Shown one piece after another: positions 1-64,000 of a DNA stretch of 64,000 nt. The first letter of the stretch is position 1, and every line of letters begins with the position of its first letter. Both the position numbers and the translations under genes were made by a program. Under the pieces are notes generated by a model, which was given only the letters and a program-made list of their open reading frames with translations, was not told the origin of the DNA and did no database searches. This stretch comes from Sialis fuliginosa (taxonomy: Eukaryota > Arthropoda > Insecta > Megaloptera > Sialidae): positions 558,001 through 622,000 of the forward strand of contig OY540810.1 of NCBI GenBank assembly GCA_961205875.1, given 5' to 3'.

Positions 1-366
1 TATTTACATTATTTAAGTTTATTGTTTTTGAGATGCCAAAATGACTAATATATTTTTGTGAGTGCAGGATTTTCCAATTCTTTTAAGAAATAACTTGGTT
101 AAAAGTAAAATAAAAATAAAATAAATATTTTTCATTTACAGGGTTTTTCGCACAGTTTTGCATAAATTTACATATTTATTTTATTTTATGAACCTAATGT
201 TATACTTAGTTTAGGATAAACTGCTGGTAACTATCATTTGTGAAACCTATATGAGAAATTAAATATTATTTTTATTGAATTTTATCGAAAACGCCGCCTG
301 CCCAGATCACCCCCAGGGCACCTCTACATCCTTCCGGTAACCCATATCAGGTGGAAATTGTATATG
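1..366. other. No gene seen; AT-rich DNA
   Basis: AT-rich sequence without a supported reading frame. A short GC-rich patch lies near 290-345. It borders the dispersed element that starts at about 367 and may belong to it. Confidence 0.5.
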
Positions 367-905
367 ACTGGTTTATCCATTAGTGAAAACCGGAATAAAA
401 TCTATTCAGTAGTTATTGAAAAAATCGTGTAAAATTATATTTTCTCCCATAGGAAACACCAGGTCTTATCTTAGAATTTGTATGAAAATCAAAAATAAAT
501 AAATAGGTTACCTTTCTTGGAAGTTTTTTATTGTAATTTATAAAAATCCGTTTATTTATATTGTAAAATGCATATTTTTTCATTCAAACTCATGGTGGAA
601 AGATATATATTTGTAGGTATCATGATTCTAACTGACATTCACATATAGTAATTGTTTTCAGCGTCTTATATTCCATGGCTACTGTGTTTTTATATAAATG
701 ACAGTTCTATGCTCTGACATCATAGAAACAAAAGATACTGTGCAAAAGATTATTTTTAATCTTTTGATGTTAAATCTTAGATTTTCATAAAATATTATTA
801 GCCACGATACTGCTCGTAAAAATGATCTAACTATTGGTGAAAACCGCATTGAAATCGGTTCAGTAATTCCCGAGTCTATAACTGACTATGTAGTAACTCT
901 AGTTA
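367..905 (-). mobile_element. Helitron-like dispersed element, copy 1
   Basis: This segment is the reverse complement of 40356-40870. Shared landmarks are the 'CCGGTTTTCACTAATGGAT' type sentence, the CCATGGAATATAAGACGC block and the CTGAACCGATTTCAATGCGG block. The other copy begins TCTATATATATAAAAATG, a start common in insect Helitrons. No RepHel coding sequence is visible, so this is a non-autonomous remnant. Assignment to Helitrons is inference; the repeat itself is directly visible. Confidence 0.6.
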
Positions 906-1636
906 TAATGTTGGCATGCTATTTAACAACATTTACAACTGCAAACAAAGAATATATTGACTTTTCCCACACGGTCTATCGTATTTCGTATTTTTTAAGT
1001 TTCTACTAATAGAGCGACAGACCTTAAGGCGACATTACTCCACGTACGCCCCCCCTCCCCCCCTTCCCCCTTAACACACACACGACTGATATGTGTCTTT
1101 CTGTATGTCAACATCGCCATATGAACATTATACCCGTGTTAATTAACATAAATTACTTCCAGAAGTTCTTTGCGCGGAAATTAAAAACATAAAACATCGA
1201 GTTGAGTTTTATTTCAATTTGGAGGTTATATTGATTATTTTTAATATCAGGATTATATAAAAGTTACATAACCTAATCCAATGAAACCTTTTTCACCATT
1301 TTTTATAAATTCATTAGAATTTGTTGCATGATGCCACTAACAAAGTATCACTGAAATTATGATTTTAAATAATGAAATAGGTTAAAAACATTCTAAAAAA
1401 TGTATTTATTTTTATATTAAAGATGTATGGCATGTACAGTCTGAGTCAAAAATATTGTAAATCTATATGTAATGAACGATCAAAATTTAATTATCAATTA
1501 TTCACTTTAAATGCTTATAAGAAAGTCAAATTGGTTTATATACTACATAAACTATATTAATACATTTGTTTAGAACCTTATTTCCCATTACTGACTGTTA
1601 TTTTAGAATTTTAGCCAAAAAATTATTATTCTTTTT
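906..1636. other. No gene seen; C-rich tract
   Basis: AT-rich, no supported frame. A run of C with two T interruptions lies at about 1048-1072 and is followed by CA repeats. Confidence 0.5.
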
Positions 1637-1935
1637 TTTTCTCTCACAATTTAGTTCTGTATGCGTATAATTTTTTTTATGAAACTTGTTGCTAAATATG
1701 TAAGTGACGTGTTGTGAAAATTTCAGATTTTTCTCGATGCTTGAACCATGTGTTTTATTGGACTTTAACCGTAAATACACCATTCTGCCATAAGAGCCCA
1801 AATTAATTTAAAAAAATAATAACTTTCAAACTATGTTCTAAAATTTTGTGTGGATACTTAAAATTTATAAAGGAGTAACTTCTCCAAATTTCAACTATTT
1901 CTCGTTGAAATTAGATACCTGCCATACTTCCTTAA
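1637..1935 (+). repeat. Dispersed repeat family P, copy 1
   Basis: About 300 bp that recur in the same orientation at 17700-18000, starting CTCTCACAATTTAGTTCTG and ending near GTTGAAATTAGATACCTGC. No terminal inverted repeats or target duplications were found. The short minus-strand ORF at 1598-1801 runs across its edge and is not a gene. Confidence 0.75.
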
Positions 1936-2905
1936 AAGCGAGATTATTATGATTTTTGTTGAAATAAAAACACAAAATACAGCAATCCGCCATGTTAGAT
2001 AAAGTAGATGACGTCACGGCTAAGTAAACAGTGCCGAATCATCCTGTATATATTCAAAATCGCTATTTCAGGTGAACTGTATTGATATTTTAATTGATTA
2101 TAATATGCCCTTTTAACCTTGTCTATTTAACCTTTAGTTAAACCTTAAATAATGGACAAAAAAATGTATAACATCCGGTATCAAATATGTTTCAGGTATT
2201 AAATAAAACAGAGGGCATATTCAGATTCATATAAATAAATATACTAAGGGCTTTTTCCCTGGGTATTTTGTACCCCAACCTCAATATTTATAACAAAATT
2301 TTCGTAATGAAATTTACAATATAATGTTTTTGTTTCTATCTCTTTCCCGAAAGTGGCGAATTTTTCTCTGTCTTTCGCTGACTCTTTTCGAAAAAAAAAA
2401 AATACGTAGTGGCTCAATAAAAAAAATCATAGCTCAGAGATTTTTCATAGCTAACAAAAAAAATTCGAAAATCGGTTCGGTAAGAAAAGTGTGATATGTC
2501 CAATGAAAAATATTTTTTTTTTAATTCATAGATTTAGGTCAAATGCATTTTTCTCTGAATTATATATTAAACGCATTCTTAAGTGTGGAAAACATTTCTT
2601 CCATTTAAAACAATAGTTATTTAAAATTCTTCACACTCCTATATTACTGTAAGTGTTTTTTTAAATACCTATAAACACAGTGAGTATGTAATATGCAATA
2701 CATATTACATATGTATGTATATATGTACATATTATACATATGTACATTCTGATTAAGTATGCAAATGTTTTCCTATAACACCTTCACAGTTACAATAACT
2801 GTTAAATAACATGAAAATCATGCAATTTCAATTATTTTGTTTGTTTTAATCAATTATCTAAATATTAAATCAAATGTAAGTTATTTAATTAATTTCCAAG
2901 ATTAA
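1936..2905. other. No gene seen; AT-rich DNA
   Basis: AT-rich, low complexity. Contains a small inverted pair AATATGCCC/GGGCATATT around 2102 and 2220, and a palindromic TATGTACATA-rich stretch near 2695-2750. Confidence 0.5.
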
Positions 2906-3143
2906 CCCTGGGTTGCATAAAGCAAAATTAACAACGATTAGTTAATCAGTTGTTTTTTTAACCATGATTAATGTTAATTCTAAACTTATTTTCGATTTGT
3001 AAATGAACATTTTACTAAATATGATCATTTTTTACCTTATAAAATTTATCATAGCTGTGATTGTTTTTTAGAATTAACGTAATAATGGTTTTTAAACAAC
3101 TGATTAACTAATCGTGATTAATTTTGCTATATGCAACCCGAGG
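2906..3143. mobile_element. MITE with long terminal inverted repeats
   Basis: The ends mirror each other over about 75-80 bp: left CCTGGGTTGCATAAAGCAAA, right (reverse complement) CCTCGGGTTGCATATAGCAA, followed on both sides by GATTAGTTAATCAGTTGTTT. The centre is AT-rich and non-coding. Only one copy is present, so the superfamily is not assigned. Its right edge abuts a MITE-A copy. Confidence 0.7.
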
Positions 3144-3612
3144 TAAAGGTTTGTTTTTTGAGATTTTTTGTACTTCTCATGAACTCATGTTTACTAATAA
3201 TTTATTTATTTATTTATTTAATCAATTTAATTACAAAAGTTCGCAAATATAGTTTTTTTTTTTTAATTATAGCCTTTTATTCTGTTCATATTTTTTCTCC
3301 AGTAATGGCAAATCTAAAACCAGTAATGGACACTTGTTAATGATAAGTACTACGATACAAAAGATATAAAAGAAAATTTTGAAACAATGTAAAGGACTTG
3401 CTATGATAATATAATAATTAATAAATAAATTAGACTAATAACTATAGTTTAAATGTCCACCATTTTGACACCTATTATAGATTAATTTATTATTAATTAA
3501 TTATATAGATTAATATTCAGAAATGGTAGTAATCAAATATCAACAAATATTTACAATTAATTAAAAATTAGTCATTACTGGGGTTATATCCAAGACTGGT
3601 GCCAGTACCTTA
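3144..3612 (+). mobile_element. MITE-A copy, left end degraded
   Basis: Shares the MITE-A order of landmarks: CTCATGAACTCATGT, TAATCAATTTAATTAC, CCAGTAATGGACAC, GATAAGTACTACGA, TCCACCATTTTGACACC, then the right terminus ACTGGTGCCAGTACCTTA. The left terminus is not recognisable. The 69-aa ORF here (3131-3340) is repeat sequence. The family is described in full at 4134-4552. Confidence 0.8.
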
Positions 3613-4133
3613 GTTTATTTCTGAATAAATAATGCTTCTACAGAAAAAAATCAGGGGGACGTGTTTTTTTTGATTTATATTTTTTTATTTTTTTTATGTA
3701 TTAAAATTAATTGTAAAAAATTAAATTTAACTATGTATATAACCCCCCCCCCTAGTATATGCGCCACTGTGCTTTTATAAAATACATAACATGTAATAAG
3801 AAATTTTCAATGTTTTTTTATTTTCTTCTAAAAATGCACTTACAATATATATGTATATAGTAAAACTATAATTCCTTTCTTTTATGGCTTTAAATTATAA
3901 AACATGACGTTTGCAGTAAAATTATCATAAAATAATAACAGAAATTGTTTAGTAAGAGTAGTAAATTCCCCTTAATTACCTTTTATGGAGGATGAAATGC
4001 ATTACCAAGTCATAATTGAAAATAATATAATGCAATTATTTTATTTAATAATTGTTTTAAATGTCCTCTCTTTTTACGTTACTTTCAAATGTAACTGTTA
4101 ACAAATTGCTCTGTTCATTAAATATCGATATGC
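3613..4133. other. No gene seen; possible TE end with C-run
   Basis: AT-rich. A C10-12 tract at about 3743-3754 is followed by CTAGTATATGCGCCACTG, which resembles the GCGCCTCTG end of the tandem element at 26035-26526. Confidence 0.4.
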
Positions 4134-4552
4134 TAAGGTAAGGGCACCAGTTATGGCCGCTAGAGCAAGTTTTCTTGTAATTCTCATGAACTCATGTTAC
4201 TAATAAAACAAGTAACTCTTTATTTAATCAATTTAATTACCAAGTCTTTTATTTTGTTCATGTTTTTTCTCCAGTAATGGCAAAGGTAAAACCAGTAATG
4301 GACACATGCTAATGATAAGTACTACGACACAAACGATATAAAAGAAAGAATCGTCAAATTGTAAACAATGTAAAGCAGTTGCTATGATAATATAATAATT
4401 AATAAATAAATAATTAGTTAAAATGTCCACCATTTTGACACCTATTGGCCGATTGTCATCAAATCACGCTGTAAGACAGTTAAATGTATAAACATTTAAT
4501 TAAAAAAATGCCATTACTGGGGTCATATCCAAGACTGGTGCTACTACCTTAT
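4134..4552 (+). mobile_element. MITE-A, nearly complete copy (family description)
   Basis: Non-autonomous DNA element with terminal inverted repeats of the type TAAGGTACTGGCACCAGT. The left end continues TATGGCCGCTATAAGAGC, the right end CCAAGACTGGTGCCAGTACCTTA. The leading TA may be target-site TA, as in Tc1/mariner elements, but no empty site is available to prove it. Inside, a short motif CCAGTAATGGAC or CCATCACTGG recurs several times in both orientations. There is no transposase. At least fourteen copies or fragments lie in this window, in both orientations, making it the most abundant family here. ORFs called on it are shadows. Confidence 0.85.
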
Positions 4553-5129
4553 GAAGGTACAGAGTTTGGAAGTTTCTATTATTTTTAAAATATATAAAAA
4601 TGTTTTTTTTTCTACGCAATTTTGAATCTATAAAAAAATGCATTTGTATGACCTCAGTTTCTAATATTGGAAAATGTTATTTTTTACACGTACCTACTAC
4701 GAAAAAATAAATAAAAATAATGTAAACATCCTTAAAATAATAAAGCAAATATTTACGTACCACGAAGTACTTTTTAATTTTTTTTCATGACTCAACAAAA
4801 AATGTATTTCGTATAAATATTCTGAATCTAAACTTAAAATTAAAATAACCAAATGTATCCATCAACAAAAGTCAAATTATATTAACTCTTTGGACGCGGC
4901 CATTTTCTTTTTTTTTGCATATAAAGAAGTGTAAGATATTGAATATTAGTGTTTTAGTAAAAAAATATATATTTTACATAAATATAAAATTTACATACAA
5001 AAATGATGGGGAGAACTTTTGGGTTCAAAGGGTTAAAATAAACAAAATACATTACCAGTACAGTGTCATCCCCGTTTTGTGAAATAAATAGATAGTTGAA
5101 ATTGCAGAACTCACCTGAAATAAAAAACA
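4553..5129. other. No gene seen
   Basis: AT-rich sequence with many homopolymer runs and no supported frame or repeat family. Confidence 0.5.
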
Positions 5130-5345
5130 AAAATTAGCAAATTCACCAAAAATATCAATTAAAATTGATAAATTAACAAATAATTTGAATAGTTAATATC
5201 TGAGCTTGGCGCGATCCTACAGACTCAAATATAGCTTACATCATTAACTTTAAGACTATCAAATGCCCTAAGACCTCCTTCCCCTATTATGAACAAATTA
5301 AAATTGATAAATTAACAAATAAGTTGAATAGTTAATATCTCAGTA
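5130..5345 (-). repeat. Satellite-related units (161/184-bp family), partial
   Basis: One unit and part of a second, recognisable by AACAAATAAGTTGAATAGTT, CAGCTTGGCGCGATC and TAGCTTACATCATTAACTTT. These match the reverse complement of the 184-bp array at 32385-35328 and, in the same orientation, the 161-bp array at 49621-50191. Confidence 0.75.
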
Positions 5346-5382
5346 TTTGATATTAATTTTAAATGGTTACTTACAAAGGCAT

Positions 5383-5494
5383 AACTAGAGATAGGTGATT
5401 ATTCAGCTAGAACTAGAGATAGGGTGTTACTGAGCCAGAACTTGAGATAAGTGGTTACTCAGTCAGAACTAGAGATAAGCGTTTACTTATCAAT
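5383..5494. repeat. 28-bp minisatellite, four units
   Basis: AACTAGAGAT or AACTTGAGAT recurs at 5383, 5411, 5439 and 5467, an exact 28-bp period with diverged units ending in CAGCTAG/CAGCCAG/CAGTCAG. The locus is non-coding. Confidence 0.85.
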
Positions 5495-6061
5495 AATCGG
5501 AGATATGAGGTGGTTTACAGGACTAGAAGACTTTAGTATTTTATACTATAGCTAGTATCGCTTACGGTCGAAATTCGAATAATATTTTACCTGCCTTAAC
5601 GGCAACATACACACATGATTTTTTTTGTGCACATCTATGGCACATTACCTAACCAAACCTGACCATAAATTTCCACTGCAATTGAACACGAATTGATTTA
5701 GCATTCTCTACGTTTGACAGAAACCCAAAACTATTTATTTTTTGTCGCTTGGTGGCGCTAGGAGTATTTCTATGCTGTTGGTCGATGCGAGGGGAAATAA
5801 ACAAACAGCGAGAGGGGAAATCGTGCGTATATGTTTAACTTTATTTTACCTGCCTTTACTTAAAAAACAAAAAATGTACGACATTTTTTGATGTTCACGT
5901 ATATATTTCAACTTAATACCTTTAGCGGTTTCTAGGGTCTTAAAGGACAGACAGACGAACAACAATAAAATAATCAATTTAATTACAAAGATTAAACTTA
6001 AAAAATTGATAAAAATTTACTTGGAACGTTAAGTTTAGATTTAAAAAGATTTTGTTGATTT
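5495..6061. other. No gene seen; comparatively unique DNA
   Basis: Less repetitive than its surroundings, with a GC-richer patch near 5740-5830. No frame, splice pair or known repeat could be supported. Confidence 0.45.
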
Positions 6062-6227
6062 TAAATTGATTTCTTTATCTAGCAAATGAGTTTCAAAATA
6101 TCTGTCTTTGTTTGGTACATGGAGAAATGATTTAAATATCATAATAATCAAATGGGAGGAGCCTACCTAAGTTTGTGATAAGCGAATTTGAATGTAAACT
6201 GGTCGACCACTTCTGCATGCGACTGTA
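6062..6227 (+). mobile_element. Fragment of TA-target MITE (ACAGTCGCC family), right half
   Basis: Matches the right half of the complete element at 12153-12552 (TTCTTTATCTAGCAAATGA, then TACATGGAGAAATGATTTAA) and ends GCATGCGACTGTA. The left half is missing. Confidence 0.75.
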
Positions 6228-6448
6228 CCTAAGTTGGACAATGGACATTTTTTGATCTAATCAATTTAATGTCGTGCTTATTCAGACATGATTGTCTTGT
6301 GATATGTATACTGTATAGAATACTATAGATATTACAATTTTTCAGAACTTGAAGGTCATATTAAATCAAGCGTGCTTAATGCTGTATCAAATATAACAAT
6401 CACGTGGGTCTGCGACTAATAATATAAAGTAAATATCGGTATGGAGAA

Positions 6449-7079
6449 CCATGTTCTTTCTATATTTTTAAATATAAATTTTTTGAAAAATATTTTAATT
6501 ATATAACGTATTTCTATCAATATAAATTTCGTAACGGTTACAGCTGTTATTGCCATTTGTATATAAATATTAGTTTTTTAATGTCCTAATGTCAAAAACA
6601 TAATACACATTCGTAGAACAACTAATTTGACAATTTGAATTTATTTGCATTTGTTTCTAAGGCAACATGAATCAATGACGTATTAATTAGTATTTAAAAT
6701 ACAAATTTTGAGGGTGTTTTTCACCCCTTCAATGGCTGTTTAGGCACGTACTAATAATAAATATCCCTTAGGTTCAATTGAACTACAAATGTACCAAGTT
6801 TTATCAAAATCAGTGAGATAATACTCACAACGTTCACTTTTTACAAAATTTCGAATATTTCCAAAACCCCTAATCCGATTAGCACCAAAATCAATAGGTC
6901 TGGAGTACTCAATGAGATAAACATTTTCCCCTAAAATAATTCAGATCGGTGCATTTTTACAGTAGTTATCGTGAACGAAAGAAAATTCTACATCCAGACA
7001 CACGCACAGCCGCCATGCGGAAATTAACTTTTCTTTACGTTTTGAAGTTAGTACAATCAGAATTTGTCATTTTCTCGGA
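6449..7079 (+). mobile_element. Family F DNA element, 3' end interrupted
   Basis: Parallel to the complete copy at 25013-25701: starts CCATGTTCTTTCTAT and carries TTTGAGGGTGTTTTTCACCC, AAAACCCCTAATCCGATTAG and CAGCCGCCATGCGG. It breaks off after CATTTTCTCGGAC, where sequence of the Y family (CTTTCTTATACGTA) begins. Confidence 0.8.
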
Positions 7080-7130
7080 CTTTCTTATACGTATTACAGA
7101 GATTGAAGAGTGTGTGTATTTGCCGTAGGT

Positions 7131-7519
7131 ACCATGGGACTTTCTTATACGTAATACTGAGAGTGAACTGTGTAGGTGAATCTAAATAATTACATAAAAA
7201 AATTCTTTCTGGCTAAATCATAAATGTTCGAAAAAAATGTATGGGGAATAAATTATAGATAATAACATACTCGACATTTTTTATCTTAAACATTTTATTC
7301 TTATTTCAAAAATAATTCAAAAATCCAAAAATTTACAAGAGTAAACATCTGTTTTCAGTTATTACGTTAAAAAAAATTACTTGTTTTATAATGTAGAGAA
7401 TAATATTACCTACAGTATTCATTTTGTTCTATCTTGTTAGTTTGTTAGAAATGTTTTAATAAACAAAGAATCACGTATACAATTCACTGTTAGGCTTACG
7501 TATAAGAAAGTCCCGTGGT
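7131..7519. mobile_element. Family Y element with inverted ends
   Basis: Left end CCATGGGACTTTCTTATACG and right end CGTATAAGAAAGTCCCGTGG are inverted repeats of about 23 bp with one mismatch. The non-coding interior is about 340 bp. Other pieces lie at 32085-32175 (two right-type ends inside the hAT composite) and 59500-59690. A third end, CTTTCTTATACGTATTACAG, sits immediately to the left at 7080, so a second partial copy adjoins this one. Confidence 0.75.
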
Positions 7520-8165
7520 TCCCAAGCCAGATATTTTATTAAAGTTGGCTTCCAAAGCACAACATGTGCGTCCGTGTGTCCTTCCCTTTACACAGCTAGC
7601 ATTGATGATTCTGTGTAAGTATAAAAAATTATACCCTTTTATTGATGCTTAATTTTGGATGTTCGAGTATAAAAAACTTTAAATCGATTTTCTCGCAAAT
7701 GTCATTTTTGAAGTTCGTGAACATTATAACTCAAAATCTACTTGACCGATCCTTTTGAAATTTTAAACACTATTTCTACACATAAATCAACAGAGAGAGG
7801 TTTTTTTTTACCATTTTTTTCCATTTTATAATAACAAATTCACCGAAATTTTTAGCGAAAATCACGTTTTTCACTTTCAAATGCTGCCAAAAATACAAAA
7901 ATCGAAAAAAAAAAAAACTCTCTCTGACTACCTAGGGAAACAAATCACCTTTTAAGCACATTTAGATTTTTTTGTTTCAGATGATCCGGTAAAGAGTTAT
8001 GGAGTTCACCGCATAACAACTTTTTTTCGAAATGCCTCCAGAGATTCGCTGACTTATTTGTTAATATTTTTAATTGAAAATTTTTCCAAAGATACTTTAT
8101 ATGTTATACTATAACGTGTATATAAAATAAATAAACCAACATTATTCATATCTCAAAAAAAAATC
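7520..8165. other. No gene seen; transposon-like text
   Basis: Contains sentences typical of degraded insect elements (ATAACTCAAAATCTACTTGA, then CCGATCCTTTTGAAATTTTA) but no defined ends. TGTGCGTCCGTGTGTCCT occurs at 7566 and again at 8223, so the two sites share a duplicated block. Confidence 0.45.
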
Positions 8166-8580
8166 ATGAAAATATGCCTTTTTTTCGCCTTTAAAACCTT
8201 ACCCCCCCCCTTAAATGTAAAATGTGCGTCCGTGTGTCCTCACCTTTACACATCTCGCGGTGTCTCGTGTATATCTGTTACACACAGAAAGAGAATCGAA
8301 TATCGCGCGCGGTATTGCGTTTCTTATACAACATCATTGTTTCCGCGAAGTGCGTTCACCTCCGGCTTCATTCTGCACCGCCCTGTCTCTCTCTCTATCT
8401 ATCTATCTATTTATCTCTCTCTCTCTCGTACAAGTAAAACGCACATATCGAGTTGCACCTGTCCGAGAACGCACTGGATACAAATTGTTCGTTGCAGTAA
8501 ACGCGTTGACATCAAAAATGTGTGCCGGATTATTATACCATATGGCATGTCGCCTTGGACGTTTTTAGGGCATGTCGGAC
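8166..8580. other. GC-richer segment with TC/TATC microsatellite
   Basis: Unusually GC-rich for the window. Includes a CTCT/CTAT microsatellite at about 8386-8428 and a C10 run at 8202-8211. Four overlapping ORFs in different frames (up to 160 aa, 8166-8648) cross the microsatellite and the following tandem repeat. None contains a recognisable domain and all have low-complexity SLSIYLSIYLSLS-type sequence. I do not call a gene. A transposon terminal region is the likeliest source. Confidence 0.45.
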
Positions 8581-9160
8581 ACTTGTTAGTACTAAGGTAC
8601 TGGCCACCAGTCATGGATTATACCCCAGTGTTGGACAGTGGAAAATAAAACTGTTTTTAGGATTTTTTTAGAATAATAAAAAAAAGTAACCAAATGAAAT
8701 TTGAAAGGTTTATTGTACATGTCTCAAGCACCGGTCTTGGATTATACCCCCAGTGTTGGACACTTGTTTAAGAGAGGTAACAACACATCTATCATACTAA
8801 GGTACTGGCGCAAGTCTTGGATATTTCACCAGTGTTGGACAGTGGAAAATGAAACTGTTTTTAGTATTTATTTTTTAGAATAATAACAAAAGTATTAATC
8901 AAATGAAATTTGGACGGTTTATTGTACATTGTATATGTCTCATGCACCAGTCTTGGATTATACCCCAGTGTTGGACAGTGGAAATTGAGATTGTTTTTAG
9001 AATTTTTTTTTAGAATAATAAAAAAAGCAATGAAATTTGAAGGGTTTATTATACATGTCTCAAGCACCGGTCTTGGATTATACCCCAGTGTTGGACATTT
9101 GTTTAAGGGGTTACATCTAATCGTCACTTCGGAAAACAAAACTTTTTTAGGAGGGTTTAT
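8581..9160. repeat. Tandem array of MITE-A-end-like units
   Basis: GTCTTGGATTATACCCCAG followed by TGTTGGACA (or close variants) occurs five times, near 8605, 8730, 8812, 8945 and 9067. The spacing alternates between about 82 and 133 bp and is joined by GGAAAATAAAACTGTTTTTAG-type spacers. The repeated core is the MITE-A right terminus. ORFs on both strands are by-products of the tandem structure. Confidence 0.75.
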
Positions 9161-9560
9161 TGTACATATCTTAAAACATACAAAAAAAAAATTTTTTTTA
9201 AATATAAAACAAAATGGTTTGCTACACTGAGTGCATTTTTTTTGTTATGTGCTCCACTGCTAATTTTTAAGATGTATATACATACATCATTTAAACCAAT
9301 AAAAAAATTAGTTAATTCATTAGATGTAACCTTTTAAGTAAATTAACTAAATTTAAAAAAAATTTGTATAATTTAAGATGCAATAAAAAAATATAAAAAA
9401 AAAACTAAAAATTATATATACTTACGGAAAATAGCAACACAAGTTCATGAGAACAACAAAAAAAAAACTCGTCAATCCCCCCCCCCCCCCCCCCCCCCCA
9501 CACACACACACGTTCTTAAAGCGGTCAAAACTGGTGTTAGTATACTTTCAGAAGCCAAGA
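9161..9560. repeat. AT-rich DNA, C23 tract and MITE-A-like end
   Basis: A pure run of 23 C (9477-9499) is followed by five CA dinucleotides. The surrounding text AGTTCATGAGAA and AAAGCGGTCAAAACTGGTG resembles a diverged reverse-orientation MITE-A end. Confidence 0.6.
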
Positions 9561-9975
9561 ATATTATTTTGTATATATAACAGACGAATGCAATAATTTT
9601 CAGACTTAAATTTACGAGTAGTGTACTGAATCGTGCGCCTTTTGTTTACAGAGAACAATTGAATGAGATTCTGCCCTTTTTTCATTCGATCAAATCTCGC
9701 CATGGCCACGTACGATGATTTAGCACTTTTTATTTAACTGTCGAATTTGAAAGATCGCTGCCATGAATGAACTTTGGTAAATATAATATGAGATTGTATT
9801 ATATCGAAACTTAAATGATTGAAGGATCACTTTTAATTTAATTTCATGATATAGCACATGTTTAATTCATAATTCTTATACATTATAAAACGTCTGTCTG
9901 TCTGTCCGTTAGTGCGCTTATAACTCGAGAACCACTTATCAGATTTACGTGTTTTTTTTTAAATTCATAGATATG

Positions 9976-10155
9976 AATCTTGGCTTCTGGGTGTAAGCCG
10001 TGTCGGTTTGGTCGTGTTATCGGCCAACGTTTCGTCACACATTGCAGTCGTGGACATCTTCAGGCCGATAACACGACTAAACCGACGCGACTTACACCCA
10101 GAATCCAAGATCCGTATCAAGATCACCGCGGAAGCCTCAAGACTTGTTTAATTCA
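9976..10155 (-). mobile_element. Penelope-type terminal hairpin element, family 5 (copy 1)
   Basis: Two arms of about 50 bp (9976-10025 and 10064-10113) are inverted repeats of each other; both include GTGTTATCGGCC or its complement. They flank a 38-bp core with the minus-strand motif CTGAAGA-T-hairpin-GAAACGTT. The right side continues CACCGCGGAAGCCTCAAGAC, which recurs at 49240-49275. No reverse transcriptase is present. Penelope assignment rests on the motif and is inference. Confidence 0.65.
10026..10063 (-). ncRNA. Hammerhead-like motif, family 5
   Basis: On the minus strand: CTGAAGA, one T, a hairpin pairing GT(CC)CAC with GTGAC around TGCAATGT, then GAAACGTT. The outer arms can pair as stem I over at least nine bases. 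The self-complementary ACGT after GAA could form stem III between two molecules. Compared with the canonical hammerhead there is one extra base before stem II, so activity is unproven. Confidence 0.5.
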
Positions 10156-10374
10156 TAGATATGTTCTTTGGCCAGGTTTTAGTATATATTTTGTTACGTT
10201 AGGTAACATAAGGAATAAGCAGTGACGATAATAGTAAAATGTTTTTGCAATACACTGCCTAAACCGTTAAATATTGAACAAAATAATGTAATAAAGAATT
10301 GTGTAGAATTAAAAGATCTAAAATAAAGTCCGCGATACCATATGTCTAACTTTTATATTTAAGCAACAATGACT

Positions 10375-10547
10375 GCTTTTATATTACAAAGAAAATTAAA
10401 AATATTTGTGTTTTGTTTACGTGGACTTATGACCTGCAAAACATTAATCCTTATCGAAATAAATGATTTCATCGTCATAAGTACTTAATGTAGATATAAT
10501 TTGCCCTTTACAGCATCCAATTTGATCGTATAGTTTAAGAAATAACT
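10375..10547 (+). repeat. Dispersed repeat family R, copy 1
   Basis: Reverse complement of 15815-15995. Shared landmarks are TTACGTGGACTTATGACCTG, AATCCTTATCGAAATAAATG and TTGCCCTTTACAGCATCCAA. No terminal structure was found. Confidence 0.75.
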
Positions 10548-10824
10548 TTAAATATGTTATATACGGTCAAAATTTTATTATTAAATGATTCAGTAAATAT
10601 ACTTAAAATATATTTTAAACGCGTAATTTCATGGCTCTAATTAAATTTTCACACATTTATTAGTAAATATTATAAAAATGGTTTACAGTTATTGTAATTT
10701 TTCAATAAATTCAATTATTATCTTGTGGAAATTAACATCTATATGTCAATATATCTTTATATACAGGCTGTTTTCTATTATTCATATTTATATGCAAGTT
10801 ACGAAATGTATAAAAAAACGTCTG

Positions 10825-11003
10825 TGTTTGTGCACGATTTTATCAATAACTACTGAACGGATTTTATTGCGGTTTTTACTTATGAATAGCGTGTTTTGCA
10901 AGGAAGATTTATGTATATAATTTTGTATAAATTAAAAAGTGAAAAATAGGTTTATTGCAGATTAAACTCATATCCCCGGGTAACACTGGGTCCAATGCGC
11001 TAG
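10825..11003 (+). mobile_element. Helitron-like 3' terminus
   Basis: Begins with the TCAATAACTACTGAACGGAT sentence shared with the Helitron-like elements at 367 and 40356. It ends with an imperfect GC-rich hairpin (CCCCGGGTAACACTGGG) followed by GCGCTAG and T. A hairpin plus CTAR before a host T is the Helitron 3' signature. The internal part is missing. Confidence 0.6.
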
Positions 11004-11073
11004 TAATTATTTTTCTGCGGTCAGATCAATTAAAACATTTTATATTTTGTTTGTCTGCCATATATATGTTCAC

Positions 11074-12133
11074 CAGTGGCGAGGCGTGAAATTTTTAATA
11101 AGGGAAATATATTTTGTTAATCCTCCCCCTCCTATTAACAAAAAAACTAGTTATGAAATAACTTAAGTTCAAGCTTTTACTTTTTTAAATAAATTCTTAT
11201 ATATTTATATAGTAACTAAATGATTCTACGTCTTATTTTCTTATATTTTAGTCGATATTTGTATGACGAGTTGAAGAAAATTTCACTAAAAAATTTATAA
11301 TTTTTGATTTCGTTAAATGTATGTTTATTGTATAGAAAATGGCGTGAAAAGTTGACTGTTTCAAACCGCAGGTCTGTATCTCAAACCGTTCTCGAGATAT
11401 AGCCTCTCAAAGTTTTAATTTTTTCAAATTTTTGGAGAAAAATGGCCATAACTTTTGAACGCGTGGTCGAAATTGATTTTAGTTGACGGATTTGAAATCA
11501 GCGTGTCAAAATCTATATAATGACATGTATAATACTTTAAAATTCGATAAAAAAATTTTGGCCAAAAATCGACATTTTTTTAAGGTATACCCCATTGAAT
11601 TTTTTCGATTTTTCGCGAAATTTTTTTTCCCGAATTTTAAGGTAATACACATGTCATTATATAGATTTTGACACGCTGATTCCAAATCCGTCAACTAAAA
11701 TCAATTCCGACCACGCGTTCAAAAATTATGGCCTTTTTTCTCCAAAAATTTAAAAAAACTAAAACTTTGAGAGGCTATATCTCGAGAACGATTTGAGATA
11801 CAGACCTGCGGTTTGGAACAGTCAACTTTTCACGCCATTTTCTATACAATAAACATACTTTTAACGAAATCAAAAATTCGATATTTTTTAGTGAAATTTC
11901 CTTCAACTCGTCATACAAATAACGACTAAAATACAAGAAAATAAGGTATTATAGTTGTATAATTGAGAGTGTAAATTAATATTAAATGCTATTTTTATTT
12001 AAAATGATTGAGTTGCGCATAAAGACGAATATTCTAATAATATTTTTAAATTATTATTAACTGAAAACACAGATTTGTATTAATTTACCCATTAAGTAAG
12101 GGAAGCACTGCTTCCATGCACGCTTCGCCACTG
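11074..12133. mobile_element. Palindromic hAT-type element with 8-bp target duplication
   Basis: Ends CAGTGGCGAGGCGTG and CACGCTTCGCCACTG are inverted. The flanks are ATGTTCAC (11066-11073) and ATGTTTAC (12134-12141), an 8-bp duplication with one mismatch, as expected for hAT. Nearly the whole interior is an inverted repeat: the block CAGGTCTGTATCTCAAACCG at about 11370 is mirrored at about 11790. Two mirror 62-aa ORFs at the centre are palindrome by-products. No transposase. Other copies: 27150-28093, 29002-29290 (half) and 44940-45997. Confidence 0.85.
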
Positions 12134-12152
12134 ATGTTTACATACATATGTA

Positions 12153-12552
12153 CAGTCGCCTGCAGAACTCGTCTGGCACCCTAAAGGCTAGAATCGCTTA
12201 CAACAGATTCCAAATTTAAACACAAACATCATCGGTAATCTTTTTCTATCAACTTTAATATATATATTTAAATACTAAAATTCGGAATATCAAATATTTA
12301 TTGCCAGAAAATTTACGTATACAATTTTCAATAGATTACATAATAATTTAATTACACAAATATACATGAGTACCTATGTATTATAAACGAAGAGTAGTTC
12401 TTTATCTAGCAAATGAATTTCAAAATATTTGTCTTTGTTTGATACATGGAGAAATGATTTAAATATTATAATTGCACAAATGGGAGGAGTCTACTAAGTT
12501 TGTGATAAACGAAAATGAATACAAACTGCAAGACCATTAATGCAGGTGACTG
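12153..12552 (+). mobile_element. TA-target MITE (ACAGTCGCC family), complete
   Basis: 400-bp element with ends CAGTCGCCTGCAG and CTGCAGGTGACTG-type inverted termini. TA lies on both sides, as in Tc1/mariner-type insertions. It abuts the hAT element ending at 12133. Fragments occur at 6062-6227 (right half) and 16751-16855 (left half). Non-coding. Confidence 0.75.
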
Positions 12553-12774
12553 TACATATTTATTTGCATTCAGTTAAGGAAGCGTCGATTCTAAATCTAG
12601 GAGGTCGATGTGCAACTTAGCTTGCTTCAAAAATAATAAAATTAACATATGTGAATCATTGAAACGTGCCGGGAAAGCGCAATGTTTGTCGATTGAAGAT
12701 ATTGAACTTGTATCGATTAGTGTTGAAATTGAGTCATTTTATCAGATGTTAAAATACTAAACCCACAAAACATA

Positions 12775-13250
12775 TGAAAATGTCAAAATGACATTTAAAA
12801 CGTCAAAGTGACATTTAAAACGTCAAAGTGACATTTAATATATCCAATCAAATAATAAATAAATTGAGATAAATCTTTGTAAGCGAATATTTTACAACAA
12901 ACGTAGTAGACCCATATTATAGAAAATTTAATGCTCTACAAAAAATATTCTATAAAATTTTCTCGTAATATGTGTCGTTCTTGAGATATATTGAAAAAAT
13001 AAATATTTTGGGGTGTCAACCCTCCCCCTTACACACGATTTTGATGATTTTGAAATGGGGCCGTCCTCAAGCCAGACCCAACCATCCGACCAAATTTCAA
13101 TAATATCGGTTCAGTGGTTCATGAGTTATGCGTGTGACAAGGATTCAGGGAACAGACGGACGGACGGACAGACAGACACGGAACGAAAAGTGTTTGTCTT
13201 GACGTGAAACGGATAAATCAATTTAAAATTTTGAAATCTGAGAACAGTTT
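12775..13250 (+). mobile_element. Retroposon-G copy, 3' truncated
   Basis: Carries three GTCAAAGTGACATTTAAAAC-type steps, then ACAACAAACGTAGTAGACCC, CCTCCCCCTTACACACGAT, a (GACAGACG)-rich patch and TTGACGTGAAACGGAT. The family description is given at 54941-55605. The ORF at 13013-13207 is a repeat shadow. Confidence 0.8.
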
Positions 13251-13390
13251 TGTTCACAGAATTATTTTTTGTATTTACATTGTATTTTTTGGTACCTGAT
13301 GATGGACCGTAATAACGGTCCGAAACGTTGTCCAGAAATAAATAAACACAGTACATACCGGGAAGTTGATTTAACGATAACACTTTTGTT
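13251..13390 (+). mobile_element. Penelope-type terminal element, family 1
   Basis: Short segment joined to the end of the retroposon-G fragment. It holds the motif at 13296-13330 and the tail CCAGAAATAAATAAACACAG. Only one copy is in the window, so its limits are estimates. Confidence 0.45.
13296..13330 (+). ncRNA. Hammerhead-like motif, family 1 (best hairpin)
   Basis: CTGATGA, one T, a perfect 7-bp stem GGACCGT/ACGGTCC closed by AATA, then GAAACGTTG. This is the cleanest example in the window. ACGT after the GAA is self-complementary and is followed by T, fitting a two-molecule stem III with cleavage after U. The base before stem II is extra relative to the canonical core. Confidence 0.55.
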
Positions 13391-13576
13391 TATATAAAAT
13401 ATAAATAATCGATGAAATGGCGTATCTATATGTGAATGTAAACAGTTGACGGCAGGAATCTGTCAAATATTGGAAACATACAAATATATAAAACAAAATA
13501 CAAACAGAGAAAATAAGGCTTCTGTCAGAGATAACAGTGTAGTTTTTTTGATAATTTAAAAGGGAAAGCCACACAG

Positions 13577-13797
13577 ACGGTCCATCACTGCGTGCTCATT
13601 ACTGATTTTACCTGGAGAAATAACATGAACAAAATAAAAGGCTATAATTAAAAAAAAAAAACTTTATTTGCGGACTTTGGTAATTAAATTGATTAAATAA
13701 AGAGTTACTTGTTTTATTAGTAACATGAGTTCATGAGAAATACAAAAAAACAAGCCAATTAATCTTATAGCGGCCATAACTGGTGCGTTTACCTTAT
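13577..13797 (-). mobile_element. MITE-A fragment
   Basis: Runs from CACTGCGTGCTCATTACTG through AAAGGCTATAATT and TTACTTGTTTTATTAGTAAC to GCGGCCATAACTGGTGC and TTACCTTA. It lacks the other terminus. Confidence 0.8.
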
Positions 13798-13942
13798 CTA
13801 TACTTTATAATATCCAGAAATATTTACAGTTAAATATTTTAAACAGTTTTCTGGATTATAAATGGGCCACGTTTAAATACGCTCTTTGATCATTTCTTAG
13901 AGGTTTCCATTTTGATCTGAGTAACGCCAATAGGCATGAGTT

Positions 13943-14333
13943 CAGGGCCGTAATTACCCCGAGGTTAGAGGGGGGCCACAGCAGCGCAAAAATTGGAGTG
14001 AGCAAGAAAAAATAAATAAATTGAAGATTTTTAAAAATGTATTTGGTGCTAACTTGAAAATGTGATTTACTTATTACTAATTTTGATTTTAATAACATTT
14101 TTTCCGGCTTATCAACTTCAATTTTACACTTATTATCCGTTAAAATTACTAAGAAGTGTAAAATTCTAGCTGACAAGCGAAAAAAAGTCATTCAAATAAA
14201 AATTAGTAACAATTATGTAAAATTTGTAAGCTATGATCCAAAAAAAAGGTATTCAATTTTTATTTTTTGCATATTTGGGGGACCCTCGGTCACCTCTTGC
14301 CCCGGGGCCCCCGAACCTCTGGTTACGGCCCTG
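13943..14333. mobile_element. hAT MITE with perfect 8-bp target duplication
   Basis: Ends CAGGGCCGTAAT and, inverted, CAGGGCCGTAAC. Both flanks are CATGAGTT (13935-13942 and 14334-14341). The subterminal parts are GC-rich (GAGGTTAGAGGGGGGCC, CCCCGGGGCCCCCGAACC). The interior is AT-rich and non-coding. The minus-strand ORF at 13856-14191 crosses the left boundary and is not a gene. Confidence 0.9.
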
Positions 14334-14341
14334 CATGAGTT

Positions 14342-14580
14342 ACTTACTCATAGGTTTTCATCGCACAGCTTTTACAAATTATCTGTCAGTCGTTTGTAAA
14401 CAAAACTGATCTTATCGATTTATTATTAAGATGAATTGTATATTTCTATATTTCCCTTTAATCTTTGATATTGTAAATATTATACTGGGTTATTTTAGGC
14501 ACCTATTTAAAATGATACATCTAGTTGCTTATGAAAATTATAACCTAACCTCACCTCACTTTCTGATTTTATCAATCAAA
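14342..14580. other. No gene seen
   Basis: AT-rich spacer between the hAT MITE and the next MITE-A copy; nothing supported. Confidence 0.5.
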
Positions 14581-15058
14581 TAAGGTAAAGGTACCAGTTA
14601 TGGCCGCTATAAGAGCAAATTTTCGTTTTTTTTTTGATTAATGGGATTATTTTTTGTATTTCTCATGAACTCATGTTACTAATAAAATAACTAGCTCTTT
14701 ATTTAATCAATTTTTTTGTTTTTTAAATTATATCCTTTTATTTTGTTCATGTTTTTTCTCCAGGAAAACCAGTAATGAGCACGCAGTGATGGACACTTGC
14801 TAATGATAAGTACTACGACACAAAATATATAAAAGAAAGAATCGTCAAATTTGAAACAATGTAAAGCAATTTCTACGATAATATAATAATTAATAAATAA
14901 ATTATACCAATAATTAGTGTAAATGTCCACCATTTTGACACCTATTGGCCTCATGTGATGAAATCACGCTGTAAGACAGTTAAATGTATATAGATCAATA
15001 TTCAGAAATGGTAATAATCAAATATCAATTCAGTACATTTAATTAAAAAATAACCTTA
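14581..15058 (+). mobile_element. MITE-A copy with shortened right end
   Basis: Starts TAAGGTAAAGGTACCAG and TATGGCCGCTATAAGAGC. All internal landmarks are present, but the right end reads AATTAAAAAATAACCTTA, so the CCATTACTGGGG to TGGTGCCAG block is deleted. Confidence 0.85.
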
Positions 15059-15529
15059 TAAAAATGTGTTTTTTGATTGTTCCGCATTACCCACCGTTCC
15101 CCTACATATTTCTACACAACCCATGAATTGCATATTTTTGCTGAACTGACAAAAAAGTAACATATTAAAAAACAAGTGTATGTATTTAAAAAATGTGACC
15201 TAGAATCTGATTCTTTACAACAAACTATCGAAAAACTTTTATAAAATCGTACCTTGATTATAAAAAAAAATATATTAATTCGCCTGTACTAAAATCGTTT
15301 GAAGTTTGACATTCTAAATAATCTTTTTTCCGAGTCGCTGTTATATTTAGTAGGTCAGAATGCAGCCTAGAATTTACATATCTTCTTTAAATATCTAACT
15401 ATTGTACACGATTGGCTATTAAAAAAAAACTTGTTTTTTGCATCACTGATTATGTATGTGAAATTATTTCCTTTGTTCTAAGCTGATATATTTAAATATC
15501 GATTTAGGAAATCGATCGATTTATACAAA
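15059..15529. other. No gene seen
   Basis: AT-rich with A-runs. No frame or family recognised. Confidence 0.5.
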
Positions 15530-15800
15530 TACTAGCTGGGCCTGCGTGGACTACAGAATTATTGCTAAGGATTTAAAAATATATATAGTTTAATTAAGTA
15601 CAAACATGGTTAGTTATTATTGTAATAAAAACCAAACTAAAAATAATTTTTGTTCTATTTAAATTTAAAAGTTAATTATTGAAAACAAAAATAAACAATT
15701 GACAATCAAAAGATTACCGGCTTGTGATCATTCCCTCAGCTTGGCACGCTCCCTCCTTGCCGCACGCCGCGACACGGGTCGCCATCGCGCGAATAATATG
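15530..15800. mobile_element. Probable transposon terminal region
   Basis: Starts ACTAGCTGGGCCTGCGTGG, close to a start sentence (ACTAGCTG followed by GC-rich text) seen in several insect transposon families. A sharply GC-rich patch lies at 15735-15798 (CGCACGCCGCGACACGGG). The ORF 15699-15923 runs from this patch into family R sequence and is not called. Family assignment is uncertain. Confidence 0.35.
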
Positions 15801-15814
15801 TTCCCGTATGTATA

Positions 15815-15995
15815 TTTCACGATATTTTCTAAACTATACAACCAAATTGGATGCTGTAAAAGGCAAATTATATCTACATTAAGTACTTATGACGATGAAA
15901 TCATTTATTTCGATAAGGATTAATGTTTTGCAGGTCATAAGTCCACGTAAACAAAACCCAAATATTTTTAATTTTCTTTGTAACATAAAAACAGT
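15815..15995 (-). repeat. Dispersed repeat family R, copy 2
   Basis: Reverse complement of 10375-10547: CAAATTGGATGCTGTAAA, then CATTTATTTCGATAAGGATT and CAGGTCATAAGTCCACGTAA. Confidence 0.75.
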
Positions 15996-16062
15996 CATTG
16001 TGGATTAAATACAAAAGTAAGATATATGGTAACGTTGACTTTATAGTAGATCTTTTGATTCT

Positions 16063-16490
16063 AGTATTAGTATTTAAAATTTAAATTTTGAGGGTGTTTT
16101 TCACCCCTGAAATGGCTGTTTAGGCACGTACAAATAATAAATGTCCTTTAGGTTCAATTGAACTACAAATGTACCAAGTCTTATCAAAATTAGTGAGATA
16201 ATACTCGCAATGTTCACAAAGTTACAAATTTTCGAATATTTCCAAAACCCCTAATCCGATTAGCACCAAAATCTATAGGTCTGGAGTACTCACCGAGACA
16301 AACATTTTCCCCAAAAATAATTCAGATCGGTGCATTTTTACAGTAGTTATACAGACACACAGAATACACGCACAGCCGCCATGCTGTTAACTTTTCTTTA
16401 AGTTTTAAAGGTAGTACAATCAGAATCTGTCATTATCTCGGACACGATTTTTCGATGGTATTAAAATACTTCCATTTCTTTCAGAACATG
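16063..16490 (+). mobile_element. Family F copy, left end missing
   Basis: Begins at the internal AGTATTTAAAATTTAAATTT point and runs to CTTCCATTTCTTTCAGAACA. It lacks the left ACTTCCATGTTCT terminus found at 25013. Confidence 0.8.
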
Positions 16491-16750
16491 TAACAGTAAC
16501 GCCTTTTTATCATCAAATTCTATTGTTAATTGTTATCTTTTCAATAGGTGCTTGGAGTAATAACCTTCATTTGACCCCTAATTGTAACAAATGCGGCCAA
16601 ACTGACCTTTCTACCGCCGTTTTCTTCTCGGAATTTCTATTACAACGAAAAAGAACAATAGAGACCAGTTTTGAATCGTGAAATTTCATATTGAATTAAT
16701 TCCTATCTGCAGACCGGGTAAAATTATAATTCGTGTAAGAAATTAGGTAG

Positions 16751-16855
16751 GTACTATCGCCTTCAGAAGTCGCCTGCCACTGTAAAGGTCAGAATCGCTT
16801 GCAACAGATTCAAAAATAAAAAGACAAATTTCGTTGGTTATCTTTTTCTAGGACG
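16751..16855 (+). mobile_element. Fragment of TA-target MITE (ACAGTCGCC family), left half
   Basis: AGAATCGCTTGCAACAGATT and GGTTATCTTTTTCTA match the left half of 12153-12552. Confidence 0.65.
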
Positions 16856-16902
16856 GAGCTTATATAATTATATCATTTTAAATTTATTTTTTTTCAATAT
16901 TT

Positions 16903-17695
16903 TGCTTCCTCGCAATATCGAAGATACGAGAAGCTATGTGATCGTTTCAGATTGAGACAAAAAAAAAGTTCCCCAATTTCAAAATTTTAAATTTATTTAT
17001 CCGTTTCACGTCAAGGTAAACACTTTTCGTTCTGTGTCTGTCTGTCTGTCCGTGTGTCCATCCGTCCGTCCGTCTGTCCCCTGAATCCTTGTCACACGCA
17101 TAACTCATGAACCACTGAACCGATATTATTGGTCGGATGGTTGGGTTTGGTTTGAGGACGGTCCCATTTCAAAATCATCAAAATCGTGTGTAAGGGGGAG
17201 GGGTGACACCCCAAAATATTTATTTTTTCAAGATATCTCAAGAACGACACATGTTACGAGAAAATTTTATAGAATATTTTTTGTAGAGAATTAAATTTCC
17301 TATAATATGGGTCTACTACGTTTGTTGTAAAATATTCCCTTACAAAGATTTATCTCAATTAATTTTAAAAATTCGTGTTTTGTTTTTCTAAATTGATATT
17401 TGATTGGATATATTAAGTGTCATTTTGACGTTTTAAATGTCACTTTGGCGTTTTAAATGTCACTTTGACGTTTGCATAAATTTAGATTTAGATTGAAATT
17501 GTCAAAAAATTAAAAATATATGAAAAAATATTCAGGTGCGTTTTAAGAAAAAATTCGAACTAAGATTTTTTAGTAAAATTTGTATAAAAATTAAATGGTT
17601 AACCAATGCCAGGCAATTTATCTGAACACAATCGGTTTTAGTGAATTCAGCACGAGGAAGCACTGTGCATTTACTTGGCAGATGTTTTCAGTAAT
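16903..17695 (-). mobile_element. Retroposon-G, near full-length copy
   Basis: Spans from the 3' end (plus-strand TTTTGCTTCCTCGC) to the 5' end (TTACTTGGCAGATG) with all family landmarks. It includes the steps of GTCATTTTGACGTTTTAAAT type at 17420-17475 and the GTCTGTCTGTCTGTCC patch at 17037-17080. Non-coding. Directly followed by family P. Confidence 0.85.
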
Positions 17696-17699
17696 AATT

Positions 17700-18000
17700 A
17701 TTTTTTCTCTCACAATTTAGTTCTGTATACGTATATTTTTTTTATGAAACTTGTTGCTAAATATGTAAGTGACGTGTTGTGAAAATTTCAGATTTTTCTC
17801 GATGCTTGAACCATGTGTTTTATTGAACTTTAACCGTAAATACACCATTCTGCCATAATAGCCCATGTTAATTTAAAAAAAATAATAACTTTGAAACTAT
17901 GTTGTAAAACCTTTTGAAATTTTGTGTGGGTACTTAAGATTTATAAAGGAGTAACTTCAACTATTTCTCGTTGAAATTAGATACCTGCTACATCCTTAAG
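17700..18000 (+). repeat. Dispersed repeat family P, copy 2
   Basis: Same orientation and extent as 1637-1935, with a few short indels; see that entry. Confidence 0.75.
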
Positions 18001-18421
18001 GGACATATTTCTTGCCCGATCCTTCCCTATAATCTAAATATTTTGCTTTAATAATATATTGCACATATAAATCTTGAATTTAAATTAAATTTTCAATGAT
18101 AAACATATGAATGCAATAAAAAATAAATATACGAAGGAAATTGAAATAATTAAATAAACACATGTCACTGTTTTGTAACAAATCTTTCAAAATATATAAT
18201 AATTAATATTAATAGAACAACATTGCATACATTATTAGTATAATAATACGTAAGATTTGTATTTCTAATATCTCACATGGAAACTTATGTAAAAAATGCA
18301 CTAAAATAAATAATTTTAGTGTTTTGCAATTTGGCCTAGAATTCTATAACATGCATCGTATATTCTAGAAGTGTTGAAAAATATATGTTTAGGAAACTTA
18401 GGCTTAAAGTTTAAAAATAAA
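18001..18421. other. No gene seen
   Basis: AT-rich; no frame or repeat family recognised. Confidence 0.5.
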
Positions 18422-18860
18422 GAAGGCACTGGCACCAGTCTTGGACACTTTAAAAGCAAGGTATACTGTTTTTGTTGTTGTAATTCTCATGAACTCATGT
18501 TACTAATAAAACACATTTTGTTAATGTTTTTTTCTCCAGTAATGGATAAAGTAAAACCAGTAATGAGCACGCAGTGATGGACACTTGCTAATGATAAGTA
18601 CTACGACACAAAAGATATCGAAAGATAGAATCGTCAAATTTGTAAACAATGTACAGTTTCTATGATAATATAATATTTAATAAATAAATTATACTAATAA
18701 TTAGTTTAAATGTCCACCATTTTGACACCTATTGGCCTCATGTGATGAAATCACGCTGTAAGACAGTTAAATGTATATAGATTAATATTCAGAAATGGTA
18801 GTAAACAAATATCAACACATATAATTCAGTACATTTAATTAAAAATATGCCACTACCTTA
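18422..18860 (+). mobile_element. MITE-A copy
   Basis: Left end GGCACTGGCACCAGTCTTGG, which is the right-type terminus on the left side, and right end TGCCACTACCTTA. The GGCCGCTATAAGAGC block is replaced by ACTTTAAAAGCAAGG, as in the copies at 30275-30928. Confidence 0.85.
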
Positions 18861-19312
18861 TATAAAACAATTTCAACGTTTCTACCACTGTAAAAGCTTG
18901 CTAATCTCACTTACAATTAAACGATAGGTTACATAGCTCACATAGTGTCCAATTAGCGAACTTAATACCATATTTACAAAAATTTCATACAGGGATCATC
19001 CAAGTCATGAGATCTATGATGCTGTGGATTCTTTTCTAGGTCGATTCGCGTTCCAACCCAAAAACTAGTCACGTTGGTATTATTACATACACAGACGCGT
19101 GGGAGGCTGAGACTGAAGGGGGGGGGGGGGTCAAAGAAACGTCTCGGTGGACGAGTGCAAAATAAATACCATTTATGAACTATAAAGTAATTGTGGTTAT
19201 ACGCAGAGATAGTAAAAATGCGGTTAGACGGATTAGAATGTGGTACAATTATCTCTATATCGGTGTGGGTGTGTGCGTGTGTGTGTGTGTGTGTGTTTGT
19301 GGGTGTGTGCAG
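18861..19312. other. No gene seen; G-run and GT microsatellite
   Basis: G12 run at about 19119-19130 and a GT-rich microsatellite at about 19264-19312. The ORFs of 117 aa (minus) and 77 aa (plus) are translations of these simple repeats. Confidence 0.6.
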
Positions 19313-19600
19313 AACCGGCCTTAGCAAATCTGGCGCCCTTGGCGAGATTTTTTTTTCCGCCCTCTCTCCCTCTAAAAAAATGTTGAAAAATCACCGAAAA
19401 TGTCAATTAAAATTGATAAATTAACAAATAAGTTGAATAATTCATATCTCAGATTGGTGCGCTCCTGCTTTTTTTTAAATATAGCTTACATCATTAACTT
19501 TAAGACTATCAAATGCCCTAAGACCTCCTTCCCCAATTATGAACAAATTAAAATTGATAAATCAACAAATAAGTTAGTATCTCAGCTAATACCTTATTCA
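19313..19600 (+). mobile_element. hAT left end joined to satellite-type unit
   Basis: CAGAACCGGCCTTAGCAAA and TGGCGCCCTTGGCGAGATTT match the left end of the hAT composite at 32020. After about 75 bp the sequence becomes a 161/184-type unit (GATAAATTAACAAATAAGTT, TAGCTTACATCATTAACTTT). The same hAT end and the same satellite sequence therefore lie together at two independent loci. No right end was found. Confidence 0.65.
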
Positions 19601-20503
19601 AGGTTTTCTGGATTGCTGAATAAGTATTTGTTAGTTAGCAGCTATCAAATACTCGATTTTTTTTTACAAATTAACATTGTTTATATTTAGCTATATTTTT
19701 TGCTTAATCGACAAAAAATTTAAAGATAAAAAAAAATTTACACTGATTTGAACCAAAAAAGTGACTTATGCTCCATCGTGCGTCCCCCTACCTGGTCTGC
19801 CCCCCCCCCCTTCCTAAATACGGTACTGTGTGTGTGTTGCGGTATTATGAAATAGAAATGTGATGTATCGGTTTTTAGATTTCTATTGTCTGCATAATAT
19901 CAGAAATGTATGTTCGACCTTATGGCCTTTTTGAATTACGGAACATTCGAAAACTGGGGCTTTGCACGGAAAGAGGTGTGTCTCGGATTTTACAACTCAA
20001 AGTCACACAAATTTCAAAACAATAAGGTACTCAAAATCAACGAAAAAAAAATTTTTTATTTACATAAAATTTCTTCGTTTATTAATAAAAATTGTATTAT
20101 TACAAAAGCAATGAAAGGAAAAATTGCCCTATTTGTGGAACATATTCCCATATAGTACTCATAATTGTACGTCTGTACACAAAAGTCCCTATCCATAGGC
20201 CTTGTGGAAAAAAAATTACAACCGTTTGAAATTTAATTAGTTTTTATTGAATAACTTCAAGACATTAAAATTTTCAAAAATATTTGTTTTACTACAACTT
20301 CATTTCAAAATTTCTTCGAACGTGTCCACATTAATCCGAAAACAAAGTGCGTTTAATCAAAAAAATATGTTTAAATGGATTTTTCAGCTTTTAAAACGAC
20401 CTCGATAAAATTCTGATTTTTTAGATGTGACATCAAGAAGCATGTGATTCCTGCCTCACCTTGTCATACGACGTCACATTTTGTATACCCCCCCCCCCCC
20501 CCC
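19601..20503. other. No gene seen; C-runs
   Basis: C-runs at about 19800-19811 and 20489-20506. The 81-aa ORF at 19910-20155 has no recognisable domain and uneven AT-driven composition; it is not called. Confidence 0.5.
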
Positions 20504-20702
20504 TTAGATTACACTAATAATTAGTTTAAATGTCCACCATTTTGACAGCTATTGGCCTCAAGTCATCAAATTACGCTGTAAGACAATTAAATGTATATAG
20601 ATTAATATTCAGAAATGGTAGTAATCAAATATCAACACATAATTCAGTACATTTAATTAAACAAGTGTCCATCACTGGGGTATTATTGTCCAAGTACCTT
20701 AT
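20504..20702 (+). mobile_element. MITE-A fragment, right half
   Basis: Begins at ACTAATAATTAGTTTAAATG directly after a long C-run and ends TATTATTGTCCAAGTACCTTA. The C-run marks the break. Confidence 0.8.
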
Positions 20703-20978
20703 ATACATATACAAACACATGTGCATGTGACCTTAGGTTGTTTTACGACCTGTATCTGTAACATGCTGTATTTTACAAAAGCGGTTACCGCCAGAAAGTA
20801 GGACGCCCATCATTGCACGAACGGTCCGTGCTGATGTCTGTCTGTCTGTCCATGCGGCGCAATACCGTCCGTAGACAGACAGTACGTTCTATTTATTGGC
20901 GGGAATTCTTGTTAAGAGCCATCTTACACGGGCTAGTTGGATATAAATTGAATCTATAATTTTTATTTTTATTTTCGA
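20703..20978. other. No gene seen; unique GC-richer spacer
   Basis: Contains TGTCTGTCTGTCTGTCC and the inverted pair ACGGTCCGTGCTG/ACCGTCCGTAGACAGACAG. No supported frame. Confidence 0.4.
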
Positions 20979-21469
20979 GGTTGGGTCTGGCTTGAGGACG
21001 GTCCCATTTTAAAATCATCAAAATCGTGTGTAAGGGGGAGGGGTGACATCAAGAACGACACATGTTACGTGAAAATTTTATAGAATATTTTTTGTAGAGC
21101 ATTAAATTTCCTATAATATGGGTCTACAACGTTTGTTGTAAAATGTTCCCTTACAAAGATTTATCTCAATTTATTTTAAAAATTCGTGTTTTGTTTTTCT
21201 AAATTCTTATTGCTTGGACATATTAAATGTCATTTTGACATTTGCATAAATTTAGGTTTAGATTGAAATTGTCAAAAAGTTAAAAATATATGAAGAAATA
21301 TTCAGGTGCGTTTTAAGAAAAATTTCGAACTAATATTTTTTAGTAAAATTGTATAAAAATTAAATGGTTAACCAATTCCAGGCAATTTATATAAACACTA
21401 TCGGTTTTTATTTAAATTGTTGAATAATTATCTACGAGGAAGCACTGTGCATTTACTTGGCAGATATTT
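20979..21469 (-). mobile_element. Retroposon-G copy, 3' end missing
   Basis: Plus-strand text from GGTTGGGTCTGGCTTGAGGA to CATTTACTTGGCAGAT; in element orientation the 3' portion is absent. It has one TCATTTTGACATTTG step instead of three. Confidence 0.85.
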
Positions 21470-21982
21470 TTTTTGTTCTTTTCTTTTTTTGTATCGTTAA
21501 CTGTCAAAAACATGAAATATTTGTATTTTGTTTCACTTTTAATCCTACAAGTTGTAATTTGGAGGTAATATAACATAACCTTTACCGATACTAAAAAGGT
21601 ATTGTTTTAAAATTTAAACGTATGTCTTATATACCAAATAAGTAACATTGCCAGTGGGTTTTGTATTAAATTATTACAGCTGACTCATGTAACACTACTG
21701 ACACAATATTTTGACATTAGTTTTATGGCACAAGGCATATAATTTTATAAAAACAATCAGAATTATAATTGTATACAAGCTATCCATTTATAGAAAACAT
21801 TTGTCTTCATGCAAGATTTAGCTTAGATTTCTGTAATTTACATAGCGGAAAAAATTGTCAATGTATTTGTTTGGAACAAATTAAAGGTTGCAAATATATT
21901 AAAACAACAGTTATTTAATAACCTATTTTATTGTTATTAGTAAAAAATAATAATATAAAACTCTAAAGACACTGACAAGTAT
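21470..21982. other. No gene seen
   Basis: AT-rich; no frame or repeat family recognised. Confidence 0.5.
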
Positions 21983-22310
21983 AAGGTACTGGCACCAGTC
22001 TTGGATATGACCCCAGTAATAGCTATTTTTTAATTAAATGTACTGAATTAGAAATATGTGTTGATATTTGATTACTACCATTTCTGAATATTAATCTATT
22101 AGGTGTCAAAATTGTGGATATTTAAACTAATTATTAGTATAATTTATTTATTAAATTACATTGTTTACAATTTGATGATTCTTTCTTTTGTGTCGTAGTA
22201 CTTATCATTAGCAAGTGTCCATCACTGCGTGCTCATTACTGGTTTTACTTTATCCATTACTGGAGAAAAAACATAAACAAAATATATAATTTAAAAAAAC
22301 AAACTATATT
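21983..22310 (-). mobile_element. MITE-A copy, one end missing
   Basis: Begins TAAGGTACTGGCACCAGTCT and runs through TGTCCATCACTGCGTGCTC to ACATAAACAAAATATATAAT. It then passes into satellite-related sequence. Confidence 0.85.
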
Positions 22311-22335
22311 CTCAAACTTTTTTTTTTTTTAATTA

Positions 22336-22440
22336 TAGCTTAAACCTTTATCTTTAAATCTATCTTGCCCTAAGAACGACCTCTTTTTCCCAATTTTATA
22401 AACAAATTAAAATAGATAAATCGACATATAACGTAACATA
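22336..22440 (-). repeat. Satellite-related unit, diverged
   Basis: ATTATAGCTTAAACCTTTAT, then CTAAGAACGACCTC and TAGATAAATCGACATATAAC resemble the 161-bp unit at lower identity. Confidence 0.5.
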
Positions 22441-24056
22441 TCAATATTTTTATTTTATGCCAGTTTAAAATTTTTATTATTTAACTCGAAATCGTTAAGA
22501 TCCGTTTAACAAATCAGGTAACTGTTACAGCAAATTGCTGTTTGCGTTAAGAGATGAAACAAAAGAAATGTTAAATACTTTGCAGTAATTACAACTCGTT
22601 ATGAGTCTGTCATTACGGCAACTACGTGAAGCATAAAACAAAGTCATTATAAACATTCAAACACATATTAAACTGACAAATGATAAAGCATATATTATAT
22701 AGTTTATATACTTGTAACGGTTCTATGGATCAATTTCAAAATTTACAGGACTGTTGGGGGTACATTAGGCTGTAAAAATACCTGGCAACATTAGTCTTCC
22801 CATCAATATTTGTAAAGTAGCGATAGATTTACTAAAAGGTCATTTTTTTGTACTTTTTCAAACTAATGGTGAGGGTAAAAAAAATTTTTTTTCTAATAAA
22901 GTCATGAAAGGGTCTTGTAGGGAATTTATTCAAGTTTTTAAAACTGCCCTTAAATTTACTGTTTAATCATTAGTTGCTGATATATTGATGATCGAAGACA
23001 AAAGAATCATTTTTCATTTAAAGTCAGATATCTCGGCAAAAAAAATTGAGAGAGACCAAAAAACAAAAACAAATTAAAGCTGAATAAACAAGTTAACTGA
23101 CCAATGCATTGGTTTAACTGAAAAAAAATTTCCCGAGCCCGCGGACCCTTCAAATTTTTTAAAAAAATTGGAAAATTTTTGTGTCCCACTATTTCTTATG
23201 ATTGCACGATAACCGTAACTCAAAAAAAAATTATGCTAAAAAATCTCAAAACTAGAAACTTGAAGCTTTAAAATGCTTTTTTATTTATTTCGATACGACC
23301 ATTTTTCACAAAGATACAGCACTTCAAAAAACACCCAAAAAAAATGTTTAATTTCTTGTTCCTTTAATTGTTTGGATGAGTATATATGAAAGAATGGCGG
23401 CACATGTAAGGGGAAAGGGGATTTAAATACAGTAGAACATAGGTAGTATGATTTAGAAGGGACTGGAGGGAAAACATGTACTAACGAGAAAAACGTAACC
23501 TAACTTTTTTTAATTGTTATTTAATAGGTTATTTGGAAATCATAGAAATTAAATATATAATTGTAAAAATTTACCTGAAAGTCCACCATATGTTGAAACA
23601 CATTGTATTGAGCCAAAAGAACGCCGCCAAAAAGAAGAAATGCATTGTGATAGCTGAAACAAATAGAAAAAAAATTTTAAAAAAACATTTACACAAAAAT
23701 ACTAAATACTATCTGTTACCAGCGACTTAATATTCGATAAAACAGGTTTTTAGTTTCACATTTACACGTTAGAGAGGGGGGGGGGGGGGGGCAACAGATG
23801 GCCCAAAAAATCGATTACACTTATTAATACTAAACCGATTATCGAATTTCATAACTGCATCACAATAGGTTCTTAAGATATTAAATAAAAACTAATTTTC
23901 GAAAAATTTTCGGAGAGCTATGTAGCTCCTTTATGAAAAAATTTCGGACACATGTTTTTGCTTAAAATATTTTTCTCAATTAACTGTTAAAGTTTTGGCC
24001 GTATGCTTTTCATATACTTTTATTATAATCAACTACACAGGCAGAAGGCATACATT
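22441..24056. other. No gene seen; G-run
   Basis: AT-rich. A G16-17 run lies at about 23777-23792. Short ORFs at 23007-23189 and 23533-23730 are lysine/asparagine-rich translations of A-rich DNA and are not called. Confidence 0.5.
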
Positions 24057-24146
24057 TATTGGGGGGGCTCAGCCCCCCCGACGGTAATATTGGAGGGGGG
24101 GGGGAAGGCTTGAGCCCCTCAAGCCCCATGTAGTCGGCGCCCCTGA
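24057..24146. mobile_element. GC-rich transposon end, G-tract palindrome
   Basis: TGGGGGGGCTCAGCCCCCCC is a near-perfect GC palindrome. It is followed by a G10-12 run, GAGCCCCTCAAGCCCC and GGCGCCCCTG, the inverse of a CAGGGGCGCC hAT-like terminus. No partner end was found. Confidence 0.45.
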
Positions 24147-24483
24147 CATGCAATCAATAAAGTATTTCTTTATAATCCAAGTATTGGTCTACATAAGTTA
24201 TTATTTATGTTTTAGATAACATAGTAATCAATTTTCTTATTCATTTGACCTTCATATTCAACAAAATAATTGTTTCCTTGAATAAAATAACAGTGACATT
24301 GGTTATGGTTTCAATAAAAAATGTAACAAACAATCCACATAAATTTTTTATCAATGAAACGTTTATAATTTCATATCAAAAAATTCAATTACTTTAAAAA
24401 AATTTAAAATTATTTACAAATTATTTAATTTTAATACTTATCATGTCTAATTTCTAATTTAATAAACTTATAATATATCAAAA

Positions 24484-24741
24484 ACGAGCTTTGATTGGTT
24501 GATTCATGGAATTTCTGGTGGAATGTACCAGAAAATTGTAAGGAAGTGAGAAAGAAGTAACCAGAAAGAGATAGAAACTAGTGACCAGACTAATGTTGAG
24601 CGTTTCTGTCAGAACACTAGTTTCTATCTCTTTCTAGTTACTTCTGTCTCACTTCCTTACACGCTTAAAAAATGACATTTTTTTAATTTGTGGTACATTC
24701 CACCAGAAATTCCATGAATCAACAAATCAAAGCTCGTTGTT
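24484..24741. mobile_element. Foldback element with two nested arm pairs
   Basis: Outer arms: CGAGCTTTGATTGGTTGATT to GTGGAATGTACCA (left) mirror GTGGTACATTCCACCAGAAA to TCAAAGCTCG (right), about 48 bp. Inner arms 24539-24584 (GTAAGGAAGTGAGAAAGAAG to AACTAGTG) mirror 24615-24660. The loop is about 30 bp. Non-coding and single copy in the window. Confidence 0.8.
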
Positions 24742-24756
24742 CACTTGTTCATTATT

Positions 24757-24990
24757 GGGTCTGAAAGGGTTAACTTTAAAACAACCAACCTGATAGCAAA
24801 AAAAGTTATTAATATTAAATAAATTTCATATGAGATTTGTTTAATTCTTAATTACTAATTTTGGGCCTGAAAGGGTTAACTTTATATTTTAAAACAACTA
24901 ATTTGATAGCATAAAAATCATTATATTTATATAAAATGTATTTTATTACACAAATAAATTAATCAATATGTTATGTAAAATTACAAAATA
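24757..24990. repeat. 106-bp tandem duplication
   Basis: GGGTCTGAAAGGGTTAACTT at 24757 and GGGCCTGAAAGGGTTAACTT at 24863 begin two diverged 106-bp units that continue AAACAACCAACCTGATAGCA or AAACAACTAATTTGATAGCA. Confidence 0.7.
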
Positions 24991-25012
24991 TCGATATGGA
25001 GAACCATACATG

Positions 25013-25701
25013 ACTTCCATGTTCTTTCTATCTTTTTTAATATAATTTATTTTTTTATATATTTTTTTTATATAACCTACTACTATGAAAATAAATTTCG
25101 TAATACATAAAAAATATATATACTTACGACGGTTACAGCTGTTATTGCCATTTGTATATAAATATTAGTTTACTAATGTCCTAATGTCAAAAACATAATA
25201 CACATTCGTAGAACAACTAATTTGACAATTTGAATTTAGTTGCATTTGTTTCCATGGCAACATAAATTAATGACGTATTAATTAGTATTTAAAATTCAAA
25301 TTTTGAGGGTGGTTTTCACCCCTTCAGTAACTGTTTAGGCACGTACAAATAATAAATGTCCCTTAGGTTCAATTGAACTACAAATGTACCAAGTCTTATC
25401 AAAATCAGTGAGATAATACTCGCAACGTTCACTTTTTACAAAATTTCGAATATTTCCAAAACCCCTAATCCCTTTAGCACCAAAATCAATAGGTCTAGAG
25501 TACTCACTGAGACAAATATTTTCCCCAAAAATAATTCAAAAATTCTACATCCGCATAGACACACAGACACACGCACAGCCGCCATGCGGAAATTAACTTT
25601 TCTTTACGTTTAGAAGTTAGTACATTCAAAATCTGTTATTATCTCGAACACGATTTTTCGATGGTAACACAATACTTCTATTTCTTTCAGAACATGGAAG
25701 T
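25013..25701 (+). mobile_element. Family F DNA element, complete (family description)
   Basis: 689 bp with 13-bp perfect terminal inverted repeats ACTTCCATGTTCT/AGAACATGGAAGT. Landmarks in order: CGGTTACAGCTGTTATTGCC, TTTGAGGGTGGTTTTCACCC, AGGTTCAATTGAACTACAAA, AAAACCCCTAATCC, CAGCCGCCATGCGG and CGATTTTTCGATGGTA. No coding capacity. Other copies: 6449-7079, 16063-16490, 39334-39443, 56227-56383. No convincing target duplication, so the superfamily is open. Confidence 0.8.
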
Positions 25702-26034
25702 AAAATACATTAATATCATATATAGCTTCTAAACTGTAATAATTATGCACTTATAATTTTAGATATTACGTAAATATCATAATATATAATGCGTTTCTAA
25801 TTTTACGTAATATTATATTAATTTTGTTAATAACAGTAAATAATTCTTGAATAATGTAACAAATTATGTATCAAATGCATTTGGAAATAAATGACTGTAA
25901 TAAACAATGTTAATATTAATAACTTTTAATTAATAATTAATTTAATAGCGTATAAATAAGATAATTAATATGATTGCCATATTTCATAATAAACATTATA
26001 TATTTTATGTATTTGTATGTGCATATGTATTATG
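25702..26034. other. No gene seen; very AT-rich
   Basis: Long AT-rich stretch with no supported signal. Confidence 0.5.
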
Positions 26035-26526
26035 CAGTGGTGCACACAAGAGGGGGGGGGGGGGGTAGAACAATTAGAACCCCTCTCTTGAATTTATCAA
26101 TATATATAACTAAATTTAAAAATTAGGATAGATAAAAAATGTAAGTTATTTATAGTTACAAAAACAAAATTGACCCCTCCCACTATTTTTTCTAGGTGCG
26201 CCTCTGTATATTATATATAGGGGTTAGAACAATTATAACCCCCTCTCGAATTTGTCGATTTATATAAGTTAATTTAACAATTATGATAGATAAAAAAATG
26301 TAAATTATTTATAATTACAAAAACAAAATTGAAGCCTCCCATGATTTTTTTCTAGGTGCGCCTCTGTATATTATATATAGGGGTTAGAATAATTAGAACC
26401 CCCCTCTCGAATTTGTGAATATATATAATTTAATTTAACAATTATGATAGATAAAAAAATTTAAGTTATTTATAATTACAAAAAAAAATTGAACCCTCCC
26501 ACTATTTTTTTCTAGGTGCGCCTCTG
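26035..26526. repeat. Three-unit tandem element, 160-bp period
   Basis: TCTAGGTGCGCCTCTGTATA recurs with its first base at 26191, 26351 and 26511 (160 bp apart). Each unit starts GGGGTTAGAACAATTA or close and contains AGATAAAAAATGTAAGTTAT. The outer ends CAGTGGTGCACAC and GTGCGCCTCTG are rough inverted repeats, so this may be a MITE with an internally amplified unit. A G12-14 run lies at about 26050-26063. Confidence 0.75.
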
Positions 26527-26970
26527 TATATTATATTATTATATGGGTATGTTATATACAAAATAGATACTTTAATACCTACAGACTTTAATGTATCAAT
26601 TTGTAAGCAATGTAAATAAATACTATGTAAATGGTTCTAAGAAAAATAAAAATATCAAAAAAAATGTTTTTGAGATTTAAATTGAGAAAAATCATGACGC
26701 AGTAAATTTCTTTGAAATTTCAGATGCGCACTATCTGATGTATCCAGTTTGTAATTATAGAATTATAAGAAACGTTTTGATCATAAGAACAAGAGCTTAT
26801 TATATCAGATATACAGAATGATCTAAAAGTCTACTCCTTAAAAAAATTAATTTAATTTTAATATGTGATCTGTATAATTCTATCTATCAGTGAAAGTTCC
26901 ATCAAAATCGGTTCAGTAGTTTTTGTGTCAAATTGGTACAGATAAAAACAGAGTTTACAGATTTATAGTA
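26527..26970. other. No gene seen; transposon-like sentence
   Basis: Contains AAAATCGGTTCAGTAGTTTT, common in degraded insect elements. No frame supported. Confidence 0.45.
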
Positions 26971-27149
26971 AGGTACTGGCACCAGTCTTGGACAATACCT
27001 CACTTGTTTACAATTTTAACATTCTTTACTTTATAACTTTTGTATCGAAGTACTTATCATTTTGTAATCTTTAGCAAGTGTCCATCAATGGTTTTACTTT
27101 ATTCATTACTAGAGAAAAAACAAACTATATTTGTTGACTTTGGTAATTA
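26971..27149 (-). mobile_element. MITE-A fragment cut by a hAT element
   Basis: Begins TAAGGTACTGGCACCAGTCT and ends GACTTTGGTAATTA, where the palindromic hAT element starts at 27150. The hAT element therefore probably inserted into, or was joined to, this MITE-A copy. Confidence 0.75.
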
Positions 27150-28093
27150 GCAATGGCGAAGCGTCCATGGAAGCAGGAGAAGCAGTGCTTCCCTTACTTT
27201 ATGGGTAAATTAATACAAATCTGTGTTTTCAGTTAATAAATAATTTAAACATATTATTAGAATATTCATCTTTATGCGCAACTCAAACATAAATATTAAT
27301 TTACACGCTCAATTATAAAACTATAATACCCCTACGTCTTATTTTCTTGTATTTTAGTCGATATTTGTATGACGAGTTGAAGGAAATTTCACTAAAAAAT
27401 TTCGAATTTTTGATTTCGTTAAAAGTATGTTTATTGTATAGAAAATGGCGTGAAAAGTTGACTGTTTCAAACCGCAGGTCTGTATCTCAAACCGTTCTCG
27501 AGATATGGCCTCTCAAAGTTTCAGTTTTTTTTTTAATTTGAAGAAAAATGGCCCTAACTTTTGAACGTGTTGTCGGAAATGATTTTAGTTGACGGATTTG
27601 GAATCAGCGTGTCAAAATCTATATAATGACATGTATAATATCTTAAAACTCGAAAAAAAAAATTTCGCGAAAAATCGAAAAAATTCAAAGGGGTATACCT
27701 TAAAAAAATGTCGATTTTTGACCAAAATTTTTTTGTCGGATTTTAAAGTATTATACATGTCATTATATAAATATTGACACGCTGATTTCAAATCCGTCAA
27801 CTAAAATCAATTCCGACCACGCGTTCAAAAGTTATGGCCTTTTTTCTCCAAAAATTTGAAAAAACTAAAACTTTGAGAGGCTGTATCTCGAGAACGGTTT
27901 GAGATACAGACCTGCGGTTTGAAACAGTCAACTTTTCACGTCATTTTCTATACAATAAACTACTTTTAACGAAATCAAAAATTCGAAATTTTTTAGTGAA
28001 ATTTCCTTACAACTCGTCATACAAATATCAACTTAAAAGACGTAGAATCATTTAGTTACTATATAAATATATAAGAATTTATTTAAAAATTAA
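27150..28093. mobile_element. Palindromic hAT-type element, right end missing
   Basis: Left end CAATGGCGAAGCGTCC is the CAGTGGCGAAGCGTCC terminus with one change. The palindromic body matches 44940-45997 up to CATTTAGTTACTATATAAAT, after which the right terminus is absent. The mirrored 62-aa ORFs at 27589-27800 are palindrome by-products. Confidence 0.8.
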
Positions 28094-28692
28094 TAAAACA
28101 TGTACAAATTTTACCCACATTGTGTAATAATTCCCCAATTTAAGAATGTCTAGCTTACCAAAAAAAAAACAAAAAAAATATAATTCATTAATAAAAAATA
28201 AAAACCATTTGATTCATTCCTTAGCAAATGAATCAACTATACCGTAAAATACACAATAGAACTTCTGAAGGTCGAGTATTGAGTATATCTCAGGTAGGTA
28301 AGATGGGCTGTCTGTCTGTCTGTCGAATGTGATACGGTTACAGTGAAACTGTCAAAGCGTGATTCCATTCAAGGTCATGTCAATATCCTCTTCTAATAGA
28401 AACCACTTTTTGCTACATAACACATATACTTGCACGAGCTGTCTTAATAGCAACTAATTATAACGTCTCGACGGGTATGAAATTCTGTTCGGGCTACTAC
28501 GAATTATATCAAGTGTTATTTCATTTGTGATAATAAAACCAACCACAAAAGATCTAGCTAAATTTTAACGAGATCGTTTATGTGATAACTTGGTAGCAAC
28601 GATCAAGTGTTTGTTGGGCACGGATTTGGTAGGGTTCAGTAGCCATTCTCACTAACGTTATCTACTTGATAATACGTATCAAGAGCTGACAA
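28094..28692. other. No gene seen; comparatively unique DNA
   Basis: Mixed composition with a CTGTCTGTCTGTC run near 28308. I looked for splice pairs around the GC-richer part (28430-28690) and found none that frame an open stretch. Confidence 0.45.
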
Positions 28693-28978
28693 AAGAGGTG
28701 TGCGCCTTTCAAACTCCGGGAAAAGGTTTATTGTACCAAAAACCATGTCCAGTACAAATTTCAGATTCATTGGTTTGAATCTGAGAAAATTGCGGTGGTA
28801 TGAATTTTTCTTTTTTTAAAAGTTCCATTCTGAAAACGTGAAAATAACCGATTTTTCAATGCAAATTGTGCTGCAGTTTTTATATGAATCAAGCAATCGA
28901 CTTGTAACTCCATGTTTACATCCACAATAAAGTATACTTTGAGTTCGTGTACTTATGGGTGGGTAATATACATTAAAT
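28693..28978 (+). repeat. Dispersed repeat family N, copy 1
   Basis: About 285 bp almost identical to 50993-51277. It starts AGAGGTGTGCGCCTTTCAAA, has GGTTTGAATCTGAGAAAATT and ends TGGGTGGGTAATATACATT. Similarity begins and ends sharply, suggesting a discrete unit. Here it lacks the inverted ends that surround the second copy. Confidence 0.8.
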
Positions 28979-29001
28979 ATGTTTTTTATGTATTGTATAT
29001 A

Positions 29002-29290
29002 TGTCATTATATAGATTTTGACACGATGGTTTCAAATTCGTCAACTAAAATCAATTCCGACCATCCGTTCAAAAGTTATGGCCATTTTTCTTCAAATTTA
29101 AAAAAAAAACTGAAACTTTGAGAGGCTATATCTCGAGAATGGTTAGAGATACAGACCTGCGGTTTGAAAATTTCAACTTTTCACTTCATTTTATAAACAT
29201 ACTTTTACCAAAATCTAAAATTAAAAAAAAAATTAGTCAAATTTCATGGTTATAATTTCAACTTTCGATAAAAATATCAATTTAAAGATA
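29002..29290 (-). mobile_element. Half of a palindromic hAT-type element
   Basis: From GTCATTATATAGATTTTGAC through CTATATCTCGAGAATGG to CATACTTTTACCAAAATC this equals one arm of the 44940-45997 element, with many substitutions. Confidence 0.7.
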
Positions 29291-29399
29291 AGAAATTAAA
29301 AAGGAATACCTATAACGTACTTTACAAATAATATTTTTCATTATTTTTCATTTAAATCACATTTATTTAAACATTAAAATTTGCGAATACCAAAAATTG

Positions 29400-29746
29400 T
29401 AGGAGGAAATTTAAGATGGGGACAATTAGAAGTGTTGTAGTAACCTTTGGTCAAATTTAACGATATGTGATTGGTGCATTTTGAAATGCCGCCACAAAAT
29501 TTAATAAAATAGTCATTAGTATTTTGTTTTCAAATTTATATCTGCCAAAAAATATTATTATAATTTTATCTAGGATGCTTACTTTATTAAAGTTGAAAAC
29601 AAAATACTGTTGATTAATTTAAAATTTATCAGTTAGTTTCGAAGCGGTATTTCAAAATGCACCAATCACACATCGTTAAATTTGACCAAAGGTTACTACA
29701 ACACTTCTAATTGCTCCCATGTTAAATTTTCTACGTCTTATACATT
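29400..29746. mobile_element. TA-target MITE with long inverted repeats, copy 1
   Basis: Arms carrying GTTGTAGTAACCTTTGGTCA and CGATATGTGATTGGTGCATT are mirrored on the right (TGCACCAATCACACATCG). It is a counterpart of 56562-56948 but has lost the outermost CAGTGTATTCCAAG ends. Confidence 0.8.
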
Positions 29747-30274
29747 GTATATAAAAATATATATAAAAGTTAAAAATCACATTTTTAAATTAATTAACAG
29801 ACTCACTGACTGATTTCATATGAAAATATATTGAATACCACTGGTACATATTTTTTATCACAAGGTAAAGGAATTTATAATTTCCACCTAGGCACATAAA
29901 ATTCAAATACAAGTGGAGAAATTAATTTTTGAAAAGCTAGCAATAAAATATGTACTATACAATAAATTATAGTTCAGATATGTTTTGTTATCGATTGTAA
30001 ATTATATATGTAAATTATTTCCCAGTAGAGTTTATTGATGTTTATAATGATTTATTAATATTATTTCTAATTAAGGTCCATCGCTCGAGGCTAAGTTTGA
30101 GTTTTAGGACCGCATAAATTGTGAAATGTGATAATTTAACTTTTACATATATAAAAAAATGTCTTATTTTGAATTTATTTAAATTGGCTAGTAAATTTTG
30201 TTTTGGCATTTTGTTTTATTCAATCATGTGATTAAAGATATATATAAGCTTTCTGGTTTTCTATAAAAGTAAAC
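29747..30274. other. No gene seen
   Basis: AT-rich with a CACTGACTGATTTCATATG phrase typical of degraded elements; nothing else supported. Confidence 0.5.
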
Positions 30275-30928
30275 TTATAAGATATTGGCACTAGTCTTGG
30301 ACCCTTTAAAAGCAAGGTATACTTTTTTGGGATTTTCGAGAACTCATGTTACTAATAAAACAAGTAACTATTTAATTACCAAAGACTGCAAATAAACTTA
30401 TAAGGTATTGGCACCAGTCTTGGACTCTTTAAAAGCAAGGTATCCTTTTTTTGAGATTCTCATGAACTCATGTTATTAATAAAACAAGTAACTCTTTATT
30501 TAATCAATTTAATTACCAAAGACTGCAAATATAGTTTGTTTTTTTTAATTATAGCCTTTTAGATTTTTTATGTTTTTTCTCCAGTGATGGACATTTGCTA
30601 ATGAATACAAAATGATAAGTACTACGACACAAAAGTTATAAAATAAAGAAAGGTAAAATTGTAAACAATGTGTTGCAGTTGCTATGATAATATAATAATT
30701 AATAAATAAATTATACTAATAATTAGTTTAAAAGTCCACCATTTTAACACCTATTAACCGATTGTCATCAAATTAAGCTGTTTTACAGATAATTATCTAT
30801 AGAATATGATTCAGTAATTTGCAGTATGTATGTAATCAAATATCAACGAATATTTCTAATTTAGTATACATTTAATTAAACAAGAATCCAACACTGGGAT
30901 ATATGATCCAAGACTGGTGCCAGTAACA
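30275..30928 (+). mobile_element. MITE-A copy with duplicated left end
   Basis: Two left ends occur in series: TAAGATATTGGCACTAGTCT at about 30281 and TAAGGTATTGGCACCAGTCT at about 30401. Each is followed by AAAAGCAAGGTAT and GAACTCATGTTA. The right end is CCAAGACTGGTGCCAGTAAC. The duplication is about 120 bp. Confidence 0.85.
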
Positions 30929-31029
30929 ATAACACAAAAAGAAGATTTAAACAATTGATTGACAAAAGTGAAGACAGAAATATTATAACCCCCAAATAAT
31001 GCAGTGTTTTTATTTTTGATGTAAAAGCA

Positions 31030-31059
31030 GGTTAGGTTAGGTTAGGTTAGGTTAGGTTA
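31030..31059. repeat. Interstitial (TTAGG)n block
   Basis: Five to six perfect GTTAG units in a row within GGTTAGGTTAGGTTAGG-type text. TTAGG is the telomere repeat of most insects. A short block far from other telomeric sequence probably reflects break repair or chance expansion. Confidence 0.9.
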
Positions 31060-31572
31060 TAAAAAATTATTATTTTATTATTAATTAGACAGGGTTATAA
31101 TAAATGCTATGGTGTAACTTTAGGGATATTAGTTTTTTCATGTTGGCTTTTGAACAGTTCCTAGACAATCAGAACTACAAAATGTCCAGTTATAAATTTA
31201 AAAATAACATCACATAATAATATTTCTGTAATAAAATTACCGGTACATGGAAGTAAATTCTCATTAAAGACGGAACAATAGTTCGTATATTATTAAATTT
31301 TTTTTTTAACATACAAAGATGAGCATCATTATATTTTTGCCATCTCCGCCCCTTTTAGTAGTAAAGTACATTAGGCACGCCCATGGTATAGTACACTATA
31401 ATACACCTAACTGTATCCCACTGTTAAAACACAGTGTCGTCAGTTATAAAAATAATTAGGGACTAAAAAAATAATTTAACTATTTGTAAATACAAATAAA
31501 TTTATATTTATTTAATATGTATTATTATTTCGCTTATAATTGTAACGTTTCATCACCCAATACATTGGACTA
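31060..31572. other. No gene seen
   Basis: AT-rich; no frame or known repeat. Confidence 0.5.
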
Positions 31573-31812
31573 CACTGGTAGAAAGGTTAACTTGGGCCAA
31601 GAAATCCTTGTTTTCTATATTACGAAAAAAATATTTTCTTAATTTAAGAATATACTATTAATCCAGAAAATTGTTGTTTCCATTTAAAGAAATATTGTTG
31701 AACGAAAACAATAATATACTTGGATTAAGAATAAATTCTTATATTAAGAAAATATTGTTTTCGTTATATATAAAACAAGAATTTCTTGGCCCAAGTCACT
31801 TTTTTACCTGTG
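31573..31812. mobile_element. TA-target MITE, 240 bp
   Basis: Inverted ends: left CACTGGTAGAAAGGTTAACT then GGGCCAAGAAAT; right (reverse complement) CACAGGTAAAAAAGTGACTT then GGGCCAAGAAAT. TA on both sides (31571-31572, 31813-31814). The interior is AT-rich and also partly mirrored. Confidence 0.75.
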
Positions 31813-32372
31813 TACATAATTTTTATCTATAAAATGCAACATTAATATGCCATGAAATTGTTTGGGAATCTTATGTAATAAAATTTCAGTGGTTCAATTT
31901 AAAAATCCCCTGATTTCCACAAAAGCACCGCCACTGTATTATCTTATCGGTTTTCAGTACATGTATAGAATAGACATTATTTATTACACTTGATTTAATT
32001 TTTACACATGTACGAACTTCAGAGCCGGCCTTTGCGATTCTGGCGCCCCAGGCGAGATTTTTTTTTGACCTACACTGTTCACTATCAGTATTACGTATAA
32101 GAAAGTCCCATGGTACCTATGGCAAACAACCACACTGTTTAATCTCTGTACTACGTATAAGAAAGTCCCATGACACTCATGGCAGATATTTCTCCTCTGT
32201 TATGAACCATTTGAATTATAATAAAATTGAATGACGTTAACATTTGTTTACAAAGTCAAAAAAATGAAATAAACTTTTATTTTCAAAAAAAGATTTTTTT
32301 TACTATTTTTCCCTTAAATCTAGCCTACTTCTGCTTCAAAAAATTAATATTTCGTTAAAATAAAAAAAATCA

Positions 32373-32388
32373 TGCAATTAAGGGTTAA
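32373..32388 (+). repeat. Left 16-bp inverted repeat bounding the satellite array
   Basis: TGCAATTAAGGGTTAA, exact reverse complement of 35329-35344. Its last four bases TTAA overlap the first satellite unit. Confidence 0.85.
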
Positions 32389-35328
32389 AGATAATAGTGT
32401 AAGCTACATTTAAAAAAAAAACTGGAGTCTCCTCGATCGCGCCAAGTTGAGATATTAACTATTCAATTTACTTCTTTGTTAGCGTATGAGTTTTAATTTG
32501 TTTTTTTAGTTTTAACTTGTTTTTAAAAAGGGAAGGAGCACGCGAAGGTCTTTAAGTGCGTGATGCTCTTAAAGATAATAGTGTAAGCTACATTTTAAAA
32601 AAAAACTGGAGTCTCTTCGATCGCGCCAAGCTGAGATATTAACTATTCAATTTACTTCTTTGTTAGCGTATGAGTTTTAATTTGTTTTTTTAGTTTTAAC
32701 TTGTTTTTAAAAAGGGAAGGAGCACGCGAAGGTCTTTAAGTGCGTGATGCTCTTAAAGATAATAGTGTAAGCTACATTTTAAAAAAAAACTGGAGTCTCT
32801 TCGATCGCGCCAAGCTGAGATATTAACTATTCAATTTACTTCTTTGTTAGCGTATGAGTTTTAATTTGTTTTTTTAGTTTTAACTTGTTTTTAAAAAGGG
32901 AAGGAGCACGCGAAGGTCTTTAAGTGCGTGATGCTCTTAAAGATAATAGTGTAAGCTACATTTTAAAAAAAAACTGGAGTCTCTTCGATCGCGCCAAGCT
33001 GAGATATTAACTATTCAATTTACTTCTTTGTTAGCGTATGAGTTTTAATTTGTTTTTTTAGTTTTAACTTGTTTTTAAAAAGGGAAGGAGCACGCGAAGG
33101 TCTTTAAGTGCGTGATGCTCTTAAAGATAATAGTGTAAGCTACATTTAAAAAAAAAACTGGAGTCTCTTCGATCGCGCCAAGCTGAGATATTAACTATTC
33201 AATTTACTTCTTTGTTAGCGTATGAGTTTTAATTTGTTTTTTTAGTTTTAACTTGTTTTTAAAAAGGGAAGGAGCACGCGAAGGTCTTTAAGTGCGTGAT
33301 GCTCTTAAAGATAATAGTGTAAGCTACATTTTAAAAAAAACTGGAGTCTCTTCGATCGCGCCAAGCTGAGATATTAACTATTCAATTTACTTCTTTGTTA
33401 GCGTATGAGTTTTAATTTGTTTTTTTAGATTTAACTTGTTTTTAAAAAGGGAAGGAGCACGCGAAGGTCTTTAAGTGCGTGATGCTCTTAAAGATAATAG
33501 TGTAAGCTACATTTAAAAAAAAAACTGGAGTCTCTTCGATCGCGCCAAGCTGAAATATTAACTATTCAATTTACTTCTTTGTTAGCGTATGAGTTTTAAT
33601 TTGTTTTTTTAGTTTTAACTTGTTTTTAAAAAGGGAAGGAGCACGCGAAGGTCTTTAAGTGCGTGATGCTCTTAAAGATAATAGTGTAAGCTACATTTTA
33701 AAAAAAAACTGGAGTCTCTTCGATCGCGCCAAGCTGAGATATTAACTATTCAATTTACTTCTTTGTTAGCGTATGAGTTTTAATTTGTTTTTTTAGTTTT
33801 AACTTGTTTTTAAAAAGGGAAGGAGCACGCGAAGGTCTTTAAGTGCGTGATGCTCTTAAAGATAATAGTGTAAGCTACATTTTAAAAAAAAACTGGAGTC
33901 TCTTCGATCGCGCCAAGCTGAGATATTAACTATTCAATTTACTTCTTTGTTAGCGTATGAGTTTTAATTTGTTTTTTTAGTTTTAACTTGTTTTTAAAAA
34001 TGGAAGGAGCACGCGAAGGTCTTTAAGTGCGTGATGCTCTTAAAGATAATAGTGTAAGTTACATTTAAAAAAAAAAACTGGAGTCTCTTCGATCGCGCCA
34101 AGCTGAGATATTAACTATTCAATTTACTTCTTTGTTAGCGTATGAGTTTTAATTTGTTTTTTTTAGTTTTAACTTGTTTTTAAAAAGGGAAGGAGCACGC
34201 GAAGGTCTTTAAGTGCGTGATGCTCTTAAAGATAATAGTGTAAGCTACATTTTTAAAAAAAACTGGAGTCTCTTCGATCGCGCCAAGCTGAGATATTAAC
34301 TATTCAATTTACTTCTTTGTTAGCGTATGAGTTTTAATTTGTTTTTTTAGTTTTAACTTGTTTTTAAAAAGGGAAGGAGCACGCGAAGGTCTTTAAGTGC
34401 GTGATGCTCTTAAAGATAATAGTGTAAGCTACATTTTAAAAAAAAACTGGAGTCTCTTCGATCGCGCCAAGCTGAGATATTAACTATTCAATTTACTTCT
34501 TTGTTAGCGTATGAGTTTTAATTTGTTTTTTTAGTTTTAACTTGTTTTTAAAAAGGGAAGGAGCACGCGAAGGTCTTTAAGTGCGTGATGCTCTTAAAGA
34601 TAATAGTGTAAGCTACATTTAAAAAAAAAACTGGAGTCTCTTCGATCGCGCCAAGCTGAAATATTAACTATTCAATTTACTTCTTTGTTAGCGTATGAGT
34701 TTTAATTTGTTTTTTTAGTTTTAACTTGTTTTTAAAAAGGGAAGGAGCACGCGAAGGTCTTTAAGTGCGTGATGCTCTTAAAGATAATAGTGTAAGCTAC
34801 ATTTTAAAAAAAAACTGGAGTCTCTTCGATCGCGCCAAGCTGAGATATTAACTATTCAATTTACTTCTTTGTTAGCGTATGAGTTTTAATTTGTTTTTTT
34901 AGTTTTAACTTGTTTTTAAAAAGGGAAGGAGCACGCGAAGGTCTTTAAGTGCGTGATGCTCTTAAAGATAATAGTGTAAGCTACATTTTAAAAAAAAACT
35001 GGAGTCTCTTCGATCGCGCCAAGCTGAGATATTAACTATTCAATTTACTTCTTTGTTAGAGTATGAGTTTTAATTTGTTTTTTTAGTTTTAACTTGTTTT
35101 TAAAAAGGGAAGGAGCACGCGAAGGTCTTTAAGTGCGTGATGCTCTTAAAGATAATAGTGTAAGCTACATTTAAAAAAAAACTGGAGTCTCTTCGATCGC
35201 GCCAAGCTGAGATATTAACTATTCAATTTACTTCTTTGTTAGCGTATGAGTTTTAATTTGTTTTTTTAGTTTTAACTTGTTTTTAAAAAGGGAAGTAGCA
35301 CGCGAAGGTCTTTAAGTGCGTGATGCTC
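32385..35328 (+). repeat. 184-bp satellite array, 16 units
   Basis: Units begin TTAAAGATAATAGTGTAAGC at 32385, 32569, 32753, 32937, 33121, 33305, 33488, 33672, 33856, 34040, 34226, 34410, 34594, 34778, 34962 and 35146. Periods are 183-186 bp and total exactly 16 x 184. Units are nearly identical, differing mainly in A-run length and a few substitutions (GAGATATT versus GAAATATT at 33554 and 34659; GTTAGAGTATG at 35058). A reverse-oriented 161-bp relative lies at 49621-50191. High identity implies recent expansion or homogenisation. No coding frame. Confidence 0.97.
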
Positions 35329-35344
35329 TTAACCCTTAATTGCA
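35329..35344 (-). repeat. Right 16-bp inverted repeat bounding the satellite array
   Basis: TTAACCCTTAATTGCA, exact inverse of 32373-32388. Confidence 0.85.
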
Positions 35345-35607
35345 TCTTGTTAACATTCGTGAACAATGTTTTCAGAGGTATCTATTAGCAAAAATGTACA
35401 ATATTTTTTAGCCTTTGCGATTCTGGCGCCCCAGGCGAGATTTCTTTTGACGCCCCCCCCCCTTTCCACCGCCACAGTGACGATCATTAAAAATTATCCG
35501 CACAAAAAAAAAAGGCGTGAGAAAATTATCTTGTTATTAATTCATTAGTGTAATATAATAATATAATATAACATATAATTGATAAATAATATATAATATA
35601 ACTAAAA

Positions 35608-35935
35608 TTATATAAAAGATTTCTTCCTGGCTTTCATATCTGCAAAATTATCGATTGCTGTCTCAAAATTGAGGTTTGCTACAACCTTATTTTCAATTGA
35701 AAGAATAGCCAAATTATTCAACCTATCTTCTATCATAGCCGATTGCAAATAAGTTTTTATGAATTATTTTAATTTACTAAAACTTCTTTCACCACTAGCT
35801 ACACTAACCGGAATTGTTACAAGAATTAGCAAAGCCACCCACAGATTTGGCACTGTGCTTTTCAAGTTTTGTAAAAAAATGTTTAATAAATAATTTATTT
35901 TTGATATTAAGCATTTTATTAAGTAAAATGAATTA
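35608..35935 (-). pseudogene. hAT transposase C-terminal fragment (dimerisation region), decayed
   Basis: Reading the minus strand from about 35935 down, an open stretch translates through VPNLWVALLILV and TIPVSVASGERSFSKLK. It then hits an in-frame TAA (35766-35764) and continues FIKTYLQSAMIEDRLNNLAI, LSIENKVVANLNFETAIDNF, ADMKARKKSFI and a stop at 35610-35608. The VASGERSFSKLK and ERLNNLAILSIE blocks are the hallmark of the C-terminal dimerisation region of hAT transposases (zinc-finger MYM-type-1-like group). The catalytic core and BED finger are absent, since the satellite array occupies the expected place. It lies inside the 32020-36095 element, so the element descends from an autonomous one. 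Identity was recognised from memory of the family, not by search. Confidence 0.88.
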
Positions 35936-36103
35936 TTTTGCAGAAAAAATCAAAACTATTATTCAAAAAATATATATAGCTTAAATTTGGCGCCCTAGAA
36001 CAGAACATAGAAAAAAAGTTTAAAATAATTGGCGCCCCCACAAAATTAGCGCCCCAGGCTATCGCCTGGGTCGCCTGGCCGTTCGGCCGGCCCTGACGAA
36101 CTT

Positions 36104-36650
36104 GATTGAAAATTAAGTAATTTGAAAATAACGATTTTACGGCCATCATTTGCAGATTTTTATCTTAATGATTGTAATAGATATTAAAATATAATAACAT
36201 TTATAAAGAGGAAACTAAGAATTTTAGAATTACTACTTAATAAGAAGTATTTTATTTTTCCCTATTCAGTACCGTATCTTTTAAGGAGGAATGGGGTATA
36301 AAATCAAAGACAAAGGTAATTTTAAAATTCACAAATATCTGCGCTGTAAATTTTGTAATAGAAACTTTCCCCTAATAAAAACATTTTATAAAAGATTGTA
36401 AATATAAAATTGAAGGTAGCAAAAACTGAAATGTAATTAACTGTTCTTAAATATTAGAAATTCTTCTTCAAGACTCACTCATTTAAATGCACATATCTTC
36501 TAAATTAGTCATATTTTTCTCACTTCACATCTGCCTACCAGAAATTAATAAAAAATTTACATACTTACTTGCAAATTATTTTTTTGATTATGTATATTCA
36601 AAGGTGTTTTAACAATTCAACATTCTTAGCATATTACATTTGTTTTATAT
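36104..36650. other. No gene seen
   Basis: AT-rich DNA after the hAT element. A donor-like GTAAGTATG on the minus strand near 36570 has no exon-like sequence upstream of it. Confidence 0.5.
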
Positions 36651-37032
36651 ATAAGGTACTGGCACCAGTCTTGGACAATAATACACCAGTGTTGGACACT
36701 GTACTAAATTAGAAATATTTGTTGATATTCATACAATCATAATCTATAGACATTTAACTATCTTACAGCTTAATTTGATGACAATCGGTCAATGGGTGTC
36801 AAAATGGTGGATATTTAAACTAATTAATTATTAGTGTAATGTATTTATTAATTATTATATTTTCATAGCAACAATTTTACCATTTTGTAATCATTAGTAA
36901 GTGTCCATCACTGGATGATGCCCATTACTGTGTTTACTTTGTCCATTACTGGCGAAAAACCATAAACAATATTTGCGAATTTTGGTAATTAAATTGGTTT
37001 AATAAAAATTTTTACAACTTTATATACCTTTA
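36651..37032 (-). mobile_element. MITE-A copy
   Basis: Begins TAAGGTACTGGCACCAGTCT and has ACACCAGTGTTGGACACTGT, GTGTCCATCACTGGATGATG and TTTGCGAATTTTGGTAATTA. It ends near ATATACCTTTA, a degraded terminus. Confidence 0.8.
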
Positions 37033-37770
37033 TATTTAATATTTATCGTTAATAGTTAATCGTGATAGTGAAATGATTTTACTTTACTCTTAATTTCGAA
37101 TATGGCAAAATATGACGACGGTGATAAGTGTAAATTATAATATGTATGTATTCTATCTGACCTAACCTCAAATCTATAGATATGATTTTCGTTGCATTCG
37201 CAGCATGCAATCAATATCAAAAAAATTAAAATCTTTTGAAAAATATTGTACAGTCAATGAGATGAATACAAATATTACAAATGCTCTAATTCATTCTACA
37301 AAAACTTTCAAAAATATGTTCGTTTACGCCATGACTCGAAGGAGGAGAAAAAATTACGAATAAACGAAACTCGGCATTTCAGATAAACGAGTCCCAACTG
37401 TAGTTCAAATCAATTATAAAATAATAAAACACCAATTCTTTCTGAATAATATATGATCCTAAAACACGCACTAAATTTTAAGAATCTCATTGTTGTATCT
37501 TTAATAATAATTTATTGTGAGAAGTAGAACAAAAAAACAAAAAAATATACAATATTCCCATATGCATATACCTATCTCACTCATTACCATTGTAATTACA
37601 TTTACATACATCAGTATGTCTTTGTTCCTCAGATAGCGCAATTATTTTCGACGTATTTTGTTATCTAGAAAGCCATGAGAACAGTTGAAGTAACTCTTAC
37701 CGCTAAATTTCTTTCTGTCGCTGCTAAATCGAGAGTGCTGTGGTTTTATAATATTTATGAAGATGATTTT
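37033..37770. other. No gene seen
   Basis: AT-rich. A 23-nt minus-strand stretch near 37710-37732 is bounded by AG and GTAAGAG but is too short and lacks context to call an exon. Confidence 0.45.
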
Positions 37771-38412
37771 GCTTCCTCGCAATATATATCGAAGATACGA
37801 GAAGCTTTGTGATCGTTTTAGAATGAGATAAAAAAAATGTTCTCCGATTTTAAAATTTTAAATTGATCTATCCGTTTCACGTCAAGGCAAACACTTTTCG
37901 TTCCGTGTCTGTCTGTCTGTCTGTCCCCCGAATCCTTGTCACACGCATAACTCATGAATCACTGAAGCGATATTGTTGAAACTTGGTCGGATGGTTGAGT
38001 CTGGCTTGAGGACGGTCCCATTTCAAAATCATCAAAATCGTGTGTAAGGGGGAGGGGTGACATCAAGAACGACACATGTTACGTGAAAATTTTATAGAAT
38101 ATTTTTTGTAGAGCATTAAATTTCCTATAATAAGGGTCTACTACGTTTGTTGTAAAATATTCCCTTACAAAGATTTATCTCAATTTATTTTAAAAATTCG
38201 TGTTTTGTTTTTCTAAATTGATATTTGCTTGGACATATTAAATGTCAAAATTTCGAACTAATATTTTTTAGTAAAATTGTATAAAAATTAAATGACTAAC
38301 CAATTCCTGGAAATTTATATAAACACTATCGGTTTTTATTTAAATTGTTGAATAATTAACTATCTTTGGTGAATTTAGCACGAGGAAGCACTGTGCATTT
38401 ACTTGGCAGATG
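37771..38412 (-). mobile_element. Retroposon-G copy
   Basis: Plus-strand text from GCTTCCTCGCAATATATATC to CATTTACTTGGCAGATG, with an internal deletion after ACATATTAAATGTC that removes the GTCATTTTGACG steps. A-tail of four (read on the minus strand). Confidence 0.85.
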
Positions 38413-38930
38413 TTTTTTTAGCTTTAGGCTGTTTACTAAATCACTATTTAAACAATATTCTATAATAACTAACTATTGTCAATATATAATTAAGTTTTAT
38501 AATACAACGGGTACGGAACACTAAGGGCGCACTTCTTACTCGCACTTGTCCGTCTTTATTTAGTTATTAAAAAAAATTAAATCACTATTAAAATAATTAA
38601 TTCATTTGTTTTTAAATGATTCAAAGACATTTTTCTGTCAGTTGAAATGATCAAAGAAATTCAAATAAAATGAGAACATGTTCAAAGCGATACTAACAAG
38701 CGTTTAATTTTCTGAATACAGTATTTGACAGGTCTGTGTCTTCATATTTGTCAACCGGGCACAGAAATGCAGCATTTTGTTACTATTGGCACTTCATCAA
38801 AAAATTTTCAACACACTGAAACTTTTTGTAAGTAACGTAGAAAAACATTTACAAAAAATTTTGATTTATTATTATTAAAAGTCTATCTGGGTGGCCGTTA
38901 ACATTTTCATTGATTGGTTTTAATTATATA
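38413..38930. other. No gene seen
   Basis: AT-rich; no supported frame or family. Confidence 0.5.
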
Positions 38931-39052
38931 AGGTACTGGCACCAGTCTTGTATCATACATACCCCAGTGTATAATTAATTATTATTTTAACATAACAACT
39001 GCAACACAATGTTAAAAATTTTACCATTTTTTATTTTATAACATTTTGTAAT
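38931..39052 (-). mobile_element. MITE-A fragment, internally deleted
   Basis: TAAGGTACTGGCACCAGTCT and ATACCCCAGTGTATAATTA, then TTTATAACATTTTGTAAT; most of the interior is gone. Confidence 0.7.
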
Positions 39053-39333
39053 AGTCCGAGAGGTGAGGGACAAAATATTGCAACTAACTACTTTATAAAG
39101 GTTGATTTTTTGATATTACGTCATATTTGTGGTGTAGAGATACAGCCTGCCGTCAGTCAGCTAGTTTCGTTAGCGTTTGGCGCAGGGGCGGCTTTATTTT
39201 TGTAAAAATGTTGCAACTACTTTATAAAATCTGAAAATTTATTTGTAAGCAGTATACTAATTGTAAGTAAGAACCCCTTTTATCATAGTCAGCCTACAAA
39301 ATCTTGCAATCGGGCGTGTAAGTTAAACACGTA
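39053..39333. other. No gene seen
   Basis: Mixed-composition spacer; repeated TTGCAACTA(A)CTACTTTATAAA near 39075 and 39210 suggests a diverged duplication of about 130 bp. Confidence 0.4.
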
Positions 39334-39443
39334 AATCAACTTTACTTTACGTTTTGAAGGTAGTACAATCAGAATTTGCTCTTATCTCGTACACGATTTT
39401 TCGACGGTATTACAATACTTCCATTTCTTCAGAACATGGAAGT
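39334..39443 (+). mobile_element. Family F fragment, right end
   Basis: TTTACGTTTTGAAGGTAGTA to AGAACATGGAAGT, the last 110 bp of the family. Confidence 0.8.
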
Positions 39444-39496
39444 AAAAATAAATATTGACTGTTCTTAAGTTCTTAAAAATAATTATTTAATATAAT

Positions 39497-39785
39497 TAGA
39501 GATTGGAAAAATAGTTGTTATTTTCAATGAAATAGTTACTAGTTGAATTTTTTTCGGAAAATAGTTGGTAAATAGTTTTTTTTACGATTTAATAATAATT
39601 AGTGCAAACGAAGCAGCAAAAAGTGTCGCAAATAGTTTTAAAATAGTCGGAAAGATAGTTGCAAATAGTTGATTTCAAATTGTGTTCAATCAAACCAGTT
39701 TTCTAAAAACGGTGGAGATATGTAATCAAAATTACAATAAATGCATTTTTACGCAATAGTTGAAAAACTATTTTTCCAATCTCTA
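39497..39785. mobile_element. Family W hAT MITE, 8-bp target duplication
   Basis: Ends TAGAGATTGGAAAAATAGTT and its inverse; both flanks AATATAAT (39489-39496, 39786-39793). The 289-bp interior includes AGTGCAAACGAAGCAGCAAA and CCAGTTTTCTAAAAACGGTG. A second copy in inverse orientation is at 58810-59081. Non-coding. Confidence 0.88.
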
Positions 39786-39793
39786 AATATAAT

Positions 39794-40355
39794 AGATAAA
39801 AAAATATTTTTTTACTATTACAAAAAAAGTAATATCCGCACTTTTACTTGCGAATTCTGAAAATAGTGTAAATATACTATAGTGACCTTAAAACATATAA
39901 ATATGTTGTAATTTTTGATTTTGATTTTCGGATCGATTACAATAACTTCCAGTTGGGAAGTTAATAAACAATTAATTAAAACAAACAAAGCCAAAGAAAA
40001 TTAATAACAACTGAACCAACAACACATGAAGAAGCGACTGGTTGCATTTCTTTCACGAACTGTTGATGGATATGCGAATTACACAAAGAAAAATAATTAA
40101 AGATCTCTGCAGGACGTTGACCATCATGGCATCATTTCAAATTACATCGCCGACTATTTATTTACATTTATCTGATGTTAGATTTATGACGAGTCATCTA
40201 AGTAAGATATTAATTGAAAAAGGAACTATTATTTTTGGCCGTGGTATGGTTTACATGTCCAAACAGACAGAACTCTGGTATATTTGAGTGTTAATAGATT
40301 GCGCTAATGCATATGGATATGAAGATATCATACTAATAACAAATAAATATTGGAA
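39794..40355. other. No supported gene; weak 81-aa ORF at 40042-40287
   Basis: Less AT-rich than its flanks. The plus-strand ORF at 40042-40287 begins MHFFHELLMDMRITQRK and ends YMSKQTELWYI; a second ATG at 40026 gives a 24-residue frame, MKKRLVAFLSRT onward. Neither matches a family I know, and no splice sites or second copy support them. It may be a small unknown gene, an exon or a relic. Confidence 0.25.
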
Positions 40356-40870
40356 TCTATATATATAAAAATGAATGTTCGTTGGTATGTGACATAGACT
40401 CCGGAATTACTGAACCGATTTCAATGCGGTTTTCACCAATAGTCAGATAATTTTTACGAGCAGCATCGTGGATAATAATATTTTATGAAAATCTAAGATT
40501 TAACATCAAAAGATTGAAAATAATCTTTTGCATAGCGTCTTTTGTTTCTATGATGTTATAGCGAAGAAGTGTCATTTATAGAAAAACACAGTAGCCATGG
40601 AATATAAGACGCTGAAAACAATTACTATATGCATTTTACAATATAAATAAACGAATTTTTATAAATTACAATAAAGAACTTCCAAGAAAGGTAACCTATT
40701 TATTTATTTTTGATTTTCATACAAATTCTAAGACCTGGTGTTTCCTGGGAGAAAATATAATTTTAGACGATTTTTTCAATAACTACTGAATTGATTTTAT
40801 TCCGGTTTTCACTAATGGATAGGTTAAGTTTAGGTGTATAATTTGTGGATATTTTAGGTAAATTTCATGA
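40356..40870 (+). mobile_element. Helitron-like dispersed element, copy 2
   Basis: Begins TCTATATATATAAAAATG and includes CTGAACCGATTTCAATGCGG, CCATGGAATATAAGACGC and AGACCTGGTGTTTCCTGG. Inverse of 367-905. Confidence 0.65.
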
Positions 40871-41448
40871 AACCGGAAAAAAAACAATTCGTAGTGAACC
40901 GTGTGCTGTTAGCATGTTGGGTGGGCATGTCGGGTGGGCATGATTACTTTATATTTTTTCAATAACAGCTGATTAGTTTCTATAACACCTTCTTGTGGGA
41001 CATCCTGTATGTTATATGTCACTAACGTTAGGTTAGAATACAAACAAAACTATAATTTATTAAATAACAGTAAATATTTGTGTATGTATATATGTTTCTT
41101 ATAGCTTTACTTGTCTTAAGTCATTAATTCTTACTTACAAAGCGACTCAGTCAGTTGAAATAAAACAAGACTCTTAATTAAATTTTGCCGGGTATTTGAT
41201 GAATTATTATTATAGGAAACTTACTGCTTTGTGGACAAGTTGATGATGTAATATTTTTTTATAATAGAATTGTTTTTTACAGTGCCTTAACTAATTTAGC
41301 TATTCAAAAAAAGATTAAATCAAAATTGCTATATCAAATTAATTTGAATGACTTATTTCTGAAAAATAATTAAAATTTACAGCACAAAAATGTTAATAAT
41401 AAGATAGATATTGTTTACACCTAGAAGATATTATAAAAAAAAACATAT
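40871..41448. other. No gene seen
   Basis: AT-rich with a GGGTGGGCATG duplication near 40918-40942; no frame supported. Confidence 0.5.
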
Positions 41449-41920
41449 GCCAAGTAAATGCACAGTGCTTCCTCGTGCTAAATTCACCAAATGTAGTTAA
41501 TGACTGTTAAATCCCATGATTGAATTTAACGATTAACATAGTTGGTTGTGAAAGCTGTTTTTTGATAGAAACAAAATAAGAATAACAATATGTGAAAATT
41601 TATAGATTAAAATATATATATCGTCGTAAAAAATAAAAATACTTAATAATTTGTCAGTGTTTCATTTAAAAGTCAGCAAAAATACATAAGTATTTAGTTT
41701 TACACACTAAATATTTATCAATGACATTTAATATATCCAAGCAAATATCAATTTAGAAAAACAAAACACGAATTTAAAAAAATAAATTAAGATAAATCTT
41801 TGTAAGGGAATATTTTACAACAAACGTTGTAGACCCATATTATAGGAAATTTAATGCTCTACAAAAAATAGTCTATAAAATTTTCACGTAACATGTGTCG
41901 TTCTTGAGATATCTTGAAAA
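41449..41920 (+). mobile_element. Retroposon-G copy, interior replaced
   Basis: 5' end ATGCCAAGTAAATGCACAGT at 41449, then about 200 bp of unrelated AT-rich DNA, then family sequence from GACATTTAATATATCCAAGC to TGTCGTTCTTGAGATATCTT. The 3' end is missing. Confidence 0.75.
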
Positions 41921-42176
41921 AAAAATTATTAGATAAAAAAAATACAGCTGGTATAGAATATTTATCATTTATTTAAATTAAAAAACTCGAAAATGAGCTT
42001 AATTAAATTTTGATGAACAAAAAAAAGACTTTAATCTAGAAGCCCGATTTAAAGCGAAACAAAAAATTATTTTTGTAAATTTTATTTCGTAACAAAATTT
42101 TTTAAAGCCCTCTTTTTACTTAAACTAAATAAATAAATAAATACACCTTAACCACAAGAAAACAATGTGATTCGAT

Positions 42177-42209
42177 ACGTGTTTCGACTTCACAAGAAGT
42201 CCTCATCAG
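42177..42209 (-). ncRNA. Hammerhead-like motif, family 2
   Basis: Minus strand: CTGATGA, one G, 6-bp stem GACTTC/GAAGTC with loop TTGT, then GAAACACGTA. The stem is perfect. Bases outside the core do not give an obvious stem I, so this copy is less convincing as a ribozyme. Confidence 0.45.
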
Positions 42210-42664
42210 GAGCCTAAAAAGTTATATTTTCTTTAACAAAGCGATATTATTTATATATAGTTTTTTTTTACCTAAATTTATTTTAGTTACGCCGCCACTG
42301 CATATATCAATTATATATATAAAATATTTTGAACAATATTAATCAGTATTGTTTTTGTTCCAATGATTACTATCAACAAAGTTATTTTCAAATTTAAGTA
42401 AATTAATTTTCTTTATTCATTATTATAGCATTTTTTTTTAATATTACCCATAATACTGAATGAAATAATTTAAAAAAATGAATCATTCATATTAATTAAT
42501 TATTGATTATCGATTTGCAATTCATTGATTGATAAAATATTATGTATTTGTTGACTGGAACATTAAGCAATAATTATATGATTAAGAATTATTATTGTAG
42601 TATAATATAAAAATAAATCATTTAAGGTTATCGTTATTTAATTAAATTGACCATATTTTTATTT
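42210..42664. other. No gene seen
   Basis: Very AT-rich; no frame or repeat family. Confidence 0.5.
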
Positions 42665-42745
42665 AAAAGTATTTATTTTTTAGAGGTTTGGTCATTGGTT
42701 TATTTAAAAAAATATAAACATATTTCTTTAAAATATTATATTTCA

Positions 42746-42775
42746 GACGTTTCGACCATTGTTAGTCTTCATCAG
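42746..42775 (-). ncRNA. Hammerhead-like motif, family 3 (left arm)
   Basis: Minus strand: CTGATGA, one A, stem GACTA/TGGTC (one G-T pair) with loop ACAA, then GAAACGTC. The sequence after the core is TG, which can pair with CA just before CTGATGA as a minimal stem I. Confidence 0.5.
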
Positions 42776-42967
42776 TGTCTTACTCCTGTAATATTCTACA
42801 TATTATGCCTTTAATAATATTATATTGTAAGTTAACAATGTATCCATTTTCTAACTAATGTAGTACTGTTTCAAACTTCCTACATTAGTTAGAAAATGGA
42901 TACATTGTTAACTTACAATATAATATTATTAAAGGAATAATATGTAGAATATTACAGGAGTAAGACA

Positions 42968-42997
42968 CTGATGAAGACTAACAATGGTCGAAACGTC
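42968..42997 (+). ncRNA. Hammerhead-like motif, family 3 (right arm)
   Basis: Same motif on the plus strand, identical in sequence to the copy in the left arm. Confidence 0.5.
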
Positions 42998-43080
42998 TGA
43001 AATATAATATTTTAAAGAAATATGTTTATATTTTTTTAAATAAACCAATAACCAAACCTCTAAAAAATAAATACTTTTAT

Positions 43081-43584
43081 TTAATTAAATACATATATTG
43101 GATAACAGGAAGAACTCATGTCAAAAAAATCGATATTTTTTTCTCTCGCTCTCGTTACGAAATAAAATATATAATATAAAATAAATAAATAAATAAATCC
43201 CCCCACATAGATTACCCCGTAGTCCTTAAAATTTTTCATCAGTTATCATGAATCAGTAATACATACCAACTTTAGTATTAAAGATTCATTTTCCCATGTA
43301 ATTTAAATCGAAAACGAGACCCCCTTAAAATTGATAATTTTTGCTTACCTAGTATGTCATTCTATATACATATTTTACAGCTATGGGTTTTAATAAAAAT
43401 TATAATGCCCTAATTATATAGGTACAGTTGCCTGTCCTCCACTTACAAAAGAATAGGTTAATTTTATGCATAAACCTCGCATTTTTGCACTGATAAAATC
43501 TTGCAAAACCAGACTTGCACTATTAAATGTTACCTCATAGTATAATTACATACATATTTTTCAATTATATACACTTTTCTCTCG
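43081..43584. other. No gene seen
   Basis: AT-rich, with CCCC patches near 43200 and 43320; nothing supported. Confidence 0.5.
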
Positions 43585-43960
43585 ACGTTGATTATTTATG
43601 TAAAATAAATAATTAATATAGTTTTTTTATTTTTCCCTTTTGAGTGACGTATCTCCGAAGCCCATTGTCAGATTCTGATAAAATTTATAAGGGACTACCT
43701 CAGGAGTATATTCTTTCAAACAAACAAAAAAAAATCATCCAAATCAGTGCAGTTGTTTTAAATAAAAATTTTGTTGATTATTTATGTAAAATAAATATCT
43801 AATATAGATTTTTATTTTTCCCTTTTAAGTGACGTATCTCCGAAACCCATTGTCAGATTCTGATAATATTTATAAAGGACTACCTCAGGAGTATATTCTT
43901 TCAAACAAACAAAAAAAATCATCCAAATCGGAGCAGTTGTTTTAAATAAAAATTTTTTAT
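43585..43960. repeat. 185-bp tandem duplication
   Basis: GACGTATCTCCGA occurs at 43646 and 43831. Both units contain CCCATTGTCAGATTCTGATA, ACTACCTCAGGAGTATATTC and CAGTTGTTTTAAATAAAAAT, with few differences. Confidence 0.85.
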
Positions 43961-44931
43961 AACGTTAATTATTTTAACCTCTTTATATATATACATATAG
44001 TAGGTATATCTATGAATATTTTTAATCTTCGGGGCCAAGAAAGAAATAGTTACACTCCTGTTTAAAAAAAGGACAAGTATATTCCAAACCTGTTTCTATC
44101 TCTTTCTTTTGACACGGCTCTGTGTTGAAGCACATCCGAAATAGAACGGATATGCAATGCAACCTAACCTAACTTATTCAAACAGTTATCGGCTATTGCG
44201 TTAACCACCAAGTCAACTAGCCGACATAAAAAGACGTAACATAACAACAGACTCGTTCATGTGCTCAGTAATTATGCCTATGTCTGTGTGTCTGTCTGTG
44301 CTGTGTGTTTCTAGCAAGTGAAGAAAACAATTCACATAAATCTCGATCTTGTACGAGTTACCAACTGAACCGTTCATCGGAAAACAGTTGACGTGAGGTT
44401 ACTGGTTTACTTAATACAGGCCCGTATCAAGTTTTTTTTTTTAATATTTTTTTATATACCGAAGACCTGAAAGAATTTTGGTGCACTGAAACCGAAACTG
44501 TTACAAATTGCCCCATCTTACTTTATACAGGTCCGTATCAAGTTCATAAATTTTTTTTTTTCTATATCAATATACAATTTTCTTCATAACTATTTTCCTC
44601 GAAAAATTTATATATTTTCAGAAAACTATAATTTTACCCCTTAAAAAACAAAAACCCAAGGGTACTTTTAAGGGTATTCTTAGGAACTCAAAATAAAAGT
44701 TTTCACAAAAATTCAGCTAGGTCGGAATTTTTTAGAAGATGTATCGATATTTTTAGTTTATTTACTGGGCTAATATTGAATCTTCAAAGATGAACCTAAA
44801 ATACATTTATTATTCGCATTAAAATACAAAAATAGCGAGCTTAATATCATTCATTAATAAAATAGGTTTATTTAATTTCCCAAGAATAAATTAAGCGCAG
44901 AAAAAACCTATAAACGAATACAAATCTATAA
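43961..44931. other. No gene seen; short duplication
   Basis: Comparatively unique. ACAGGCCCGTATCAAG near 44417 and ACAGGTCCGTATCAAG near 44526 mark a diverged duplication. AACCTAACCTAACTT near 44161 is a very short telomere-like run. Confidence 0.45.
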
Positions 44932-44939
44932 ATATATGT

Positions 44940-45997
44940 CAGTGGCGAAGCGTCCATGGAAGCAGGGGAAGCAGTGCTTCCCTTTCTTTATGGGTAAATT
45001 AATACAAATCTGTATTTTCAGTTAATAAATAAATTAAAAATATTATTAGAATATTCATCTTTATGCGCAAATATTTTAACCAAAAATTAAAAATAGCATT
45101 TAATATTAATTTACACTCTCAATTATAAAACTATAATACATCTACGTCTTATTTTCTTGTATTTTAGTCGATATTTGTATGACGAATTGAAGTTCACTGA
45201 AGGAAATTTCACTAAAAAATTTTGATTTGTTTACTGTATAGAAAATGACGTGAAAAGTTGAATGCTTCAAACCGCAGGTCTGTATCTCAAACCGTTCTCG
45301 AGATATAGCCTCTCAAAGTTTCAGTTTTTTCAAAATTTTGAAGAAAAAAGGTCATAACTTTTGAACGCGTGGTCGGAATTGATTTTAGTTGACGGATTTG
45401 GAATCAGCGTGTCAAAATCTATATAATGACATGTATAATACTTTAAAATTCGACAAAAAAATTTTGGTCAAAAATCGACATTTTTTTAAGGTATACCCCT
45501 TTGAATTTTTTCGATTTTTCGCGAATTTTTTTTTTTCGAGTTTTAAGGTATTATACATGTCATTATATAGATTTTGACACGCTGATTCCAAATCCGCCAA
45601 CTAAAATTAATTCCGACCACGCGTTCAAAAGTTATGGCCTTTTTTCTCCAAAAATTTGAAAAAACTAAAACTTTGAGAGGCTATATCTCGAGAACGGTTT
45701 GAGATACAGACCTGCGGTTTGAAACAAACAACTTTTCACGTCATTTTCTATACAATAAACATACTTTTAACGAAATCAAAAATTCGAAAATTTTTAGTGA
45801 AATTTCCTTCAACTCGTCATACAAATATCGACTCAAAAGACGTAGAATCATTTAGTTACTATATAAATATATAAGAATTTATTTTAAAAAGTAAAAGCTT
45901 GAACTTAAGGTGTTTCATAACTAGTTTTTTTGTTAATAGGAATGGGAGGATTGGCAAAATATGCTTCCCTTATTAAAAACTTCACGCCTCGCCACTG
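44940..45997. mobile_element. Palindromic hAT-type element, complete, 8-bp target duplication
   Basis: Ends CAGTGGCGAAGCGTCC and, inverted, CAGTGGCGAGGCGTG. Both flanks ATATATGT (44932-44939, 45998-46005), exact. 1058 bp, almost the same length as the copy at 11074-12133. The arms mirror through a centre near 45490: CAGGTCTGTATCTCAAACCG at 45275 is inverted at 45690. It carries no transposase. The two central 62-aa ORFs (45389-45577 plus, 45412-45600 minus) are the same text read on both strands of the palindrome. Confidence 0.92.
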
Positions 45998-46177
45998 ATA
46001 TATGTATTTCTCATGGACCATTCGAATAGTTTTAATGTCCACATCAGATCTAGAGCAATAAAATTGGTTTATAATTTAAGTATAGCCACTAATGAGATTG
46101 AGGTTCGGTAATAATTTTTTTTTAATGTCTGTGTTACTATGTACTTTCGATCACACGTAATAAGGTGAGTATAAAAC

Positions 46178-46340
46178 ATCTGCCAAGTAAATACACAGTG
46201 CTTCCTCGTGCTAAATTCAACAAAGGTAATTAATTATTCAACAATTTAAATAAAACCCGATAGTGTTTATATAAACTTCCAGGAATTGGTTAACCGTTTA
46301 ATTTTTATACAATTTTACAAAAAAAATATTAGTTCGAATA
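46178..46340 (+). mobile_element. Retroposon-G fragment, 5' end only
   Basis: ATCTGCCAAGTAAATACACA to AATATTAGTTCGAA; the rest is absent. Confidence 0.75.
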
Positions 46341-46573
46341 AAAACTAAAATTATTATTTTTTGGTCAATTCATAAAGGATACAAAAAAAAGAATAGAACA
46401 TAAATTATAGAAAATATTGTTCTCTACAACTTTTATTACAAACATTTTATTCTCTGTTATGCACCATTTGAAATAAAACGATTATTTCCTTACACAATTT
46501 TTTTTAAATATGATTACAACAAAAATTATAGATAATAATATTCTCTGTAACTTGAATCTAAAACATTTTATAT
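46341..46573. other. No gene seen
   Basis: AT-rich; the phrase ATTATAGATAATAATATTCTC resembles the interior of family Y at 7245. Confidence 0.4.
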
Positions 46574-46843
46574 CTTTTGTGTCGTAGTACCTATCATTAG
46601 CAAGTGTCCATCACTGGGTGTCCATTACTGGTTTTACTTTATCCATTACTGGTGAAAAAACATGAACAAAATAAAAGGCTATAATTAAAAAAACAAACTA
46701 TATTTGCGGACTTTGGTAATTAAATTGATTAAATAAAGAGTAACTTGTTTTATTAGTAACATGAATTCATGAGAATTACAAAAAAGAATACAAAAACAGT
46801 AAACCTTGCTCTTATAGCGGCCATAACTGGTGCCAGTACCTTA
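46574..46843 (-). mobile_element. MITE-A fragment with intact terminus
   Basis: From GTGTCGTAGTACCTATCATT through TTTGCGGACTTTGGTAATTA to GCGGCCATAACTGGTGCCAG and TACCTTA. Best example of the GGCCGC-containing terminus. Confidence 0.85.
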
Positions 46844-47390
46844 TTAATTTTTTTCTCAGTAGTTTTTTCCATAAATAATGTACTTACTTCTAATTATTCA
46901 TTCTGACTTCATATTTATGTATAAATTAACTTCGTTATCTGGTCTTCCTCTAAAAAGTAACCTAACCAATTATAAGCAACTCAGTGGACCAAAAATCCAG
47001 CTTCTGATTCGGCGCTAATTAACAAGATAAATAAATCATGTACCCACAATTCATATCGGTTGTCTCGTATACTATATACCAGTTTAATAATTATGTAAAT
47101 GATATATAGTTTTTAGATGGAGGTCTAGACTATGTTAGAACGACCCCGTATTGTTATAAATTTCAAAATTAATTAACCTATTTTGAACTGGTGTCCTAAC
47201 GTCTATTGTGGACCATAATGTAGGTCTCTATCTTTAAAACAGATCTAATAAAGCTGTTTTATGTTCTTTGGACTTGTTTTTAATTGATTTATTGGAGACC
47301 TGTGGTGTTCAATGAAGATTACAACTGAATCATTTTATCTATGTCTGTTTTTTTTGTATTATTTCTATGATTGAGTTTAATAAGGCGTGT
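46844..47390. other. No gene seen; comparatively unique DNA
   Basis: Mixed composition, no splice-flanked open stretch found. Confidence 0.45.
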
Positions 47391-47660
47391 ATTTAAATGC
47401 ACTTTTTAGGGTTCCGTAGAAAACTAGTTTCGCCATGTCCGCCCGTCCGTTCTCAAAAATTTTAAGCCGATTAAGATGAAATTTGGTGTACGGAAGACGA
47501 CTGATAACCCAAAAACAGAAATGATAATATTTTTGAAAAAAACATTTTTTTGGACCCCCTTTCCATAGACTGAAAAGTATTTTCAAAAAAAAAAATTCAC
47601 TTAATCCATTAAGTGGGGTGTCTTTAGATAGGTCTCCTAAAATGCAATATGACATTTTAA
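47391..47660. mobile_element. Transposon remnant with GGGTTCCGTAG phrase
   Basis: TTAGGGTTCCGTAG followed by CCGCCCGTCCGTTCTC and CGATTAAGATGAAATTTGGT resembles transposon-derived text seen in other insects. The 92-aa minus ORF is a shadow. No defined ends. Confidence 0.4.
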
Positions 47661-47794
47661 TTTTATCCCTTCAGTCACTTAATATTTTCAGTATCAAATG
47701 ATTGTGCAGTTATTACTGACTAGTTTAAATTGAATATGACGCCAATTTTCTTTGCATATTTGCCTTATGATAGGAAATTGTAAAAAATGTCAAC

Positions 47795-48655
47795 TACAGT
47801 GCACTTGCCCCATTTTCGTAGTTATAAACGCTTTGAAGCATTATTTCATATGCTAGAATTGTGAATACGCCTAGTATAAAATGCTTTTTACCGCATCAAG
47901 ATACGTTGTTTAGTTTTGGAGTAGTGAACTTTTTAAACAAGTTGGTTAACTTTTAGTAGTTCACTACATATTAGCTATTACAATTTCACTCGTATTATAA
48001 TAAAAAGAACCCGTTAATGAAAAACATTTTTACTATCCATTTTTTGGTATGATATTTATTGAAGTGGGAGCTACAAAAAAAACGGTGCACCCTGGTTGAC
48101 ATGATTCCAGCCCTTATAGTGATCTGAAACAAAAAATTTTGAAAAATTCTCAATCTGTAAAGATGTCGCTATCGCACTGACCTTAGCCAAAAAAAAAAAT
48201 AAAAATTCACAAAATGGCGTCGACATGAAAAATAAATTTTTTTTACTCCTTTTTTTTGACCTTTTCGAATTTTTTAAAAATACTCCAAATTGAATTTTTT
48301 TAAAATCCAAGGCAGACGCGATAGAGAGATATATAAAAAAGATTTCCACCAAATTTCAAAGGAATCGGTGGGGTAGAACTTGAGATATCATGTCAACCAC
48401 TTCAAAAAAGTAGTTTCGAGACAAACGCGTTTATTGTGTGATTCGTTCCACTCGGCCGGCTTAGATGCTACGTTACAAAATCCACTGTATCTCCGAAAAT
48501 AATTCGAATTTTGAAAAATCCATTTAAGGACATATTCTTAAGGGTCTAAACTTTGAAAATATGCAAAAAAATAATTGATTTCTTCAAATTTCTAGACTAG
48601 AATACCCCCTTAATGCACTTGCCCCGTTTCTGCACTTACCCCACTGCACCTTAGG
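47795..48655. mobile_element. Possible DNA element with CAGTG...CACTTGCCCC ends
   Basis: Left CAGTGCACTTGCCCCATTTT; right, inverted, CAGTGGGGTAAGTGCAGAAA then CGGGGCAAGTGCAT. An internal inverted pair GGTTGACATGATT (48094) and ATCATGTCAACC (48388) adds to the foldback character. No target duplication established. The 93-aa minus ORF is AT-driven and not called. Confidence 0.45.
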
Positions 48656-49224
48656 TATTTCTAGACAGTTTCATTAGCTATCGTGTAAATATGATAAAAA
48701 TGCATTGATTTGACATTTGTTTGACATTAGCTTTGTATCTGTTGACGTCAATGTCTTAATGCTCTACTCAATGTACTGTACGTGTAAATACGAACACACC
48801 ATTTGCTGAGTGGAGTATTTATTCTTTAACCTTTTATTCTATTACTGTAACGTACAGTTCTATTTTTAGTGCTATTAGTTCGTAAAAAAATATGTACTTA
48901 TTTAAATTTATTATTTTATTCATAAAGGAAGTGGGTAAGCTTGGACGTTTCTGAACCAACGTTTCGTTACATAATAAATAATTTTTAAAACTACTAGGGA
49001 AAATTTCTATAAAATCTGACATATCCATTCTTAATTCTGAACAACAATTATAAAATATTATCTAAATATTAAATATTCATGCATGTTTTGCTGCAAACAC
49101 CTGTTTATATGTTATACGGAGAATCTAGTTTATGTAAATTCAAATTACAGGTGTAAAATGTACTTATTTATATACAAAAATACTAAATATATCTCTCGCT
49201 TTGAAAAGTGTTAAATTATAATAT
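48656..49224. other. No gene seen
   Basis: AT-rich; the 64-aa minus ORF at 48834-49028 has no recognised domain and is not called. Confidence 0.5.
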
Positions 49225-49336
49225 TTATAAATTATTTCGGTTAATGATTATACAAGTCTCGAGGCTTCCGCGGTGGTCTTGATATGGATCTTGGCTTCTG
49301 GGTGTAAGTCGCGTCGGTTTGGTCATGTTATCGGCC

Positions 49337-49371
49337 AACGTTTCGTCACACATTGCAGTGGACATCTTCAG
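49337..49371 (-). ncRNA. Hammerhead-like motif, family 5 (left)
   Basis: Minus strand: CTGAAGA, one T, a hairpin of GT(C)CAC with GTGAC around TGCAATGT, then GAAACGTT. It lacks the AC insertion seen in the 10-kb copy (CCACGACTGC versus CCACTGC). Confidence 0.5.
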
Positions 49372-49402
49372 GGCTCTTCTAAAAGTGCCCTGAAGAAGAG
49401 TC

Positions 49403-49437
49403 CTGCAGATGTCCACTGCAATGTGTGACGAAACGTT
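49403..49437 (+). ncRNA. Hammerhead-like motif, family 5 (right), core mutated
   Basis: Plus strand: CTGCAGA replaces CTGAAGA, changing an invariant core A to C, followed by the same hairpin and GAAACGTT. Expected to be inactive if the motif is a ribozyme. Confidence 0.45.
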
Positions 49438-49620
49438 GGCCGATAACACGACCAAACCGACTCGGTTAATGATTGTATGGTAACAATTTTCCTTTTAAAA
49501 TACCCCTAAGGTTTATATCTGAATCTAATTTTTTATTTATTTAATAGGTATATAAAAAGGTTGAGTTTGTTAAAGCAGATATAATATCCTTTATATTATA
49601 TTATAATCCTTTATAGTATC

Positions 49621-50191
49621 GGACATAAGACTATCTAATGCCCGAAGACCTTCGTAACCGCCTTCGGCTATTATTAAGAAATTTAAATTGAAAATTTAAC
49701 AAATAAGTTGAATAGTTAATATGTCAGCTTGGCGCGATCGAAGAGACTCCAGTTTTTTTTTTAAATATAGCTTACACCTTTATCTTTAAGACTATCTAAT
49801 GCCCGAAGACCTTCGCATGTGCCTTCGGCTATTATTAAGAAATTTAAATTGGAAATTTAACAAATAAGTTGAATAGTTAATATGTCAGCTTGGCGCGATC
49901 GAGGAGACTCCAGTTTTTTTTTTAAATACAGCTTACACCATTATCTTTAAGACTATCTAATGCCCGAAGACCTTCGTAACCTCCTTCGACTGTTATTAAG
50001 AAATTTAAATTGAAAATTTAACAAATAAGTTGAATAGTTAATATGTCAGCTTGGCGCGATCGAGGAGACTCCAGTTTTTTTTTTAAATATAGCTTACACC
50101 ATTATCTTTAAGACTATCTAATGCCCGAAGACCTTCGCATGTGCCTTCGGCTATTATTAAGAAATTTAAATTGGAAATTTAACAAATAAGT
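49621..50191 (-). repeat. 161-bp satellite-related array, about 3.5 units
   Basis: GGCGCGATCG begins at 49731, 49892 and 50053 (exactly 161 bp apart). Units carry AGCTTACACCATTATCTTTA, GCCCGAAGACCTTCG and AACAAATAAGTTGAATAGTT. They are the reverse complement of the 184-bp units, which have extra bases between TCCTTC and TTAACAAA equivalents. Alternate units differ as TCGTAACC or TCGCATGTGCC, hinting at a two-unit higher-order repeat. Confidence 0.85.
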
Positions 50192-50356
50192 TTTATAGTT
50201 TATAATAATTTTATAATTAGTTTAAATGTCCACCATTTTGACACCTATTGGCCTTATGTGATGAAATCACGCTGTAAGACAGTTAAATGTATATAGATTA
50301 ATATTCAGAAATGGTAGTAATCAAATATCAACAAATATTTCTTATTTAGTACCTTA
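50192..50356 (+). mobile_element. MITE-A fragment, right part
   Basis: Begins TTTATAATTAGTTTAAATGT directly after the 161-bp array and ends TTATTTAGTACCTTA, so the terminal TGGTGCCAG is deleted. Confidence 0.75.
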
Positions 50357-50758
50357 TAAAAAACATGTAATTTATCAAAAATTCAGATAATTTTTTAATG
50401 TTAATTAATAAACATTAGAGTACAAATTATGTTCATATAAATAACACATTAAAATAAAGTGACACATGAACTGCGATAGTTAATATTGATACAAGATTAA
50501 TAATAATTTTCTCAGCATGCGGGTCATAATTTAATAATCGAAACATATAATCTATCTTGAATGTCACCATATGTACATACATATATGATAAAATGAGTCA
50601 TACTTTATTTATAAATAATATATTAGTAATTACGTTCTTTACATTATATTATTATTCGGTCAAATAACCCGATCTCTACATTATTATTATTAATTTAATA
50701 AGTTTAATTTTTAGGTTAGACTAACCTACACCCATACAACCCACCCACAGTGCCTGAT
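50357..50758. other. No gene seen
   Basis: AT-rich; no frame or known repeat. Confidence 0.5.
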
Positions 50759-51338
50759 AAATATGGGCAAATCCACAGAACGTGGCCGCATTAGCTTTAA
50801 ATTAAAATACTCAAATGCTTCTTCAAAATGGAACATTGAACGCACACTCTTCTATGTCGTCTCAAAATCTTCGTAACAAAGAGAAGAATAATTGGTCTCA
50901 ATTTCAGGAGTGTGCTTCGGATGTTCCAAAAGTTACAGCAAATAAACGCTGAAATTGCCGTTCGCTGGATAAAACAATCGCGCATATGAAATGTAAGAGG
51001 TGTGCGCCTTTCAAACTCCGGGAAAAGGTTCATTGTACCAAAAAACATGTCCAGTAAAAATTTCAGATTCATTGGTTTGAATCTGAGAAAATTGCGGTGG
51101 TATGAATTTTTATTTTTTTAAAAGTTCCATTTTGAAAACGTAAAAATAACCGATTTTTCAATGCAAATTGTGCTGCAGTTTTGATATGAATCAAGCAATC
51201 GACTTGTAACTCCATGTTTACATCCACAATAAAGTATACTTTGAGTTCGTGTACTTATGGGTGGGTAATATACATTCCCACACGCGCACTATTGCCGTTC
51301 CCCCAAAGCGGCCACGTTCTGTGGATTTGCCCATATAC
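50759..51338. mobile_element. DNA element with 28-bp perfect inverted ends, containing repeat N
   Basis: TATGGGCAAATCCACAGAAC to GTGGCCGC at about 50762-50789 is exactly inverted at about 51308-51335. About 520 bp lie between. The inner 50993-51277 equals repeat N at 28693-28978. The remainder contains a 91-aa minus ORF (50797-51072) that spans the N boundary and matches no family I know. Superfamily not assigned; no clear target duplication. Confidence 0.75.
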
Positions 51339-51698
51339 AAAAAATATGTATATTCTGTTGAAAAAAGTGTTTAAAGAGAGAAAAATGTTTATTAAATTTA
51401 TTAAGGGGCAGACCCAGTTAGAATTTTGAAAAAATTCATTTTTTTTATTGCATTATCTCAAAGTAGAATATTTCATTATTTATCTGAAAATTTCAGACAA
51501 ATGTCCTGTCCATAGACGATTCAGTGTAAGTTCCAAAATAAATAAATTATCTGCATGCAATTCGTACTCAAAACTTTAAACGCGTTTTTATCGAAACCAT
51601 GTTTGTGATCACTGTAACTTGAAAACGGCTTTACCGATCGGTTTGAAATTTTTCCCACTTATTCTATATCAAATACAAATCCCCTAACCATAAAAATT
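51339..51698. other. No gene seen; transposon-like sentence
   Basis: CTGTAACTTGAAAACGGCTT and TACCGATCGGTTTGAAATTT are typical of degraded elements. The 71-aa ORF at 51214-51429 straddles an element boundary. Confidence 0.45.
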
Positions 51699-51713
51699 GT
51701 AAGAGTTTAGACT

Positions 51714-51748
51714 TACACGTGTTTCAATAGCAATGCTGTCATCATCAG
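51714..51748 (-). ncRNA. Hammerhead-like motif, family 4 (left), best stem I
   Basis: Minus strand: GGACT then CTGATGA, one T, hairpin GACAGC/GCTATT (one mismatch, one G-T), GAAACACGTGTA, then AGTCT. GGACT before the core pairs with AGTCT after GTA, giving stem I. ACACGTGT is self-complementary, so stem III could form between two molecules. Confidence 0.55.
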
Positions 51749-51773
51749 AGTCCTAAAGACACTGTCTATGTCT

Positions 51774-51808
51774 CTGATGATGAAAGCATTGCTATTGAAA
51801 CACGTGTA
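51774..51808 (+). ncRNA. Hammerhead-like motif, family 4 (right)
   Basis: Plus strand: CTGATGA, one T, hairpin GAAAGC/GCTATT, GAAACACGTGTA. Stem I pairing is only two bases here (CT/AG). Confidence 0.5.
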
Positions 51809-51823
51809 AGTTTAAACTCTTAC

Positions 51824-52264
51824 TTATAATAATTAAATTTAACAATCTTTAGACAAAAAATAAATAAAACCTACTCCAAAAACAGTTAAATTTAATTATT
51901 TTCTTAAAAAGTTTTCTATCGTTTATTTATACTTATAAATTTAAAAAATATGTTTCTCTTTTATTAAACTATAAACACATATATAATAAAAAAAAGTGTG
52001 ATAATTCACAATTCTGTAAAATTGCATCAATGTTTATGAAATACATATGATCTAAATAATTTTTTTCAAATGATTCCGACATAAATAATTTATCAAATAA
52101 CTGCATAAACATAAAATTTAAAAAAAATAATATAAACAATTATTTGTCGGTATAACAGATATCTATTAAAAAACAAATACCGACAGTGAAATTAATTACA
52201 TATTATATATGTCATAAACTCACAAGATAAAACGAACCTTTCAAAGATAATACAAACAAACAAA
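51824..52264. other. No gene seen
   Basis: AT-rich; ACCGACA phrases near 52145 and 52178 form a small inverted pair. Confidence 0.5.
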
Positions 52265-53190
52265 CAAACTTATAGACGTATTGGCGACAGAATAACCCAC
52301 TGATAAAAATTTTATTACAATTGCGAAAGTAACTTTTTTTTTTACAACTAAACCACTAAACCGATCTTTATGAAATTTGGCAAGGAGATAGCTTGGATCC
52401 TGAGGAAGGACATATGCTACTTTGTATGTGATAAAAAAATACAAACAAATAAATAAACTTACAGACGTATTGGCGACAGAATAACCCACTGATAAAAATT
52501 TCATTACAATTGCGAAAGTAACTCTTTTGTTTTTTTTTCACAACTAAACCGCTGAACCGATCTTTATGAAATTTGGCAGGGAGATAGCTTGAATCCTGAG
52601 GAAGGGCATAGGCTACTTTGTATGTGATAAAAAAATACAAACAAATAAATAAAATTACAGACGTATTGGCGACAGAATAACTCACTGATAAAAATTTTAT
52701 TAGAATTGCGAAAGTAACTTTGTTTTTTTTTTTTACAACTAAACCACTAAACCGATCTTTATGAAATTTGGCAAGGAGATAGCTTGAATCCTGAGGAAGG
52801 ACATAAGCTACTTTGTATGTGATAAAAAATACAAACAAATAAATAAACTTACAGACGTATTGGCGATAGAATAACTCACTGATAAAAATTTTATTAGAAT
52901 TGCGAAAGTAACTTTGTTTTTTTTTTTACAACTAAACCGCTGAACCGATCTTTATGAAATTTGGCAAGGAGATAGCTTGGATCCTGAGGATGGACATAAG
53001 CTACTTTGTATGTGATAAAAAATACAAACAAATAAATAAACTTACAGACATATTGGCGATAGAATAACCCACTGATAAGAATTTCGTTACAATTGCGAAA
53101 GAAACTGTTTTTTTTTCACAACTAAACCGCTAAACCGATCTTTATGAAATTTGGCAGGGAGATAACTTGGATCCTGAGGAAGGGCATAGG
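52265..53190 (-). repeat. Five-unit tandem repeat, 189-196-bp period
   Basis: GGCGACAGAATAAC or GGCGATAGAATAAC begins at 52283, 52472, 52668, 52862 and 53055. Each unit holds GATAAAAATTTTATTACAAT, AACCGATCTTTATGAAATTT, GGCAAGGAGATAGCTTGGAT and CTGAGGAAGGACATA. The last part is the same sentence as in the family at 62330-63345. The minus ORFs of 87 and 156 aa here are repeated translations of the units, not genes. Confidence 0.9.
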
Positions 53191-53202
53191 ATAAAAAAAA
53201 CA

Positions 53203-53470
53203 TAAGGTACTGGCACCAGTCATTGCCGCTATCAGAGCAAAGTATACTGTTTTTTGGAAATGATGGGCTTCTTTTTTGTAATTCTCATGAACTAATGTTA
53301 CTAATAAAACAAGTACATCATTATTAAATCAATTTTATTACCAAAATCAGTAAATATACATTGTTTTTTAAATTATAAACTTTTATTTTGTTCGTGTTTT
53401 TCGTCCATTACTGGAGAAAAAACACGAACAAAATAAAAATTTATAATAGTTATAATTATAATAATTACGG
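53203..53470 (+). mobile_element. MITE-A fragment with hairpin end, in the receptor's first intron
   Basis: Starts TAAGGTACTGGCACCAGTCA and TTGCCGCTATCAGAGC. It ends with a mirrored block: TTTTATTTTGTTCGTGTTTT and AAAACACGAACAAAATAAAA around CGTCCATTACTGGAG, forming a strong hairpin at about 53384-53443. It lies about 140 bp downstream (in gene sense) of the receptor exon's splice donor. Confidence 0.8.
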
Positions 53471-53601
53471 CCCTGGTAGTTAAACCGAAAATGTGTAAGT
53501 ACTAGGTACTCAATGATATTTACAACATACTCAAACAAGCCCATTGTACTGTGGTAAAATTAAGAACAGCTGTAAAACTGTAAAGATATATATAACAATA
53601 G

Positions 53602-53607
53602 ACTCAC
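53602..53607 (-). promoter_or_regulatory. 5' splice donor of the receptor exon
   Basis: CTGG followed by GTGAGTC on the minus strand; intron phase 1 (after the first base of a Gly codon). It decides the exon end: read-through sequence ESIVIYIFTVLQLF lacks the expected TM3 pattern. Confidence 0.75.
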
Positions 53608-54583
53608 CCAGTAAACTGCAAGGTACCCCTCGAATCTGATGTCCAGCTAACTGCGAAATAGCCAACAAAACATCTGCAACCAGAAGACAGGCTACATGGT
53701 TAGTCTGGCATCTCCAATGCAACAAATGATGGCTTGAAGGCAACAAAAAACTAGTCACAAGCGTTGCCGCCAAAAATACAGCCGAAATCAAAAGTCCTAT
53801 AGGATACAGAATATACTTCAAATCGTATCGCTCTTCTGCGATGATTTTGACCCCCCTGGGGCAAACTAGGACGTTAGGGGGGTCTGATGTACCTTCAGAG
53901 AAATGTTCTAAACAGTACGAACTTTGTTCCCAGGTTATACTACCTTCAGTTAAACTTCCATCGTCGTTTAAGGTAAATTTATCAAAACTCCCCGCTATAT
54001 CGAAATTCCCTGTATCATTTTGGCAATTTGGGAACCCACTTATCAAATTAAAACTAGATTTAAGATCGATGTTAACTGTCGTATTCCATACAATACATTT
54101 CGATTCTTTGTGATTGTATACTGCTTTTAAGCCGCAACATTTCTGTACGGTTATTTGGGGTGTTTGATTGAAATTCTCTTGAGGATCTTCGATATTATCC
54201 AAGCATACTAAAGCTTGCTGTAAATCGGAACAGAATCGATCGGGAGTGATTTTAGCATTTTCGTAAAATAACAAACCACTTTCGAGTAATAGATACGAAT
54301 TTTCTTTGATCAGAATAGGTTTTTTGTTCTTCCCACAGTCGGGTATGTTTCCTTCTGCAATGTTCCACGAACCGGGGATACCGTTTAAAAACACCTTCTT
54401 CCTGAAGGAGTAAATCCTCGGGTTCCAGTCTGTCGTAGCGCCAGGATAACACATAGTCTGGCCTTCTATCTTTTCAATAGAACTACCTTCCTTGCAACAC
54501 CTAGAAACTATAACCTTTTTTGTCGCCGAATCACTAAAATTTGTCACTAGAACTAAAACTAACACAAGTGTTAAGTAATACAT
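53608..54583 (-). CDS. Methuselah-like G-protein-coupled receptor, first coding exon (partial)
   Basis: Encodes 325 residues plus one base of the next codon. Residues 1-19 form a signal peptide (YYLTLVLVLVLVTNFSDSA). Residues about 20-250 are a cysteine-rich ectodomain in which the pattern CC-C-C-C-C occurs twice (C29-C30, 45, 83, 118, 127 and C149-C150, 163, 187, 224, 241). Sequons N139, N167 and N189 suggest glycosylation. TM1 is about 256-282 (YILYPIGLLISAVFLAATLV), TM2 about 296-318 (VACLLVADVLLAISQLAGHQ), and VPCSLL is the start of TM3 with its conserved cysteine. The order CC-rich ectodomain, TM1, TM2 with an H-x-L-hydrophobic lead matches the Methuselah family of secretin-like receptors; I place it near Mth-like 1/Mth2-type proteins from memory only. 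The start ATG is preceded in frame by TAA nine bases upstream. The open frame runs past a good donor (GTGAGT, 53607-53602) for 25 more codons that lose receptor character, so the exon is taken to end at 53608. TM3-TM7 exons are not found below this point in the window. Ligand unknown. Confidence 0.88.
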
Positions 54584-54860
54584 TTTTTTTTATGTATTTA
54601 AAAACAGTCGAGTAAAAAAACTATCATTGCGAATTTCACGTGTTTGACATTACTTAAGTCGAGAGAGCGCGCACATTCACTTTAAGACGGCTTAAACCGA
54701 ACTGGCGCTGTTGAATGGGATAGGCAAGTTGCAACTAGAATTACCAGAAATAATTCTTATTTTCTCCCACCTCTACTTCTCTCTTGTGCGTGTGTGTGTG
54801 CGTTTGCGAGTGTGGAAGTGTATACCTTACTTATTTACCTATATATACATGTTGCTTATC
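54584..54860 (-). promoter_or_regulatory. Putative 5' UTR and promoter of the receptor gene
   Basis: Non-repetitive, GC-richer DNA directly upstream of the ATG. On the minus strand a TATATATA box lies at about 54848-54838, with a CACACACACGCACAAGAG purine/pyrimidine-rich leader downstream of it. A pyrimidine tract ending CATTCAACAG (about 54716) could instead be a 3' splice site, which would make the transcript start further upstream. Both readings are inference. Confidence 0.4.
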
Positions 54861-54940
54861 GTTAAAGTCGTGCAAGTAACATGTTTATTATGCTCTTTTG
54901 GCTTATGTAGAAATTTTTTAAAATTTATTCTGATTTTTTT

Positions 54941-55605
54941 GCTTCCTCGCAATATCGAAGATTTGTGATCGTTTCAGATTGAGATAATTTTCAAATATTA
55001 AATTGATCTATCCGTTTCACGTCAAGAGAAACACTTTTCGTTCGGTGTCTGTCTGTCTGTCTGTCTGAATTCTTGTCACACGCATAACTCATGAACCACT
55101 GAACCGATATTGTTGAAACTTGGTCGGATGGTTGGGTCTGGCTTGAGGATGATTCAAAATCATCAAAATCGTGTGTAAGGGGGAGGGGTGATACCCCAAA
55201 ATTTTTATTTTTTTAATTTTTTGTAGAATATTAAATTTCCTATAATATGGGTCTACAACGTTTGTTGTAAAATATTCCCTTACAAAGATTTATCTCAATT
55301 TATTTTTAAAATTCGTGTTTTGTTTTTCTAAATTGATATTTGCTTGGACATATTAAATGTCATTTTGACGTTTTAAATGTCATTTTGACGTTTTAAATGT
55401 CATTTTGACGTTTGTATAAATTTAGATTGAAATTATCAAAAAATTAAAAATATACGAAAAAATAATCAGGTGCGTCTTAAGAAAAATTTCGAACTAAGAT
55501 TTTTTAGTAAAATTTGTATAAAAATTAAATCAGGCAATTTATCTGAACACTATCGGTTTTGGTGAATTTAGCACGAGGAAGCACTGTGCATTTACTTGGC
55601 AGATG
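54941..55605 (-). mobile_element. Retroposon-G with about 18-bp target duplication (family description)
   Basis: In element orientation (minus strand): 5' end CATCTGCCAAGTAAATGCAC with GCTTCCTCGTGC. Then come repeated AAAACGTCAAAATGACATTT steps, CCTCCCCCTTACACACGAT, AACCACTGAACCGATATTG (complement sense), a GACAGACAGACAGAC patch, and the 3' end GCGAGGAAGC plus an A-tail. It is flanked by AAATTTATTCTGATTTTT on both sides (54921-54938 and 55614-55631). A-tail, long target duplication and 5' truncation in other copies fit LINE-mediated retroposition. About ten copies or fragments are in the window. No coding frame, so it is a SINE-like or 3'-UTR-derived element. Confidence 0.8.
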
Positions 55606-56226
55606 TTTTTTTTAAATTTATTCTGATTTTTAGGTGACTTGTGTTTATTTTTTTTTTTTGTAAGTTTTATATTCGCTGTTATTTCAAGTTTAATTTATGT
55701 CAATGTAATTTATAAATATAGACGATGTAATAAAGTTAGATTTTATTATTGATCAACAAATATAAAATGTAGATAGTCTGGTTAAATATTTAAAAATGTG
55801 TAACTGTATAAATAATTATGACAACTTTAGTAGATAATATTATTTGACCTTCATATTTTTTATAATTTTGTAAATTTTAAAATAAAAATCAGGGGTTATT
55901 TAAAAAAAAAATCAACTGCAAATAACTTTTTGCGGTTTACGATTTATATATTTCTCTCTTACAAATTATAGTGATTTTTTTGCTCTTTTTTTCCACTTGT
56001 AATTTTTCAACTAAGTACACAAATTAGGTAGGTTTTACAACTGCAGTTTTCATTTTTGAAACAAGGTACAACTACACACTAAAACAAGCCTTAGTAAAAA
56101 TATAGTCAAATATTAATTAAAATATTATTAAAATTAATTGAAAAGCAAAAGGGGGGAAGAGAGGCTAACACAGTTTTAGCTAGGGATCTCGAATCTATCG
56201 AAAGGGAAAAAGGACGAATCATTTTT
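55606..56226. other. No gene seen
   Basis: AT-rich; no frame or repeat family beyond the target duplication at its left edge. Confidence 0.5.
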
Positions 56227-56383
56227 ACTTCCATGTTCTGAAAAAATGGAAGTATTGTAATACCGTCGAAAAATCGTGCCCGAGATAAGAGAAGATTCTA
56301 ACTGTACTACCTTCAAAACGTAAAGAAAAGTTAATTTCCGCATGGCGGCTGTGCGTGTGTCTGTGTGTCTGGATGTAGAAATT
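56227..56383 (-). mobile_element. Family F fragment
   Basis: ACTTCCATGTTCTGAAAAAA to CCGCATGGCGGCTGTGCGTG and GTGTGTCTGGATGTAGAA, inverse of the right end of 25013-25701. Confidence 0.8.
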
Positions 56384-56561
56384 TAAATAACAAATTGTAC
56401 GTAATTTAATCAAGTTAAAAATCTACCAACACTGTACGTATAATAATGAAATAATTCCATTGAACTTTTCACACTAAACATGACCTCATTATTAATCAAT
56501 AAAGATATTATTAAAATAGGAATTATAGAACAAAACATACTATATAATTAAATAAGATATA

Positions 56562-56948
56562 CAGTGTATTCCAAGTTGATTAAGACATAGGAAATTTAAC
56601 ATGGGAGCAATTAGAAATGTTGTAGTAACCTTTGGTCAAATTTAACGATGTGTGATTGGTGCATTTTGAAATGCCGCCACAAAATTTAATAAAATAGTCA
56701 TTCGTATTTTGTTTTCAAATTTATATCTGCTAAAAAATATTATTATAATTTTATCTAGAATGCTTACTTTAATTTCATTAATGTAAAACAAAATACTGTT
56801 GATTAATTTAAAATTTATCAGTTAGTTTCGAGGTGGCATTTCAAAATGCACCAATCACACATCGTTAAATTTGACCAAAGGTTACTACAACACTTCTAAT
56901 TGTCCACATGTTAAATTTCCTATGTCTTAATCAACTTGGAATACACTG
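56562..56948. mobile_element. TA-target MITE with long inverted repeats, complete
   Basis: 387 bp flanked by TA on both sides (56560-56561, 56949-56950). Arms start CAGTGTATTCCAAGTTGATT and mirror each other for about 110 bp through AACGATGTGTGATTGGTGCA. CAGTG ends and TA target fit Tc1/mariner-type elements. Degraded second copy: 29400-29746. Confidence 0.9.
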
Positions 56949-57034
56949 TATAAATTCGCTTACTGAAATAAAAATAAAAACAATGAAATAGAAGAAGCAT
57001 TCATTGTCATCTTTATCTGAAATAACGGACTTAC

Positions 57035-57109
57035 CATAATCTTATCTCTCTCTGACGCACAGCTGTTGGATGAGCTACCAGCCACCTTGATCTTGAACAA
57101 GCAGAAGGC
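57035..57109 (-). CDS. Orphan 75-nt exon with consensus splice sites
   Basis: The minus strand shows a long pyrimidine tract ending TTTGTTTTTAG, 75 nt of unusually GC-rich sequence, then ATG and GTAAGT. One frame gives 25 residues (AFCLFKIKVAGSSSNSCASE then RDKIM); a second frame is open too (PSACSRSRWLVAHPT...), the third has a stop. The length is a multiple of three, so it can be skipped without a frame change. I do not recognise the protein. It lies 2.5 kb upstream of the receptor's start codon on the same strand. It could be a 5' exon of an alternative receptor transcript, or an exon of another gene whose intron contains the receptor exon. Confidence 0.65.
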
Positions 57110-57322
57110 CTAAAAACAAAAACAAAAATAAACTTCATTATTTTCGTACAAAGACGATCGTTTTTTGTTTTTCTTTTGTTTTTGTTGTTTGTTTAAAAAT
57201 TCGTCAATTAATGAATGGCAGTTTTAAAGGAATTTTTTGTTAATTGATTTAATTTAATTTTGTCCTGAGCAAGGGCGCCCATAGAAATTTCTACACGAGG
57301 GAAAAAATAATATACGTATAGT

Positions 57323-57682
57323 GTATATAGAAATGTTGTATACCTATATTATAGGAAATTAAATGCTCTACAAAAAAGATTCTATACAATTTTCACGTAA
57401 CATGTGTCGTTCTTGAGATATCTTGAAAAAATAAATATTTTGGGATGTCATCCCTCCCCCTTACACACGATTTTGATGATTTTAAAATGGGACCGTCCTC
57501 AAGATAGACCCAACCATCAAACCAAGTTTCATTAATATCGGTTCAGTGGTTCATGAGTTATGCGTGTAACAAGGATTCAGACAGATAGACACGAAACGAA
57601 AACGGTTTGTCTTAAGAACAATTTTTCGTTTCATTCTAAAACGATCACAAGGGTTCTCGTATCTTCGATATTGCGAGGAAGC
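57323..57682 (+). mobile_element. Retroposon-G, 5' truncated, 20-bp target duplication
   Basis: Ends at GATATTGCGAGGAAGC. It is flanked by AAAAATAATATACGTATAGT at 57303-57322 and 57683-57702. The 5' part of the family is missing, starting near TATATAGAAATGTTG. This is the clearest retroposition footprint in the window. Confidence 0.88.
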
Positions 57683-57735
57683 AAAAATAATATACGTATA
57701 GTATAAAAATGTTCAAAAAATTTCGGAAAAAAAAT

Positions 57736-57937
57736 ATTTTGGGATGTTACCCCTCCCCCTAACACACAATTTCAATGATTTTGAAATGGGACCGTCCTTA
57801 AGCCAGACCCAACCATCCAACCAAATTTCATTAATATCGGTTCAGTGGTTCACGAGTTATGCGTGTGACAAGGATTCACTCCACAGACAGACAGACACGA
57901 AAAAAGTGTTTGTCTTGACCTGAAACGGAAAAATTCT
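57736..57937 (+). mobile_element. Second retroposon-G fragment, immediately downstream
   Basis: AAAATATTTTGGGATGTTAC through CAGTGGTTCACGAGTTATGC to TTGACCTGAAACGG; both ends are missing. It may be an older copy that the 57323 insertion landed beside. Confidence 0.75.
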
Positions 57938-58312
57938 CTAACAGTTTTATTACTAATTATATATTCAGTAATTTCAATTTAAAAACAATAATATTAATGA
58001 CTCAACTCGATATTTATTAAATGAAATAAATTTTCCATTTATTCGATACGACTTGCATGTTTAGAATCAGTAAACGGCAACTGTTTTAAAATAAATAAAC
58101 AAAACATCAAATAAAACGATAATAAATGAACGATCAACGCCATCTGTGTTTGTAAAATCAAAGCGTGTGCTTTATCATTAGACCGCTACGTGGCGCTGCA
58201 AGCGTGTTTAGTTCTAACTGCGGCCGACAGGTTAGTTGCAATACGACAACACGCTTGGAGACAGATTTATAATTTTCGGTAATACAGTTTCATTAGAAAA
58301 TAATTCAGTTTT
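57938..58312. other. Unique DNA; possible regulatory or exon-bearing segment
   Basis: GC-richer text at 58136-58260 (CGCCATCTGTGTTTG, ACCGCTACGTGGCGCTGCAA, CTGCGGCCGACAGGTTAG) stands out from its surroundings. No open frame with splice sites could be fixed. A promoter or 5' noncoding exon upstream of the 57035-57109 exon is possible but unproven. Confidence 0.35.
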
Positions 58313-58505
58313 GCTTCCTCGCAATATCGAAGATACAAGAAGCTTTGTGATCGTTTTAAAATGAGACAAAAAAATTGTTCTCCGATTTCAAAATTTTAAA
58401 TTGATCTTTCCGTTTTAGGTCAATACAGACACTTTTCGTTCCATGTCTGTCTGTCTGTCTGTGTGTCCCCCTTGGTTGAATGGTTAGATCTAGATTGAGA
58501 ACGAG
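58313..58505 (-). mobile_element. Retroposon-G fragment, 3' end
   Basis: Plus-strand TTTTGCTTCCTCGCAATATC to TGTCTGTCTGTCTGTGTGTC and AATGGTTAGATCTAGATTGA; a strongly 5' truncated copy with an A4 tail. Confidence 0.8.
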
Positions 58506-58797
58506 TTAGCAAAAAATACATACCAGTCAGATGAAGAGCAAAAAAGTCATTAGTAAAATTTTTTTAATTATTTTTTTCCGACAAAAATTTTTTAATCTCT
58601 TAATTTTGAACTGAAAACGTAGATTTTCGATTTTTTTAAATTATTTAATTTGAAAAAAAAATTGTTAAAAAAATATGGTTGGAAGAAAAACTTGAATGTA
58701 TATTTTTTTAATCGCTTAAAGGGGGGGGGGGGGTCGTTTTTAATAGTAGAATTGTTAACTACCTTAACTTGAACGTTTCTTTAAAACCGATTTAATA
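58506..58797. other. No gene seen; G-run
   Basis: AT-rich with a G12 run at about 58721-58732. Confidence 0.5.
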
Positions 58798-58809
58798 CTA
58801 TCTTATGAC

Positions 58810-59081
58810 TAGAGATTGGAAAAATAGTTTTTCAACTATTGCGTAAAAATGCATTTATTGTAATTTTTATTACATAATACATATCTCCACCGTTTTCAGA
58901 AAACTGGTTTGATTGAACACAATTTGAAATCAACTATTTGCAACTACCTTTCCAACTATTTGCGACACTTTTTACTGCTTCGTTTGCACTAATTATTATT
59001 AAATCGTAAAAAAAACTATTTTCCGAAAAAAATTCAACTTAATTATTTCATTGAAAATAACAACTATTTTTCCAATCTCTA
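58810..59081. mobile_element. Family W MITE, inverse copy with 12-bp direct flanks
   Basis: 272 bp, inverse of 39497-39785. Flanks read CTATCTTATGAC at 58798-58809 and 59082-59093, longer than the 8 bp seen at the other copy. See findings. Confidence 0.85.
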
Positions 59082-59093
59082 CTATCTTATGAC

Positions 59094-59499
59094 TTAATGT
59101 CCTTTGAACCAATCCCTAAAAAAATAGTAATAATTCTGACATGCCCTACAAAAATAATATTTATTTTATTTGAGGTCATGTTACGCCAGGTTAACCATGT
59201 GTATATGTTAATATGGTCACCAGATGTCTCTAGTAATCAATGAAATAGTATTTTTAAATCTATTTTACATACAGTACTTTGTTCTACGTAACACATACTT
59301 GATATAAATAGATGAGCTTAACATATTATGTAAAAAAAAATGTAATTATTTATTTACTAATTAGACTTACTTATTATTAATAAAATATTTAAGGGGTAAC
59401 AGGATATTGAAAAAAATGATTTTTTTTGCTTAAACAATGCTTTAAAATCATAAAAACAATATGAACTTGGTTCTTTAGTAAAAAATATCTGCCTTGGGA
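59094..59499. other. No gene seen
   Basis: AT-rich; the 74-aa minus ORF at 59357-59581 crosses a family Y boundary. Confidence 0.5.
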
Positions 59500-59690
59500 T
59501 CCACGGGACTTTCTTATACGTAATCTTGACAGTGAGCAGTGTACGTGATTCTTTTATGTTATTAAAATACATTTCTGACAAACTAATAAAACTGTTTATA
59601 CAGAAAACGGATGTTTACTCTTGTCAACTTTTGAATTATTTTTGAAATAAGAAAAACATGTTTCAGATAAAAAATGTCGAGTATGTTATC
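59500..59690. mobile_element. Family Y fragment
   Basis: CCACGGGACTTTCTTATACG end, then GATGTTTACTCTTGTCAACT and ATAAAAAATGTCGAGTATGT, the latter inverted relative to 7265-7360. Confidence 0.7.
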
Positions 59691-60060
59691 TACTATATAT
59701 AACGAAGTGTCCTCACTGACTGATAATCATTTTTTTGACCATTTCCACTCATCGGAGAACCTTGAAATTTGGTATATATATTCCTTGGGGGTAAAAAATA
59801 ACAACTAGTGGGCCTTTTTTGAAAAAGTTCATAAATGGGGTGACAAGGGGCCCCCAAATTTTCAAAAAAAAAGTTAGAATTTTTTTATTATTTTTTTTAT
59901 ATTCCTTGGGTGATATAATGTAAGGTTCAAATTTCAGATTTAAAAAAAATGAAAAAAAAAGGAAAAAAAAAGTTTTGATGTAAAAAAGTATCAAAACGAA
60001 AACCGATATTAGATTTTTTTAATTTTTTTTCAAATACTTTGGTTAATTGGCAACCATGAA
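59691..60060. mobile_element. Degraded transposon with CACTGACTGA phrase
   Basis: TATATAACGAAGTGTCCTCA, then CACTGACTGATAATCA and ACCTTGAAATTTGGTATATA are a common sentence in insect repeats. Two 'TATTCCTTGGG' blocks (59778, 59902) mark an internal duplication. The 81-aa minus ORF is a shadow. Confidence 0.45.
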
Positions 60061-61042
60061 CCCGTGTCTGATTTTTGAAAAAGATATGTTAAAGAGGAGA
60101 AAATAAACAAAATACGTTTACATATAATGCGCTTTAAGCATTTACTAAATTAATTGCAAATGTCGTAACTATGGATACATTATATTTTATTGATTATTTT
60201 TAAAAATTTTAAATGTCAGTGGCCATTTAAAATTTTGAAGTGAACAATAAAATATAACAAAAAAGAAATATAAAGAGCATAACGAACGAAAAAATATGCA
60301 CAACTCTAATGTAATAAATAATTTAAATTTTCATAAATAAATTTGACAAAAAAATTGAAGACAAATAATTACAGCATTCGGACACAATTCGACCAACATT
60401 CGGCGATAGATATGTGTTCCCGGTACAAATAAAAATTAAGTAGGTATATAATGACATTTTTTAAATCTTTAGTCATTGAATTATCAATATTTTTACTTTC
60501 ATAGGTATAGGTATTTTATTATATTTATTTGTAATCATAAATATCAGAAGAATTTATATAATTTCAAATTAACATTGTAATTTTAAATGATATTATTTTA
60601 ATTGTTGTTTGAAACTGTATATCTGTCATCTTTACCCAATGTACTAACCTAAAATGTACATTTACAAAATTAAAACAAGATGTTGATTTATTGCAAATTG
60701 TTACGAAAGCTTCATTCAATTGACAAGACCTATATTTGATTGTAATTAATTAATTAATTGTACAAAGAGTGTACGAGTATCTACAAGAGCTAATAATGTA
60801 TTTATATAGACACATTGATGAATTTTTGAAAGACACGAGCAGAAAAACCAAAAATGAAATTATTTTTAATATTCATAAAATGTTCAAATCATGTAAGTAC
60901 ATGATGTAATACAATACATGTACCAGAAGTCATAAAATAATTTTTTGTCGTTGTCATATCAGAAACAAATGTCATAATATGTATTTAGTATGCAATATAT
61001 TTTCATACGACAAGAGTTGAAAACGCATCGTAAACAAATATA
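60061..61042. other. No gene seen
   Basis: Very AT-rich; no supported frame or repeat family. Confidence 0.5.
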
Positions 61043-61331
61043 CAGGTAATCCTCGACTTATAATTGTCTTTGTCTCTTTCTTACATGCACATATTACATA
61101 AATGAAACAAACAGTTCCGGGAATTTCCCAAAAATGTAATTTATTATTATTTATGTAGATATTTTTGGGAACCCGCAACTGTTTGTTATGTATAGAAAAT
61201 GCGATTCGCTTCACATCAAGGAAAACGTCCAAAGCAAAAATATGTACATATTGTACGTGTTAACTTACAACTTATTCTATTTACGATCGATGTTTAGAAA
61301 CCTATCTCGGTTGTAAGTCGAGGAATACCTG
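61043..61331. mobile_element. TA-target MITE, 289 bp
   Basis: Ends CAGGTAATCCTCGACTTATA and, inverted, CAGGTATTCCTCGACTTACA; TA on both sides (61041-61042, 61332-61333). Non-coding interior; the 86-aa minus ORF runs through it and is not called. Confidence 0.85.
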
Positions 61332-61333
61332 TA

Positions 61334-62239
61334 CTACGATATATAACGTATGTCTTATCAGTTTAAGCGTAAAAAATATCAAAGTTAATATTCAATGTTT
61401 TTAAATGCTGCGAGAAGTTCAAACATGCTTGACTGATTTAAATTTACTTTTTTCCTTATTTTATATATTACTTACAAAATAACCAAGACGTTCCATTAAA
61501 ATTTCAGGATTTGTGAAGTGTTCTGTCGTAGGAAAAGTTTAGGAAGCACTGTTCTACATCATACTTCAATATCAACCAAATTGAGTTATTGAGGGTAAAA
61601 AATATATTGAAAAAACCTCATAGAGAAACCATATTTAGTTTGTGCAATAAAGTTTTAACAGGTACGATTTTTCTAAAATATCTTAAAATTAATAAAATTA
61701 AAATTGATAAAAGCCCAGCTCTAATGAATAAATAAGAAAGCACTCCGTCACAGCACTATATTATTCCGTCGCGGGAAAGTACCTACCATATAGGCCAGTC
61801 AGGATGCACTCAGGGCTAGCTACGTCACTGGTTACGATACTATATTATTGTTGGTTACGATATTTCATAAAACAGATATCGGTGCTTAGAATACATTGTC
61901 TGGAGGAATACGATAAAAGTTTTAACAGATTTTTTAGCGGAAAAGAGAATTTTGTCGCTTATATATGAGATTTTTAGAATCGATAACTCAATTTCGCAAA
62001 AAGTGTATCTTACGATACTTTGCCTTGGAGGGGACGATATAGAAATAATTTAACCAGGTATGTTATAATTTAGGTATATAAAAACATAGTACCTAGCCAT
62101 GGAATACGGAATTTTATAATTTACGGTTTCAATATTTTATTTTATTAATTTATCCACGACTTATATATAATACATGTATTACATACGTAGTTTTTACTAT
62201 ATAATGCTATGTATTATTCACAGAGGCAATAATGAATAA
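61334..62239. other. No gene seen
   Basis: AT-rich; TTACGATACTATATTATTG-type phrases near 61835 recur loosely. Nothing supported. Confidence 0.5.
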
Positions 62240-62317
62240 TTTGAGAACGTGTGATTGGTGCACAAGCGGGTATAATGGTCATTATACCCGCTTGTGCACC
62301 AATCACACGTTCTCAAA
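62240..62317. repeat. Perfect 38-bp inverted repeat with 2-base centre
   Basis: TTTGAGAACGTGTGATTGGT to GGGTATAATG (62240-62277), then GT, then the exact mirror to 62317. No mismatch in 38 pairs. GTGTGATTGGTGCA is shared with the arms of the TA-target MITE at 56562, so it may be a collapsed relative. Confidence 0.95.
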
Positions 62318-62329
62318 TTTCTCAAATCC

Positions 62330-63345
62330 ATACTAATATTGTAAATGCGAAAGTGTGTCTGTCTGTCTCTCTGTCTGTTTGTTACCTTTTCACGGCCAAA
62401 CCGCTGAACCGATCTTGATGAAATTTGGCAGTGAGATAGCTTGCACCCCGAGGACGGACATAGGCTACTTCGTATCTCGAAAATTCGACCCCTAAGTAAT
62501 TTCAAGGGGGGTGGAATTTTTTATTTTTTTTAGTAATTAATATTTTACCCCTCGTTACATATGAAGGGTTGTAGTTGGTTTTATTCGATTCGGCGGGAAA
62601 AATACTACGGGGGTGGGGGTTTTAGGGGGAAAAACAACCCTCTATCTCGCATAGGAGCCGAGATATTTACGATTTTGTATAATGAAAAAAAACTCAAAAT
62701 AAGAAAATTTTTATATTTTACCCCCTGTCACATATGAAGGGTTGTAATTGGTTACATTCGATCTGGCAGGAAAAATACTACGATAGAGGGGTTATAAGGG
62801 GGCAAAACAACCCCTTATCTTTAATAGGAGTCGAAACTTATATTATAAATTCTAAAGTATATCTCTCAGTCTGTCTATTTGTTACCTGTTCACGGCTGAA
62901 CCGCTGAACCGATCTTGATGAAATTTGGCAGTGAGATAGCTTGCACCCCGAGGACGGACATAGGCTACTTCGTATCTCGAAAATTCAACCCCTAAGTAAT
63001 TTCAAGGGGGTGGAATTTTTTTTTTTTTTTTTAATAATTAATATTTTACCCCCCGTTACATATGAAGGGTTGTAGTTAGTTTTATTCGATTCGGCGGGAA
63101 AAATACTACGGGGGCGGGGGTTTTAGGGGGAAAAACAACCCTCTATCTCGCATAGGAGCCGAGATATTTACGATTTTATATAATGAAAGAAAACTCAAAA
63201 TAAGAAAAATTTTATATTTTACCCCCTGTCACATATGAAGGGTTGTAATTGGTTACATTCGATCTGGCGGGAAAAATACTACGACAGAGGGGTTATTAGG
63301 GGTCAAAACAACCCCTTATCTTACATAAGAGTCGAAATATAAATA
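62330..63345 (+). repeat. Two 500-bp tandem units of a dispersed insect element
   Basis: GATCTTGATGAAATTTGGCA at 62411 and 62911 begins matching segments. Each unit runs TTTGTTACCTTTTCACGGCC (or close), CACCCCGAGGACGGACATAG, CATATGAAGGGTTGTAGTTG, then a second CATATGAAGGGTTGTAATTG block. Within each unit a half-repeat exists too (TTCGGCGGGAAAAATACTAC versus TCTGGCAGGAAAAATACTAC). The 62218-62505 ORF crosses the neighbouring palindrome and is not called. Confidence 0.85.
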
Positions 63346-63457
63346 TAATGAATGAAAACCAAAATATAGAAAAAAATTATTTTATATTAATTTGAGGTTA
63401 TGTATGTATTCAGTTGTGTTTTATGAAAGTTATTCAAATTGTCGTGGATAAAGTACA

Positions 63458-63583
63458 GTATACTACTCGCAATAATGGCTATTATTACCTCGGAATTTCT
63501 TCTCCCTCGCCGCTACGCGGCTCGGTTCGAAAATTATCCTCGGTAATAATAGCTATCATTATTGACTCGTGGTATAATATACT
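63458..63583. mobile_element. Foldback element with GC palindrome centre
   Basis: Arms AGTATACTACTCGCAATAAT and, mirrored, ATTATTGACTCGTGGTATAA flank CCTCGCCGCTACGCGGCTCGG, itself palindromic. About 126 bp in all. The 76-aa ORF at 63414-63644 runs through it. Confidence 0.75.
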
Positions 63584-63600
63584 ATTAGGTTACTATGATT

Positions 63601-63911
63601 ATGTCTCTTTAAAATATTTTGTCGAACAATTAAATGATTTTTGACACATATTAACAATTAAATATTTTGAAATGCCTATATTGATTGAAAATTTAAATAT
63701 GAAGAAACATTTCACTTCTATGAAAGGTAAAATATCGAAATTAATTATTAGGTTTGGTGTAAATTTTTCGAAACACAATTTTTCGAATCACAATTTTTCA
63801 AATCAAAATTCTTCGAATGAACAATTTTTCGAAAAATTTAAGTTTTATTGTTCAAATTTTAATTAGTTAATAAAATATTAAGTAAAGTAATATTTGGACA
63901 TTTTACGATAT
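63601..63911. repeat. AT-rich DNA with 15-bp minisatellite
   Basis: TTTTTCGAANCACAA-type units repeat four to five times at about 63764-63833, giving an ORF with NFSNHNFSNQNSSN repeats. No gene called. Confidence 0.6.
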
Positions 63912-64000
63912 CCATACTAATATTATAAATGCGAAAGTGTGTTTGTCTGTCTGTTTTCTGTTTGTTACCTTTTCACGGCTAAACCGCTTTACCGATTTTG
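63912..64000 (+). repeat. Start of another copy of the 62330-type element, cut by window end
   Basis: CCATACTAATATTATAAATG, then CGAAAGTGTGTTTGTCTG and TTACCTTTTCACGGCTAAAC match 62326-62410. Confidence 0.8.

Follow-up and report, generated by a model that had tools for sequence, protein, structure and literature searches.

Probable small hammerheads of the Penelope kind (type I) on short, often head-to-head copies in the genome of Sialis fuliginosa

A 64,000-nucleotide stretch of Sialis fuliginosa DNA (the window, numbered from its first letter) carries five families of a short RNA motif that fold as type I hammerheads and that have their source in Penelope-like elements (PLEs). In the reading that we favour, with a probability of roughly 0.88, these are small hammerheads of the dimer-prone Penelope type, borne on short non-autonomous or 5'-truncated PLE copies that were made by a PLE reverse transcriptase (RT), often head-to-head through two primed strands. 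The motif, its stems, the arrangement of the copies and target-site duplications at part of the loci were observed directly, as was a coding link to PLEs for two of the five families; from these data we infer cleavage in dimers, mobilization in trans by resident PLEs and two-sided priming. As head-to-head insertion, target-site duplications and a tail on one arm are published PLE traits, we regard this as a known kind of element; the PLE hammerhead motif is likewise of a known kind, and the sequence families are new.

A pattern search of the window recovered every site listed in the initial annotation, displaced by a few bases: the positions were amended to 10063 (-), 42209 (-), 42775 (-), 49371 (-) and 51748 (-), and those at 13296 (+), 42968 (+) and 51774 (+) stand as given. 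The site listed at 49403 (+) is also present, as a ninth copy whose mutated core, CTGCAGA, places it outside the exact pattern. The exact motif has eight matches in the window against 0.45 expected, and none of 100 shuffles reached eight. Two pattern-like strings, at 36093 (+) and 39432 (-), fall outside the five families and were set aside. The features are listed below, with E values from our own covariance model, R1.

9962..10163, no strand assigned: head-to-head GTCC element, target-site duplication AATTCATAGATATG at 9962-9975 and 10150-10163
10030..10063, minus strand: GTCC-family hammerhead motif, by pattern, with a 3-nt insertion in stem-loop II; R1 match at 10017-10072, E 0.0043
13296..13326, plus strand: GGACC-family hammerhead motif, by pattern; a training sequence of R1
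42181..42209, minus strand: GACTTC-family hammerhead motif, by pattern; R1 match only at E 0.22
42634..43090, no strand assigned: head-to-head GACTA insertion, arms at 42664-43079, 97.4% identical
42749..42775, minus strand: GACTA-family hammerhead motif, left arm, by pattern; R1 E 0.0014
42968..42994, plus strand: GACTA-family hammerhead motif, right arm, by pattern; R1 E 0.0014
49239..49474, no strand assigned: head-to-head GTCC insertion (L014), with GGTTAATGATT at either end as a candidate target-site duplication, seen by eye
49340..49371, minus strand: GTCC-family hammerhead motif, by pattern; R1 E 8.6e-5
49403..49434, plus strand: GTCC-family motif, right arm, core mutated to CTGCAGA, by sequence; R1 E 0.01
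51699..51823, no strand assigned: head-to-head AGC arms, by arm search
51721..51748, minus strand: AGC-family hammerhead motif, left arm, by pattern; missed by R1
51774..51801, plus strand: AGC-family hammerhead motif, right arm, by pattern; missed by R1

At the first of these loci the core of the 10063 copy is immediately preceded by the inverted second arm, the repeat score of the duplication was reached by one of 100 shuffles, and the final bases of the left repeat overlap the arm. The GACTA insertion is bounded by a 14-bp duplication, TTATTTAATTAAAT, at 42634-42647 and 43077-43090, and has an extra 16 nt (42648-42663) on its left arm only. The arms of L014 were missed by the arm search and were reported by a separate analysis. 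No inverted arm was found at the GGACC copy or at the GACTTC copy, and a search for a significant target-site duplication at the AGC pair found none (94 of 100 shuffles were as good).

Across the 392 Mb host genome the five families number 62, 119, 883, 1,969 and 2,929 copies at up to three mismatches, the 62 being those of GGACC, and a reversed control sequence of each family gave zero matches. Genome-wide the exact pattern has 4603 + 4691 matches; when it is reversed, 783 + 764 remain. Two of the hairpins need amendment. That of the GTCC family, originally given as GTCCAC/GTGAC, actually reads GTCCAC/GTGTGAC with one T bulged. In the AGC family, each of the two window copies has a stem II pair that is broken; a fully paired version, GATAGC/GCTATT, was itself the query and is found free of mismatches in at least 100 places in the genome.

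The fold was assessed in 15 families, namely the five of the window and ten from elsewhere in the genome, the latter including five PLE loci besides the PLE copy L050, with representatives picked by hand. The CUGANGA and GAAA core, U16.1 and an H17 other than G are kept in all 15, which is weak evidence alone since the selection was manual and the search pattern consisted of this same core; the stem III lengths and the U16.1 and H17 positions of the longer PLE motifs were also set by hand, with stem I in view. Stem II pairs 55 of 60 bases when one extra base is allowed before it, compared with 29/60 and 27/60 in the neighbouring registers. The proposal that this extra base is present in every family holds as the best register for 14 of the 15, and is a tie in GGCCGA. 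A cleaner comparison, albeit one in which the flanks had already been viewed and one copy was chosen per family, is that of stem I in ten families, where the register was set by ACGT, ACACGTGT or, in L026, ACCT. Stem I covaries between families in the exact hammerhead register, with 27 of 30 bases paired as opposed to 7 to 10 of 30 in shifted registers, and the maximum in 200,000 permutations was 26; it reaches only two of three base pairs in GACTA, GGACC, L026 and L059. In the five families of the window the self-complementary sequence noted earlier after GAAAC is indeed ACGT or ACACGTGT, which makes for a very short stem III, and the copy at 42209 has ACACGTAT in that position.

Compensatory change within families, the other expectation of the initial annotation, is reported here for one family, GGACC, where a clean GGGCC/GGCCC swap is present in 16 of 62 copies and zero copies have one change alone. 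In alignment A3, which was fitted to the structure, 95.8% of cells are paired and seven of eight pairs show two-sided changes, compared with 26-46% of cells paired in slid controls; a MAFFT alignment (A1) misplaced stem II and was therefore left out of the analysis. When seven sequences were folded singly, stems I and II appeared together in three (GTCC, GACTCC and L053), and AGC and L075 folded worse than most shuffles.

Among the Rfam hammerhead models none reached its cut-off: the window has no hammerhead at the gathering score, 20 motif loci gave a single Hammerhead_1 match (18.9 bits, where 34 are required), and 13 PLE loci gave no hammerhead at E values up to 10. Model R1 was trained on five sequences drawn from three families, of which one is a window family (the GGACC copy at 13296 was in training). 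Within the window it ranked the copies of GTCC and GACTA at E values of 8.6e-5 to 0.01, gave 0.22 for the GACTTC copy and did not find the AGC copies; it also found L050, at 6.4e-6. Further R1 matches at 52.4-53.2 kb, with E 0.44-0.74, fall within a tandem repeat and were discarded, as the part of it inspected has no core. Rfam microRNA matches mostly follow long head-to-head arms and were not accepted as microRNAs.

The link to PLEs comes from L050, which encodes an RT (E 1.1e-10) and a GIY-YIG endonuclease (E 1.9e-6) in two frames, with the hammerhead motif about 600 nt 3' of the endonuclease. An RT screen scored 120 matches out of 489 candidates. By a relaxed pattern, the hairpin motif lies beside the frame in 15 of 16 further PLE loci, these being taken from 30 fetched that include many near-copies; the strict GAAAC pattern is met in one PLE copy only, L050/L051, and in the remaining PLEs an A/U-rich stem III comes after GAAA. 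L053, L056, L059 and L075 show endonuclease similarity. With Pfam, neither RT nor GIY-YIG is seen in the proteins of L075, L059 and L053, and the RT of L056 scores 29.2 bits, just under the cut-off; all four were recognized through similarity to L050. Among the short families, the GACTA unit encodes a PLE protein N-terminus (E 1.25e-9 and 1.5e-6), and longer relatives of GACTTC, L029 and L032, carry GIY-YIG remnants upstream of the motif (E 4.5e-5 in L032); a coding link was sought for GTCC, AGC and GGACC and was not found. With the stem I register, model R1, the compensatory change and the PLE copies all in its favour, the initial proposal of a small Penelope-type hammerhead with a palindromic stem III stands as the best reading.

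Neighbouring copies within 1 kb are predominantly head-to-head (55 pairs, with one tail-to-tail and nine head-to-tail, among the 462 best matches listed). A direct repeat lies outside the arms at 10 of 19 distinct loci, where no more than five of 100 shuffles match it; the other nine fall short of this. At 11 of the 19 the repeat touches one arm and sits 25-32 nt beyond the other; eight of these 11 belong to the ten significant loci and three are non-significant. Around the array L104 there is an exact 14-bp repeat, and a tail on one arm reads into the start of the ORF. Arrays built of 3.56-kb PLE units are for the most part oriented outward from a central point. To examine the junctions we picked 40 GTCC loci, among 100 exact places listed, that have no close exact partner, a choice that disfavours full-length second arms; a second arm is present in 32, very short (18-19 nt) in one or two of them, and the 32 arms have 24 distinct start points. 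Head-to-head arms with target-site duplications would also fit DNA transposons of the foldback or MITE-like type, in which inverted repeats could mimic hairpins. We consider this highly improbable, given that the constant inner structure of such elements is not seen in these 32 loci, that a tail is often found on one arm, that solitary and tandem copies exist, and that the PLE relatives encode RT plus GIY-YIG.

The head-to-head pairs could also have arisen by self-priming of one cDNA into a hairpin, as proposed for rotifer Penelope in the quoted part of PMC3846280, which we hold possible, if not the likelier course. The two arms of one locus do share private variants more often than randomly paired arms (11 against 4.6 expected in 29 loci, with 10 of 2000 permutations as high), a result that a common source RNA or later conversion would fit as well. 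However, the arms often start at unequal 3' points, as the one-arm tail shows, which copy-back of one arm would not yield, and in vitro a lizard PLE acts on both strands, cleaving and extending each, according to the portion of PMC11167929 drawn on here.

Clustering of arm ends was considered as a footprint of cleavage and was rejected: 21 of the 32 second arms start before the predicted site, none exactly at it, two one base after, two three bases after and seven further on. The four arms starting within the short stretch past the site make an apparent slight excess with no clear peak, and by eye the second arm at 10063 starts at the predicted site provided that one shared C is taken as part of it. 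These copy-to-copy differences, with no concentration exactly at the predicted cleavage site, favour two-sided priming on mostly uncut RNA. The hammerhead-shaped motif might also be used uncut, as a binding, dimerization or start signal for the PLE RT, an alternative that we rate as possible without preferring it. The read-through of the 21 arms speaks for it, as does the lizard PLE, whose hammerhead cuts only with protein and whose core mutants still insert in vitro (PMC11167929, in the same portion). Nevertheless, a pure binding site would not need the U16.1 and non-G H17 kept in 15 of 15 families, although this conservation owes something to placement by hand in the longer PLE motifs and to the use of the core for searching.

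Tandem units of 176 bp (GACTTC, four units), 187 bp (GTCC, three) and 332 bp (GACTA) were also found, and fall within the 170-400 nt range of animal retrozymes, small tandem non-LTR elements that are cut to monomers and circularized (PMC7229834, sections quoted). We find it unlikely that the present families are such elements. Some hammerhead units of a few hundred base pairs do stand in tandem here, as in retrozymes, but the sections quoted describe animal retrozymes as having circular RNA and hammerheads of the classical type I, whereas the motif here is of the small PLE type and is accompanied by PLE insertion marks. Moreover, head-to-tail pairs number 9 against 55 head-to-head among the 65 close pairs listed, each 187-bp GTCC unit contains an inverted piece, and GACTA includes PLE coding sequence.

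In the favoured PLE reading, the RNA core would consist of CUGANGA and GAAA, with stem II following one extra base. Stem III, a palindrome of 4 or 8 nt (ACGU or ACACGUGU), would need two copies to form properly; cleavage is predicted after NUH, ahead of stem I. A PLE RT would copy the elements, and both cut DNA strands would often be primed, so that two copies would grow from the 3' ends and meet head-to-head, leaving 3' ends outward, an outer target-site duplication and a short tail on one arm. More tentatively still, and as a rather doubtful extension, the genome may hold thousands of tiny non-coding PLE parasites (GTCC copies going down to about 105 nt), inserted by PLE enzymes through priming on both strands, the RNA being mostly uncut; in that case the hammerhead would act in recognition, in the pairing of two templates or in control of template use, and not in the trimming of each template.

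The arrangement of copies gives clues to how PLEs insert into chromosomes. With many near-identical copies in one genome, the insertion step becomes readable from the junctions, i.e. from outward 3' ends, duplications, tails and read-through of the cleavage site, which makes self-priming against two-sided priming, and cut against uncut templates, directly testable.

As reportedly described by Cervera and de la Pena in 2014 and by Lunse, Weinberg and Breaker in 2017, minimal PLE hammerheads have a stem III that is very short or palindromic and a dimer logic, and they occur in thousands of dispersed copies, some of them within the terminal repeats of PLEs. The core, the short stem III and the dispersed copies are common to the families described here, and the dimer logic and the place in terminal repeats may be; set beside that work, the sequence families are new and the long-ORF PLEs have a longer A/U stem III, and a possible further difference is the extra base that separates A9 from stem II in the families compared. 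An extra nucleotide positioned before stem II is also said to have been described in a viroid hammerhead core by de la Pena and Flores in 2001; an extra residue by the core is thus a known variation, and here it recurs in all 15 families of one genome, one of them as a tie.

PLE hammerheads are widespread, and their role was called unknown in the part of a 2020 review considered (PMC7761336). Penelope elements of rotifers, flies and fish, in the excerpts of PMC3846280 used, have inverted pLTRs that are mostly head-to-head, target-site duplications of 8-10 bp in the quoted cases and an optional 31-bp tail on one inverted pLTR that runs into the first codons. The copies here have the head-to-head repeats, the duplications and the one-arm tail (into the start of the ORF in L104) in common with them; the short-family arms here measure about 100-330 bp, and the arrays of 3.56-kb units also run mostly outward. 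Finally, the Poseidon PLE of Anolis, as presented in the quoted portion of PMC11167929, has a hammerhead near the start of its ORF, cleavage and extension of both DNA strands, and an RT start inside the RNA that matches the genomic tail; the hammerhead and the tail have counterparts here and the use of both strands probably does, the evidence being biochemical in Anolis and consisting of genomic footprints in Sialis.

The initial annotation had placed copies of the motif CTGANGA-hairpin-GAAAC at a series of sites in the window, and these are present where claimed, offset by a few bases, with the core mutated in the copy at 49403. The window holds eight matches to the pattern where 0.45 would be expected, and the 392-Mb genome holds 4603 + 4691, compared with 783 + 764 for the reversed pattern. 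The five window families, named by their stem II hairpins, sum to 5962 genomic copies.

Genomic copies of the window families (≤3 mismatches; reversed control zero for each)
GTCC family: 2929 copies
GACTTC family: 1969 copies
AGC family: 883 copies
GACTA family: 119 copies
GGACC family: 62 copies

The extra base before stem II, also claimed previously, is borne out by the pairing: when one base is skipped after CTGANGA, 55 of 60 stem II positions are paired, compared with 29/60 without the skip, which is near chance (shuffled mean 25.6), and among 15 families the one-base-skip register pairs best in 14, with a tie in the other. Stem I was assessed in ten families, five of them in the window and five at other genomic sites, with the stem III sequence (ACGT or ACACGTGT; ACCT in L026) setting the register. 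The three bases flanking the core on each side are paired at 27 of 30 positions (mean 12.6 and maximum 26 in 200000 trials with shuffled partners), and registers moved by one or two bases pair only 7 to 10 of 30. The base preceding the predicted cleavage bond is non-G in all 15 families, these stem tests using one hand-picked representative per family and a core that is itself the search pattern.

A covariance model trained on five sequences from three families, one of these in the window, recovered part of the set: the GTCC and GACTA window copies matched at E 8.6e-5 to 0.01 and GACTTC more weakly at 0.22, and the AGC window copies gave no match. In the alignment of 17 matches (13 distinct), which is fitted to the structure and hence biased towards it, 95.8% of cells are paired compared with 26–46% in slid controls, and two-sided changes occur in seven of eight pairs. 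Rfam returned nothing at gathering score in the window, one Hammerhead_1 match over 20 loci (18.9 bits against a cut-off of 34) and no hammerhead match up to E 10 over 13 loci of Penelope-like elements (PLEs). Single-sequence folding of seven sequences formed stems I and II together in three; the GGACC fold surpassed those of 199 of its 200 shuffles, and the folds of AGC and the PLE locus L075 were poorer than those of most shuffles. Compensatory change within a family, as anticipated, was found in GGACC, where GGGCCGT/ACGGCCC replaces GGACCGT/ACGGTCC in 16 of 62 copies, the one-sided version occurring in none of the 62; because these 16 copies probably descend from one event, they are counted as a single compensatory change.

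A genome search for GIY-YIG gave two matches, among them L050, which also encodes an RVT_1 reverse transcriptase (E 1.1e-10; GIY-YIG, E 1.9e-6). As the two domains lie in different frames, this copy is probably broken. It carries the motif on the same strand about 600 bases further on, and matches the covariance model at E 6.4e-6. Used as a genome query, its reverse transcriptase gave 120 scored matches out of 489 candidates, many with 896-aa open frames in tandem at a 3560-bp period. Among PLE loci, the strict GAAAC pattern found the motif in L050 and L051 only. The relaxed GAAA pattern also has chance matches elsewhere, and only matches in the equivalent position whose stem can pair were accepted. 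On this basis 15 of 16 further PLE loci, drawn from 30 fetched, many near-identical, have the hairpin motif in non-coding sequence next to the frame. These motifs likewise have the extra base, but with a more extended stem III rich in A/U: in L053, L055, L056, L070 and L075 it is an A/U stem, of 5–7 bp in the four of them that were measured, with the palindrome AGCGCT in its loop, and L059 has a 14-nt palindrome centred on AGCT in the corresponding region. Such loop palindromes could mediate pairing between two RNAs.

Two window families are linked to PLEs by coding sequence. For GACTA, a 332-bp tandem unit in the array L104 encodes a 74-aa peptide beginning MVIYIN; two PLE frames match this peptide at their N-termini (E 1.25e-9 and 1.5e-6). 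For GACTTC, longer relatives contain GIY-YIG remnants upstream of the motif, by ~160 nt in L032 (Pfam E 4.5e-5) and by ~330 nt in L029 (in motif orientation; weak, E 0.001). A similar coding link was looked for and not found for GTCC, AGC and GGACC; the placement of these three with PLEs relies on the motif and on marks of insertion.

Arthropod telomeres commonly consist of CCTAA/TTAGG repeats. Of six contig ends inspected, two consist entirely of CCTAA, which makes an arthropod host likely; another two fall within PLE coding sequence, and the remaining two are N. The last 300 bp of G000 contig C3 (L099) and the first 300 bp of C10 (L100) belong to PLE coding sequence, with 99 and 100% identity to the protein of L075, and PLE arrays at 62–90 kb of C7 and 142–147 kb of C5 lie less than ~150 kb from the CCTAA ends of those contigs. 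A preference of PLEs for subtelomeric sites may account for this, as may breaks of the assembly within arrays.

Other features of the window
12777-12838, 17413-17473 and 55353-55413: 20-bp unit AAAACGTCAAAGTGACATTT or its complement, nearly the same, ~3 repeats
31029-31059: interstitial TTAGG-type telomere repeat, ~six copies
32385-35332: tandem array, 184 bp period
49626-50204: tandem array, 161 bp period
53531-54589 (-): open frame, 352 aa

The two arrays seemingly have a common segment in opposite orientation (consensus units, by eye). The open frame, with no Pfam match at E 0.01, resembles a Methuselah-like receptor in its outer portion and initial helices.

Among 462 of the 5962 copies (the best matches, about 100 per pattern), motif neighbours within 1 kb are head-to-head in 55 cases, head-to-tail in nine and tail-to-tail in one, the last being G000:C3:20605836 (+) / 20605951 (-). 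The 120 scored PLE matches share this outward tendency, with 23 head-to-head, six tail-to-tail and 48 head-to-tail neighbours within 12 kb. A second, inverted arm is present in 32 of 40 further GTCC copies, and as these arms have 24 different inner start points, the pairs mostly formed anew at each insertion and were not inherited as a fixed palindrome. Across 29 loci, sharing of private variants between the two arms of a locus exceeds that of random pairs (11 against 4.6; 10 of 2000 permutations equally high), so that both arms derive from one source RNA or from closely similar ones, or were later homogenized. We favour priming on both cut DNA strands, a reaction observed in vitro with a lizard PLE (PMC11167929), as the probable origin of the arm pairs; self-priming, proposed in PMC3846280, is a possible alternative. 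If templates were usually cleaved, arms would be expected often to begin at the cleavage site. First arms were excluded from this count, since the GTCC loci were selected for an intact first-arm motif. Among the 32 second arms, 21 start before the predicted site, none exactly at it, two at +1 base, two at +3 bases and seven further downstream. This distribution is no proof of an inactive motif.

Insertion marks were examined in 26 distinct loci, many selected for a known pair; arms were detected in 19, and seven had none by the search used. A direct repeat outside the arms, matched by no more than five of 100 shuffles, is present in 10 of the 19. In 11 of the 19 the direct repeat abuts one arm and sits 25–32 nt past the other, and eight of these 11 are among the 10 loci with a significant repeat. 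The L104 array comprises two units in each direction and, taken as a whole, sits between exact copies of a 14-bp repeat; its tail, present on one side only, corresponds to the PLE start-codon region. The GACTA element of the window is laid out likewise, its tail measuring 16 nt. PMC3846280 describes Penelope with head-to-head terminal repeats (pLTRs), duplications of 8–10 bp and, on one side, a 31-bp tail. Because these marks had already been described, they serve to place the elements and are not themselves new.
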